64,000 nt of DNA, taken from positions 1-64,000 of the forward strand of contig JAJFZO010000332.1 in the NCBI GenBank assembly GCA_021397835.1. Reading direction: 5' to 3'. Of this stretch, positions 1-64,000 are shown piece by piece (the first letter of the stretch is position 1; the number at the start of each line of letters is the position of its first letter). Origin of the DNA: Moringa oleifera (Eukaryota > Streptophyta > Magnoliopsida > Brassicales > Moringaceae). The notes beneath the pieces were generated by a model. That model had not been told where the DNA came from and ran no database searches. It worked only from the letters and a program-made list of their open reading frames with translations. A program made the translations under genes and the position numbers.

Positions 1-1844
1 CTGTGAAACTGTGTATTCATTTTTTATGTTATCTTGTTGTGACTATTGAGACATTGACCTTAGAAAATAAGTCAGACCCTTGTATTATATGACATGGTCA
101 TGGTACATGAACTTTAAAATTCTGGAACAAAAGAGCTATGCAGCATATTGTATATTTATAAATTATAAATAAAATTTTAATGTAATATTCAAACAAATTT
201 AAATTAAGTTTAAAAACATATATTAATTTGCATGATAAACTAATAAAAAAGGTTTTGGAAATTGATCAGTATGTAACGTGGATCATCAATAATCAAATTA
301 ATTTAATTTTTAGTCAAATAAATTCTCTAAATATTTTTTTAAACAAAATTACTATTATAAGCGGACAACAATTTTAATTCTTAAATTATCAAAAAATAAA
401 TACTTAATTCATTAAGAAACACAAAAAAATTTTAGCAATGATTTGACAAATGCTCTAATATTTATGAATTATTTTGTAAAATGTTGTTCTTTACTAGACA
501 TACCTTTAATTAACCATCAATAAATTTTTTTATTAAAAAAACAAGAAGTTTCTGGTAAGTTAGAATAATGCAACTAGAATATTCCAATTTTATCTCAAGT
601 AAATTCTGGTAAGTTCTAGAACAACGTAGAAATTCAATTGGATCAAATAATGGATTCATATTCCCATATTTTAAAATTATTATTGTCGATTAATTCAACA
701 AAATTGTACCAATATTTTAATTAAGGTGGTCCTTGTTTTGGCCTTCTAAGTTGGGACAAATAATTTGCTGCCGCTGTTTTTGTAATGCTACTCTTTCCTT
801 TCTAATATTATTAACTAATATAAAAGCAAATAAAATAATAAAATCTTTGGCCACTATGTATCGCAACTTGCCTTAATTGGTCATGAATCAGACAGACTTG
901 CCCGTCTATGCCACTTCAATATTCCTCAGTCCTCACCTGTTTGGCCCACACTCTCCCAAGGCCGGTACGTGGCCGCCTAAATGGTTTACACGTGTGTCCC
1001 ATGCTAGTGTATCATACGGCTTTGAGTTTCACGTTTGTTTTCTTCTGTCAAATAAGAGTACTAGTTTAGGAACTTCAAAACATTTCAACAATTTTTTCGT
1101 TATTTTTTTATTTTTTTATTTTTATGAATTAATGATATCAAATCTTTCCAAAGAAAATCCTTTTAATTTTTACTAACATAATGTTATAGCTACTACATAT
1201 TTTAAAACCTTGATGATTTATTATATGTTTTCTAGAATTGTTCTTAAAACATGTGATTTAGTCCATTACTTCTCACTTTATATGTATTTTTTTATTTTTT
1301 TTATTTTTTAATATTGATTAAATTAATTATAAATTAATTATTTTAATTTCATTTAAATTAGATTATATCAAAAAATATAAATATTAAATTTGAAGATTAT
1401 TGGCTTGAAATTTTTTTACATATTTAAAAAACTATTCAAACAGCAATTATAATAAAAATTTAGTTTTATAAGAATCAAAATTTTATTTTAAAAATTTGCA
1501 CAATTAAAAAATTTAAAACATTCAAAAAAATATTTCGTAAAAGAAAAATTGTTCAAATTTAAAGGAATGAATTTGAAAAGGAGTATAGAATTTATTTAAA
1601 TTATTTAAGATAATTCAAGAAAAAAATATTGTTAGTTTTTCATAATCATTTGAGTTAAAATTTAATTTAAATTAAACAAAAAGATTAGATATATCAATAG
1701 AGATATACAATTAATTCTATTGATATATCAAAATTTAAATTAATAAGCCTTTACAATTTAGAGTGCATTTTTTTATATGTACCTTTAAGTTTTTACTTGA
1801 AGGGGTTGAACACAATTTAATCTTAACATATCATATTTTTTAAA
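1..1844. repeat. Left copy of a segmental duplication (mate at 62149-64000)
   Basis: This stretch matches 62149-64000 base for base apart from scattered substitutions and small indels. The offset changes from about 62148 to 62156, partly because of an 8-10 bp insertion near 63530. The match runs to both window edges, so neither outer boundary can be seen. The content is AT-rich, with a denser island at about 730-1060. I see no recognisable gene. The longest open stretch (877-1176) is open in both copies but resembles no family I know. Confidence 0.95.
960..1000. promoter_or_regulatory. Possible G-box/ABRE pair
   Basis: In the GC-richer island of the left duplication copy there is ACGTGGC (967-973) and the palindrome ACACGTGT (988-995), which contains the G-box core CACGTG. 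Such ACGT cores are bound by plant bZIP and bHLH factors. In the right copy the same places read ACGTGCC (63114-63120) and TACGTG (63136-63141), so both elements are altered. No gene start can be tied to them, so a promoter role is only a suggestion. Confidence 0.25.
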
Positions 1845-2210
1845 AATTATTGTATTACTTAGATTTTTTATTTTTGATTGTTCTAAGATTATAAGAAATA
1901 TTCTCAAAATAAATAATATATGCAATATTAAATAAAATAAAACAATAAAATTTACCATTAATTAATACATTTCATTTAAAAGTTTTTTGAAATACTTTGA
2001 CAATAATATTTGTTAAGTCATTATGTTGAGAATGAGTAATTGTAAGCAGAGGTAAACTTCTCATTTGAATTGGCTTATTAAATCAGCATTAATTATATAG
2101 AATGGGTACCCGTGGATCCAAAGGAAAGCTCTATACTCTCGATCACCACTAAAATAGGTATACATGGATGTACAATGGAACTTCTCGTTGTGGATAATTT
2201 GTTAAATTAC
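1845..2210. other. AT-rich spacer, nothing recognised
   Basis: Mostly A/T-rich sequence with a slightly more balanced patch at 2100-2210. I see no convincing open reading frame, repeat or RNA gene. Confidence 0.5.
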
Positions 2211-2305
2211 ATTTCGTTCAGATTAAAAGAGTAAGCATGAAGGAAATGAACGATGATGACATCAAACGAGAATGATTATCTGATTACTTGAAGGATCTAG
2301 ATTGA
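2211..2305. repeat. Short direct repeat bracketing the T-rich block (mate 4829-4911)
   Basis: About 90 bp resembling 4829-4911: both contain a variant of AAAAGAGTAAGCATGAAGG followed by GAAATGAAC, a run of GATGA-type sequence, GAGAATGATTAT and ATTACTTGAA. The pair flanks roughly 2.5 kb, most of it the T-rich block. This could be a duplication footprint, or two copies of the same leader sequence. Confidence 0.7.
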
Positions 2306-2899
2306 TTGAAGAGCTAAATCTTTTCAAGAAGAGCATGATCAAGAATTTAATAATAGTAAAGAGTTTGAGCTTTAAGTTTGGATCGCTAAGCATGTTGGCC
2401 CATGGGCTCTATTTCAACTATCATTACAATATCATAAATATATCGATTCATAACTATTCTCACCCATTTAAACTTGCACAATAAGCCATAAAAACAGGTA
2501 AAGATTTTTTTACTAATTTAAAATTAATGTTAAGTTTTAAGATAAAAATATAAAATTACTATTTATAATTTATTATATTAATATAAAAATGAATAAATTA
2601 TTTTATTAAATTATTTTAAATTACTATTTCTTTATTAATTCAACAAAATATGTTGATATATTGTTTAAAAAAAGAAAGTGTTGACTACAATGTAAAAGAT
2701 TATAATGTAAATTTTATTAATACCTTAAGAAAGGACCCATGGGTGAGTCATATGCTACAAAAGCAATACATATCATAGTCCAATTATTTGATTGGTCATG
2801 CATATCATGATGGTTGTCCCGTGGAGTCCAATTAGGCCATCTCAACTCTATACACCAAATTTAACATCATTTTGGTGCTAAAAGAGAATTATTTCAGAA
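2306..2899. other. AT-rich spacer, nothing recognised
   Basis: A 60-codon open frame at 2302-2484 has no family resemblance and starts inside the short repeat. The rest is AT-rich with a more balanced patch at 2730-2880. No feature can be supported. Confidence 0.5.
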
Positions 2900-4828
2900 T
2901 ATTTCAAAATCAATTTTTTTTCATCTCCGATCATTGCATAAAAAAAGCGATTCAAATTTGATTTTTTATAACTTTTGTTATATTATTATACTTTAATTTA
3001 ACAAAATTACAAATATTAAACCTCACTATGTAGTTGTGGTTTTGTTAATTTATTTGGATTTTAGCTTTTGTTACTATTTATATTTTTTTATTTAATTTTA
3101 GATGATTTTATATTTTTATTGATTTCTTTACTATTTGATTTATTGTATTTTTATCACACTTTTTTCTTAAAAGATCAATGGAAATGTAATTTTAAATTGT
3201 TTCTATAGAATATTTTATGATTCTTAAATTGTTTTAAGTTAATTTTTTTATCATTTCTCATTTTAAGTTTTTTAATCTTTTGTGTTTTCCATTTATTTTT
3301 TATTTTCTTTGATTTTTAAGATTTTATTATATTTTAATTTTTTATTTTAAGTTTTATGATTTTTTGATATATTTAATATTTATTTTATTTTATCTTTTAT
3401 TATTTTTTCAATAAAATCTTTTTTTTTTGACTTTGCAAAGAGTCTTGTCTTTTTACTGATATCTTTTTCTATATGTATTTTCTTAATTTTGTTGGATTTT
3501 TTTACTTTTTTCTTTTTTCTTTAAGTTACATTGAGTTTTATTTTTTACTTTCTTTCATTATTTTCTTTCAGTAACTTTGTTTTTTAAAAAAATTTTTTTA
3601 TTTACTTTTATTTTATTTTTAAAAAATTTATATTTTTTATTTTTGTTTACTTTTTACTTTTTATTTTTTTATTTTTTAAATTTTATTAAAGAATTTATAT
3701 TTTTATTTATTTGGATATTCTTTTGATTTTTGTTGTATTTTTATTTTTTACTATTTGATTTATATTATTTATATTATATTTTTCTTTAAAAGATCAATAT
3801 AAATCAATTTTTTAATTTTTTATATAATATTTTATGATTCTTTAATTATTTTAAATTATTTTATTTTTTATATTTTTTAAGTTTTCAAGTTTATATTTTT
3901 TAATAATTCACTTTTTCTTTGAATTTTTTGGATTTTATAATTTTTTTCTATTTTTATTTTGTTTATTTTTAATAATTTTTTAATATATTTTTATATTTTA
4001 CTTTATTTCTACTATTTTGTTTTCCAACAAAATTTATTTTCTTACTTTGCAAAGAGTTTAGTTTCTTTTAATCAAACAAAATTTATTTTTATACGTATTA
4101 TCTTTTAATCAAACAAAAGATGTTTGTTTCTTTTTATTTTTACTATTTATTTGGCTTCGTTTGATGTTCTTTTACTATTTTTTAATTTTATTTTAGTTAC
4201 TTTTGGTTTTTTAAATTTTTTTCATAATTATTTTTATTTTATTGAGTATTTTTATTTTCTAGTATTTATTTTTTAGTAACTTTATTTTTCTTAAATTTTT
4301 AATTTTATTTATTTTTTTATTTACTTGTATTTCTCATTTTGTTTATATTTTTTGTATTTTTTTTTGAATTTTTATCATCTTTCACTACTTTAATACTAAG
4401 TGGTGATAATTTTATTATTTTTTATTTATTTAATTTTTAATTTATTTTTTTACGCATTTTCATTTATTACTTTAGATAAATTTCATTTTCTTTCATTAGG
4501 TTTATATTTTTTATTGTTTTATTTGTTGTATTTTTATTACATTTTTTAAAAAAATAATGTAAATCAAAATTATTTTGATTTTTAAAAAATATTTTATGAT
4601 TCTTGAATTATTTTAAATTAATAATTTTTTTACAATATTTTTTGTAATTTTTCATTTTTTAAGTTTCTAATCTTTTTGTTTTTTCTTTTTCGTTTTTTAG
4701 TTTTTTGAATTTTTTAGATTTTATTACATTTTATTTTTTTTATTTTTATTGATTTTTTAATGATTTTACTTAATATATATATTTTTAAATTTAATATTTT
4801 ATGTTTAAATATTTTTTAAATAAAATCA
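2900..4828. repeat. T-rich degenerate repeat block, about three units
   Basis: The plus strand is extremely T-rich, but it is not simple poly-T: a series of landmarks recurs. They are a CCTCACTANGTGGTTG-like box followed by TTTTGTTAATTTATTTG (about 3021), AAAAGATCAAT (3170, 3791), ATATTTTATGATTCTT (about 3210, 3826, 4590) and CTTTGCAAAGAGT (3431, 4043). The landmarks come back every 0.6-0.9 kb and recur in the block at 9190-12960. The repeat is probably an old transposon-derived or satellite family; I cannot name it. Confidence 0.7.
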
Positions 4829-4911
4829 CATTTCATTCAAGTTAAAAGAGTACGCATGAAAGGAAATGAACAATAATGATATCAAATGAGAATGATTATT
4901 AAATTACTTGA
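4829..4911. repeat. Mate of the short direct repeat at 2211-2305
   Basis: Recognisable by AAAAGAGTACGCATGAAAGG, GAAATGAAC and GAGAATGATTAT in the same order as the upstream copy. It runs straight into the first unit of the ~165-bp satellite. Confidence 0.7.
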
Positions 4912-7293
4912 ACATTAAACCATTGAGCAGTTACTTAAAGAATAGCACTCACGTGTTCGGTACCTTCTTCGTCCTCTATTGCTCTCTCCCTCTCCCCTTT
5001 CTCTCTCTCAAGATCCTCATTGATTACTTGAGAATTCAAGAAAAAAAATAGAAAAATAGAAACACACTTCTTGCGTGCTTTCAAAATAAAATCATTGTGC
5101 AATTATTTAAAGAATAACACTCACGTATTCTGCTCCTTCTTCCTTATCTGCTACTACTCTCTCTATAACTCTCTTTCTTTTCAAAATCCTATTTAATTCT
5201 TGAACAATTGAAGAAGAAATGGGAAAACAGAAACATACCTCTTGCATGCTTTCAAAAGTAAATCATTGGGCAGTGATTTAAAGAATAGAACTCATATATT
5301 CTGTACCTTCTTCCTCCTTTACTACTCTTTCTCCCCTCCCCCTCCCCCAAGTCCTTTATAGTTCCTTGAGAATTCAAGAAGAAATAGAAAAACAGAAATA
5401 AACCTCCTACATACTTTCAAAATTAAACTATCAAACAGCTATTTAAAGAATAACACTTAAGTATTCTACACCTTCTTCCTCTTTTATTGCTCTCCCTCTC
5501 TCCCTCTCTCTCTCAAAATCATCTTTGATTCCATGAGAATTCAAGAAGAAATAGGTAAACAAAAACATGCCTCTTGTGTGCTTTCAAAATTAAACCATTC
5601 AGCAGTAATGTAAAGAATAACACCCACTTATTTGCACCTTCTTCCATTGCGGCTCTCTCTTTCCCTCTCTTTCTCTTAAAATCATGTTTGATTCCTTCAA
5701 AATTCAAAAAGAAATAGGGAAACAAAAAGATTTCTCATGCATGCCTTTAAAATTAATCCATTGTGTAGCTATTTGAAGAATAGCACTCATGTATGCTTCA
5801 CCTTCTTCCTCCTCTAATGCTTTCTCACACCTTATCTCTCTCGAAATCCTCTTTGATACCTGGAGAATTCAAGAAGAAATAGTGAAACAGAAACTTACCT
5901 CTTGCATGCTTTCAAAATTAAACCGTTGGGTAGCTATTTAAAGAATAGCACTCATGTATTTTGCCCTTTTTTCCTCTTTTATTGCTCTCTCTCTCTTCCC
6001 GTATCTCTCTCTCAAAACCCATTTCAATTCCTTGAGAATTCAACAAGAAATGAGATATCAAAAACATGTCTCTTGTATGCTTTCAACATTAAATCATTTA
6101 GTAGCTATTTGAAGAATAGCACTCACATATTCTACACCTTCTTCCTTTACTACTTTCTCCCCCCTTTCTCAATTTAAGAAGAAATAAGGAAACAAAAACA
6201 TGCCTCTTGTATGCTTTCGAAATAAAACCATTGGGTAGCTATTTAAAGAATAACACTTACGTTTTCTATATCTTTTTCCTCATCTGTGACTCTCTCTCCC
6301 AACTCTTTCTCTCAAAATCCTTTTTGATTTCTTAGAAATTCAACAAGAAATAGGAAAATAAAAACTCACCTCTTGCATACTTTCAAAATTAAACCATCAA
6401 GCCGCTATATAAATAATAGCACTCACGGATTTTGCACCTTCTTCCTCCTGTGCTGCTCTCTCTCTTCTCCTTTCTCTCTCTCAAAATCATTGTCAATTCT
6501 TTGAGAATTCAAGAAAAAAGAGGGGAAAAGAAACATGTCTCTTGTGTGCTTTTAACAATAAAACATGTCTCTTGTGTGCTTTTAAAAAGTAATTTTTACG
6601 TATTTTGCACCTTTTTTCCTTACTGCTCTCTTCCCCCATTTCTCTCTCAAAAATCACCTTTAATTCTTCAAAAATTCTAAAAGAAATAGGGAAACAATAA
6701 TATGTCTCTTGCATGCTTTCAAAATTAAATCATTAGGTAGCTATTCAAAGAATAGCACTTAGGTATGTTGCAACTTCTTCCTCTTCTGTTGCTCTCTCCG
6801 CCTATCTCTTTGTTGAAATCCTCTTTGGTTCTTGGAGAATTCAAAAAGAAACAAAGAAACAAAATATACCTCTTGCATGCTTTCAAAATTAGACCATCGG
6901 GCAGCTATTTAAAGAACAACATTCATGAATTTTGGTCCATTTTCCTCCTCTACTCCTCTCTCTCAAAATCCTCTTTGATTCCTTGAGAATTCAAGAAGAA
7001 ACAAGGAAATAGAAATATGTCTCCTACATGCTTTCAAAATTAAACCAGCAAGCAGCTATTTAAAGAATAACACTCACGTATTCTACACTTTCTCCCTTTT
7101 CTGCTGCTCTCCTTCTCCCTCTCTCTCTTAAAATCATTTTCAATTTCATGAGAATTCAAGAAAAAATAGGTAAATAGAAACACACCTTTTGCGTGCTTCC
7201 AAAATTAAACCGTGAGGTAGCTATTTAAAGAATCACACTCATGTATTTAGCTCATTTTTCCTTCCCTCCTATTCTTTCTCACATCCCTTGCTT
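4912..7293 (+). repeat. Tandem satellite, about 15 units of ~165 bp
   Basis: Units share one order of landmarks: a TGCTTTCAAAATTAAACCATT-like start, GCAGCTATTTAAAGAATA, CACTCACGTATT, an ACCTTCTTCCTCCT pyrimidine run ending in repeated CT, then TTGAGAATTCAAGAAGAAATAGG and AAACA. The TTTAAAGAATA landmark falls near 4935, 5108, 5277, 5441, 5611, 5773, 5939, 6109, 6243, 6410, 6745, 6909, 7061 and 7225, with a scrambled unit near 6545-6600. Unit length is mostly 150-170 bp. The unit looks like a plant 5' leader (CT-rich, then purine-rich) and also occurs singly at 15826-16006 and in part at 13130-13300. Short open frames inside it on both strands are by-products. Confidence 0.93.
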
Positions 7294-7600
7294 TGATGAG
7301 GAAGAAAGAATAAGTAAGCCAGAATTTTAGCAATTAATGCACGCCCTTAGTTTCTGCTCACTTATAAACCAAGCATAAGCACTTCGAGAGAAATTCTCAT
7401 GCTTTAGGGCTTTGGATGATCAAAAATAGCATCAAAGGATGATAACTATTGGCATTAATGCAGTTTAGATTAGTGCCTGTAGATAAAAGCAGCTTAACAA
7501 CATTTACTAGATTAATAAATCCATCATAAGTAGTACAAAGAAGGGTAGTGCTTTTATCCATGCCACGTGTGCAATTCACGTCAACTTCAGTGTGGTACGC
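7294..7600 (-). pseudogene. Ankyrin part of a CCCH zinc-finger protein, fragment 1
   Basis: Read on the minus strand from about 7597, the frame gives EVDVNCTRGMDKSTTLL, then VVKLLLSTGTNLNCINAN. This matches the second ankyrin repeat of the plant ankyrin/CCCH zinc-finger family, which typically has a VDVN-(7-9 residues)-TALHCA block followed by VVKLLL-GADPN-DANG. Only this repeat and a remnant of the following linker (up to the EERI-like stretch near 7300) are present; the zinc fingers, start and first repeat are missing. Substitutions such as TALHCA to TTLLCT and loss of frame after the repeat show decay. It is a more worn paralogue of the copy at 16007-16465 and lies antisense to the satellite. 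Confidence 0.85.
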
Positions 7601-8044
7601 CTTCTTGTTTAAGCTTTTCTAAAATCTTATGTTTAATGCTTTAGTTAAACCATTGTATAAGATGTTGCTACTTATATATGATTCCTTAGTTGCTCTGTGA
7701 AAAAGTTATGTTGATAATGATATTTTGGCCTACCATTATTATGCAATAGTTCTGTTCCTACAACTCTTGCTGATTGGTAATAGATTCTAACAGTTTAGCT
7801 AAATTGAATCATAGAAAATGTACAAGGGAGATGATGAACAAGATATGATTTGCCATAAGTGACTATCATGGAAACTTGTTGTTTTTTTCCCTTTGATATG
7901 AGTGGGCATTGTAGCTAACCATGGAATCTGGCAGCTTTAAGTCCTAGTGTCAAACAAGGCTAAATGAGAGTTTTTTAGCTACTAAAACTTTCTCTAATTG
8001 AATCTTCATTCAAATTCAAAAAGCTAACATAAAAAATTTAATTC
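7601..8044. repeat. Flank shared with 16466-16905
   Basis: This stretch continues the alignment between the two zinc-finger fragments, for example the GATGTTGCTACTT and GAGATGATGAACAAGA landmarks in both. The similarity stops at a common AAAATTTAAT (about 8043 and 16904). Beyond that point this copy continues into Copia sequence and the other into unrelated DNA. No coding exon was recognised. Confidence 0.8.
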
Positions 8045-8564
8045 ACTAAAGGATGAATGGGTTATGTAGACTCTGATTTTACAACAGACGAAGGCAAAGA
8101 AGATCTCTTTATGCTTATATTTTAATGTTTAAAGAACGTTGTGTGAGCTAGAAAGCTTAATTTCAAGCTATTATTGCTTTATCCAACATTGAGGTAGAGT
8201 ACATAGCAATTATAGAAGGTTTTAAGGAAGCTACCTGGTTGTTGGGGCTACTCAGGGAATTGTAGTTCTATAGAGGTCTCGTTACTGTGTTTTCAGATAA
8301 CCTATTTGCAATCCATCTCTGCCAGAATCCAACCTACCATGAACGCACAAAACACTTTAATGTGAAGTATCATGTTAAAAGAGAGAAAGTAGAACAAGGA
8401 CTCATACTAGAAAAGGTTGCCACTGACAATAGCCCCTCTGATATGGCCATAAAACCTGTTTCTTCTGAAAAACTACATAAAGTGTTAAAAGATTATTGGG
8501 ATTAGTATTGGATGATGCAGAATGAATCGAAGGTTGAACATGCACTCTAGATTGAGAGGGAGTC
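8045..8564 (+). mobile_element. Ty1/Copia polyprotein 3' end: RNase H, degenerate
   Basis: Three pieces of a Copia RNase H domain follow in order. GYVDSDF (about 8060) carries the first acidic residue. LSNIEVEYIAIIEGFKEATW (about 8176) carries the conserved Glu of the usual ALSTTEAEYIA block, followed by a stop after the LLREL-like stretch. From 8287, SDNLFAIHL-NPTYHERTKH leads into a terminus ending near 8505. The usual last catalytic Asp of the HID box is Asn here (HFN). Stops and frame changes make this inactive. It leads directly into the LTR. Confidence 0.9.
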
Positions 8565-8998
8565 TGTTAAAGAAGAAGATGATCCAGCGAAAAATGACAG
8601 TAAAGACTTCTCATGGTGTCGCCTCTGGATCTAATAGCTCAGTCATTAAAAACATGGAAGGTGATTTGAACGAATGAGTATCATCCAAGTGATAAGCTTA
8701 CTGCATAAGTGGCAAAATTTGTTAGCTTATTAATAGAAGAGGCAGCATATAAAGCTTTTGTATTTTTCAGCCTTTTCGCTGCTACTGAAAGTTTTGTACC
8801 CTCATTGATTGAGTCTTTTAGGAAGTATTAACCTTTGATTGTAACTAAAGAATTATAGGCCTATAATTGATGAAATTCTTTGTGTCTTTATGAGAGAGTT
8901 CCATCAATTGTATAGGAAGATTAAGTATCTTTAGCTACTAATGTCTTGTGTTGGATTTATTCTTGATGCATATGTGAAGTTGGATTCAAGATAGTGAT
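8565..8998 (+). mobile_element. Copia 3' LTR (about 430 bp)
   Basis: It begins with TGTTAAAGAAGAAGATGATC after a purine-rich stretch (ATTGAGAGGGAGTC) that fits a polypurine tract. It ends near GATTCAAGATAGTGA. It aligns along its length with 53475-53892, which precedes a gag gene, so both are LTRs of one family. Ends are approximate because neither the TG..CA borders nor a target-site duplication is clear. Confidence 0.8.
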
Positions 8999-9189
8999 TG
9001 ATATGAGTTTTTTTTTCCCCTGAAAATTACTTATTGTTTGCTTTACAAGAATCGAAAAAAGTCAAGGATTGAGTTTACAGAATATTACAATAGAAGTTAT
9101 ATTGCACAACTAGTATCATAACCTATTAAAGATCTATCAAGATTTCAAGAAAGTTTTTTTTTCAAGAAACTACAAAATTCAGTTCCATG

Positions 9190-10327
9190 ATGGGGTTATC
9201 GCTAACTTTTATTTTTTTATATTTTAATTTAATAAAATTACAGATATTAGACTTCACCATGTGGTTGCTATTTTGTTAATTTATTTGAGTTTTAACTTTT
9301 GTTACTATTTATACTTTATTTATTCAATTATAAATTTTATTTTATTTTTATATATTATTAATTTATTTATTTTAGATACTTTTATGTTTTTGTTGAACCT
9401 TTTTTACTATTTGATTTATTGTATTTTTATCACATTTTTCATTAAAAGATCAATGCAAATGTAATTTTAAATTATTTTTTTAGAATATTTTATGATTTTT
9501 GAATTATTTTAAATTATTTTAATTAGTTTTTTTCTCATTTCTTATTGTTTAAGTTTTTAAATCTTTCGTGTTTTTCAATTATTTTTTTATTTTTTTGATT
9601 TTATTATATTTTAATTTTTTTCATTATATTTTAATTTTTTGATATTTTTAATGTTTTAGATATTTTATTTTAGCTTATTAATTTTATTTTAGTGATTTTT
9701 TGGTTTATTTGGTTTTCCAATATTTTTTGTTTACTTTCATTTTATTTTTAAATTTTTTTGTTATTTTTTTGTATTTTGTATTTTTTTAATTTTTATTTAT
9801 TTTAATTCAATAAAATAATAAATATTTAACCTCATCAAGTGGTTGCAATTTTGTTAGCTTATTTGGTTTAACTTTTGTTGACTTTTTATTTTTTTAGTTT
9901 TTTAAATTTTATTAAAAATTTTATATTTTATATTTTATATATTTTTTCACTTTTTGTTGTATTTTTATTTTTTTTACTGGTTGACTTATTTTGTTTTTAT
10001 TATAATTTTCTTTAAAAAATCAATACAAATCAATTTTTTAAATTCTTTTATAGAATATTTTATGATTCTTTAATTGTTTTAAATTGTTTTATATTATTTT
10101 ATTCTCTTTTTTTAGTTTGTTAATATTTTGTATTTTTAACTGTTTTCTTTGATTTTTTTGGATTTTATAATATTTTTTATATTTTTATTTTATTTGATTT
10201 ATTAATAATGTTTTGAAATATTTTTATATTTCTTTTATTTTATTTTTACTATTTTATTTTTAATAAAAAATTATTTTCTTACTTTGCAAAGAGTTTAGTT
10301 TCTTTACAATTGCCTCTTTATATATAT

Positions 10328-10387
<60 letters not shown>

Positions 10388-12960
10388 GTATGTATGTATT
10401 GTCTTGACTTTGTTTAATTTTCATTTACTCTATTTTTTCTATTTTCTTTTAGTTACTTTTGGTTTTTTAAGAAAAAGTTCTCATAATTATTTTTTATTTT
10501 ATTGAGTATTTTTATTTTCTAGCACTTATTTTTTCAATAACTTTATTTTCTTAGATTTTTTATTTTATTTGATTTTTAATTTCTTATTTGCTTTTATTTT
10601 TCACCTGTTTTATGATTTTTTCATATTTAAATTTTTTTATGAATTTTTGTCATCTTTAACTATTTTAATACAATATAATGACAAATATTAGATCTCTCTA
10701 AGTGGTCCTAATTTTATTAGTTTATTTTTTCACTTTTTTGTTATTTTTATTTTTTATTTATCTAATTTTGAATTTTATTTTTTTATGTACTTTTATTTAT
10801 TATTTTAAATAAGTTTTATATTTTTGTTGTGTTTATATTTTTTATTGTTTGATTTGTTGTATTTTTATTATATTTTTCTTTAAAAGATCAATGCAAATTA
10901 AAATTATTTCTATTTTTTCTATAGAATATTTTATGATTCTTGAATTATTTAAATATTACAAATTATTTTATATTATTCAATATTTTTATTTTTTAAGTTT
11001 TCTAATCTTTTGTGTTTTTTCTTTTTTTAGTTTGTTTACTTTCTTTTGAATTTTTTTGATTTTATTACATTTTTTTATTTTAATCAATTTTTTATTTCTA
11101 ATGATTTTGCTTGATATATTTTCTTTTTAAATTTAATATTTTATTACTTTTTTAAATATTTTTTTACCAAAATCTGTTTTGTTGCTTTGCAAAGAGTTTG
11201 TTCCTTTGCTATTATCTTTTTTTGATAATATATACACATTCTCTTGTTTTTTTTTTGGATTTCTTTCATTTTCTTTTTGTATTTTATTTTAGTTACTTTG
11301 ATTTCTTAATAATTTTTTTACATTTATTTTTTATTTTATTGCATGTTTTTAGTTTTATTCACTTATTTTTTCTCAGTTACTTTATTTTTCTTGGTTTTTT
11401 TATAGTTTATTTGGTTTTTCAGTTCTTTTATTTGTTTTTATTTTATTTCTTGTATTTTTCAAAATTTTTATAAATTTTAATTTTTCGAAATTTTTATAAT
11501 TTTTTATTTTTATGATTTTTTTGTTTTATTACATTTTATTTTTTATTTTTTATTTTATTTGATTTTTTGATATATTTTTATTTTAATTTTAATTTAGCAA
11601 AATTACAAATTCTAGACCTTACTGAGTAATTGCAATTTTGTTAATTTCTTTGATTTTTAAATTTTTACTTATTTTTTATTGGATTTTTGAATTTTATTCA
11701 TTATTTTAGATACTTCTATGTTTTGTTGTATTTTTATTTTTTTATGGTTTGATTTATCATATTTTTATGACATATTTCTTTAAAAGAAAAATCCAAATAA
11801 AAATTTTTTTAGAATATTTTATTATTCTTGAATTGTTTTAAATTATTTTACAATAGTTTTCTCATTTTTTTATTTTTTAAATTTTCTAACCTTTTTGTTT
11901 TTTTTTCATTTATGTTTTAGTTTCTATGAATTTTTTTGATTTTATTGCCTTTCAATTTTAATTTTTTATTTTATTTGAAAATTTTCTTTTTTATGATTTT
12001 ATTTGATATATGGTTGTTTAATTTTATATTATATTACATTTTTTCCTCTTGTTTTCAACAAAATTTATGTTTTACTTTACTATTGCCTTTTATTATATGT
12101 ATTTTCTTGATTTTCTTGGATAAATTTTGTTTTAAATAAAATTTATGTTTTTGCTTTACTATTGACTTTTATTATTATTTTCTTTTAGTTATTTTGAATT
12201 TTTTAAATTTTTAAATTTATTTTTATTTTTTAAGTATTTTTAGTTTCTTTCACATTTTTTTACTATATGTATTTTTAGTAACTTTATTCTTTTTGAATAT
12301 TTTGTTATGTAATAAAAAAATTTTTTATAAATAATTTTGTAGAGAATTATTTAATATGCATTAATCATGAAATTATAATGGTTAATTTTTTTTTAAAGAT
12401 ACATTCGTAACTTTCTCTTTCTTAAGAGATTCTTGGAGGAGTGTTTATCACTTAATAGGTCTAAAATCATTTAAGCATTTACTTAAATCCTCAAAGCAAA
12501 ATTCTTACTACCTAAGTATATGATTTACTATTTTTTTTATTTTCTAGATTTTATAAAATCTAACATTGATTTTTTTTAATTTGTTGAATTTTTTATTTTA
12601 ATTTCTTTTGGTTTTTCAGTTTTTTAACATTTTTAGTTTTTTTTGTTGATAAGATAGTTTTGAATTTTTGTTTTATTTTTTATATTGTTATTTAATTTTT
12701 TATTGTGTTTTAATATTTTTCTTTGAAATTTATCCATTGTATTAGGTATTTTGAATTTTTTATTTATATTTTTGAGTTATTATATTTTTATGTTTTTTTG
12801 AAAAACATCAATATAAATCAAAATTTTTTAAATATGTTTATAGCTTTTTAATTTTCACTTATGCTATTAATTATTGAATTTTTATTTTAAAATAATTTTA
12901 AAGTTTTACATTTTAAATATTTTCAATTAAATTAAATATTTTAAAGTCAAAATTTATCAT
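9190..12960. repeat. Second T-rich degenerate repeat block, about five units
   Basis: The same landmarks as the block at 2900-4828 recur here. The CCTCAC-AAGTGGTTGCAATTTT-like box is near 9255, 9828, 10695 and 11615. AAAAGATCAATGCAAAT or variants are near 9443, 10012, 10881, 11775 and 12800. CTTTGCAAAGAGT is near 10283 and 11184. Spacing is 0.55-0.95 kb. Open frames in it (for example at 9261 and 11198) are Phe/Leu runs forced by T-rich codons and are not genes. Confidence 0.7.
10320..10400. repeat. Compound TA / TATG microsatellite
   Basis: A TATATACACATACA start, then about 16 TA dinucleotides, then roughly ten ATGT tetranucleotides. It lies inside the second T-rich block. Confidence 0.95.
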
Positions 12961-13303
12961 ACTTTTAAATAATAATAATAAAATAAATAAATAATAATAA
13001 TATTATTATTAATTTATCTCAAAGCATGCCAAGTGCATGTTCTCAAAACATCCTTTTGCATGTTTTTTAAAATTAAATAAATAAATAAATAATAATATTA
13101 ATTTATCTCAAGACACGCCCTCTGCATGTTTCTAACATGAGACCGTTGTGCACCTTCTTCCTCTCTTGCTTCTCAACATGCCTTTTGCATGTTTTTAAAA
13201 TCAGATCGTTGTGCACCTTCTTCCTCAGCTTCTCTCTTTCCCTCTCTCTCTCAAAATCTTCTCTTAATCCTTGAGAAACTAGCTTGAATGAAAATTTTCA
13301 CAT
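12961..13303. other. AAT-rich simple repeats and a satellite-like leader
   Basis: Two AATA/AAT microsatellite runs (12968-13010 and 13070-13100) are each followed by ATTTATCTCAA and a GCATGT-rich stretch, so this is itself a short duplication. From 13130 a CACCTTCTTCCTC run, repeated near 13216, and a CTCTCTCTCTCAAAATC stretch reproduce the second half of the ~165-bp satellite unit and lead into the 509-bp array. Confidence 0.7.
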
Positions 13304-15335
13304 CAAGAAAGAAACATGAAAACAGGGGAAGATCTCAAACCACCGGTTCGATACTGTGCTTTGTGTTGTACTTCCCTTAAAATCGAGAATAGGCAGTTTC
13401 AGTTCCGGCTTCAGCAACGTCCGATTAGCAAGCCTCCTTCATGCTGCACTTTCATGGCTTTGGCTTCTCTTGATCGCTCCCCTGTTATTTCTCTTCCAAA
13501 ATCTCTAGACATTTACAACACTTTTCGAATAGGCACCGGATGAATTGGGATTCCTCTTTCCCTTGCAGCCCAATCTTGTTTACTATGGCAGATGAGTGGC
13601 TCAGGTAAATTCTCTTGCTCACTTCTTTTTAATAACGTTTGCAGTTAATAAAAGTTGAATTGTTTTTATTTCTTTACCGAGCATTATTTGGAATCATGGC
13701 AAAATACTTGCTGTAGATCTTGAGGAATTCTTCGGGTATGTGTTTTATGGTGTTAGCAGTCTGGAGAGATATTACTTTTGATTTTCTTTGTTGAGCTTCC
13801 CTTGAAATCAAGAAAGAAACACGAAAACAGGGGAAGATCTCAAGCCACTGGTTCGATGTTGTGCCCTGTGTTGTACTTCCCTCAAAATCAAGAATAGGGC
13901 AGCAGCTTCAGTTCCAACTTCAGCAACTTCAGATTAGCAAGCCTCCTTCATGCTGCACTTTCATGGCTTTGGCTTCTCTTGATCGCTCCCCTGTTATTTC
14001 TCTTCCAAAATCTCCAGACATTTACAACACTTTTCGAATAGGCACCGGATGAATTGGGATTCCTCTTTCCCTTGCAGCCCAATCTTGTTTACTATGGCAG
14101 ATGAGTGGCTCAGGTAAATTCTCTTGCTCACTTCTTTTTAATAACGTTTGCAGTTAATAAAAGTTGAATTGTTTTTATTTCTTTACCGAGCATTATTTGG
14201 AATCATGGCAAAATACTTTCTGTAGATCTTGAGGAATTCTTCGGGTATGTGTTTTATGGTGTTAGCAGTCTGGAGAGATATTACTTTTGATTTTCTTTGT
14301 TGAGCTTCCCTTGAAATCAAGAAAGAAACACGAAAACAGGGGAAGATCTCAAGCCACTGGTTCGATGTTGTGCCCTGTGTTGTACTTCCCTCAAAATCAA
14401 GAATAGGGCAGCAGCTTCAGTTCCAACTTCAGCAACTTCAGATTAGCAAGCCTCCTTCATGCTGCACTTTCATGGCTTTGGCTTCTCTTGATCGACCTCC
14501 TGTTATTTCTCTTCCAAAATCTCCAGACATTTACAGCACTTTTCAAATAGGCACCGGATGAATTGGGATTCCTATTTCCTTTGCAGCCCAATCTTGTTTA
14601 CTATGGCAAATGAGTGGCTCAGGTAAATTCTCTTGCTCACTTCTTTTTAATAATGTTTGCAGTTAATAAAAGTTGAATTGTTTTTTATTTCTTTACCGAG
14701 CTTTATTTGGAGTCATGGCAAAATACTTGCTGTATATCTTTAGGCATTCTTCGGGTATGTATTTTATGGTGTTAGAAGTCTGGAGAGATGTTACTTTTGA
14801 TTTTCTTTATTGAGCTTCCCTTGAAATCAAGAAAGAAACACGAAAACAGGGGAAGATCTCAAGCCACTGGTTCGATGTTGTGCCCTGTGTTGTACTTCCC
14901 TCAAATCGAGAATAGGGCAGCAGCTTCAGTTCCGACTTCAGCAACTTCAGATTAGCAAGCCTCCTTCATGCTGCACTTTCATGGCTTTGGCTTCTCTTGA
15001 TCGCCCTCTTGTTATTTCTCTTCCAAAATCTCCAGACATTTACAGCACTTTTCAAATAGGCACCGGATGAATTGGGATTCCTCTTTCCCTTGCAGCCCAA
15101 TCTTGTTTACTATGGCAGATGAGTGGCTCAGGTAAATTCTCTTGCTCACTTCTTTTTAATAACGTTTGCAGTTAATAAAATTTGAATTGTTTTTATTTCT
15201 TTGCCGAGCTTTATTTGGAATCATGGCAAAATACTTGCTGTGAATCTTGAGGCATTCTTCGGGTATGTGTTTTATGGTGTTAGTAATCTGGAGAGATATT
15301 ACTTTTGATTTTCTCTATTGAGCTTCCCTTGAAAT
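13304..15335 (+). repeat. Four head-to-tail units of about 509 bp
   Basis: Unit starts (CAAGAAAGAAACA) are at 13304, 13809, 14318 and 14828, and the fifth occurrence, at 15336, is cut short. Spacings are 505, 509, 510 and 508. The units are very similar. Each contains a frame encoding SKPPSCCTFMALASLDR-PV and PKS-DIYNTFRIGTG, ended by a stop, followed by an overlapping frame MNWDSSFPCSPILFTMADEW leading to a GTAAATT that looks like a splice donor. I do not recognise the protein. Unit 1 differs most, as expected at an array edge. The layout suggests amplification of a 5' leader plus first exon, without the rest of any gene. Confidence 0.93.
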
Positions 15336-15825
15336 CAAGGCAAGATAAATGTTTCTGAATGTTATAAACATTAGTAATAATTAGTTACCAAGTTGAAAAT
15401 ATGTTATCTTAGCTAGAAAACGAAAACATGATGGATTGAAATAATTGAATTGATGAAGCTCTTGGTTCACTGGAAACTTGCTTGACTTTGTCATATTATG
15501 GCATAGATTTACTCTTCATTGTCTGTCATTTTGCTACTGAAGGCATTGCATTTCTTGCCATATGTCTGCTGAGTTTTAGGTTTAGGAGATGTTATAGCTT
15601 GAGAAAGAAGCAACTTTGGAGCAACCTTATAATATGTTTGTTAGATACTACATCAGAGATGGAACATAGCAGGCCAGAGGAAAGAAGGAAACCAGAGAAG
15701 CCCGTGAATGGTATATTTTGGATTATACATCAAATTGAACTACATAACAGTAGATCATAGGTGGGGAAACAATCACACCATTGGAAGTTCTGATAAGGTG
15801 AATAACCAAGAAAAAAACCATACAT
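15336..15825. other. Unique spacer with a 92-codon open frame of unknown worth
   Basis: After the truncated fifth repeat start the sequence becomes unique. A plus-strand frame at 15482-15760 would give a hydrophobic start (LLFIVCHFATEGIAFLAICL) and a charged tail. It has no family resemblance that I recognise and no paralogue in the window, so I do not call it a gene. Confidence 0.4.
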
Positions 15826-16006
15826 GCACGTTTTTAAAATAAGATTGGGCAGCTATTTAAATGCTCAGGCCTTCGGCACCTTCTTCCTCCTCTGCTGCTC
15901 TCTCTCCCCCCTCTCTCTCTCTCAAAATCCCCTCATATTCCTTGAGAAAGCAGATCGATAGAAAACATTCACGTTTCAAGAAGAAACAAGGAAACAAGGG
16001 AAGATC
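15826..16006 (+). other. Single satellite-like leader unit upstream of zinc-finger fragment 2
   Basis: It reads TTTTTAAAATAAGATTGGGC, AGCTATTTAAATGC, CACCTTCTTCCTCCTCTGCT, a long CT run, CCTTGAGAAAGCAG and CAAGAAGAAACAAGGAAACA. This is one well-preserved ~165-bp unit, joined to GGGAAGATCTCAAG, which also starts each 509-bp unit. It may represent the ancestral single-copy form from which both arrays grew. Confidence 0.75.
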
Positions 16007-16465
16007 TCAAGTTTTGGCATAAATGCTATTCTTTATTTCAGGTAGGGATGGATCAGTTGGATACTCTTTCTTCTCTACTGCCAGCAGGAACATCATTAGA
16101 TTTAAAACCACGGGAGAAGATACCAATTCAGAAGGAGAATGTGAGAGTCCATTCTCTGGTGCGGAAGAAAGAATAGGTGAGCCAGAATTTGAGCTATTAA
16201 TGCACACCCTAGTTTCCTCCTACTTATAGAGCAAGCAGAAGCACTTCAAGAGAAATTCTCATGCTTTGGAGCCTTGGATGATCAAAGATAACATCAACAA
16301 GATGATAACCATCGGCGTCCATGCAGTTTGGATCAGTGCCCGTAGATAAAAGCAGTTTAATTACATCTGCTGCATTAACAGATCCACTGGAAGCAGCACA
16401 ATGAAGGGCAGTGCTTTTATCCATACCACATGTGCGATCCACATCAACCTCAGTATGGTACGACT
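16007..16465 (-). pseudogene. Ankyrin/CCCH zinc-finger protein, fragment 2
   Basis: Minus strand. The ankyrin part (about 16463 to 16224) reads EVDVDRTCGMDKSTALHCAA, then VIKLLLSTGTDPN, MDADGYHLVDVI and PRLQSMRISLEVLL, which is the second ankyrin repeat and helix of the plant ankyrin/CCCH family. After a stop and a frame change, 16207-16007 gives SGSPILSSAPENG, then VEKKEYPTDPSLPEIKNSIY. That is the Ser-rich linker and the block just before the first CCCH finger in this family. The fingers themselves, which would bind RNA, are absent: the match ends at IYA. With no start, a stop between the parts and no fingers, this is a broken remnant. It is clearly better preserved than the copy at 7294-7600. 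Confidence 0.93.
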
Positions 16466-16905
16466 TCTTGTTTAAGCTCTTCTAAAATCTTGTGTTTAAT
16501 GCTTTAGTTAAACCCTTTTATAAGATGTTGCTACTTGTGTATGATTCCTTAGTTGCTCTGCAAACAAGTTATGTTGATGATGATATTTTGACCTACCATT
16601 GTTATGTGGTAGTGCTGTTTCCAGCAACTCTTGCTGATTATCAATAGATTTTAACAGTTTAGCTAGAGGGAGTCATAGGAAATGTACAAGGGAGATGATG
16701 AACAAGACATAATTTGCCATAAGTAACTATGATGGGAGCTTGTTGTCTTTTCCCTTTGCTCTGAGTGGGCATCATAGCTAACCATGGAGTCCAGCAGCTT
16801 TAACTCCTGGTGTCAAACAAGCCTAAATGAGGGTTTCTTAGCTACTAAAACTTTCTCTAATCAGATCTTCATTCAAATTGGAAGAGCCAACATAAAAAAT
16901 TTAAT
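16466..16905. repeat. Flank shared with 7601-8044
   Basis: Colinear with the region beside zinc-finger fragment 1 up to AAAATTTAAT at about 16904, where the two copies part. No coding exon was recognised. Confidence 0.8.
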
Positions 16906-18514
16906 GACTTAGAGGGAAAAAAAATCGATATCATTGTCACGCTGCAGCAAGTGAGAATTCTTTTTTTTTATTTTATTTTCTTTTCTACTTCTTAAGGCTG
17001 AATGTGCTGTAAATTTTGGGTTTCTTGTTATGTTAATTGCATGGCATATTTGAAATGTTGCCAACACTAGGTTCAATTTTGCAGGGTGCTGGTGGTGCTG
17101 CTTTCCAGTACTTGGGTTACACACCTGTACTTTTTATTTTAAGACTCTTTACTATTTTGATTTTATGGATATTCGACTAACCTTTGGATCACAGGAACGT
17201 TATTCATAGTTGGAGGTATTGGTTTCAATTATTTAGCCAGACTTTGAATTTTAATATTTATCGTTCTACACCTAGCAGTGACCTGCTTTTTCGAGAGAGC
17301 TTCACCCTCATTTTCTTCCTCTTCCGAATTATGTTTCTCAAAATTTCACCTGGACCAAATTACGATTTTCGCTCATCAACCATGCAGTTTACAATATGAC
17401 CTGTGGTATGTGGAGTCCCTATAGTCTCTTTAACTTCTAAAATGGTGTTTCTTGTTTTCTTCCATGGCATTGTATGTTCATATCATGGATCCCAAGTCAT
17501 ATGGCCAGAGTTACTCTTGACATCCAGTGTCTTCAAGAAAGAATTAGTAACTATGGCACTAAAACTTAATTGTGCAATAATTTTTCTTGATTGACTAACT
17601 AGTTATGAATCCTTTTATGTGGTTGTCACCTCTTTGCTTAGAATCTCAATGTTAACTATATCTCTTACACCAAGTTCCTTGTTGAGAAAGAGATTGTACA
17701 AGAATAAAGATAATATCTTTACCAGGCAATAAATCAATTGAAAACTTGGATGGTTGGAGAAAAAAGTCATATGTATGATGATAGGATTGTCTTGGATTTT
17801 CTTTAAGTTTCTTGCCTATTGTTTTTTTCTTGCATGTGTTTTCTTGATTTTGTTGGATTTTTTTTTTGTTCTGGTCAATTTAGTTTTCATGTGACCTTTT
17901 TATGCTTTTTTACTTGTTACTTTTTGCTTTTTATGATTAAGTATTGTAATGGATTTTACAGCATTAGTGCTAGTACTAAATATCATATCCATTTGGAGGT
18001 TACAAAAATCAAAAATTTTATCAAAGTGTCATGTAGCCCATTTAGCCAGTTCTCCATGTGCATGCACGTGTACTTAAGTCACAAAACAATAGTGGAGACT
18101 AGAGAAACATGAATGTAGATTCATTAATAGAATTTACACCGAGGAATACTCATGCGAGGGAACATATCCACAACGTATTTTAGTTGAAGTCTTTGTAATA
18201 TTTAAATGCATATTAAAAGATAGCCTTTTGAGAGAGCAAAGCCTTTCAAGCAAGGTAGTGGAACTGCAAGCACTACAGTTTGTGCTTATCTAATTTTATC
18301 AGGCTTGTTTACTTGCTAGGATGTTCATATGCTCCATAGAAACTATGTCATGTTGAATGTTGTCGTTCCATTTTTTGCACTATTGATTCAGCCATGTAAA
18401 TCATCTTATTTTTAATCTCTTATTGTTTATTGATGTCAAATCAAAAATAGAAGATTGTTTCTTTGCTAACTATTAGAGATGACCCAAATTACCCTCATTG
18501 TACTTTTATTTAAG
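16906..18514 (+). other. Unassigned segment with exon-like pieces
   Basis: Several places look like old exons. KKIDIIVTLQQ is encoded near 16920-16953, before GTGAGAAT. Near 17085, TTTTGCAG precedes a frame reading GAGGAAFQYLGYTP, up to GTACTTT at about 17129. Near 17195, GGATCACAG precedes a frame reading GTLFIVGGIGFNYLARL. Together these could be parts of a membrane protein, but I cannot name it and the frames are not shown to be joined. The rest is intron-like T-rich sequence. It ends at the 14-3-3 exon, so some pieces could belong to a 14-3-3 gene, although none match that family. Confidence 0.35.
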
Positions 18515-18821
18515 GCATTTTAACGAAGCCATTGCTGAGCTTGATGCTTTGGAGAAGAATAAAAAGGATAGCTCTCTTATCATGCAACTCTTAAGGGATA
18601 ACCTCACTCTCGGGACTTCAGATGCACAAGTCAGTGCAGAATCTCTCTTTCTCTCTCTGTCTCTTTCACCCTCACTCTCTTTCACACACATAGAGCTGAA
18701 CTTGTAAAAGAAGGCTATACTAAACTTTGTTTTAGTTTTTGATGGTAATCCAATGACTTAGGTCTGGTGTGATGTATGTGTGCTATGCTTTCTACAGGAC
18801 CACCTAGATGAGCTATATAAG
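18515..18821 (+). pseudogene. 14-3-3 protein C-terminal exons, frameshifted
   Basis: Exon 18515-18629 follows a TTTAAG acceptor and encodes [10 protein letters not shown], then [16 protein letters not shown] and GTSDAQ. This is helices H and I of 14-3-3 proteins (usual form [27 protein letters not shown]). One extra T in GCATTTTAACGAA breaks the frame at the start, and the conserved Trp of LTLWTSD is Gly. After a GTCAGT donor and a 165-bp intron containing CTCTCT runs, a 24-nt exon (18798-18821) encodes DHLDELYK, weakly like the DDGADEIKE end. The earlier phosphopeptide-binding helices are absent. A few bases later the sequence becomes ACC intron, so a recombination breakpoint lies at about 18822-18830. 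Confidence 0.88.
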
Positions 18822-18888
18822 GTACTGTACGCTTGTTATCTTATTGAGACGTTTAATGTTAATGAATATCATTATGTACTAGATATAG

Positions 18889-19467
18889 ATGGAGCACCTA
18901 GTTGCGGAGTGGATTGCCGAAGTAAACCTTCCAGCTGCTCAAGTTGCAATCAGGATGGGTGTTCCTTTTTGGCAAATTTTGGGTACAATAGTGAAGTTCA
19001 TTAAACTTTTTTCCTTAGTCATTTAATGTAGTATATGCTTATATTTAATCAGAAATAACATTAACTACTACTAACCCCTTTTGATTTTGACAAGAGAAAT
19101 AGCTCTAGGTCGAAAGGTCATTGTGTAGTTGTTCATGTGACAAATGAAGATACACATGATGGTTTTAAACCTACCAGTGGGAAAGTACAGGTAAATTGTT
19201 AGGTTTCTTGAGCAGTCACCGTTGACGCATTTTATTCCTCATTTTTACGAACTAGAGTTGAGCTGCATAATTCTATGACTTTTAAAAGAGTTGAATTTCA
19301 AAAGCAATCCAAATGTGTGGGCTTGCCTTTTTGTAAAGATAATTTATTTTATTTTTTTTCTTTTCAAAACTATATATTGATAGCATGGTCCATTTTCTAC
19401 ATAAGTGATTAAATTTCTTACTTGCAGTTTAGAGGAGGCATTCATGAATTCTGAGATTCTCAATTTG
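18889..19467 (+). pseudogene. ACC1 unit 0: exons C-F, the best-preserved copy
   Basis: Exon C (18889-18982) reads MEHLVAEWIAEVNLPAAQVA, then GVPFWQIL. This retains the active-site Glu of VEHPVTEW, which most other units have lost. Exon D (about 19065-19190) reads TPFDFDK, SKGHCVVVHVTNED and HDGFKPTSGKVQ without a stop. Exon E (about 19288-19338) is full length: ELNFKSNPNVWACLFVK. Exon F (19428-19467) reads GGIHEF, a TGA stop, then DSQFG. The intron after exon E starts ATAATT instead of GTAAGT, a donor defect also seen (as ATAAGT) in later units. Exons A and B are replaced by 14-3-3 sequence. This is the array edge and the least altered reference for the other units. Confidence 0.93.
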
Positions 19468-19519
19468 GTAAGTAGAAGTTATTAATCTCATTTGAGTATG
19501 TTAAAATTTTGAGTATCAA

Positions 19520-19990
19520 TTTTGGTATAATTATAGCAGCTTAAATGAAGTAGTTGTAACAGTAGCAGTTTAAAGGAGAAGCAGTAGCAATATAACACTA
19601 ACAGTTTGGATAGAAGAATAGTTAAGATGGATTACCAGTAGCACTTTAGCTTGATTAGTAGTGGTAGTAGCAATTTTGATGAGTAGCAGTAGTAGTAGCA
19701 GCTTTCATGAGTAGTAATTGCAGTTTAGATAGAAAAGCACAAGCTGTAGCAGTTTTGATGAGTAGTAGTAGGAGTTTAAACAGGTAGCTGTAATAGTATA
19801 ACAATAGTAGTTCGGATTGATAAGTAGTTACAGTATAGCTGTAGTAACTTAAACGAAGTGGCACTAGCAGCAACAGTTTAGAAAAGTAGCACTGGCATAT
19901 AGTAGTGGTAGTCTGGATAAAGTAACAGTCCTAGTACAGTAATGTAGCAGTAGAAGTTTGGTTGGTGTGGCACTAGGAGTAGACATTTTG
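19520..19990 (+). repeat. Intronic AGTAGCAGT minisatellite, first of 16 blocks
   Basis: After exon F of each unit, a 450-700 bp stretch is built from degenerate units of about 20-25 bp containing GTAGCAG or GTAGTAG and a spacer such as TTTTGATGA or TTTAGATG. Further blocks follow exon F in every unit (for example about 21410-22080, 37720 excluded, 38275-38945, 42480-43150 and 49480-50165), always before the next exon A. The complementary strand reads as long Leu/Tyr/Ser open frames (LLLLYSYSYPFKLLLLLIKT type), which are artefacts of CTG/CTA/TAC triplets. Confidence 0.9.
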
Positions 19991-20096
19991 ATGGAGGATA
20001 AGTTTAGATTTATATCATATTTTCTAATTGAAATTGAAATTTAGTGGTTCAGTTACTTTGTGATCATCATAAATATGTTGCAGCTTTTCGTTGTAG

Positions 20097-21312
20097 GGAT
20101 TGTAATATTCAGAGGAGATACCATAAGGTTCATTCTTTTTATTGTCATTACATTTAGATTTGGTTATTATGTATAATGTTTTTCTTATTTTGCTATTTTT
20201 TTATTGAATTCAAATTATATCCTATCTTTCCAACCATAAGAGGGGAAGAATAACATTTATCCTTTTGGAGAATATTTTTATGAGATCTTTACTTTTTAAT
20301 GTGTATGGTACAGATTATTAAAGAGGTTCAAATTACATTGACTCCTTTGAAAATTATCAAGGAACTTCAACAAGCAACTGAAAGGTTCGCTAAATGGTTA
20401 AGATGCAACTGTTGAGTATCTTGAAAGCATGGATACCAATAAATACTATTTTTCAGTATCCAATCTTGTATCGCAGGTATACTTTACTGGCTATTCTCTC
20501 AAGTATAGTTCATAAATTTTATTTGCGTGTATTCATTCATGTCGATATCTTTGTAGATCATATTTCTAACTTAGGATACGGATAATTAGGTTGACAAGTC
20601 TTGACCTCGTTTTGTTGTGGTTTTGGCACAAGTCGTTTTGTATTTGAAATGGCTTGCCAACTACCTTATGAAGATGTTTAGTGTTAATGAATGTCAGCAA
20701 GTATTGCATACAGATGGAGCACCCAATTACGAAATGGATTGTTGATGTAAAATGTTCTGCTGCGTAAGTTGCATCCGGGGTCGATGTTCCTCTCTCGCAA
20801 ATTCTTTGTACGACAGTATAGTTCGTTAAATTGCTCTTCGTAGTTATTTAACGCGGTATCTCTATGCCTATATTCAATAAGAAATAAGGCAATTTTCTGG
20901 CATGAAAATTCTTAGCTACCACTAACCCCTTTTAATTTAGAAAAAGCAGAGAGTACGAGGCCAAAAGGTTATTCTTTAGCTATTCACTAGACAGGAGAAG
21001 ACCGGATGATGATTTGAAACCAACTGATGGGAAACTACAGGTAAATTGTCACCTTTCTTGAGCAATGATAGTTGATGCACTTTAATGCCCATTTTTATGA
21101 ACTAGAGTTGGGCTGCATAATTCTTTGACTTTTCAGGAGAGCTGAACCAAATAAGTGGGCTTACTTTTGTGTAAAGATAAGTAATTTTGTTTTTTTTTTT
21201 GTTTTTTTCAAAACTATATGTTTGATAGCATGGTTCATTTTCTAACTAAATGATTGAATTTCTTACTTGCAGTCGAGGGGAGGCAATCATGAAATCTGGG
21301 ATTCTCAATTTG
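20097..21312 (+). pseudogene. ACC1 unit 1
   Basis: Exon A 20097-20127 reads RDCNIQRRYHK. Exon B (20314-20476) is 163 nt, 11 nt shorter than an intact 174-nt exon, with the loss near AKW; the rest reads EYLESMDTNKYYFSVSN, so the Tyr pair of EYYF survives. Exon C (20714-20807) keeps the Glu (MEHPIT) but has TKW for TEW and a TAA stop where Gln is expected. Exon D (ending 21040) has the TAG shared by all later units, and exon E has the shared 13-nt deletion. It is intermediate between unit 0 and the bulk of the array. Confidence 0.92.
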
Positions 21313-22192
21313 GTAAGTAGAAGCTACTAATCTCATTTGAGTACATTAATATTTTCTAGGAAATAACATACTGTTTATTTAAAAGGAATAATGAACACGA
21401 TAATAGTAAAAGTAGCACTATAATATTACCAATAGTAGTATAGCATTGTAGCAGTTGCAGTGTAATAGTAATTCAGAGTGAGGAGGAGTAGTAGTATAGC
21501 AGTAGCAGTTTAGATGCATTAGTAATGGGAGTAGCAGTTTTGATGAGTAGCAGTAAGATTGGCAATTAAAATCGAGCAACCGTTGCAGTAAAGCTAAGCT
21601 CGAATTGATTAGCAATTTCGGTGTAGGTGTAAAAGCTTAAATGGAGTAGTTGTAACACCAGAAGTTTAAAAGAAAAGTAATAAAAGTATAACAGTAGCAA
21701 TTCGGAGAGAGTAGTAGCTGTGATGGATTAGTAGTAGCAGTTTAACTTTATTAGCAATAGTAATAGCAGTTTGGATGAGTAGCAGTAGTAGTAGAAGCTT
21801 TCATGAGTAGCAACTCAAGTTTAGATAGAAAGGCACAAGCAGTAGCAGTTTTGATTAGTAATAAAAGGAGTTTAAATGGGTAGCTGTAGCTGTACAACAA
21901 TAGTAGTTTGGATTGAGAAGTAATTGCAGTATAGCTGTAGTAGCTTAAACGAAGTGGCACTAGCAGCAGTAGTTTAGAAGAGTAGCACTAGCATATAGCA
22001 GCAGTAGCTTAGATAGAGTAGCAATGGCAGTGCAGTAGTATAGTGGTAGAAGTTTGGTTTGAGTAGGACTAGTAGCAGAGGTTTTGATGGAGGAGAAGTT
22101 TAGATATGTATCGTAATTTCTAACTAGAGTTGAAATATAGTGATTCAGCTACTTTATGATCATTATAAAAATGTTGCAGCTTTTCATTGCAC

Positions 22193-23419
22193 GGATTGTA
22201 ATATTGAGAGGAGGCACCAGAAGGTTCATTCTTTTTGTTATCACTGAATTTTGATTTGGTTATTACGTATAATATTTTTCTTGTTTTGCTATTTTTTTAT
22301 TGAATTCAAGTTGTATCCTAACTTCCCAACCATAAGAGGGGAAGAATAGCATTTGTCCTTTCAGAGAATATTTTTATTAGATCTTTACTTTTTAATGTGT
22401 GTGGTACAGATTGTTAATGAGGGTCAAATTACATTAGTCTCTTTGAAAACTATCAAGGAACTTCAGCAAGCAACTAAAAGGTTCACTAAATGGTTAATTA
22501 CTTTTGAGCTGCAACTGTTGAGTATATTGAAAGCATGGACACTAATAAATGCCATTTTTTAATACCCAATCTTGTATCGCAGGTATACTTTGCTGGCTGT
22601 TCCCGCAAGTATACTGCATAATTTTTATTTGGATGTATTCATTCATGTCAATATCTTCATAGATGATATTTCTGACTTGGGATGCGAAAAATCAGGTTGA
22701 TAAGTTTTGTCCTCGTTTTTGTTGTGGTTTTGGCATAAGGCGTTTTGTTTTTGAAATGGCTTGCCAGCTACCTTATTAAGATGTTTAGTGTTAATGAATG
22801 TAAGCATGTATTGCATACAGGTGAAGCACCCAATTACGGAGTGGATTGTTGATGTAAAACTTTATGCTACACATGTTGCATTCGGGGCCGATGTTCATCT
22901 CTCGATAATTACTGGTACGATAGTATATTTCATTAAATTTTTGTTCGTAGTTATTTAACGCAGTATGTCAAATCAATGCTGATATTTAATAAGAAATAAG
23001 GCTATTTTCAGGCATGAAAATCTTCAGCTACCGTTAACCCTTTTTAATTTGGAAAAAGCAGAGAGTACGAGGCCAAAAGGTTATTCTTTAGCTATTCACT
23101 AGACAGGAGAAGACCGGATGATGATTTGAAACCAACGGATGGGAAACTACAGGTAAATTGTCACCTTTCTTGAGCAATGATCGTTGATGTATTTTATTGC
23201 CCATTTTTATGAACTAGAGTTGGGCTGCATAATTCTTTGACTTTCAGGAGAGCTGAACCAAATATGTGGGCTTACTTCTGTGTAAAGATAAGTTATTTTA
23301 TTATTTGGTTTTTTTCAAAACTATATGTTTGATAGCATGGTTCATTTTCTAACTAAATGATTGAATTTCTTACTTGTAGTTGAGGGGAGAAAATCATGAA
23401 ATCTGGGATTCTCAATTTG
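22193..23419 (+). pseudogene. ACC1 unit 2
   Basis: The acceptor before exon A is GCAC instead of GCAG. Exon B (22410-22582, 173 nt) has the 1-nt loss shared by units 2-15 just before GCAACTGTTGAG. Exon C (22821-22914) is open and reads VKHPITEWIVDVKLYATHVA: the Glu is now Lys. Exon D ends at 23152, and exon E is about 23248-23287 with a 13-nt deletion. Exon F (23380-23419) follows a TAG acceptor. Confidence 0.92.
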
Positions 23420-24302
23420 GTAAGTAAAAGCTAGTAATCCCATTTGAGTACATTAATATTTTTTAGGTAATAACATACTGTTTATTTAAAAAGAATAGTG
23501 AACACGATAATAGTAAAAGTAGCACTATAACAATACCAATAGCAGTATAGCATTATAGCAGTTGCAGTGTAATAGTAATTCAGAGAGAGGAGCAGTAGTA
23601 GTATAGCAGAAGCAGTTTAGATGCATTAGTAGTGGGAGTAGCAGTTTTGATGAGTAGTAGTAAGACTGGTAATTAAAATCGAGCAGCCGTTGCAATAGAG
23701 CAGTAGGAGCTCGAATTGATTAGCAATTTCGGTGTAGGTGTAAAAGCTTAAATGGAGTAGTTGTACACCATAAGTTTAAAAGAAAAGTAATAAAAGTATA
23801 ACAATAGCAATTCGGATAGAGTAGCAGTTGTGATGGATTAGCAGTAGCAGTTTAACTTGATTAGCAACGGCAATAGCAGTTTGGATGAGTAGTAGTAGTA
23901 GTAGAAGCTTTCAGGAGTAGCAATTCAAGTTTAGATAGAAAAGCACAAGCAGTAGCAGTTTTGATTAGTAATAAAAGGAGTTTAAATAGGTAGCTGTAGC
24001 TGTACAACAATAGTAGTTCGGATTGAGAAGTAATTGCAGTATAGCTGTAGTAGCATAAACGAAGTGGCACTAGCAACAGCAGTTTAGAGGAGTAGCACTA
24101 GCATATAGCAGCAGTAGCTTAGATAGAGTAGCAATGGCAGTGCAGTAGTATAGCGATAGAAGTTTGGTTATAGTAGGACTAGCAGCAGAGGTTTTGACGA
24201 TGGAGAAGTTTAGATATGTATCATAATTTCTAACTGGATGTGAAATATAGTGATTCAGCTACTATGCGATCATTATGAAAATGTTACAGCTTTTCATTGC
24301 AG

Positions 24303-25525
24303 GGATTGTAATATTGAGACGAGGCACCAGAAGGTTCATTCTTTTTGTTGTCACTGAATTTTGATTTGGTTATTACGTATAATATTTTTCTTGTTTTGCT
24401 ATTTTTTTTCATTGAATTCAAGTTATATCCTACCTTCCCAACCATAAGAGGAGAAGAATAGCATTTATCCTTTCAGATAATGTTTTTATTAGATCTTTAT
24501 TTTTAATGTGTGTGGTACAAATTATTAAGGAGGTTCAAATTACATCAGCCCCTTTGAAAACTATCAAGGAACTTCAGTAAGCAACTAAAAGGTTCACTCA
24601 ATGGTTAATTACTTTTGAGCTGCAACTGTTGAGTATCTTAAAAGCTGGGCACTAATAAATGTAATTTTTAATACCCAATCTTTTATCGTAGGTATACTTT
24701 GCTGGCTGTTCCCTCAGGTATACTTCATCATTTTTATTTGCATGTATTCATTCATGTCAATATCTTTATAGATGATATTTTTGATTTGGGATGCAAAAAA
24801 TCAGGATGATAAGTTTTGACCTCGTTTTTGTTGTGGTTTTGGCATAAGGTGTTTTGTATTTGAAATGGCTTGCCAGCTACCTTATTAAGATGTTTAGTGT
24901 TAATGAATGTCAGCAAGTATTGCGTACAGGTGAGGTACCCAATTATGGAGTGGATTGTTGATGTAAAACTTTATGCTGCAGATGTTGCATTCGGGGCCGA
25001 TGTTCCTCTCTCGCAAATTACTGGTATGATAGTATATTTCATTAAATTGTTTTCCGTAGTTATTTAACGCAGTATGTCAAATCTATGCCTACATTTAATA
25101 AGAAATAAGTCTATTTTCTGGCATGACAATCCTCAGCTACCGCTAACCCCTTTTAATTTGGAAAAAGCAGATAGTACTAGGCCAAAAAGTTATTCTTTAG
25201 CTATTCACTAGATAAGAGAAGACCGGATGATGATTTGAAACCAATTGATGGGAAACTACAGGTAAATTGTCACCTTTCTTGAGTAATGATAGTTGATGCA
25301 CTTTATTGCCCATTTTTATGAACTAGAGTTGGGCTGCATAATTCTTTGACTTTCAGGAGAGCTGAACCAAATATGTGGGCTTACTTCTGTGTAAAGATAA
25401 GTTATTTTGTTTTTTCTTTTTCAAAACTATACGTTTGATAGCATGGTTCATTTTCTAACTAAATGATTGAATTTCTTACTTGCAATCCAGGGGAGGCAAT
25501 CATGAAATCTGGGATTCTCAATTTG
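24303..25525 (+). pseudogene. ACC1 unit 3 (first unit of duplicated triplet)
   Basis: Exon C (24930-25023) reads VRYPIMEWIVDVKLYAADVA, with Glu to Arg and His to Tyr. Exon B has an extra TAA stop where the second Gln of ELQQ should be, and a further 1-nt loss (AAAGCTGGGCAC). Exon D has TAGATAAGAGAAGAC around the shared stop. The exon F acceptor is TGCAATCC, having lost its AG. Unit 6 matches it almost throughout at an offset of 6311 bp. Confidence 0.92.
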
Positions 25526-26409
25526 GTAAGTAGAAGCTACTAATCTCATTTGAGTACATTAATATTTTTTAGGTAATAACATACTGTTTATTTAAAAAGA
25601 ATAATGAACACGATAATAGTAAAAGTAGCACTATAACAATACCAATAGCAGTATAGCATTGTAGCAGTTGCAGTGTAATAGTAATTCAGAGAGAGGAGCA
25701 GTAGTAGTATAGCAGAAGCAGTTTAGATGCATTAGTAGTGGGAGTAGCAGTTTTGATGAGCAGCAGTAAGACTGGCAATTAAAATCGAGCAGTCGTTGCA
25801 ATAGAGCAGTAGGAGCTCGAATTGATTAGCAATTTCGGTGTAGGTGTAAAAGCTTAAATGGAGTAGTTGTAACACCATAAGTTTAAAAGAAAAGTAATAA
25901 AAGTATAACAATAGCAATTCGGAGAGAGTAGTAGCTATGATGGATTAGCAGTAGCAGTTTAACTTGATTAGCAACGGCAATAGCAGTTTGGATGAGTAGC
26001 AGTAGTAGTAGAATCTTTAATGAGTAGCAATTCAAGTTTACATAGAAAAGCACAAGCAGTAGCAGTTTTGATTAGTGATAAAAGGAGTTTAAATGGGTAG
26101 CTGTAGCTGTACAACAATAGTAGTTCGGATTGAGAAGTAATTGCAGTATAGTTGTAGTAGCATAAACGAAGTGGCACTAGCAGCAGCAGTTTAGAGGAGT
26201 AGCACTAGCATATAGCAGCAATAGCTTAGATAGAGTAGCAATGGTAGTGCAGTAGTATAGCGGTAGAAGTTTGGTTATAGTAGGACTAGCAGCAGAGGTT
26301 TTGACGGAGGAGAAGTTTAGATATGTATCCTATTTTCTAACTGGATTTGAAATATAGTGATTCAGCTACTGTGTGATCATTATGAAAATGTTGCAGCTTT
26401 TCATTGCAG

Positions 26410-27640
26410 GGATTGTAATATTGAGACGAGGCACCAGAAGGTTCATTCTTTTTGTTGTCACTGAATTTTGATTTGGTTATTACGTATAATATTTTTCTTG
26501 TTTTGCTATTTTTTTTCATTGAATTCAAGTTATATCCTACCTTCCCAACCATAAGAGGAGAAGAATAGCATTTATCCTTTCAGATAATGTTTTTATTAGA
26601 TCTTTACTTTTTAATGTGTGTGGTACATATTATTAAGGAGGTTCAAATTACATTGGCCCCTTTGAAAACTATCAAAGAACTTCAACAAGCAACTAAAAGG
26701 TTCACTAAATGGTTAATTACTTTTGAGCTGTAACTATTGAGTATCTTGAAAGCATGGACACCAATAAATGCCATTTTTAATACCCAATCTTTTATCGTAG
26801 GTATACTTTGCTGGCTGTTCCCTCAGGTATACTTCATCATTTTTATTTGCATGTATTCATTCATGCCAATATCTTTATAGATGATATTTTTGACTTGGGA
26901 TGCGAATAATCAGGTTGATAAGTTTTGACCTCGTTTTTGTTGTGGTTTTGGTATAAGGCGTTTTGTATTTGAAATGGCTTGCCAGCTACCTTATTAAGAT
27001 GTTTAGTGTTAATGAATGTCAGCAAGTATTGCATACAGGTAAAGCACCCAATTACGGAGTGGATTGTTGATGTAAAACTTTATGCTGCAGATGTTGCATT
27101 CGGGGTCGATGTTCCTCTCTCGCAAATTACTGGTAGGATAGTATATTTCATTAAATTGTTCTCCGTAGTTATTTAACGCAATATGTCAAATCTATGCCTA
27201 CATTTAATAAGAAATAAGTCTATTTTCTGGCATGACAATCCTCAGCTACCGCTAACCCCTTTTAATTTGGAAAAAGCAGATAGTACTAGGCCAAAAAGTT
27301 ATTCTTTAGCTATTCACTAGATAAGAGAAGACCGGATGATGATTTGAAGCCAACTGATGGGAAACTACAGGTAAATTGTCACCTTTCTTGAGCAATGATA
27401 GTTGATGCACTTTATTGCCCTTTTTATGAACTAGAGTTGGGCTGCATAATTCTTTGACTTTTAGGAGAGCTGAACCAAATATGTGGGCTTACCTCTGTGT
27501 AAAGATAAGTTATTTTGTTATTTTGTTTTTTTTTTTCAAAACTATACGTTTGATAGCATGGTTCATTTTCGAACTAAATGATTGAATTTCTTACTTGCAA
27601 TCCAAGGGAGGCAGTCATGAAATCTGGGATTCTCAATTTG
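26410..27640 (+). pseudogene. ACC1 unit 4 (second unit of duplicated triplet)
   Basis: Exon C (27039-27132) reads VKHPITEWIVDVKLYAADVA, then FGVDVPLSQIT. The Gln-type codon after GAGCTG in exon B is TAA. The exon F acceptor is TGCAATCC (AG lost). Exon E reads TGTGGGCTTACCTC in place of TACTTC. Unit 7 is its near-identical partner. Confidence 0.92.
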
Positions 27641-28524
27641 GTAAGTAGAATCTACTAATCTCATTTGAGTACATTAATATTTTTTAGGTAATAACACACT
27701 ATTTATTTAAAAAAAATAGTGAACACGATAATAGTAAAAGTAGCACTATAACAATGCCGATAGCAGTATAGCGTTGTAGCAGTTGTAGTGTAATAGTAAT
27801 TCAAAGAAAAGAACAGTAGTAGTATAGCAGTAGCAGTTTAGATGCATTAGTAGTGGGAGTAGTAGTTTTGATGAGTATCAGTAAGACTGGCAGTTAAAAT
27901 CGAGCAGCCATTGCAATAGAGCAGTAGGAGCTCGAATTGATTAGCAATTTCGGTGTAGGTGTAAAAGCTTAAATGGAGTTGTTGTAACACCATAAGTATA
28001 AAAGAAAAGTAATAAAAGTATAACAGTAGCAATTCGGAGAGAGTAGTAGCTGTGATGGATTAGCAGTAGCAGTTTAACTTGATTAGCAACGGCAATAGCA
28101 GTTTGGATGAGTAGCAGTAGTAGTAGAAGCTTTCATGAGTAGCAATTCAAGTTTAGATAGAAAGGCACAAGCAGTAGTAGTTTTGATTAGTAATAAAAGG
28201 AGTTTAAATGGGTAGCTGTAGCTGTACAACAATAGTAGTTCGGATTGAGAAGTAATTGCAGTATAGCTGTAGTAGCTTAAACGAAGTGGCACTAGCAGCA
28301 GCAGTTTACAGGAGTAGCACTAGCATATAGCAGGAGTAGGTTAGATAGAGTAGCAATGGCAGTGCAGTAGTATAGCGGTAGAAGTTTGGTTATAGTAGGA
28401 CTAGCAGCAGAGGTTTTGACGGGGGAGAAGTTTAGATATGTATCGTATTTTCTAACTGGAGTTGAAATATAGTGATTCAACTACTTTGCAATCATTATGA
28501 AAATGTTGCAGCTTTTCATTGCTG

Positions 28525-29753
28525 GGATTGTAATATTGAGACGAGGCACCAGAAGGTTCATTCTTTTTGTTGTCACTGAATTTTGATTTGGTTATTACGT
28601 ATAATATTTTTCTTGTTTTGTTATTTTTTTTCATTGAATTCAAGTTATATCCTACCTTCCCAACCATAAGAGGAGAAGAATAGCGTTTGTCTTTTCAGAG
28701 AATGTTTTTATTAGATCTTTACTTTTTAAGTGTGTTGTACAGATTGTTAAGGAGGTTCAAATTACATTTGCTCCTTTGAAAACGATCAAGGAACTTCAGC
28801 AAGCAACTAAAAGGTTCCCTAAATGGTTAATTACTTTTGAGCTGCAACTGTTGAGTATCTTGAAAGCATGGGCACTAATAAATGTCATTTTTAATACCCA
28901 ATCTTTATCGTAGGTATACTTTGCTGGCTGATCCCTTAGGTATACTTCATAATTTTTATTTGCATGTATTCATTCATGTCAATATCTTTATAGATGATAT
29001 TTTTGATTTGGGATGCGAAAAATCAGGATGATAAGTTTTGACCTCGATTTTGTTGTGGTTTTGGCATAAGGTGTTTTGTATTTGAAATGGCTTGGCAGCT
29101 ACCTTATTAAGATGTTTAGTGTTAATGAATGTCAGCAAGTATTGCATACAAGTGAAGCACCCAATGACGGAGTGGATTGTTGATGTAAAACTTTATGCTG
29201 CAGATGTTGTATTCGGGGCCGATGTTCCTCTCTCGCAAATTACTGGTAGGATAGTATATTTCATTAAATTGTTCTCCGTAGTTATTTAACGCAGTATGTC
29301 AAATCTATGCCTACATTTAATAAGAAATAAGTCTATTTTCTGGCATGACAATCCTCAGCTACCACTAACCCTTTTTAATTTGGAAAAAGCAGAGAGTACG
29401 AGGCCAAAAAGTTATTCTTTAGCTATTCACTAGATAAGAGAAGACCGGATGATGATTTGAAACCAACTGATGGGAAACTACAGGTAAATTGCCACCTTTC
29501 TTGAGCAATGATAGTTGATGCACTTTATTGCCCATTTTTATGAACTAGAGTTGGGCAGCATAATTCTTTGACTTTCAGGAGAGCTGAACCAAATATGTGG
29601 GCTTACTTCTGTGTAAAGATAAGTTATTTTGTTTTTTTGTTTTTTTTTTCAAAATTATACGTTTGATAGCATGGTTCATTTTCCAACTAAATGATTGAAT
29701 TTCCTACCTGCAGTCCAGAGGAGGCAATCATGAAATCTGGGATTCTCAATTTG
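28525..29753 (+). pseudogene. ACC1 unit 5 (third unit of duplicated triplet)
   Basis: The acceptor before exon A is GCTG instead of GCAG. Exon C (29152-29245) reads VKHPMTEWIVDVKLYAADVV; its acceptor is shifted because ACAG|G became ACAA|G. Exon F keeps a good CTGCAG acceptor. The minisatellite tail (about 30395-30540) has two small deletions not present in unit 8, so the duplicated block must end near 30400. Confidence 0.92.
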
Positions 29754-30613
29754 GTAAGTAGCAGCTACTAATCACATTTGAGTACATTAATATTTTTTAG
29801 GTAATAACATACTGTTTATTTAAAAGAAATAGTGAACATGATAATAGTAAAAATAGCACTATAACAATACCAATAGCAGTATAGCATTGTAGCAGTTGTA
29901 GTGTAATAGTAATTTAGAGAAAAGTGTAGTAGTAGTATAGCAGTAGCAGTTTAGATGCATTAGTAGTGGGAGTAGCAGTTTTGATGAGTAGCAGTAATAC
30001 TGGCAATTAAAATCGAGCAGCCATTGCAATAGAGCTGTAGGAGCTCGAATTGATTAGCAATTTCGGTGTAGGCGTAAAAGCTTAAATGGAGTAGTTGTAA
30101 CACCATAAATTTAAAAGAAAAGTAATAAAAGTATAACAGTAGCAATGCGGAGAGAGTAGTAGCTGTGATGGATTAGCAGTAGCAGTTTAACTTGATTAGC
30201 AACGGCAATAGCAGTTTGGATGAGTAGCAGTAGTAGTAGAAGCTTTCATGAGTAGCACTTCAAGTTTAAATAGAAAGGCACAAGCAGTAGCAGTTTTGAT
30301 TAGTAATAAAAGGAGTTTAAAAGGGTAGCTGTAATTGTACAACAATAGTAGTTCGGATTGAGAAGTAATTGCAGTATAGCTATAGTAGCTTAAACGAAGT
30401 GGCACTAGCAGCAGCAGTAGCACTAGCATATAGCAGCAGTAGCTTAGATTGTGTGGCAATGGCAGTACAGTAGTATAGCTGCAGAAGTTTGGTTATAGTA
30501 GGACTAGCAGCAGAGGTTTTTTAGATATGTATCGTATTTTCTAACTAGAGTTGAAATATAGTGATTCAGCTACTTTGCGATCATTATGAAAATGTTGCAG
30601 CTTTTCATTGCTG

Positions 30614-31836
30614 GGATTGTAATATTGAGACGAGGCACCAGAAGGTTCATTCTTTTTGTTGTCACTGAATTTTGATTTGGTTATTACGTATAATATTTTT
30701 CTTGTTTTGCTATTTTTTTTCATTGAATTCAAGTTATATCCTACCTTCCCAACCATAAGAGGAGAAGAATAGCATTTATCCTTTCAGATAATGTTTTTAT
30801 TAGATCTTTATTTTTAATGTGTGTGGTACAGATTATTAAGGAGGTTCAAATTACATCGGCCCCTTTGAAAACTATCAAGGAACTTCAGCAAGCAACTAAA
30901 AGGTTCACTCAATGGTTAATTACTTTTGAGCTGCAACTGTTGAGTATCTTGAAAGCTGGGCACTAATAAATGCAATTTTTAATACCCAATCTTTTATCGT
31001 AGGTATACTTTGCTGGCTGTTCCCTCAGGTATACTTCATCATTTTTATTTGCATGTATTCATTCATGTCAATATCTTTATAGATGATATTTTTGATTTGG
31101 GATGCAAAAAATCAGGATGATAAGTTTTGACCTCGTTTTTGTTGTGGTTTTGGCATAAGGTGTTTTGTATTTGAAATGGCTTGCCAGCTACCTTATTAAG
31201 ATGTTTAGTGTTAATGAATGTCAGCAAGTATTGCGTACAGGTGAGGTACCCAATTATGGAGTGGATTGTTGATGTAAAACTTTATGCTGCAGATGTTGCA
31301 TTCGGGGCCGATGTTCCTCTCTCGCAAATTACTGGTATGATAGTATATTTCATTAAATTGTTTTCCGTAGTTATTTAACGCAGTATGTCAAATCTATGCC
31401 TACATTTAATAAGAAATAAGTCTATTTTCTGGCATGACAATCCTCAGCTACCGCTAACCCCTTTTAATTTGGAAAAAGCAGATAGTACTAGGCCAAAAAG
31501 TTATTCTTTAGCTATTCACTAGATAAGAGAAGACCGGATGATGATTTGAAACCAATTGATGGGAAACTACAGGTAAATTGTCACCTTTCTTGAGTAATGA
31601 TAGTTGATGCACTTTATTGCCCATTTTTATGAACTAGAGTTGGGCTGCATAATTCTTTGACTTTCAGGAGAGCTGAACCAAATATGTGGGCTTACTTCTG
31701 TGTAAAGATAAGTTATTTTGTTTTTTCTTTTTCAAAACTATACGTTTGATAGCATGGTTCATTTTCTAACTAAATGATTGAATTTCTTACTTGCAATCCA
31801 GGGGAGGCAATCATGAAATCTGGGATTCTCAATTTG
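30614..31836 (+). pseudogene. ACC1 unit 6, a hybrid of units 5 and 3
   Basis: Exon A and its GCTG acceptor match unit 5 and differ from unit 3. From exon B on, the sequence matches unit 3, including the AAAGCTGGGCAC loss and exon C VRYPIMEW (31241-31334). Exon B here reads CAGCAAGCAAC without the TAA stop of unit 3. The hybrid marks the exchange point of an unequal crossover or similar event at about 30620-30780. Confidence 0.92.
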
Positions 31837-32720
31837 GTAAGTAGAAGCTACTAATCTCATTTGAGTACATTAATATTTTTTAGGTAATAACATACTGTTT
31901 ATTTAAAAAGAATAATGAACACGATAATAGTAAAAGTAGCACTATAACAATACCAATAGCAGTATAGCATTGTAGCAGTTGCAGTGTAATAGTAATTCAG
32001 AGAGAGGAGCAGTAGTAGTATAGCAGAAGCAGTTTAGATGCATTAGTAGTGGGAGTAGCAGTTTTGATGAGCAGCAGTAAGACTGGCAATTAAAATCGAG
32101 CAGTCGTTGCAATAGAGCAGTAGGAGCTCGAATTGATTAGCAATTTCGGTGTAGGTGTAAAAGCTTAAATGGAGTAGTTGTAACACCATAAGTATAAAAG
32201 AAAAGTAATAAAAGTATAACAATAGCAATTCGGAGAGAGTAGTAGCTGTGATGGATTAGCAGTAGCAGTTTAACTTGATTAGCAACGACAATAGCAGTTT
32301 GGATGAGTAGCAATAGTAGTAGAATCTTTAATGAGTAGCAATTCAAGTTTACATAGAAAAGCACAAGCAGTAGTAGTTTTGATTAGTGATAAAAAGAGTT
32401 TAAATGGGTAGCTGTAGCTGTACAACAATAGTAGTTCGGATTGAGAAGTAATTGCAGTATAGTTGTAGTAGCATAAACGAAGTGGCACTAGCAGCAGCAG
32501 TTTAGAGGAGTAGCACTAGCATATAGCAGCAATAGCTTAGATAGAGTAGCAATGGTAGTGCAGTAGTATAGCGGTAGAAGTTTGGTTATAGTAGGACTAG
32601 CAGCAGAGGTTTTGACGGAGGAGAAGTTTAGATATGTATCCTATTTTCTAACTGGATTTGAAATATAGTGATTCAGCTACTGTGTGATCATTATGAAAAT
32701 GTTGCAGCTTTTCATTGCAG

Positions 32721-33950
32721 GGATTGTAATATTGAGACGAGGCACCAGAAGGTTCATTCTTTTTGTTGTCACTGAATTTTGATTTGGTTATTACGTATAA
32801 TATTTTTCTTGTTTTGCTATTTTTTTTCATTGAATTCAAGTTATATCCTACCTTCCCAACCATAAGAGGAGAAGAATAGCATTTATCCTTTCAGATAATG
32901 TTTTTATTAGATCTTTACTTTTTAATGTGTGTGGTACATATTATTAAGGAGGTTCAAATTACATTGGCCCCTTTGAAAACTATCAAGGAACTTCAACAAG
33001 CAACTAAAAGGTTCACTAAATGGTTAATTACTTTTGAGCTGTAACTATTGAGTATCTTGAAAGCATGGACACCAATAACTGCCATTTTTAATACCCAATC
33101 TTTTATCGTAGGTATACTTTGCTGGCTGTTCCCTCAGGTATACTTCATCATTTTTATTTGCATGTATTCATTCATGTCAATATCTTTATAGATGATATTT
33201 TTGACTTGGGATGCGAAAAATCAGGTTGATAAGTTTTGACCTCGTTTTTGTTGTGGTTTTGGTATAAGGCGTTTTGTATTTGAAATAGCTTGCCAGCTAC
33301 CTTATTAAGATGTTTAGTGTTAATGAATGTCAGCAAGTATTGCATACAGGTAAAGCACCCAATTACGGAGTGGATTGTTGATGTAAAACTTTATGCTGCA
33401 GATGTTGCATTCGGGGTCGATGTTCCTCTCTCGCAAATTACTGGTAGGATAGTATATTTCATTAAATTGTTTTCCGTAGTTATTTAACGCAATATGTCAA
33501 ATCTATGCCTACATTTAATAAGAAATAAGTCTATTTTCTGGCATGACAATCCTCAGCTACCGCTAACCCCTTTTAATTTGGAAAAAGCAGATAGTACTAG
33601 GCCAAAAGGTTATTCTTTAGCTATTCACTAGATAAGAGAAGACCGGATGATGATTTGAAGCCAACTGATGGGAAACTACAGGTAAATTGTCACCTTTCTT
33701 GAGCAATGATAGTTGATGCACTTTATTGCCCTTTTTATGAACTAGAGTTGGGCTGCATAATTCTTTGACTTTTAGGAGAGCTGAACCAAATATGTGGGCT
33801 TACCTCTGTGTAAAGATAAGTTATTTTGTTATTTTGTTTTTTTTTTCAAAACTATACGTTTGATAGCATGGTTCATTTTCGAACTAAATGATTGAATTTC
33901 TTACTTGCAATCCAAGGGAAGCAGTCATGAAATCTGGGATTCTCAATTTG
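32721..33950 (+). pseudogene. ACC1 unit 7 (copy of unit 4)
   Basis: Exon C is 33350-33443 and reads as in unit 4, with GVDVPLSQIT. The start codon context upstream of exon C differs (AAATAGCTTGCC for AAATGGCTTGCC), and exon F reads AGGGAAGCAG for AGGGAGGCAG. These few differences show that the copies are recent but not identical. Confidence 0.92.
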
Positions 33951-34834
33951 GTAAGTAGAATCTACTAATCTCATTTGAGTACATTAATATTTTTTAGGTA
34001 ATAACACACTATTTATTTAAAAAAAATAATGAACACGATAATAGTAAAAGTAGCACTATAACAATGCCGATAGCAGTATAGCGTTGTAGCAGTTGTAGTG
34101 TAATAGTAATTCAAAGAAAAGAACAGTAGTAGTATAGCAGTAGCAGTTTAGATGCATTAGTAGTGGGAGTAGTAGTTTTGATGAGTATCAGTAAGACTGG
34201 GAGTTAAAATCGAGCAGCCATTGCAATAGAGCAGTAGGAGCTCGAATTGATTAGCAATTTCGGTGTAGGTGTAAAAGCTTAAATGGAGTTGTTGTAACAC
34301 CATAAGTATAAAAGAAAAGTAATAAAAGTATAACAGTAGCAATTCGGAGAGAGTAGTAGCTGTGATGGATTAGCAGTAGCAGTTTAACTTGATTAGCAAC
34401 GGCAATAGCAGTTTGGATGAGTAGCAGTAGTAGTAGAAGCTTTCATGAGTAGCAATTCAAGTTTAGATAGAAAGGCACAAGCAGTAGCAGTTTTGATTAG
34501 TAATAAAAGGAGTTTAAATGGGTAGCTGTAGCTGTACAACAATAGTAGTTCGGATTGAGAAGTAATTGCAGTATAGCTATAGTAGCTTAAACGAAGTGGC
34601 ACTAGCAGCAGCAGTTTACAGGAGTAGCACTAGCATATAGCAGGAGTAGCTTAGATAGAGTAGCAATGGCAGTGCAGTAGTATAGCGGTAGAAGTTTGGT
34701 TATAGTAGGACTAGCAGCAGAGGTTTTGACGGGGGAGAAGTTTAGATATGTATCGTATTTTCTAACTGGAGTTGAAATATAGTGATTCAACTACTTTGCA
34801 ATCATTATGAAAATGTTGCAGCTTTTCATTGCTG

Positions 34835-36065
34835 GGATTGTAATATTGAGACGAGGCACCAGAAGGTTCATTCTTTTTGTTGTCACTGAATTTTGATTTG
34901 GTTATTACGTATAATATTTTTCTTGTTTTGTTATTTTTTTTCATTGAATTCAAGTTATATCCTACCTTCCCAACCATAAGAGGAGAAGAATAGCGTTTGT
35001 CTTTTCAGAGAATGTTTTTATTAGATCTTTACTTTTTAAGTGTGTGGTACAGATTGTTAAGGAGGTTCAAATTACATTTGCTCCTTTGAAAACTATCAAG
35101 GAACTTCAGCAAGCAACTAAAAGGTTCCCTAAATGGTTAATTACTTTTGAGCTGCAACTGTTGAGTATCTTGAAAGCATGGGCACTAATAAATGTCATTT
35201 TTAATACCCAATCTTTATCGTAGGTATACTTTGCTGGCTGATCCCTTAGGTATACTTCATAATTTTTATTTGCATGTATTCATTCATGTCAATATCTTTA
35301 TAGATGATATTTTTGATTTGGGATGCGAAAAATCAGGATGATAAGTTTTGACCTCGATTTTGTTGTGGTTTTGGCATAAGGTGTTTTGTATTTGAAATGG
35401 CTTGGCAGCTACCTTATTAAGATGTTTAGTGTTAATGAATGTCAGCAAGTATTGCATACAAGTGAAGCACCCAATGACGGAGTGGATTGTTGATGTAAAA
35501 CTTTATGCTGCAGATGTTGTATTCGGGGCCGATGTTCCTCTCTCGCAAATTACTGGTAGGATAGTATATTTCATTAAATTGTTCTCCGTAGTTATTTAAC
35601 GCAGTATGTCAAATCTATGCCTACATTTAATAAGAAATAAGTCTATTTTCTGGCATGACAATCCTCAGCTACCACTAACCCTTTTTAATTTGGAAAAAGC
35701 AGAGAGTACGAGGCCAAAAAGTTATTCTTTAGCTATTCACTAGATAAGAGAAGACCGGATGATGATTTGAAACCAACTGATGGGAAACTACAGGTAAATT
35801 GCCACCTTTCTTGAGCAATGATAGTTGATGCACTTTATTGCCCATTTTTATGAACTAGAGTTGGGCAGCATAATTCTTTGACTTTCAGGAGAGCTGAACC
35901 AAATATGTGGGCTTACTTCTGTGTAAAGATAAGTTATTTTGTTTTTTTGTTTTTTTTTTTTCAAAATTATACGTTTGATAGCATGGTTCATTTTCCAACT
36001 AAATGATTGAATTTCCTACCTGCAGTCCAGAGGAGGCAATCATGAAATCTGGGATTCTCAATTTG
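34835..36065 (+). pseudogene. ACC1 unit 8 (copy of unit 5)
   Basis: It has the GCTG acceptor before exon A, exon C at 35462-35555 (VKHPMTEW, ADVVFGADV) and the ACAA|G acceptor change, as in unit 5. Its minisatellite tail from about 36717 (GCAGCTGCAGTTTAG) instead matches the tail of unit 9, so a second exchange boundary lies near 36710. Confidence 0.92.
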
Positions 36066-36949
36066 GTAAGTAGCAGCTACTAATCACATTTGAGTACATT
36101 AATATTTTTTAGGTAATAACATACTGTTTATTTAAAAGAAATAGTGAACATGATAATAGTAAAAATAGCACTATAACAATACCAATAGCAGTATAGCATT
36201 GTAGCAGTTGTAGTGTAATAGTAATTTAGAGAAAAGTGTAGTAGTAGTATAGCAGTAGCATTTTAGATGCATTAGTAGTGGGAGTAGCAGTTTTGATGAG
36301 TAGCAGTAATACTGGCAATTAAAATCGAGCAGCCATTGCAATAGAGCAGTAGGAGCTCGAATTGATTAGCAATTTCGGTGTAGGCGTAAAAGCTTAAATG
36401 GAGTAGTTGTAACACCATAAATTTAAAAGAAAAGTAATAAAAGTATAACAGTAGCAATGCGGAGAGAGTAGTAGCTGTGATGGATTAGCAGTAGCAGTTT
36501 AACTTGATTAGCAACGGCAATAGCAGTTTGGATGAGTAGCAATAGTAGTAGAGGCTTTCATGAGTAGCACTTCAAGTTTAAATAGAAAGGCACAAGCAGT
36601 AGCAGTTTTGATTAGTAATAAAAGGAGTTTAAAAGGGTAGCTGTAATTGTACAACAATAGTAGTTCGGATTGAGAAGTAATTGCAGTATAGCTATAGTAG
36701 CTTAAACGAAGTGGCACTAGCAGCTGCAGTTTAGAGGAGTAGCACTAGCATATTGCAGCAGTAGCTTAGATAGAGTAGCAATGGCAGTGTAGTAGTATAG
36801 CGGTAGAAGTTTGGTCATAGTAGGACTAGCAGCAGAGGTTTTGACGGAGGAGAAGTTTAGATATGTATTGTATTTTCTAACTGGAGTTGAAATATGATGA
36901 TTCAGCTACTTTATGATCATTATGAAAATGTTGCAGCTTTTCATTGCAG

Positions 36950-38176
36950 GGATTGTAATATCGAGAGGAGGCACCAGAAGGTTCATTCTTTTTGTTGTCA
37001 CTGAATTTTGATTTGGTTATTACGTATAATATTTTTCTTGTTTTGTTTTTTTTTTTATTGAATTCAAGTTATATCCAACCTTCCCAATCATAAGAGGCGA
37101 AGAATAACATTTATCCTTTCAGAAAATGTTTTTATTAGATCTTTACTTTTTAATGTGTGTGGAACAGATTATTAAGGAGGGTCAAATTACATTGGCCCTT
37201 TTGAAAACTATCAAGGCACTTCAGCAAGCAACTAAAAGGTTCACTAAATGGTTAATTACTTTTGTGCTACAACTATTTAGTATTTTGAAAACATGCACAC
37301 TAATAAATGCCATTTTTTAATACCCAATCTTGTATCGCAGGTATACTTTGCTGGCTGTTCCCTTAGGTTTACTTCATAATTTTTATTTACATGTATTCAT
37401 TAATGTCAATATCTTTATAGATGATATTTCTGACTTGGGATGCGAAAAATCAGGTTGATAAGTTTTGACCTCGTTTTTGTTGTGGTTTTAGCATAAGGCG
37501 TTTTGTATTGGAAATGGCTTGCCAGTTACCTTATTAAGATGTTTAATGTTAATGTCCGTAAGTATTACAAACAAGTGAAGCACCCAATTATGGAGTGGAT
37601 TGTTGATGTAAAACTTTATGCTGCACATGTTGCATTCGGGGCCGATGTTCCTCCCTTGCAAATTACTGGTACGATAGTATATTTCGCTAAATTTTTCTCC
37701 GTAGTTATTTAACGCAGTATGTCAAATCTATGCCTGTATTTAACAAGAAATGAGGCTATTTTCTGGCATGAAAATCCTCAGCTACCGCTAACCCCTTTTA
37801 ATTTGGAAAAAGCAGAGAGTACGAGGCCAAAAGGTTATTCTTTAGCTATTCACTAGAGAGAAGAAGATCAGATGATGATTTGAAACCGATTGATGGGAAA
37901 CTACAGGTAAATTGTCACCTTTCTTTAGCAATCATAGTTGCTGTATTTTATTGCCCATTTTCATGAACTAGAGTTGGGTTGCATAATTCTTTGACTTTCA
38001 GGAGAGCCGAACCAAATATGTGGGCTTACTTCTGTGTAAAGATAAGTTATTTTGTTATTTTGTTTTTTTTTTCAAAACTATACGTTTGATAGCATGGTTC
38101 ATTTTCTAACTAAATGATTGAATTTCTTACTTGCAGTCCAGGGGAGGCAATCATGAAATCTGGAATTCTCAATTTT
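36950..38176 (+). pseudogene. ACC1 unit 9
   Basis: Exon B reads IIKEGQITLALLKTIKALQQ, then TKRFTKWLITFV. Exon C (37575-37668) reads VKHPIMEWIVDVKLYAAHVA, with PPLQIT at the end. Exon D carries TAGAGAGAAGAAGATCAG around the shared stop, and the exon F end is AATTTT before GTAAG. It is nearly identical to unit 10. Confidence 0.92.
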
Positions 38177-39060
38177 GTAAGTAGAAGCTACTAATCTCAT
38201 TTGAGTACATTAATATTTTTTAGGTAATAGCATACTGTTTATTTAAAAGAAATAGTGACCACGATAATAGTAAAAGTAGCACTATAACAATACCAATAGC
38301 AGTATAGCATTGTAGTAGTTGCAGTGTAATTGTAATTCAGAGAGAGGAGCAGTAGTAGTATAGCAGTAGCTGTTTAGATGCATTAGTAGTGGGAGTAGCA
38401 GTTTTGATGAGTAGTAGTACGACTGGCAATTTAAATTGAGCAGCCGTTGCAGTAGAGCAGTAGGAGCTTGAATTGATCAGCAATTTTGATGTAGGTGCAA
38501 AAGCTTAAATGGAGTAGTTGTAACACCAAAAGTTTAAAAGAAAAAGTAATAAAAGCGTAACAGTGCAATTCGGAGAGAGCAGTAGCTGTGATGGATTAGC
38601 AGTAGTAGTTTAACTTGATTAGCGACGGTAATAGTTGTTTGGATGAGTAGCAGTAGTAGTAGAAGCTTTAATGAGTAGCAATTCAAGTTTAGATAGAAAA
38701 GCACAAGCAGTAGCAGTTTTGATTAGTAATAAAAGGAGTTTAACCGGGAAGCTGTAGCTGTACAACAATAGCAGTTCGGATTGAGAAGTAATTGTAGTAT
38801 AGCTGTAGTAGCTTAAACGAAGTGGCACTAGCAGCTGCAGTTTAGAGGAGTAGCACTAGCATATTGCAGCAGTAGCTTAGATAGAGTAGCAATGGTAGTG
38901 TAGTAGTATAGCGGTAGAAGTTTGGTCATAGTAGGACTAGCAGCAGAGGTTTTGACGGAGGAGAAGTTTAGATATGTATTGTATTTTCTAACTGGAGTTG
39001 AAATATGATGATTCAGCTACTTTATGATCATTATGAAAATGTTGCAGCTTTTCATTGCAG

Positions 39061-40286
39061 GGATTGTAATATCGAGAGGAGGCACCAGAAGGTTCATTCT
39101 TTTTGTTGTCACTGAATTTTGATTTGGTTATTACGTATAATATTTTTCTTGTTTTGTTTTTTTTTTATTGAATTCAAGTTATATCCAACCTTCCCAATCA
39201 TAAGAGGCGAAGAATAACATTTATCCTTTCAAAAAATGTTTTTATTAGATCTTTACTTTTTAATGTGTGTGGAACAGATTATTAAGGAGGGTCAAATTAC
39301 ATTGGCCCTTTTGAAAACTATCAAGGCACTTCAGCAAGCAACTAAAAGGTTCACTAAATGGTTAATTACTTTTGTGCTACAACTATTTAGTATTTTGAAA
39401 ACATGCACACTAATAAATGCCATTTTTTAATACCCAATCTTGTATCGCAGGTATACTTTGCTGGCTGTTCCCTCAGGTTTACTTCATAATTTTTATTTAC
39501 ATGTATTCATTAATGTCAATATCTTTATAGATGATATTTCTGACTTGGGATGCGAAAAATCAGGTTGATAAGTTTTGACCTCGTTTTTGTTGTGGTTTTA
39601 GCATAAGGCGTTTTGTATTGAAAATGGCTTGCCAGTTACCTTATTAAGATGTTTAATGTTAATGTCCATAAGTATTACAAACAAGTGAAGCACCCAATTA
39701 TGGAGTGGATTGTTGATGTAAAACTTTATGCTGCAAATGTTGCATTCGGGGCCGATGTTCCTCCCTTGCAAATTACTGGTACGATAGTATATTTCGCTAA
39801 ATTTTTCTCCGTAGTTATTTAACGCAGTATGTCAAATCTATGCCTGTATTTAACAAGAAATGAGGCTATTTTCTGGCATGAAAATCCTCAGCTACCGCTA
39901 ACCCCTTTTAATTTGGAAAAAGCAGAGAGTACGAGGCCAAAAGGTTATTCTTTAGCTATTCACTAGAGAGAAGAAGATCAGATGATGATTTGAAACCGAT
40001 TGATGGGAAACTACAGGTAAATTGTCACCTTTCTTTAGCAATCATAGTTGCTGTATTTTATTGCCCATTTTCATGAACTAGAGTTGGGTTGCATAATTCT
40101 TTGACTTTCAGGAGAGCCGAACCAAATATGTGGGCTTACTTCTGTGTAAAGATAAGTTATTTTGTTATTTTGTTTTTTTTTTCAAAACTATACGTTTGAT
40201 AGCATGGTTCATTTTCTAACTAAATGATTGAATTTCTTACTTGCAGTCCAGGGGAGGCAATCATGAAATCTGGAATTCTCAATTTT
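39061..40286 (+). pseudogene. ACC1 unit 10 (copy of unit 9)
   Basis: It differs from unit 9 by a handful of bases between exons A and F (for example GCAAATGTTGCA for GCACATGTTGCA in exon C, 39685-39778). Its minisatellite tail from about 40490 departs from unit 9 and resembles other units, so the duplicated stretch is close to one period long. Confidence 0.92.
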
Positions 40287-41167
40287 GTAAGTAGAAGCTA
40301 CTAATCTCATTTGAGTACATTAATACTTTTTAGGTAATAGCATACTGTTTATTTAAAAGAAATAGTGACCACGATAATAGTAAAAGTAGCACTATAACAA
40401 TACCAATAGCAGTATAGCATTGTAGTAGTTGCAGTGTAATTGTAATTCAGAGAGAGGAGCAGTAGTAGTATAGCAGTAGCTGTTTAGACGCAATGTAGTG
40501 GGAGTAGCAGTTTTGAAAAGTGGCAGTAAGACTGGCAATTTAAATCGAGCAACCGTTGCAGTAGAGCAGTAGGATCTCGAATTGATTAGCAATTTCTGTA
40601 GGTGCAAAAGCTTAAATGGAGTAGTTGTAACACCTGAAGTTTAAAAGAAAAAGTAATAAAAGCATAACCGTAGCAATTCGGAGAGAGTAGTAGCTGTGAT
40701 GGATTAGCAGTAGTAGGTTAACTGGATTAGCAACGATAATAACAGTTTGGATGAGTAGTAGTAGTAGCAGAAGTTTTCATGAGTAGCAATTCAAGGTTAG
40801 ATAGAGAAGCACAAGCAGCAGCAGTTTTTATTAGTAATAAAAGGAGTTTAAACAGGTAGCTGTAACTGTATAACAATAGCAATTCGGATTGAGAAGTAAT
40901 TGCAGTATAGCTGTAGTAGCTTAAACGAAGTGGCACTAGCAGCAGCAGTTTAGAGGAGTGGCACTAGCATATAGTAGTTGTAGCTTGGATAGTGTAGCAA
41001 TGGCAGTGCAGTAGCATAGCGGTAGAAGTTTAGTTGGAATAGGACTAGAAGCAGAGGTTTAACGGAGGAGAATTTTAGATATATATCGTACTTTCTAACT
41101 AGAGTTGAAATATAATGATTCAGCTACTTTGTGATCATTATGAAAATGTTGCAGCTTTTCATTGCAG

Positions 41168-42394
41168 GGATGATAATATTGAGAGGAGGCACCAGAAGGT
41201 TCATTCTTTTTGTTGTCACTGAATTTTGATTTGGTTATTACGTGTAATATTTTTCTTGTTTTGCTATTTTTTTTATTGAATTCAACTTATATGCTTCCTT
41301 CCCAACCATAAGAGGCGAAGAATAGCATTTATCCTTTCAGAGACTGTTTTTTTTAGATCTTTGCTTTTTAATGTGTGTGGTACAGATTATTAAGGAGGGT
41401 CAAATTACATTAGCCCCTTTGAAAACTATCAAGGAACTTCAGCAAGCAACTAAAATGTTCGCTAAATGGTTAATTACTTTTGAGCTGCAACTGTTGAGTA
41501 TCTTGAAAGCATTTACACTAATAAATGCCATTTTTAATACCCAATCTTGTATCGCAGGTATACTTGCTGGGTGTTCCCTCGTGTATACTTCATAATTTTT
41601 ATTTGCATGTATTCATTCTTGTCAATATCTTTATAGATGATATTTTTGACTTGAGATGCGAAAAATCAAATTGATAGGTTTTGACCTCGTTTTTGTTGTG
41701 GTTTTAGCATAAGGCGTTTTGTATTTGAAATGGCTTACCAGTTACCTTATTAAGATGTTTTGTGTTAATGAATGTCAGCAAGTATTGCATACAGGTGAAC
41801 AACCCAATTACGGAGTGGATTGTTGATGTAAAACTTGATGCAGCATACGTTGCATTCGGGGCCGATGTTCCTCTCTCGCAAATTACTGGTACGATAGTAT
41901 ATTTCATTACATTGTTCTCCGTAGTTATTTAACGTAGTATCTCAAATCTATGCCCATATTTGATAAGAAATAAGGCTATTTTCTGGCATGAAAATCCTCA
42001 GCTACCGCTAACCCCTTTTAATTTGGAAAAAGCAAAGAGTACGAGGCCAAAAGGTTATTCTTTAGCTATTCACTAGACAGGAGAAGACCGAATGATGATT
42101 TGAAGCCCACTGATGGGAAATTACAAGTAAATTGTCACCTTTCTTGAGCAATCATAGTTGATGTAGTTTATTGCCCATTTTTATGAACTAGAGTTGGGCT
42201 GCATAATTCTTTGACTTTCAGGAGTGCTGAACCAAATATGTGGGCTTACTTCTCTATAAAGATAAGTTATTTTGTTATTTTGTTTTTTTTCAAAACTATA
42301 TGTTTGACAGCATGGTTCCTTTTCAAACTAAATGATTGAATTTTTTACTTGCAGTCCAAGGGAGGCAATAATGAAATCTTGGATTCTCAATTTG
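41168..42394 (+). pseudogene. ACC1 unit 11
   Basis: Exon C (41795-41888) reads VNNPITEWIVDVKLDAAYVA, so both Glu and His of VEH are Asn. Exon D has AAGACCGAATGATG, the 1-nt loss shared by units 1-11, and ends in TTACAA|GTAAAT with the final G of the exon changed. Exon A reads GGATGATAAT. Confidence 0.92.
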
Positions 42395-43272
42395 GTAAGT
42401 AGAAGCTACTAATCTCATTTAAGTACATTAATATTTTTTAGGTAATAACATAATGTTTATTTAAAAGGAATAGTGAACACGATAATAGTGAAAGTAGCCT
42501 TATAACAATAACAATAGCAGTATAGCATTGTTGCAGTGTAATAGTAATTCAGAGAGAGGAGCAGTAGTAGTATAGCAGTAGCAGTTTAGATGCATTAGTA
42601 ATGGGAGTAGTAGTTTTGATGAGTTGCAGTAAGACTGGCAATTTAAATCGAGCAGCTATTGCAGTAGAGCAGTAGGAGCTCGAATAGATTAGCAATTTTG
42701 GTTAAGGTGTAAAAGCTTAAATGGAGTAGTTGTAACACCAGAAGTTTAGAAGAAAAGTAATAAAAGTATAATTGTAGCAATTCAGAGAGAGTAGTAGCTA
42801 TGATGGATTAGCAGTAGCAGTTTAACTTGATTAGGAACGGTAATAGCTGTTTGGATGAGTAGCAGTAGTAGTAAAAGCTTTCATGAGTAGCAATTCAAGT
42901 TTAGATAGAAAAGCACAAGCAGTAGTAGTTTTGATAAGTAAGAGAAGGAGTTTAAACGGGCAGCTGTAGCTGTATAATAATAGCAGTTTGGATTGAGAAG
43001 TAATTGTAGTATAGCTATAGTAGCTTAAACGAAGAGGCACTAGCAGCAGCAGTTTAGATGAGCAGCACTAGCATATAGTAGTGGTAGCTTTGATAGAGTA
43101 GTAATGGCAGTGCAGTAGTATAGCGGTAGAAGTTTGGTTGGAGTAGGACTAGCAGCAAAGGTTTTAACGAAGGAGAAGTTTAGCTATGCATCGTATTTTC
43201 TAACTAGAGTTGAAATGTAGTGGTTTAGCTACTTTGTGATCAGTATGAAATTGTTGCAGCTTTTCATTGCAG

Positions 43273-44490
43273 GGATTATAATATTGAGAGGGGGCATTAG
43301 AAGGTTCATTCTTTTTTGTTGTCACTGGATTTAGATTTGGTTATTACGTGTAATATTTTTCTTATTTTGCTATTTTTTTATTGAATTCAAGTTATATCCT
43401 ACCTTCCCAACCATAAGAGGGGAAGAATAGCATTTATCCTTTTGTATGATATCTTTACTTTTTAATGTGTATGGTACAGATTATTAAGGAGGGTCAAATT
43501 ATATTAGCTCCTTTGAAAACTATCAACGAACTTCAGCAAGCAACTAAAAGGTTCGTTAAATGGTTAATTATTTTTGAGCTACAACTGTTGAGTATCTTGA
43601 AAGCATAGACACCAATAAATGCTATTTTTTAATACCCAATCTTGTGTCGCAGGTATACCTTGCTGGCTGTTCCCTCAGGTATACTTCATAATTTTTATTT
43701 GCATGTATTCATTCATGTCGATATCTTTATAGATGACATTTCCAACTTAGGATGCGGATAATCATGTTGATAGGTTTTAACCTCATTTTTGTTGTGCTTT
43801 TGGCATAAGGCGTTTTGTACTTGAAATGGCTTGCCAGCTACCTTATTAAGATGCTTAGTGTTAATGAATGTCAGTAAGTATTGCATGCAGGTGAAGCACC
43901 CAATTACGGAGTGGATTGTTAATGTAAAACTTAATGCTGCACAAGCTACATTCGGGGCCGGTGTTCCTCTCTCACAAATTATTGCTACGATAGTATATTT
44001 CATTAAATTGTTCTCCGTAGTTATTTGACGCAGTATCTCAAATCTATGCCTATATTTAATAAGAAATAAGGCTATTTCTGGCATGAAAATCCTCAGCTAC
44101 CGCTAACCCCTTATAATTTAGAAAAAGCAAAGAGTACGAGGCCAAAAGGTTATTCTTTAGCTCTTCACTAGACAGGAGAAGACCCAGATGATGATTTGAA
44201 ATCCACTGATGGGAAACTATAGGTAAATTGTCGCCTTTCTTGAGCAATCATAATTGATGTATTTTATTGCCCATTTTTATGAACTAGAGTTGAGCTGCAT
44301 AATTCTTTGACTTTCAGGAAAGCTGAACCAAATTTGCTGGCTTACTTCTCTGTAAAGATAAGTTATTTTGTTATTTTGTTTTTTTTCAAAACCATATGTT
44401 TGATAGCATGGTTTGTTTTCTAACTAAATGATTGAATTTCTTACTTGCAGTCCAAGGGAGGCAATCATGAAATCTGGGATTCTCAATTTT
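43273..44490 (+). pseudogene. ACC1 unit 12
   Basis: Exon D reads GAAGACCCAGATGATGATTT, which keeps the EDPDD reading frame of the parent enzyme. Units 1-11 have lost one base here. The shared TAG still precedes it, and the exon now ends in TAG|GTAAAT. Exon C (43891-43984) reads VKHPITEWIVNVKLNAAQAT; its donor has become CTACGA in place of GTACGA. Unit 13 is its close copy. Confidence 0.92.
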
Positions 44491-45375
44491 GTAAGTAGAA
44501 GCTACTAATCTCATTCGAGTACGTTAATATTTTTTAGGTAATAACATACTGTTTATTTAAAAGGAATAGTGAATACGATAATAGTAAAAGTAACACTATA
44601 ACAATACCAATAACAGTATTGCATTGTAGCAGTTGTAGTGTAATAGTAATTCAGCGAGAGAAGCAGTAGTAGTATAGCAGTAGCAGTTTATATGCATTAG
44701 TAGTGGGAGTAGCAGTTTTGATGAGAAGCAGTAAGACTGGCAATTTAAATCGAGCACTCATTCCAGTAGAGCAGTAGGAGCTCGAATTGATTAGCGATTT
44801 CGGTATTGGTGTAGCAGCTTAAATGGAGTAGTTGTAACACTAGAAGTTTAAAAGAAAAACTAATAAGAGTGTAACAGTAGCAATTCGGAGATAGTAGTAG
44901 CTATGATGGATTAGCAGTAGCAGTTTAACTTTATTAGCAACGGTAATAGCAGTTTTGATGAGTGGCCGTAGTAGTATAAGCTTTCATGAGTAGCAATTCA
45001 AGTTTAGATAGAAAAGTACAAGCAGTAGCAGTTTTGATGAGTAATAGAAGGAGTTTGAACGGGCAGCTGTAGCTGTATAACAATAGCAGTTCGGATTGAG
45101 AAGTAATTACAGTATAGCTGTAGTAGCATAAACGAAGTGGCACTAGCAACAGCAATTTAGAGGAGTAGTACTGGCATATAGCAGTGGTAGCTTGGATAGA
45201 GTAGCAGTAGTAGTGCAGTAGTATAGCGGTAGAAGTTTGGTTGGAGTAGGACTAGCATCAAAGGTTTTAACGAAGGAGAAGTTTAGCTATGCATCGTATT
45301 TTCTAACTAGAGTTGAAATGTAGTGGTTTAGCTACTTTGTGATCATTATGAAAATGTTGTAGCTTTTAATTGAAA

Positions 45376-46591
45376 GGATTGTAATATTGAGAGGGGGCAC
45401 TAGAAGGTTCATTCTTTTTTGTTGTCACTGGATTTAGATTTGGTTATTACGTGTAATATTTTTCTTATTTTGCTATTTTTTTATTGAATTCAAGTTATAT
45501 CCTACCTTCCCAACCATAAGAAGGGAAGAATAGCATTTATCCTTTTGTATGATATCTTTACTTTTTAATGTGTATGGTACAGATTATTAAGGAGGGTCAA
45601 ATTATATTGGCTCCTTTGAAAACTATCAACGAACTTCAGCAAGCAACTAAAAGGTTCGCTAAATGGTTAATTATTTTTGAGCTACAACTGTTGAGTATCT
45701 TGAAAGCATAGACACCAATAAATGCTATTTTTTAATACCCAATCTTGTGTCGCAGGTATACCTTGCTGGCTGTTCCCTCAAGTATACTTCATAATTTTTA
45801 TTTGCATGTATTCATTCATGTCGATATCTTTATAGATGACATTTCCAACTTTGGATGCGGATAATCAAGTTGATAGGTTTTAACCTCGTTTTTGTTGTGC
45901 TTTTGGCATAAGGAGTTTTGTATTTAAACTGGCTTGCCAGCTACCTTATTAAGATGCTTAGTGTTAATGAATGTCAGTAAGTATTGCATGCAGGTGAAGC
46001 ACCCAATTACGGAGTGGATTGTTAATGTAAAACTTAATGCTGCATAAGCTACATTCGGGGCCGGTGTTCCTCTCTCACAAATTATTGCTACGATAGTATA
46101 TTTCATTAAATTGTTCTCCGTAGTTATTTGACGCAGTATCTCAAATCTATGCCTATATTTAATAAGAAATAAGGCTATTTCTGGCATGAAAATCCTTAGC
46201 TACCGCTAACCCCTTATAATTTAGAAAAAGCAAAGAGTACGAGGCGAAAAGGTTATTCTTTAGCTTTTCACTAGACAGGAGAAGACCCAGATGATGATTT
46301 GAAACCCATTGATGGGAAACTATAGGTAAATTGTCGCCTTTCTTGAGCAATCATAATTGATGTATTTTATTGCCCATTTTTATGAACTAGAGTTGGGCTG
46401 CATAATTCTTTGACTTTCAGGAAAGCTGAACCAAATTTGCTGGCTTACTTCTCTGTAAAGATAAGTTATTTTGTTATTTTGTTTTTTTTCAAAACTATGT
46501 TTGATAGCATGGTTCATTTTCTAACTAAATGATTGAATTTGTTACTTGCAGTCTAAGGGAGGCAATCATGAAATCTGGGATTCTCATTTTG
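45376..46591 (+). pseudogene. ACC1 unit 13 (copy of unit 12)
   Basis: It shares the in-frame EDPDD and the CTACGA donor with unit 12. Additional lesions are the acceptor before exon A (GAAAGG, AG lost from its place), a CAA to TAA stop in exon C (45994-46087) and TCTCATTTTGG at the end of exon F. The extra lesions suggest unit 12 is closer to their common source. Confidence 0.92.
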
Positions 46592-47474
46592 GTAAGTAGA
46601 AGCTACTAATCTCATTCGAGTACGTTAATATTTTTTAGGTAATAACATACTGTTTATTTAAAAGGAATAGTGAACACGATAATAGTAAAAGTAGCACTAT
46701 AACAATACCAATAGCAGTATAGCATTGTAGTAGTTGCAGTGTAATAGTAATTCAGAGAGAGGAGCAGTAGTAGTATAGCAGTAGCAGTTTAGATGCATTA
46801 GTAGTGGGAGTAGCAGTTTTGATGAGTAGCAGTAAGACTGGCAATTTAAATCTAGCAGTCGTTGTAATAGAGCAGTTGAAGCTCGAATTGATTTGCAATT
46901 TCAGTACTGGTGTAGCAGCTTAAATGGAGTAGTTGTAAGACCAGAAGTTTCAAAGAAAAGTAATAAGAGTATAACAGTAGCAATTCGGAGAGAGTAGTTG
47001 CTAAGATGGATTAGCAGTAGCAGTTTAACTTGATTAGCAGCGGTAATAGCAGTTTTAATGAGTAGCCGTAGTAGTATAAGCTTTCATGAGTAGCAATTCA
47101 AGTTTAGATAGAAAAGCACAAGCAGTAGCAGTTTTGATGAGTAATAGAAGGAGTTTAAACGGGTAGCTGTAGCTGTATAACAATAGCAGTTCGGATTGAG
47201 AAGGAATTGCAGTATAGTTGTAGTAGCTTAAACAAAGTGGCACTAGCAATAGTAGTTTAGAGGAATAGCACTGCCATATAGCCGTGGTAGCTTGGATTGT
47301 GCAGCAATAGTAGTGCAGTAGTATAGCGATAGAAGTTGGTTGGAGTTGGGCTAGTAGCAGAGGTTTTGACGGAGGAGAAGTTTAGATATGTATCATATTT
47401 TCTAACTAGAGTTGAAATGTAGTGGTTCAGCTACTTTGTGATCATTATGAAAATGTTGCAGCTTTTTATTACAA

Positions 47475-47780
47475 AGATTGTAATATCGAGAGGAGGCACC
47501 AAAAGGTTCATTCTTTTTGTTGACACTGAATTTAGATTTGGTTATTACGTATAATATTTTTCTTATTTTGCTATTTTTTTATTGAATTCAAGTTATATCC
47601 TACCTTCCCAACCATAAAAGGGGAAGAATAGCATTTATCGTTTTGTATGAAATCTTTACTTTTTAATGTGTATGGTACAGATTATTAAAGAGGGTCAAAT
47701 TATATTGGCTCCTTTGAAAACTATCAAGGAACTTCGGCAAGCAACTTAAAGGTTTGCTAAATGGTTAATTATTTTTGAGC
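47475..47780 (+). pseudogene. ACC1 unit 14, truncated by internal deletion
   Basis: Exon A (47475-47505) and the first 90 bases of exon B (from 47691) are present. At about 47780 the sequence passes directly from TTTTTGAGCT of exon B to TTTCATGAGTAG, which belongs to the middle of the minisatellite intron. About 1.4 kb of a normal unit is missing, including exons C-F. AGCT is present at both parent sites, so a 4-bp microhomology could have guided the deletion. Exon B also has CAACTTAAAGG (TAA) for CAACTAAAAGG. Confidence 0.92.
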
Positions 47781-48174
47781 TTTCATGAGTAGTAATTCTA
47801 GTTTAGGTAGAAAGGCACAAGCCGTAACAGTTTTGATGAGTAATAGAAGGAGTTTAAACGGGTAGCTGTAGCTATATAACAATAACAGTTCGGATTGAGA
47901 AGTAATTGCTGTATAGCTATAGTGGCTTAAACGAAGTGGCACTAGCAGCAGCAGTTTAGAGGAGTAGCACTGGCATATAGCAGTGGTAGCTTGGATAGAG
48001 TAGTAGTAGCAGTGCTGTAGTATAGCGGTAGAAGTTTGGTTGGAGTAGGACTAGCAGCAGAAGTTTTGACGGAGGAGAAGTTTAGATGTGTATCGTATTT
48101 TCTAACTAGACTTGAAATGTATTGGTTCAGTTACTTTGTGATCATTATGAAAATGTTGAAGGTTCAAATTGCAG

Positions 48175-49383
48175 GGATTGTAATATCGAGAGGAGGCACC
48201 TGAAGGTTCATTCTTTTTGTTGTCATTAAATTTAGATTTGGTTATTACGTACAATATTTTTCTTATTTTATTATTTTTTTATTGAATTCAAGTTATATCC
48301 AACAATAAGAGTGGAAGAATAGCATTTATCTTTTTGGAGAATGTTTTTTTTAGATCTTTACTTTTTAATGTGTATAGTACAGATTATTATGGAGGGTCAA
48401 ATTACATGGGCTCCTTTGAAAACTATTAAGGAACTTCAGCAAGCAACTAAAAGGTTCACCAAATGGTTAATTATTTTTGAGCTGTAACTGTTGAGTATCT
48501 TGAAAGTATAAACACCGATAAATGGTATTTTCCAGTACCTAATCTTGTATCGCAGGTATACTTCGCTGGCTGTTCCCTCAGGTATACTTCATAATTTTTA
48601 TTTGTGTTTATTCACTCATGTCGATATCTTTATAGATGATATTTCTAACTTGGGATGCTGACAATTAGGTTGATAAGTTTTGACGTCGTTTTTGTTGTGG
48701 TTTTGGCACAAGTCATTTTGTATTTGAAATGGCTTGCCAGCTACCTTATTAGGATGTTTAGTGTCAATGACTATCAGCAGGTATAGCACCTTATTACAGA
48801 ATGGATTGTTGATGTAAAATTTTCTGCTGTGCAAGTTGCATACGGGGTCGATGTTCCTCTCTCTTAAATTACTGGTACGATAGTATAGTTCGTTAAATTG
48901 TTCTCCGTAGTTATTTAATGCAGTATCTCATAATCTATGCTTATATTTAATAAGAAATAACGTTTTTTTTTGGGATGAAAATCCTTAGCTACTGCTAATC
49001 CCTTTTAATTTTGAAAATGCAGATAGCACGAGGCAAAAAGGTTATTCTTTAGCTGTTCACTAGACTGGAAAAGACCTGGATGATGGTTTGAAACTCACTG
49101 ATGAGAAACTACAGGTAAATTGTTAGCTTTCTTGACCAATCATGGTTGGTGCATTTTATTGCACATTTTTATGAACTAGAGTTTAGCTGCATAATTCTTT
49201 GACTTTTAGGAGAGTTGAACTAAATATGTGTGCTTACTTCTATGTAAACATATGTTATTTTGTTTTTTCCTTTTTTTTTCAAAACTATGTGTTTGATTGC
49301 ATGGTTCATTTTCTAACTAAACGATTGAATTTCTTACTTGTAGTCCAGGGGAGGCAATCGTGAAATCTGGGATTCTCAAATTG
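48175..49383 (+). pseudogene. ACC1 unit 15, last of the array
   Basis: The 13 bases before exon C of a normal unit are missing, so CAGCAG joins directly to exon C (48781-48874), which starts with GTATAGCAC (a TAG stop) and has TAA near its end. Exon D reads GACCTGGATGATGGTTT, keeping the frame and the Gly of PDDG that the other amplified units lost. Being divergent and partly better preserved fits an array edge. Its minisatellite tail ends at about 50165-50187, where a different repeat begins. Confidence 0.92.
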
Positions 49384-50187
49384 GTAAGTAGAAGCTACTA
49401 ATCTCATTTGGGTATGTTAATATTTTTTAGGTAATAACCTTCTCTCTATTTAAAAAGAATACTGAACATGATAATAGTAAAAGTAGCACTATAACAACAC
49501 CGATAGCATTATAACATTGTAGCGTTTGCAGTGCAATAGCAATTAAGAGAAAGCAACAGTAGTAGTATAGTAGTAGCAGTTTTGATGCACTAATAGTGCA
49601 AGTAGCAGTTTTGATTAGTAGCAGTAAGACTAGCAATTTAAATCGAGCAGTTGTTGCCGTATAGCAGTAAGAGCACGAATTGATTAGCAATTTCGATATA
49701 GGTGTAGCAGGTTAAATGGAGTAGTTATAACACTAGCAGTTTAAAAGAAAAGCAATAAGAGTATAGCAGTAGTAGTTTGGAGAGAGTAGCAGTTATGATG
49801 GATTACAGCAACAGTTTAGCTTGATTAGCAATGGTGTAGCAGTTTTGATGAGTAGCAGTAGTAGTACCAGCTTTCATGAGTAGCAATTCTAGTTTAGATA
49901 GAAAAGTACGAGCAATAGCAGTTTTGATGAGTAATAAAATGGGTTTAAATGGGTAGCTGTAGCTGTATAGCAATAGCAGTTCGGATTGAGAAGTAATTGC
50001 AGTATAGCTGCAGTAGATTAAACGGAGTGGCACTAACAGCAGCAGCTTAGAGGAGTAGCACTGACATATACCAGTGGTAGCCTGGATAGAGTAGCAGTAG
50101 CCGTGCAGTAGTATAACAGTAGAAGTTTGGTTTGAGTAGGACTAGCAGTAAAAGTTTGGATTGATTAGCAATTGCGTTTGGAAGCCA

Positions 50188-51880
50188 CTGCATTGCATGT
50201 GGTAGGATTTCTAATAACGTACTGAATTTATTATGAAATCAAAATGAGTTGGAAGGGTGTAAGAAGAATCTTGGTGGGTGACTTCTCTCTATGTCTCTAT
50301 TTTGTTATGTACTTGTGGAAGCCAAAGATAAATACTAAAATTCCCTTTACCAAATTCAAAATCAACCTTTCCTTTTATGGTTCACTTTATGAGATTCAGT
50401 TGAAAACATTGAAAAGGCTTAAAGATGTGTACTGCATGAAGAAAAGAAATATGAGTTACAATTAGAGTTTTTGTGTAGAGTTGTTAACTTTTGACTTTAC
50501 TTAATAATCTAATAATTGTCCTTTTCAATTTTGGTACTGTTTTCTGTTTATGAGAAAAGATTTTTTCATCAATACTAACCCTTTTTATATATAAGGAGGT
50601 CTTTTTGTACAAGCGTTGCATTTTCAAATGAAAAGTTAAGAACTTGTTCAAAAGAACAAAATCTCTTATTTTGATCAAATAAAAAATGATGATGTGGTTA
50701 CCAAGGCAGGAAAGCAATAGGACACTAGGTTTTCTCAAACGAAAGATTTTAATACATTTAAGTCTAAGAGAAAGTTTAAAGGCCGGCGATCAACGAGATT
50801 AATGTCCCTACTCTAATTAAACAAATCATCTCTAATATTTTATTGTGTCGACATTTTTTAAAAAATTAATAAAAAATTAAATAATTTAATAATACTAGTT
50901 TCCACAAAAATCTCATTCTATTCTTCTAAGGTATTGAGAAGCAGTTGAAAAACTTCTTATTACTTGAATTAATTATTGGACTAAAAAAAAAAAAAGGTCA
51001 ATTCCTATTGGGACTCAAAGTTATAGTTATCGATTCACTAGAGACTTAATGGGTTAATGAGTTGAGTTTGAATTGAATCTTTAAGATCATGCCTAAGAGA
51101 CCTAAATCTAACATTGTTACCTTAAAGATAAGCTTTTTTACCTAAAATTTTGAAAATTTAAACTATCATGAACCTTTTATTGTAAGACTTAAAAGTATTT
51201 TTATAATTTATTATATAATAAAAATTATAGTTATTTATTTTATTATATTGTCACACACTTCTTCAAAGCCTTAATATAAAGAATCAATCTTATGAATATG
51301 TAATATACCTATCACTAACTAGATGTAAACTTCACTCAAGTTGAATCTATTTAGTTTGTCAAGTATTCCATCTATAAATGAAATAAGAGGGAGAAAGAGG
51401 AGCTATCATTAATAGCAATTTCCTTTCCCCCCAAAATTCACAATTGAAATTAGTGCTTATAAGAGCATAAATGACATTTGGAAAGCTACATTTTGCAATG
51501 CTTATAATGCAGTTCCTATGTCATGCACTTATCTTATATACTAGCAATAGCACCTAGTAATTTTAACAGAACGAAGGTGATCAATGCTAAGCATACTTGT
51601 GTATATGTATGCATATATATAACTTGTAGTTGTACTTGATCAATTTCATCTATAACTTAGAATTAGGCATATATATATAATCTTATAATTGAATACATAT
51701 ACATGCAAGTTATAAATGTATATGAATCATAACTATATGTTATAATCATCATAAAATTAATACATATTACAATATATAAATATTAATTATTAAGTACTAA
51801 AATGAATCAAGAAACAAGTAATATCATATATATACATATATATATATATATATGCTTATAAATTATATATTCTTATAATC

Positions 51881-51923
<43 letters not shown>

Positions 51924-52843
51924 GAATATACACATGTATCTCAATTTTATTGAAATTATTATAAAGAAATAAAACATTCAATTTCATTTATGAAAACCTA
52001 AATTTTAAGAAATTTTTATTGGAAATTTCAACATAAAAAGAAATTTCAATAACAATTTTTTTGGAATTTTTTCCTAAAATTGTAATAAAAATAAATCAAG
52101 CTTAACTAACACTTTTTGTATGAAATTCTAATAGAAATTGCTGTTGAATTTAATCTAAAAATTGTAATAAAAAATTTTGTTACAATTTAAGTTTATATTT
52201 ATAAAAAAATTAAAATATTATTTTGAAAATTAAATTTTTTAAAGAAAGTCATGCAAATCCAAACCCAAAGTGATAATACCAAGTTTGCATTAAGCAAGCC
52301 AAATCTCAACCAAACAAACTTATTAAAGCCCACAGGTAGACTACACAAATTACATTGCTTTTGAAACAACGCATGTATTAACCTAAATATCAGATTAAAC
52401 TGACAAATTATCGATGCTCACTTTTCTTATCTTGTAAATTGATTAACGAAAAATCCATCATTATATTATTAATTAGCTCAAAAACTGATGACCTCAAACT
52501 GCTTCACTATTATCAAAAGTCTGCAGAAAGCTAACAATCCTGTTTATGCAGTAATGAGCAGGTTGCCAAAGACAAAACTCCACTTATTTAAAATATAAAG
52601 TCTAACCTCTAATTCATCACAAAAACTAAAATAAAATTAAAAACATCAGTATCACTGGTCACTCTGTCACTTAATTTCTTAACAAAAATACATAAATTAT
52701 AAAACATAATATAAGGGAATTATGTCTTCATCAAACAAGATATGGATGGTTTTCTAACTTAAATGTTTTACAAATATGAAAAAAGTTAAAAAAATATAAT
52801 TAAATTTTAAGTTAATTACATTGAAAAGATTTGTATTCTAGAA
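50188..52843. repeat. Anonymous AT-rich repeat, copy A (full)
   Basis: It starts at GCATTGCATGTGGTAGGATT. The first part (to about 51530) is repeated at 55681-56962, and from about 50865 on it is repeated at 57460-60604. It ends at ACATTGAAAAGATTTGTATT. Open frames at 50244-50465 and, on the minus strand, 50484-50738 are not kept intact in the other copy. No transposon ends or proteins were recognised. It abuts the ACC array directly. Confidence 0.9.
51834..51921. repeat. AT microsatellites
   Basis: Two TA runs (about 51834-51853 and 51893-51921) separated by AT-rich sequence within copy A. The partner copy has much shorter TA runs at the second site, so these are length-variable. Confidence 0.9.
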
Positions 52844-53474
52844 ATTCGTCATCATATTAAATTTTAAGTTAATTACAGAAGATTTTGGCACTCTACATGA
52901 GAGACTTCTCTTTGCATTTGAAGGCATCAATAGTGCTTTTTTTAATGCTAATGGTCGTCTCTTTTCTATATCGTTCATCCAATTTCGAAGTGAACACACA
53001 TATGGAAGCCAGTGTAGAGTAAAAGAGAAACCCAAAAAGGAAATGTAAGACAAATTATGTGCATCAGTATCAGTAAGGAAGAATTTAGTAATAATGGACA
53101 AAAAGTGAGCGTCAAAGGACAAAAAAAAAATATGAAATTTGTGAAAAAGTGAAATATAATCAAAAAATTCCAATATCCAAACTAGATCAAAAATGGAATT
53201 GCCTCTCTTTTTATTAATCTTCATCCAAGCCATCATATTTCAACATTTTCTATCCATTAAAAAGAATTAATTAAACAGGCTGTTGTTTATAACTTCACAC
53301 TATCTAATGTAATCATTACTGCAACAAAAGCTATTTCATTCTTTTATCTTGTCATTCTAGTAGCCATCTGTAAATTTGTAGGATTTCCATTATAATGGAT
53401 GTTAAATATATGCTTCAAGCTCATGAAAATCAAATAAATTTGAACACCCATTCTAAGAAAAAATATAGCGATAT
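52844..53474. other. AT-rich spacer before the Copia LTR
   Basis: A 27-bp ATATTAAATTTTAAGTTAATTACA-type phrase near 52797-52820 recurs at 52854-52877. A minus-strand open frame of 132 codons (52838-53236) has no recognisable domain and partly overlaps repeat A. I do not call it a gene. Confidence 0.4.
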
Positions 53475-53892
53475 TGTTGAAGAAGAAGTTGATCTAGCTA
53501 AAAATGACAGCAAAGACTTCTAATGGTGTCATTTCTAGACTAGTAACTAAGAAGATAAAGACTTGGAAGAATGAGCATCATCCAAGTCATAAGCTTAATG
53601 CACAGGTGGTCAAATCTGTTGGCCATGTTAGCAAAAGAAGCAATAGATAAAGCTTCTGTGTTTTTTGGTTCTGTGCTGCTGAAGAAAGTTTTATACCCCC
53701 TCATGATTGAGTCTTTTAAAAAGTATTGAACTTTGATTGTAATTGAAGAATTATGGCCCTATAATTGTCAAACTTTTGATCTTTATAAGAGAGTTTCATC
53801 AATTGTATACGAAGATTAAGTGTCTTTTGTTACTAGTGTCTTGTGTTGGATTCATTATTGATGGATTTGTAAAGTTCGATTCAAGATAGTGA
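53475..53892 (+). mobile_element. Copia 5' LTR (about 420 bp)
   Basis: It starts TGTTGAAGAAGAAGTTGATC and ends near GATTCAAGATAGTGA, matching 8565-8998. It is followed by TGGTCTGAGTTC, a plausible but altered form of the TGGTATCAGAGC primer-binding site (complementary to initiator Met tRNA) typical of plant Copia elements. Confidence 0.82.
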
Positions 53893-54712
53893 TGGTCTGA
53901 GTTCTTCATTTGAAAGCCTGTATATGACGAAATCACTCACCAACAAAGTATATCTCAAAATAAAGTTTCTTAAAGTCAAGATGAATGAAGATAATAGTCT
54001 TGATGAGAATCTTGATGAGTTCGAAAGGTGCCAGTGAAAAGATTAGTGATGTAGATCAAGCTGTGATCTCATTAAACTTACTATCTTCTGCATATGACCA
54101 ATTGAGAGAGACCATAAAGTATAGCAAGGATATGCTGTCAATGGAAGAGCTGGAGTCAGTCATAAGATCAAAGGAGCATGAATTAATGCAGAACAAAGGG
54201 GTTAGAAGCCTTGAAAGTAACAGTGAAGCCTTAATAGTTAAAAGAAAACTTGAAAAGAGACCGAATTCTCAAGGGAGGCATTCAACTAAACACAAGAGTC
54301 CAACAAGGTCTAAATCAAGGGAGGCTAGAAGAAAGTGTTGTTACTACAAAAAAGTTGATCATATCAAAAGGTTTTGCAAGGAATTAAAGAAGAAACAACA
54401 AGAACAACAAGAACAACAAAGAAAGAACGGAGATGCTGCAGTTGCTGCATAAAAAATGAGATGTATTGACATAACTGAATCAGGAAGCATAGATTTTGGA
54501 TTTTGCCTGCAGCTTTAATATGTATCCCAAAAATAAATGGCTTAGGGACTTTAAAGAAGTAAATAATGGAAGGGTGATCATGGGAGATTATTATTCTTGT
54601 GATATCAAAGGGATTGGCTCCATTGCTTTCAAGCTTGATGATGGTTCAACAAAGATACTTACAAATGCAAGGTATATTTCTTAGTTGAAGAGAATATTAT
54701 AAAACCATAGTA
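53893..54712 (+). mobile_element. Copia gag and protease start, truncated and frameshifted
   Basis: Gag starts with YMTKSLTNKVYLKIKFLKVK and NSLDENLDEFERC (about 53923-54030), then shifts frame. From about 54038 to 54452 the frame runs KISDVDQAVISLNLL, MEELESVIRSKEHEL and a basic tail. The zinc knuckle (usual CX2CX4HX4C) reads CCYYKKVDHIKRFC: the second Cys position is Tyr, so zinc binding is probably lost. Protease follows at about 54491: ILDFACSFNMYPKNKW, where the usual DSG motif is DFA. It then runs GRVIMGDYYSCDIKGIGSIA to LTNARYIS, a stop, and LKRIL. Integrase, reverse transcriptase and RNase H are absent. Confidence 0.92.
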
Positions 54713-55680
54713 CCTACTTAATAATCCCCTGTCACTTTCTTTTTTCACTCATAACGTTAACACAAGAAATTAATATCTCATGTGGCATCCTGATCTTGAT
54801 TTGTTTATTGTGTAATTGGTTCTTTAGGTTTTAATAGGATTTAGAATCTCCTAATTCTTTAGTTTATTTAATTATAAAAGAAGATGTTTATACTTGATAA
54901 ATTTAATAAAATAAATAATAAAAATTAAAATAAATATAACAAATTTTAAATTATACACTTTAAATTTTAAATTATAGTTATAAATTTTTTTTAATTGAGT
55001 TCAATTTAAATGTTGTTATGAATTTAAAAAATAAAAGAATTATTGAAATTAAGATCTTATACAATAAATTTTGTCTTGAAAACTTTCGGTTTAGTTCATG
55101 TTGTGAATTTTTTTTAAAATAACTATTCAAATTGCAAATATTTTACAATAAATTTTAATTTGAAAATTTTTACAAAAAAAAATTCCAATTACCTTCAAAA
55201 AAATTAATTTTTTAATATTAAAAATATATTTTAAAATCTTTACACAATTAAATTTTTAAAAATTTTATGAAAAAATAAGTTGTTAGTCAAAATTGTTTAA
55301 TATTAAAATATTAACTTAGAAAAAGTACATAAAATTTATTTAAATCATTATTGAAACATTTCAACAATGAAACTACTTTGCTCTTTTACAATAACTAGAT
55401 GAAAGTCCAAGTTATAGCTTTTGAACTCAATATCTAATCTAACCAAATTGAAAAACTAAATATACAATCGATATATTAAAGTTTTAAAAAATAAATTTAA
55501 TTTAAAATTTTTTTCATCTTTATTCTAAGATCTCTTTCATTTATTTTTTTCATTCTAACCTTAATATACAATAAACTACAACAAAAAAATATATCTTTAT
55601 TTTTTCAAACAGATGAACAAAATATAAAATTAGAGATCTGATGTCCTGTGACAATGTTTCCTACATGATTTGAAAGATAC
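54713..55680. other. AT-rich spacer, nothing recognised
   Basis: Very AT-rich sequence with no open frame or repeat that I can support. It takes the place where the rest of the Copia polyprotein would lie. Confidence 0.5.
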
Positions 55681-56962
55681 TACATTGCATGTGGTAGGAT
55701 TTCTAATAATATAGTGAATTGATTATGAAATCAAAATGAGTTGAAAGGATGTCAGAAGATTCTTGGTGGATGCCCTCTCTCTGTCTTTGTTTTGTTATGT
55801 GCTTGTGAAAGCCAAAGATAAATGCTAAAATGCCCTTACCGAATTCAAAAGCAGCCTTTTTCTTTATGGTTCACTTTATGAGATTCAATTGAAAACATCA
55901 AAAAGACTTAAAGGTGGATACCGTATGAAGAAAAGAAAGATGAGTTGCAGTTTTATTTTTGTGCAGAGCTGTTAACTTTTGACTCTATTTAATAATCTAA
56001 TAATTGCCTTTTTCAATTTTAGTACTGTTTTTTTGCTTATCAAAAGAGATTTTTTTCATCAAAGTTGACTATTTTTATATATAAGGAGATCCTATTGCAG
56101 GGGATTTGCATTTTCATCTTTAAAGTTGAGAACTTGGCCAACAGAACAACATCCCCTTTTTTGATCAAATAGAAAATGATTATGTGATTACGACCGCAAG
56201 AAAGCACCAAGATACTAGGTTTTCTCAAAGGAAAGATTTTAAAACTTTAAAAGTCTAAAGGCTGATGATCAAAAAGATTAATATCTTTACTCTGATTGAA
56301 CAAATCATGTTTATATATTCTATTATGTTATTATACACTAACATTTTTTCAAAAATCAATAAAAACTTAAATAATTTGAAAAAATTTCTTATTGCTTGAA
56401 TTGATTAGTGTTCTTAAAAAAAGATATACCAATTCCTATTAAAATTTAAAGTTACAATTGTCTATCCACTAAAAGCTTAGTGGGTTAGTGAAGTGAGCTT
56501 CGAATTGAATCTTTAAGATGATGCCTATGAAACTTAAACCCGACATGTTACCTTAAGGTTAAGCTTCTTTACCTCAAATTTTAAAAATTTAAATTATCTT
56601 AAACATTTTATGTTAAGACTTATAAGTATTTTTTATAATTTATCATATTAATAAAAAGTTATAATTATTTATTTTATTAAAATTATTACACACTTCTTCA
56701 AAACCTTAATATAAAGAATCATCTGACTATTTAATATACCTATCATTAAATGTAAACTTCATACAAATCAAGCCTTTTCACTTTGCTAAGTATTCTATTT
56801 ATAAATGAAATGAGAGAGAGAGGTTATGATTAATAGCAATTTCCCTTTCCCCTCAAAATTCATAATTGCAATTAATACTTGAAAGCAAAAAGCACAAATG
56901 ACATTTTAGAAGCTACATTTTGCAATCCTTATAATGGAGTTCCTATACCTCACTCTTATCCA
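55681..56962. repeat. Anonymous AT-rich repeat, copy B1 (first half)
   Basis: It matches 50188 to about 51530, starting at ACATTGCATGTGGTAGGATT and ending near ATGGAGTTCCTAT. Scattered substitutions and small indels make it clearly older than the recent exchanges within the ACC array. Confidence 0.88.
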
Positions 56963-57459
56963 TTTGACAACCATAATCAAAGCCATATTAATAACAAAAC
57001 ATCTATGTAAGCAAGTGATCTGTGCTTCATTTTAATATTTCTTATAAGAATGAAAGTAATATGATTATATTGTTAGTGCAAGTCAAATATGCAACATGTT
57101 TTCATACAATAATACACATATATCAAGTATGAGAAAGTAAAGATTATCAAAACCTTGAAGGAATATAAAATCAATTCCATCCTTTTTTGATTTTCCGATT
57201 AAAGTACATGTTTCTGCAAAGCATGAAGCACAGAAATCCCATGTCCAAGTGCTAATTCATTGACCTCGAAGACCGAATCTATCACATCATCTCTTCGTTC
57301 ATTAGAAACAGTAGGGATGTGAGAGGAATGCTTTTATTAGCACATGTATGGATTCTGGTGTTATATTAATCACAACTTTCATGATCTAAATTTATCTTTC
57401 GCTCCCATCAACAGGACTTACCACTCCAACACAACCTAGAAGACAATATGCTGATTCTA
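56963..57459. other. Spacer between repeat copies, nothing recognised
   Basis: Somewhat less AT-rich than its surroundings. No open frame, repeat or RNA gene was recognised. Confidence 0.45.
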
Positions 57460-59323
57460 TTAAATCGATAAAAAATTAAATAATTTTAAAATACTAGTTC
57501 CCACGAAAATCTCATTCTATACTTCTAAAGTATTGAGAAGCAGCTGAAAAACTTCTTAGTACTTGAATTAATTAGTGGACTCAAAGAAAGATAGGCCAAT
57601 TCCTATTGGGACTTAAACTCATAGTCATCCATCCACTAGAGACTTAGTGGGTTAATGAGGTGAGTTTGTATTGAATCTTGGAGATCATGCCTAAGAGACC
57701 TAAATCTAACATTTTTACCCTAAAGGTAAGCTTCTTTACTTAAAATTTTAAAAATTTAAACTATCATGAACCTTTTATTGTAAGACTTAAAAGTATTTTT
57801 ATAATTTATTAAATTAATAAAAAATTATAATTATTTGTTTTATTAAATTGTCACATACTTCTTCAAAGCCTTAATATAAAGAATCACTCTTATGACTATT
57901 TAATATACCTATTACTAACTAGATGTAAACTTCACTCAAGTGGAATCTATTCAGTTTGCCAAGTATTCCATTTATAAATGAAATGAGAAGGAGAAAGAGA
58001 GGCTATGATTAATAGTAATTTCCCTTCCCCTTAAAATTCACACTTGAAATTAGTACTTGTAAGAGCATAAATGACATTTCAAAAGCTACATTTTGCAATC
58101 CTTATAATGCAATTCCTATGCTATGCACTTATCTTATATACTAGCAATAACACCTTGTAATTTTAACAAAATGAAGGTGATCAATGCTAAGCACTACATC
58201 AGTCAATCTGACCAAAAAATACAAAACAAAAGAACCATCAAGTATCTTTCATACTAATATTTGATTTGGGAGGAAATTAAATGCACTAAGGTGAGAAAAA
58301 ATAAATTCCTAGACACCTAGTCTATTATTGCCAAAAAATCATCAAGAGTAACAAATGCCAAACCCTGTCTTCATGGTAAGACAAAACATTGAGCTTGTTA
58401 CTCTTTTAATTAATTGTAGTCGATTATTAGCATTTAAACAAACCTTCATCAATCTTCGTTTACAGAACCTATAGTAGTGGATGCAACTATTTTTTTACAT
58501 TGATCTCATTTTAATTTTTTAATGATCCATTTTAAAGTTAATGAACCTTTAAATGATAAAAGTTAAAGTACTCACTTTTAGATGTTTTTACAGGACCAAC
58601 AATCAGTGCATGAATTCTCAAGATTTTGCTTTTTTTTTTTCATTTAGATCTTTGTTTCTTAATAATTAATTTGGTGTAGTGTTAGATAAGTGTGCAATGT
58701 CTTACTCAAGGCACATTGATTTTCCTTCTTTTTTTTTTTTCCTATAGGTTCTCTCTCGTGAGTTTAGCTTATGAAGTTATTAATAATTAAGATTATAATC
58801 ATTAATTAAAGAAATTATCTCGTAACTTTTGTGTGTTTATAAATGGAAATTAGGCTTTTGATTGAAGAACACTTATTAAAGTTGACACAAAAACCGCATG
58901 TAATCAAATATGATATCTTTCTTGAAACTATGTGATAGAATAAATGTATCAACAACCTCCACAGTTATAACGTCTATCTACAATTGGTGACTTTATATGC
59001 ATTCACTTGTTAAAAAGAGACATGCACAAGCTTAACGTAAATTCTGTTAGGGGAAACGAGTACAGATTTCATGCCCTTTGAAATTTTATTTATTAGTTGT
59101 TCTTTCAAAAAAAATGCCTCGTTTTATATTAGCTATTGCAAAGAATATTTTGTTAGCCAATTTGAGTACTTATAGTGGTATATCTTACTTGAAGCCTGGC
59201 CTAATTATATGCTTCGCAAATAATTGAGAAGCACTGGAAAACAATTTCAAATTATCATTGTTATATATAAAGCATACATATATATAATCTATATAAATGA
59301 ATTGTGTATAAAGCATATTTTTA

Positions 59324-59369
<46 letters not shown>

Positions 59370-60604
59370 AGTTACAAGCATACTTGTGTATATGTATGCA
59401 TATATATAACTTGTAGTTGTACTTGATCAATTGTATCTATAACATAAAATTAGGCGTATATGTATAATCTTATAATTAAATATATATACATGCAAGTTAT
59501 AAATGTATATGAATCACAACTATATGTTATAATCATCATAAAATTAATACGTATTACAATATATAAATATTAATTATTAAGTACTAAAAATAATCAAGCA
59601 AACAAGTAATATCATATATATACATATATATATATGTGCTTATAACTTATATACTCTTATAATCGAATATATAATGTATATAGAAATTGTGAATATACAT
59701 ATGTATCTCGATTTTATTGAAATTATTGTAAAGAAGTAAAATATTCGATTTCATTTATAAAAGCCTAAAATTTTAAGAAATTTTTATTGGAAATTTCAAC
59801 ATAAAAAGAAATTTCAATAATAATTTTTTTGGAATTTTTTGCTAAAATTATAATAAAAAATAAATCAAGTTCAACTAATACTTTTTGCATGAAATTCTAA
59901 TAGAAATTATTGTTGAATTTCATCTAAAAATTTTAACAAAAAATTTTGTTGCAATTAAGTTTATACTTATAAAAAAATTACAAAACAATTTTCAAAATTA
60001 AATTTTTTAAAGAAAGTCATGCAAATCCAAACCCAAAGTGATAATAACAAGTCTTCATTTAGCAAGCCAAGCCTCGACCAAACAAACTTATCAAAGCCCA
60101 CACATAGACTATACAAACTATATTGCTTTTTAAACAATACACATATTAGCTCAAATATCAGATTAAACTGATAAATTATCGATGTTCACTTTTCTTATTT
60201 TGTAAATTGATTAACGAAGAATCCATCATCATATTATTAATTAGCCCAAAAACTGACGACCTCAAACTGCTTCACTATTATAAGAAGTTTGCAGAAAGTT
60301 AACAATCTTGTTCATACAGTAATGAGTAGGCTGTCAAAGACAAAACTCCACTTATTTAAAATATAAATTTTAACCTCTAATTCATCATAGAAACAAAAAA
60401 AAAATTAAAAACAGCAGTATCATTGGTCACTCTGTCACTTAATTTCTTAATAAAAATACATAAATTATAAAACATAAGATAAAGGAATTATATCTTCATC
60501 AAACAAGAAATTAATGGTTTTCTAACTTAAATGTTTTAAAAATATAAAAAACTTAAAAAATTAATTAAATTTTAAGTTAATTACATTGAAAAGATTTATA
60601 TTTT
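57460..60604. repeat. Anonymous AT-rich repeat, copy B2 (second part), interrupted
   Basis: It matches about 50865-52843 of copy A, in two pieces: 57460-58193 (to ATGCTAAGCA) and 59376-60604 (from AAGCATACTTGTG). The intervening 1182 bp are absent from copy A. Confidence 0.92.
58194..59375. mobile_element. 1182-bp segment absent from copy A, flanked by AAGCA
   Basis: Copy A reads ATGCTAAGCATACTTGTG without a break. In copy B2 this is split after AAGCA, and AAGCA is present again at 59376-59380, so the extra DNA sits between 5-bp direct repeats as a target-site duplication would. No terminal inverted repeats, protein or poly-A tail were recognised. The right end is an AT microsatellite (about 59331-59362) followed by ACACAAGTTAC, which with the flanking CTTGTGT forms an inverted repeat. 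It could be a non-autonomous insertion, or an ancestral segment deleted from copy A. Confidence 0.6.
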
Positions 60605-62148
60605 ACTAACGATCTCAAATTAAAATTTATGAAAAAAATTTACCTCTATTTAAAATTTACAGTTTTTATTAAATTTTTAATTTGAAATTTTTGTTAATAT
60701 TAATAATTTAGCACACATATATGATATTTATATAACTTTTACTTATGTAATTACTTTAATTTGTTAATATTAATAATTTAGCACACATATATGATATTTA
60801 TATAACTTTTACTTATGTAATTACTTTAATTATCTTTTTAAACATTATAAAAAAATAAAATATTTTTTAACACTAAACTTAGTAATAAAATATTAAAAAT
60901 AAAAATAATATTTTATTCATTTCAATAGTGTATAATAAAATGTTGGGTTAATTTTAGAAGCAAACAAATTCACATGCACGCGATTCGTGTGCACAAAACT
61001 GTTAATAATAAAAAATAAAAATAAAAATTTCACATTAAAATTAAATAAAAACGTAAAATTTAAATAGATATAATTTTTTAAGTTTTAATTCAAAATTATT
61101 AATAAAATGCATGTACTTTTAATATAATTAACTTTTAAAATTTTATTTAATTGTAAATAATATATAATTTAAAAAATTCAATAAATCAAATTATTTATCA
61201 CTATATGTTTTAAAAATAAAAAAGTTTAAATATTTTTAAATGTAAGTAAATAGAAAGCGAGTAAGCTGACCCCAACCAAGATAACCCCAACCAATTAAAA
61301 GGGCACATGTTACCAAGGACCAAATACATAACATTAATCAAATCTATAAAAAAGTTTGTAATTAAATTAACAACAAATTTTAATTTAAAAAACTATGTAA
61401 TTTCGATTGAGGTGATTTGCTTTATGAATTTAAAGCATTAAGAGAAGAAAATTCTCTTTTGAAAAAAGAAAAACAAACGCAAGAGTAAGTATAAATCAAT
61501 GATGTTTTTCAGTTCAATGTTTTTTTTCACCATATAAATTTTATTTTTCCACTGAAAAAATTTATGCGTCATCAGACTTTTTAGTTAATACAAATTCTAA
61601 TAGACTTCATTATTTTTAATTAAATTATAATAAACTCAATTGGTTAAAATAAAATTTAGAATATATTAATATTTTTATATATATAAATTGATAACAAATT
61701 AAATAAGCGCGCTTCAAAAACATTTATTACTTAATTTTTAAGCATATATATTTTAAAAACGTAACTTATACATTAAAAATTATTCAATCACCTCTTTTTT
61801 ATAATACTATAATTAATTTATTAATTATTTTTATAAGTTTACAAGTATCTTATCTGATGATCAATTTCTCATTCCATCACTATAATTCATCGAATACATA
61901 AAGACATGCATGCCATTAAGGATCACTAATGGCAAGGGGTTTCTTCCCAAACTTTGCCTCCTAGAACCATCAAATCAACACACAAGTCGAAGCCGTCAAC
62001 AGGGATGGCCTATCCGCACCCGCACACTCCGTAGCTTGGCTAGAACGTGAAATGTAGTTATGATGTGGCTCTTTCCCTTTCCATGAAGCCACGAGAGCAA
62101 ACTTAGGACTCATAATTAAATTGTACGAGCTCAACTAAACTTAGTAAG
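60605..62148. other. AT-rich region with no recognised gene
   Basis: Mostly AT-rich; a more balanced patch at 61880-62120 holds no open frame I can assign. It ends where the right copy of the segmental duplication starts. The only clear structure is the exact tandem duplication at 60691-60830. Confidence 0.5.
60691..60830. repeat. Exact 70-bp tandem duplication
   Basis: 60691-60760 and 60761-60830 are identical, each starting TTGTTAATATTAATAATTTA and ending AATTACTTTAAT. Identity without a single change indicates a very recent event. Confidence 0.97.
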
Positions 62149-64000
62149 TGTGAAACTATTTATTCATTTTTTATGTTATCTTGTTGTGACTATTGAGACA
62201 TTGATCTTAGAAAATAAGTCAGACCCTTGTATTGTATGACATGGTCATGGTACATGAACTTTAAAATTCTGGAACAAAAGAGCTATGCAGCATATTGTAT
62301 ATTTATAAATTATAAATAAAATTTTAATGTAATATTTAAACAAATTTAAATTAAGTTTAAAAACATATATTAATTTGCATGATAAACTAGTAAAAAGGTT
62401 TTGGAAATTGATCAGTATGTAATGTGGATCATCAATAATCAAATTAATTTAATTTTTATTCAAATAAATTCTCTAAATATTTTTTTAAACAAAATTACTA
62501 TTATAAGCGGACAACAATTTTAATTCTTAAATTATCAAAAAAATAAATACTTAATTCATTAAGAAACACAAAAAAATTTTAGCAATGATTTGACAAATGC
62601 TCTAATATTTATGAATTATTTTGTAAAATGTTGTTCTTTACTAGACATACCTTTAATTAACCATCAATAAATTTTTTTATTAAAAAAACAAGAAGTTTCT
62701 GGTAAGTTAGAATAATGCAACTAGAATATTCTAATTTTATCTCAAGTAAATTCTGGTAAGTTCTAGAACAACGTAGAAATTCAATTGGATCAAATAATGG
62801 ATTCATATTCCCATATTTTAAAATTATTATTGTCGATTAATTCAACAAAATTGTACCAATATTTTAATCAAGGTGGTCCTTGTTTTGGCCTTCTAAGTTG
62901 GGACAAATAATTTGCTGCAGCTGTTTTTGTAATGCTACTCTTTCCTTTCTAATATTATTAACTAATACAAAAGCAAATAAAATAATAAAATCTTTTGCCA
63001 CTATGTATCACAACTTGCCTCAATTGTTCATGAATCAGACAGACTTGCCCGTCTGTGCCACTTCAATATTCCTCAGTCCTCACCTGTTTGGCCCACACTC
63101 TCCCAAGGTCGGTACGTGCCCGCCTAAATGGTTTATACGTGTGTCCCATGCTAGTGTATCATACGGCTTTGAGTTTCACGTTTGTTTTCTTATGTCAAAT
63201 AAGAGTACTGGTTTAGGAACTTCAAAACATTTCAACAATTTTTTCATTATATTTTTATTTTTTTTTATTTTTATGAATTAATGATATCAAATCTTTCCAA
63301 AGAAAATCCTTTTAATTTTTACTAACATAATGTTATAGCTACTACATATTTTAAAACCTTGATGATTTATTATATGTTTTCTAGAATTGTTCTTAAAACA
63401 TGTGATTTTGTCCATTACTTCTCACTTTATATGTATTTTTTTATTTTCTGATTTTTTAATATTGATTAAATTATTTATAAATTAATTATTTTAATTTCAT
63501 TTAAATTAGATTATATCAAAAAATATAAATATTATAAATATTAAATTTGAAGATTATTGGCTTGAAATTTTTTTACATATTTAAAAAACTATCCAAACAG
63601 CAATTATAATAAAAATTTAGTTTTACAAGAATCAAAATTTTTTTAAAAAATTTGCACAATTAAAAAATTTAAAACATTCAAAAAAATATTTCATAAAAGA
63701 AAAATTGTTCAAATTTAAAGGAATGAATTTGAAAAGGAGTATAGAATTTATTTAAATTATTTAAGAGAATTCAAGAAAAAAATATTGTTAGTTTTTCATA
63801 ATCATTTGAGTTAAAATTTAATTTAAATTAAACAAAAAGATTAGATATATCAATAGAGATATACAATTAATTCTATTGATATATCAAAATTTAAATTAAT
63901 AAGCCTTTACAATTTAGAGTGCATTTTTTTATATGTACCTTTAAGTTTTTACTTGAAGGGGTTGAACACAATTTAATCTTAACATATCATATTTTTTAAA
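62149..64000. repeat. Right copy of the segmental duplication (mate at 1-1844)
   Basis: Colinear with the window start. Differences are single-base changes and short indels, for example an added ATTATAAAT near 63530 and a changed T-run near 63250. The upstream open frame here is longer (62880-63281) because a stop of the left copy is changed, but it has no recognisable domain. Confidence 0.95.

Follow-up and report, generated by a model that had tools for sequence, protein, structure and literature searches.

The mammalian macrosatellites D4Z4 and RS447 are gene-bearing, with an open reading frame in the repeated unit. In primate pericentromeric regions, fragments of the ALD and KGF genes form mosaic duplicons that occur on several chromosomes and have short degenerate repeats at their junctions; core duplicons, too, are known from primates. 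The Stellate/Su(Ste) system of Drosophila comprises expressed Stellate units that are silenced by small RNAs. Plant satellites have been traced to retrotransposons or rDNA spacers (PMC7004042; PMC3648361). Many satellites bear no trace of their origin. Here we describe a satellite whose source gene sits in the same genome. We analyzed a window of 64,000 nucleotides (the whole stretch studied), positions 1 to 64,000 of contig JAJFZO010000332.1 in the Moringa oleifera assembly GCA_021397835.1. It holds an array of a dead piece of the homomeric acetyl-CoA carboxylase gene (ACC1), itself part of a larger repeat (Table 1).

An array of dead ACC1 fragments

A preliminary description had proposed 14 complete and two partial copies of six ACC1 exons with their introns, all in one direction at a period of about 2.1 kb. 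It had suggested a tblastn search and a self dot-plot. We ran the first with a piece of the ACC1 biotin carboxylase, the second as a DNA self-comparison, and obtained the same count of six-exon sets. The exon series recurs from 18,889 to 49,114, always on the forward strand, and the self-comparison gave a single family of diagonals, spaced at 2.1 kb and multiples of it between 19.5 and 47.8 kb, which an offset of 2,799 extends to 50.15 kb. In set 13, exon 1 was missed by tblastn and the DNA just downstream of it is present (match at 45437). The DSQFG exon ends at 19469, 21314, 23421, 25527, 27642, 29755, 31838, 33952, 36067, 38178, 40288, 42396, 44492, 46593, and 49385. Twelve of the 14 spacings between these ends are 2,083-2,115 bp, in agreement with the proposed period; the first is 1,845 bp, and the last is 2,792 bp because exons 1-2 occur one extra time at 47.46-47.76 kb. 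The limits given previously, 18,826 and 50,187, had to be refined: similarity to ACC1 begins at 18,847, and the array runs to a point between 50,161 and 50,177. Chance repetition is excluded by the matches of a 30-mer of the unit: 15 in the window, allowing up to three mismatches (0 in 100 shuffles), and 370 in the assembly (0 for the reversed pattern). The locus has the long array of head-to-tail units that typifies satellite DNA (14 and one partial in the window).

The copies come from the biotin-carboxylase part of ACC1, and this homomeric acetyl-CoA carboxylase gene lies, its exons open, on contig C3 of the same genome. This identity is independent of the tblastn query, since the translation of the six joined C3 exons was itself compared with named protein chains. 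Among the best 60 of 76 matches, the 12 best were all acetyl-CoA carboxylases (1w93, 5csk, 6g2i, and others, presumably the yeast and human enzymes), aligned from residue 2 or 3 to residue 198 of 198 with E-values of 3.7e-70 to 4.2e-65. The next-best chains, other biotin-dependent carboxylases, aligned to around residue 104 only, at 1.6e-29 or weaker. Hence, the source was correctly named, and a better alignment with something other than ACC1, listed beforehand as a refutation, did not occur. The six exons were seen by tblastn, and introns are kept in all 14 units, at 74.2-75.9% identity to those of the gene. Their retention, with the gene present elsewhere in the genome, indicates that the copies arose from DNA and not RNA, and rules out a processed (retro-)pseudogene.

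The unit holds more than the ACC1 fragment, which makes up only ~1.35 kb of the 2.1 kb. The fragment is fused to ~0.75 kb (about one third of the unit) of a degenerate GTAGCAG minisatellite, which at the density threshold used was found nowhere in the window outside the array and which, as a minisatellite, was not found in the 20 kb around the C3 gene. No Rfam family at gathering score and no tRNA was found in the window.

The units were rightly called dead. Each of the 14 has 2-6 stops, and their exons (72.9-76.6% identity to the gene) are no more similar to it than their introns. Among units 2-14, exons and introns differ to the same extent (0.0933 vs 0.0927), and variable sites are spread evenly over codon positions 1, 2, and 3 (55/184, 65/187, and 59/184). 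The stops and this equal divergence led us to reject a coding or selected array, i.e., a protein-coding tandem gene cluster. The partial copy beside the 14-3-3 fragment is less decayed than the 2.1-kb units (exons at 85% to the gene, with a stop in exon 6 read by eye); its counterparts at all seven other places compared have exons at 84.4-85.0% and at least one stop. Four of the 18 dispersed copies outside C523 have no stop within the exons covered. Some dispersed copies may have stayed coding for longer, since their pN/pS (0.11/0.37 at C473) is lower than that of the array units (about 0.24/0.30).

Repetition at nested scales

The identity between units drops with their distance, except at a step of three units. 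Units 2-13 share 89.6-99.7% identity, and units 7 and 8 repeat units 4 and 5 (99.3% for 4/7 and 99.7% for 5/8). Near units are therefore more alike and higher-order repeats are present, as in a homogenised satellite. The duplication inside unit 14 pairs 47,079-47,781 with 47,778-48,483 at 87%. After the last partial unit, the array terminates against a retrotransposon-bearing region, where a copia-type gag fragment (53,985-54,449) matches below the Pfam cut-off.

The array had been described as a single one of 31 kb. The array stands, but it is not alone: it sits in a 62-kb macro-repeat, and the matches of the unit 30-mer are assembly-wide. Window positions 2-1844 return at 62149-64000 with 97.4% identity in the self-comparison, and the second macro-repeat unit continues past position 64,000 until the contig stops at 68,683 (C107:64001-68683 equals window 1845-6407 at 93.7%). 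Ankyrin markers are 22-78 kb apart on C555, C607, C603, C113, C125, and C100, with one gap of 136 kb on C100. With a unit of tens of kb, this is a macrosatellite, or tandem segmental duplication. Of the 34 genome matches of the 14-3-3 fragment, 23 are on array contigs (22 besides the one in the window), and 24 of the 115 matches of the ankyrin fragment are full-length, at 91-100%, on array contigs. The first 10.1 kb of the window spacer are also found on C100, at 97.4%, immediately between two ACC1 arrays. We rejected the reading that the 50.2-60.3-kb spacer was simply inserted into the C100 array, since the array phases of the two sides do not fit.

Table 1. Features of the 64,000-nucleotide window.
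Feature	Position	Strand	Remarks
One macro-repeat unit, period ~62,147 bp	1..62148	+	Second unit from 62,149
Second fragment of the same ankyrin-repeat gene, more decayed	7430..7618	-	Self-comparison and genome matches
Ankyrin-repeat gene fragment, open for 85 aa	16227..16481	-	One of 24 full-length matches
14-3-3 gene exon fragment	18513..18629	+	Matches Pfam 14-3-3 (E 1.7e-7), slightly below its curated cut-off
Partial ACC1 copy (exon 3, part of 4, 5, 6)	18847..19469	+	Adjoins the 14-3-3 fragment
Array unit 1, shortened, 1,845 bp	19469..21313	+	84.8-87.0% to units 2-14
GTAGCAG minisatellite segment, example	19520..20000	+	Recurs along the array in the same orientation
Array units 2-13, each 2,083-2,115 bp	21314..46592	+	Minisatellite, then ACC1 exons 1-6 with introns
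Higher-order repeat, three-unit (6.3-kb) step	25527..36066	+	Pairwise identities and tree
Array unit 14, 2,792 bp	46593..49384	+	Internal 0.7-kb duplication repeating exons 1-2
Last partial unit, minisatellite part only	49385..50176	+	81-85% to the others
Spacer after the array	50177..60629	+	A copia-type gag fragment amid internally duplicated segments

Dispersed copies and a junction common to the families read

ACC1-like pieces match on 29 contigs besides that of the gene, the weakest of which may be other carboxylases, and C523 carries a separate ACC1 array with a unit of ~0.88 kb. The copies that reach the 5' side start at position 359-373 of the ACC1 piece used, beside GTAGCAG repeats. 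We read this junction in the families of the array, C523, C25/C563, C583, C473, C517, and C51, and a junction 32-mer has 189 matches in the genome (0 in the control). It is lacking in the pieces from C563 (1.007 Mb) and C572 (1.28 Mb) and in one of the two from C51. The 3' ends vary among families, from 867 to 1966 of the ACC1 piece. The shared minisatellite/ACC1 junction points to one putative fusion event in the families read.

A maximum likelihood tree of 38 sequences (10 of 48 were dropped for covering fewer than 400 bases of the region) is star-like. Its backbone branches are mostly 0.01 or less, two being 0.02-0.03, and the family stems are 0.05-0.17. This suggests a burst of copying. 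In distance to the gene, the array units (0.30-0.34) exceed the dispersed copies (0.17-0.24), so faster change inside arrays is needed. Methylation-driven decay as the sole cause of this longer branch is not supported by the substitution classes. Relative to the gene, C-to-T rates are equal (0.200 in the array and 0.202 in dispersed copies), and the array excess is in A/T-to-G/C changes (0.107 vs 0.070) and transversions (0.107 vs 0.061). Relative to a consensus built column by column from the dispersed copies, which as a reference favours them, C-to-T is 0.187 in the array vs 0.130, and this excess is exceeded by those in A/T-to-G/C changes (0.083 vs 0.035) and transversions (0.092 vs 0.031).

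Among the pairs listed, the C473, C572, and C51 loci have flank pieces in common, at differing positions relative to ACC1, and a ~0.4-kb piece upstream of the minisatellite is common to C25, C563, and C583. At the copies examined we found no element end, target-site duplication, or clean insertion site that would account for the spread between contigs.

Origin of the array and comparison with known systems

We think that a dead ACC1 gene-fragment duplicon probably became a satellite and a macrosatellite. Six exons of ACC1 with their introns, as a genomic piece from inside the gene, would have been fused at one intron point to the GTAGCAG minisatellite and copied in a burst to many chromosomal places, together with 14-3-3 and ankyrin gene fragments. 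At several of these the fusion would then have multiplied in tandem. The 2.1-kb unit of the window may have grown by unequal exchange or replication slippage between neighbours, and in a next phase by copying at the three-unit (6.3-kb) step. The entire surroundings would also have been repeated, with markers 22-78 kb apart, so that a genic satellite lies inside a macrosatellite. The array codes for nothing. We infer unequal exchange as the mechanism of tandem growth, and segmental duplication, not a transposon, as that of dispersal. More tentatively, the ACC1-minisatellite fusion might be a plant core duplicon, comparable to those of primates. Its minisatellite end would repeatedly seed duplication, yielding the dispersed copies, at least two independent satellites (~0.88 kb on C523 and 2.1 kb in the window), and a macrosatellite dragging gene fragments along. 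No description of such a plant core duplicon was met in a limited literature search.

Mosaics of fragments of several genes with their introns, at many dispersed places, might also be expected if a Helitron or Pack-type transposon had captured the ACC1, 14-3-3, and ankyrin pieces and carried the fusion as cargo, with rolling-circle or nested insertion making the tandem copies. The minisatellite adjoining the cargo, the star-like burst, and the flank pieces common to some families would fit this too, and elements related to Helitrons that carry satellite-like arrays are reported from oyster (PMC7492417). We nevertheless regard this as rather unlikely: the 3' ends differ between families, the common flank pieces have differing positions and no common outer boundary among the pairs listed, and a terminal motif, transposase, or target-site duplication is not in evidence at the copies examined. 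A structural role as a centromeric or pericentromeric satellite seems improbable. Satellite contigs are short or have the satellite toward the contig end (0.01-0.52 of 1.39 Mb on C100; 0.93-1.23 of 1.23 Mb on C125), and among the matches listed the dispersed ones cluster on large contigs (6.5-7.6 of 9.6 Mb on C25; 4.2-5.35 of 13.8 Mb on C563). However, no centromere marker was found, further pieces lie outside the clusters (C563 at 1.0 Mb; C517 from 0.2 to 2.0 Mb), and 2.1 kb would be far longer than is usual for a centromere monomer. Integrase matches (150 of 918 candidates) proved uninformative as a marker, without a clear peak at the clusters (0/5 there on C563 and 3/5 on C25).

By analogy with Su(Ste), which silences Stellate, the array might be a functional source of small RNAs silencing ACC1, which we consider very improbable. 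Inverted array junctions (C159 near 21.5 kb, with the same match spacing on C205) could give double-stranded RNA, and exact 21-mers are shared with the six-exon ACC1 mRNA piece by the 14-3-3-linked copy of the window (2), C100:1-70000 (21), L010 (25), L034 (28), L040 (26), and L013 (3). But copy L036 and the 2.1-kb array of the window have none; the longest exact match to the latter spans 17 nt, and with up to two mismatches allowed, it is matched by 42 of the 574 mRNA 21-mers. Silencing by small RNAs of the window array was thus rejected. An assembly artefact, the other refutation named in advance, is hardly credible. Tandem arrays are hard to assemble and some of the small contigs seem redundant (the C107 ankyrin fragment is matched at 100% by C603 and C604), but full units differ by up to ~15%, and the block recurs on C100 and C555, at 93.8-97.8% over units and flanks, with other array lengths. 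The arms of the C159 inversion are only 86.9% alike, which argues against a fold-back read error as the source of the inverted arrays.

If the duplicon did become a satellite, its stages survive side by side, from the gene through dispersed fragments and a short array to the satellite with its higher-order units and the 62-kb macrosatellite. Since these, the source gene, and a fusion point common to the families read are all present, the steps by which a housekeeping gene would give rise to a satellite can be put in order and tested. ACC1 is a herbicide target, and its annotation and copy-number calls in Moringa oleifera can be misled by hundreds of dead copies. A limited literature search found no report of an ACC1-derived satellite, which is weak evidence of absence.

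Like D4Z4 and RS447, the locus has kilobase tandem units with gene sequence, in large arrays of variable copy number. These keep an open reading frame, whereas the unit of the window is a dead, internal, intron-containing piece joined to a minisatellite and nested in a second repeat with markers 22-78 kb apart. The ALD and KGF duplicons are similar in that intron-containing gene fragments were copied as mosaics with a short degenerate repeat at the junctions; the present case is in a plant, has one junction in the families read, and has units amplified to satellite arrays. In an insect Y-chromosome case, a gene fragment likewise lies inside repetitive interchromosomal duplications, but here there are hundreds of tandem units on many plant contigs. 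Stellate and Su(Ste) are also tandem arrays from a piece of a known gene, the Stellate units being expressed and silenced by small RNAs. Finally, the plant satellites from retrotransposons or rDNA spacers share the tandem amplification of a pre-existing sequence (PMC7004042; PMC3648361), but the source here is a housekeeping gene, with its exons and introns.

The array and its source gene

With an ACC1 biotin-carboxylase piece as query, tblastn matched the successive exons in their proper order all along the array. Self-comparison of the window gave a family of diagonals that runs from 19.5 to 47.8 kb with offsets of 2.1 kb and multiples of it; an offset of 2,799 carries the family on to 50.15 kb. 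The last exon ends at 15 places, and 12 of the 14 spacings are 2,083-2,115 bp. Together these results bear out the copy counts of the preliminary description: all six exons are present in 14 sets, and two further sets are partial. Exon 1 of set 13 had no tblastn match; the DNA immediately after it is there.

The assembly holding the window (279.5 Mb, 669 contigs) also contains the source gene, on contig C3. Its six joined exons form an open reading frame with Pfam ATP-binding and biotin-carboxylase C-terminal domains. Among the 60 best of 76 matches, chains named acetyl-CoA carboxylase align from residue 2 or 3 to 198 of 198, and other biotin-dependent carboxylases only over the first hundred or so residues. 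The Arabidopsis sequence is 88-100% identical to the gene in the six exon matches not crossing an intron, a likeness which points to a plant origin.

Features of the window and of the source gene
Feature	Location	Strand	Remarks
Diverged ~165-bp tandem unit	window 4,914-7,281		two rows of about 7 copies each, with 69-78% matches; distinct from the ACC1 array
Ankyrin-repeat gene fragment	window 7,430-7,618		more decayed
~505-bp unit	window 13,302-15,339		head-to-tail, 94-96% identity; region also on C555
Ankyrin-repeat gene fragment	window 16,227-16,481		
14-3-3 exon fragment	window 18,513-18,629		
Partial ACC1 set	window 18,847-19,469		
Partial ACC1 set	window 47,458-47,761		
Internal duplicated segments (80-90%)	window 50,177-60,629		flank a copia-type gag fragment (match below Pfam cut-off); first 10 kb lies between two ACC1 arrays on C100
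70-bp unit	window 60,690-60,831		two copies, 100% matches
ACC1 source gene, part read	C3:6,662,653-6,665,566	minus	exon order as in the array

Composition, decay and growth of the units

The unit consensus is 2,113 bp long: about 1.35 kb of it aligns to the gene, and a degenerate minisatellite of GTAGCAG type makes up the other 0.75 kb or so. In a density scan of the window and loci L021-L048, this minisatellite occurred only next to ACC1 pieces and on their strand, and it was not found in the 20 kb around the C3 gene. By eye, the gene's intron contains GTAGCAATAG directly upstream of the junction, a possible seed.

The units are dead: all 14 carry stops relative to the gene (2-6 each). Their identity to it is 72.9-76.6% in exons and 74.2-75.9% in introns. 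Pairs of units 2-14 differ on average by 0.0933 in their exons and by 0.0927 in their introns; 55/184, 65/187 and 59/184 sites vary at codon positions 1, 2 and 3. Several stops, identified by eye from tblastn, are common to many units, which suggests that the founder unit was probably dead before it multiplied. Outside the separate array on C523, 4 of 18 dispersed copies have no stop in the exons covered.

Tandem growth has been local. Units 3-8 are highly alike (95.2-99.7% identity) and the array ends are least alike, with 84.8-87.0% between unit 1 and units 2-14 and 80.7-85.0% for partial unit 15. Units 4 and 7 (99.3%) and 5 and 8 (99.7%) point to recent copying in a three-unit (6.3-kb) step. 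Unit 14 holds an extra 0.7-kb duplication. Larger blocks were copied as well. Positions 62,149-64,000 of the window repeat 2-1,844 at 97.4% identity, and the contig beyond it, 64,001-68,683 (contig end), matches 1,845-6,407 at 93.7%; these matches indicate that the window is a single unit of a 62-kb tandem repeat. Contig C100 carries, in opposite orientation, 19.4 kb of array at 93.8%, 10.1 kb of spacer at 97.4% and 6 kb of the 14-3-3 side at 97.8%, and 13,807-23,452 of the window is repeated on C555 at 96.6-97.4%. The ankyrin-fragment marker is spaced 22-78 kb on C555, C607, C603, C113, C125 and C100, except for one 136-kb gap on C100.

Copies across the genome and their dispersal

A unit 30-mer recovered 15/15 places in the window and, with up to 3 mismatches, 370 in the assembly, a few of these falling in the gene (L021) and in dispersed copies (L036, L040); the 30-mer read backwards gave none. 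At 2.1 kb each, these matches amount to about 0.8 Mb. A junction 32-mer, which detects only 4 of the window's units, had 189 assembly matches (100 listed; control 0). The ACC1 protein piece gave at least 147 matches on 30 contigs including the gene's own (138 of 891 candidates scored), the weakest of which could be other carboxylases. At C159:20,000-22,700 (L047) the array direction reverses, with arms 86.9% identical, and C205 has opposite-strand matches at the same spacing. The 85-aa ankyrin fragment is 100% identical between C603/C604 and the window's contig (C107); C603 and C604 may represent the window's locus a second time, as redundant contigs or as alleles.

The copies, introns included, are of DNA-level origin. 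In those reaching the 5' end, similarity to ACC1 starts next to the minisatellite, at positions 359-373 of the gene piece. This junction is common to the families read for it (the array; C523; C25 and C563; C583; C473; C517; C51), those on further contigs being known as matches only. Exceptions that lack it are C563:1.007 Mb, C572:1.28 Mb and one of the two C51 pieces. A maximum-likelihood tree of 38 copies over 555 columns, rooted on the gene, is star-like; 10 of 48 sequences, including the eight 14-3-3-linked ones, were dropped as too short there. Backbone branches are mostly at most 0.01 (two at 0.02-0.03, several with support below 80), and family stems are 0.05-0.17. The array units group in a single clade (support 100; stem 0.168), and C-to-T decay alone does not explain this longer branch. 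The seven C523 copies used also form one clade (support 100); the repeat step of that array ranges from about 0.76 to 0.89 kb and is usually close to 0.88. Four C563 copies (4.940, 5.039, 5.147 and 5.259 Mb) are separated by about 100-110 kb each; the first three share 91% identity over at least 2.2 kb, and the fourth is 76-77% identical to them.

We propose that one fusion of ACC1 with the minisatellite would have been followed by a burst of copies, with tandem steps arising through unequal exchange or replication slippage. Dispersal could have proceeded by segmental duplication or by transposon capture. We prefer segmental duplication, because the 3' ends differ among families (867 to 1966 of the gene piece) and, in the pairs of loci compared, flank pieces shared by some families sit in differing positions. 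No clean insertion site was seen, however.

Accompanying gene fragments and known kinds of repeats

The 14-3-3 fragment has 34 genome matches: 23 on array contigs (the window's included), 10 elsewhere and one adjoining an ACC1 piece on C563. For the ankyrin fragment, array contigs carry 24 full-length matches (91-100%) out of 115 in all. Dense fragment series of the same ankyrin-repeat gene occupy C473 (376-492 kb) and C72 (28-43 kb), possibly a second genic satellite of this genome. Near 1.0 Mb on C563, a stretch of about 5.2 kb contains ankyrin, 14-3-3 and ACC1 fragments together; hence, the mosaic is also present outside the satellite. At C473:546,412-549,594 (L013), decayed exons next to an ACC1 piece resemble, by eye, an AAA-type ATPase gene.

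Literature searches, including ones naming acetyl-CoA carboxylase, found no ACC1-derived satellite. Tandem repeats derived from genes are already known, as are macrosatellites and pericentromeric duplicons of gene fragments. Two papers deal with repeats of such kinds (PMC3049792, PMC7004042).
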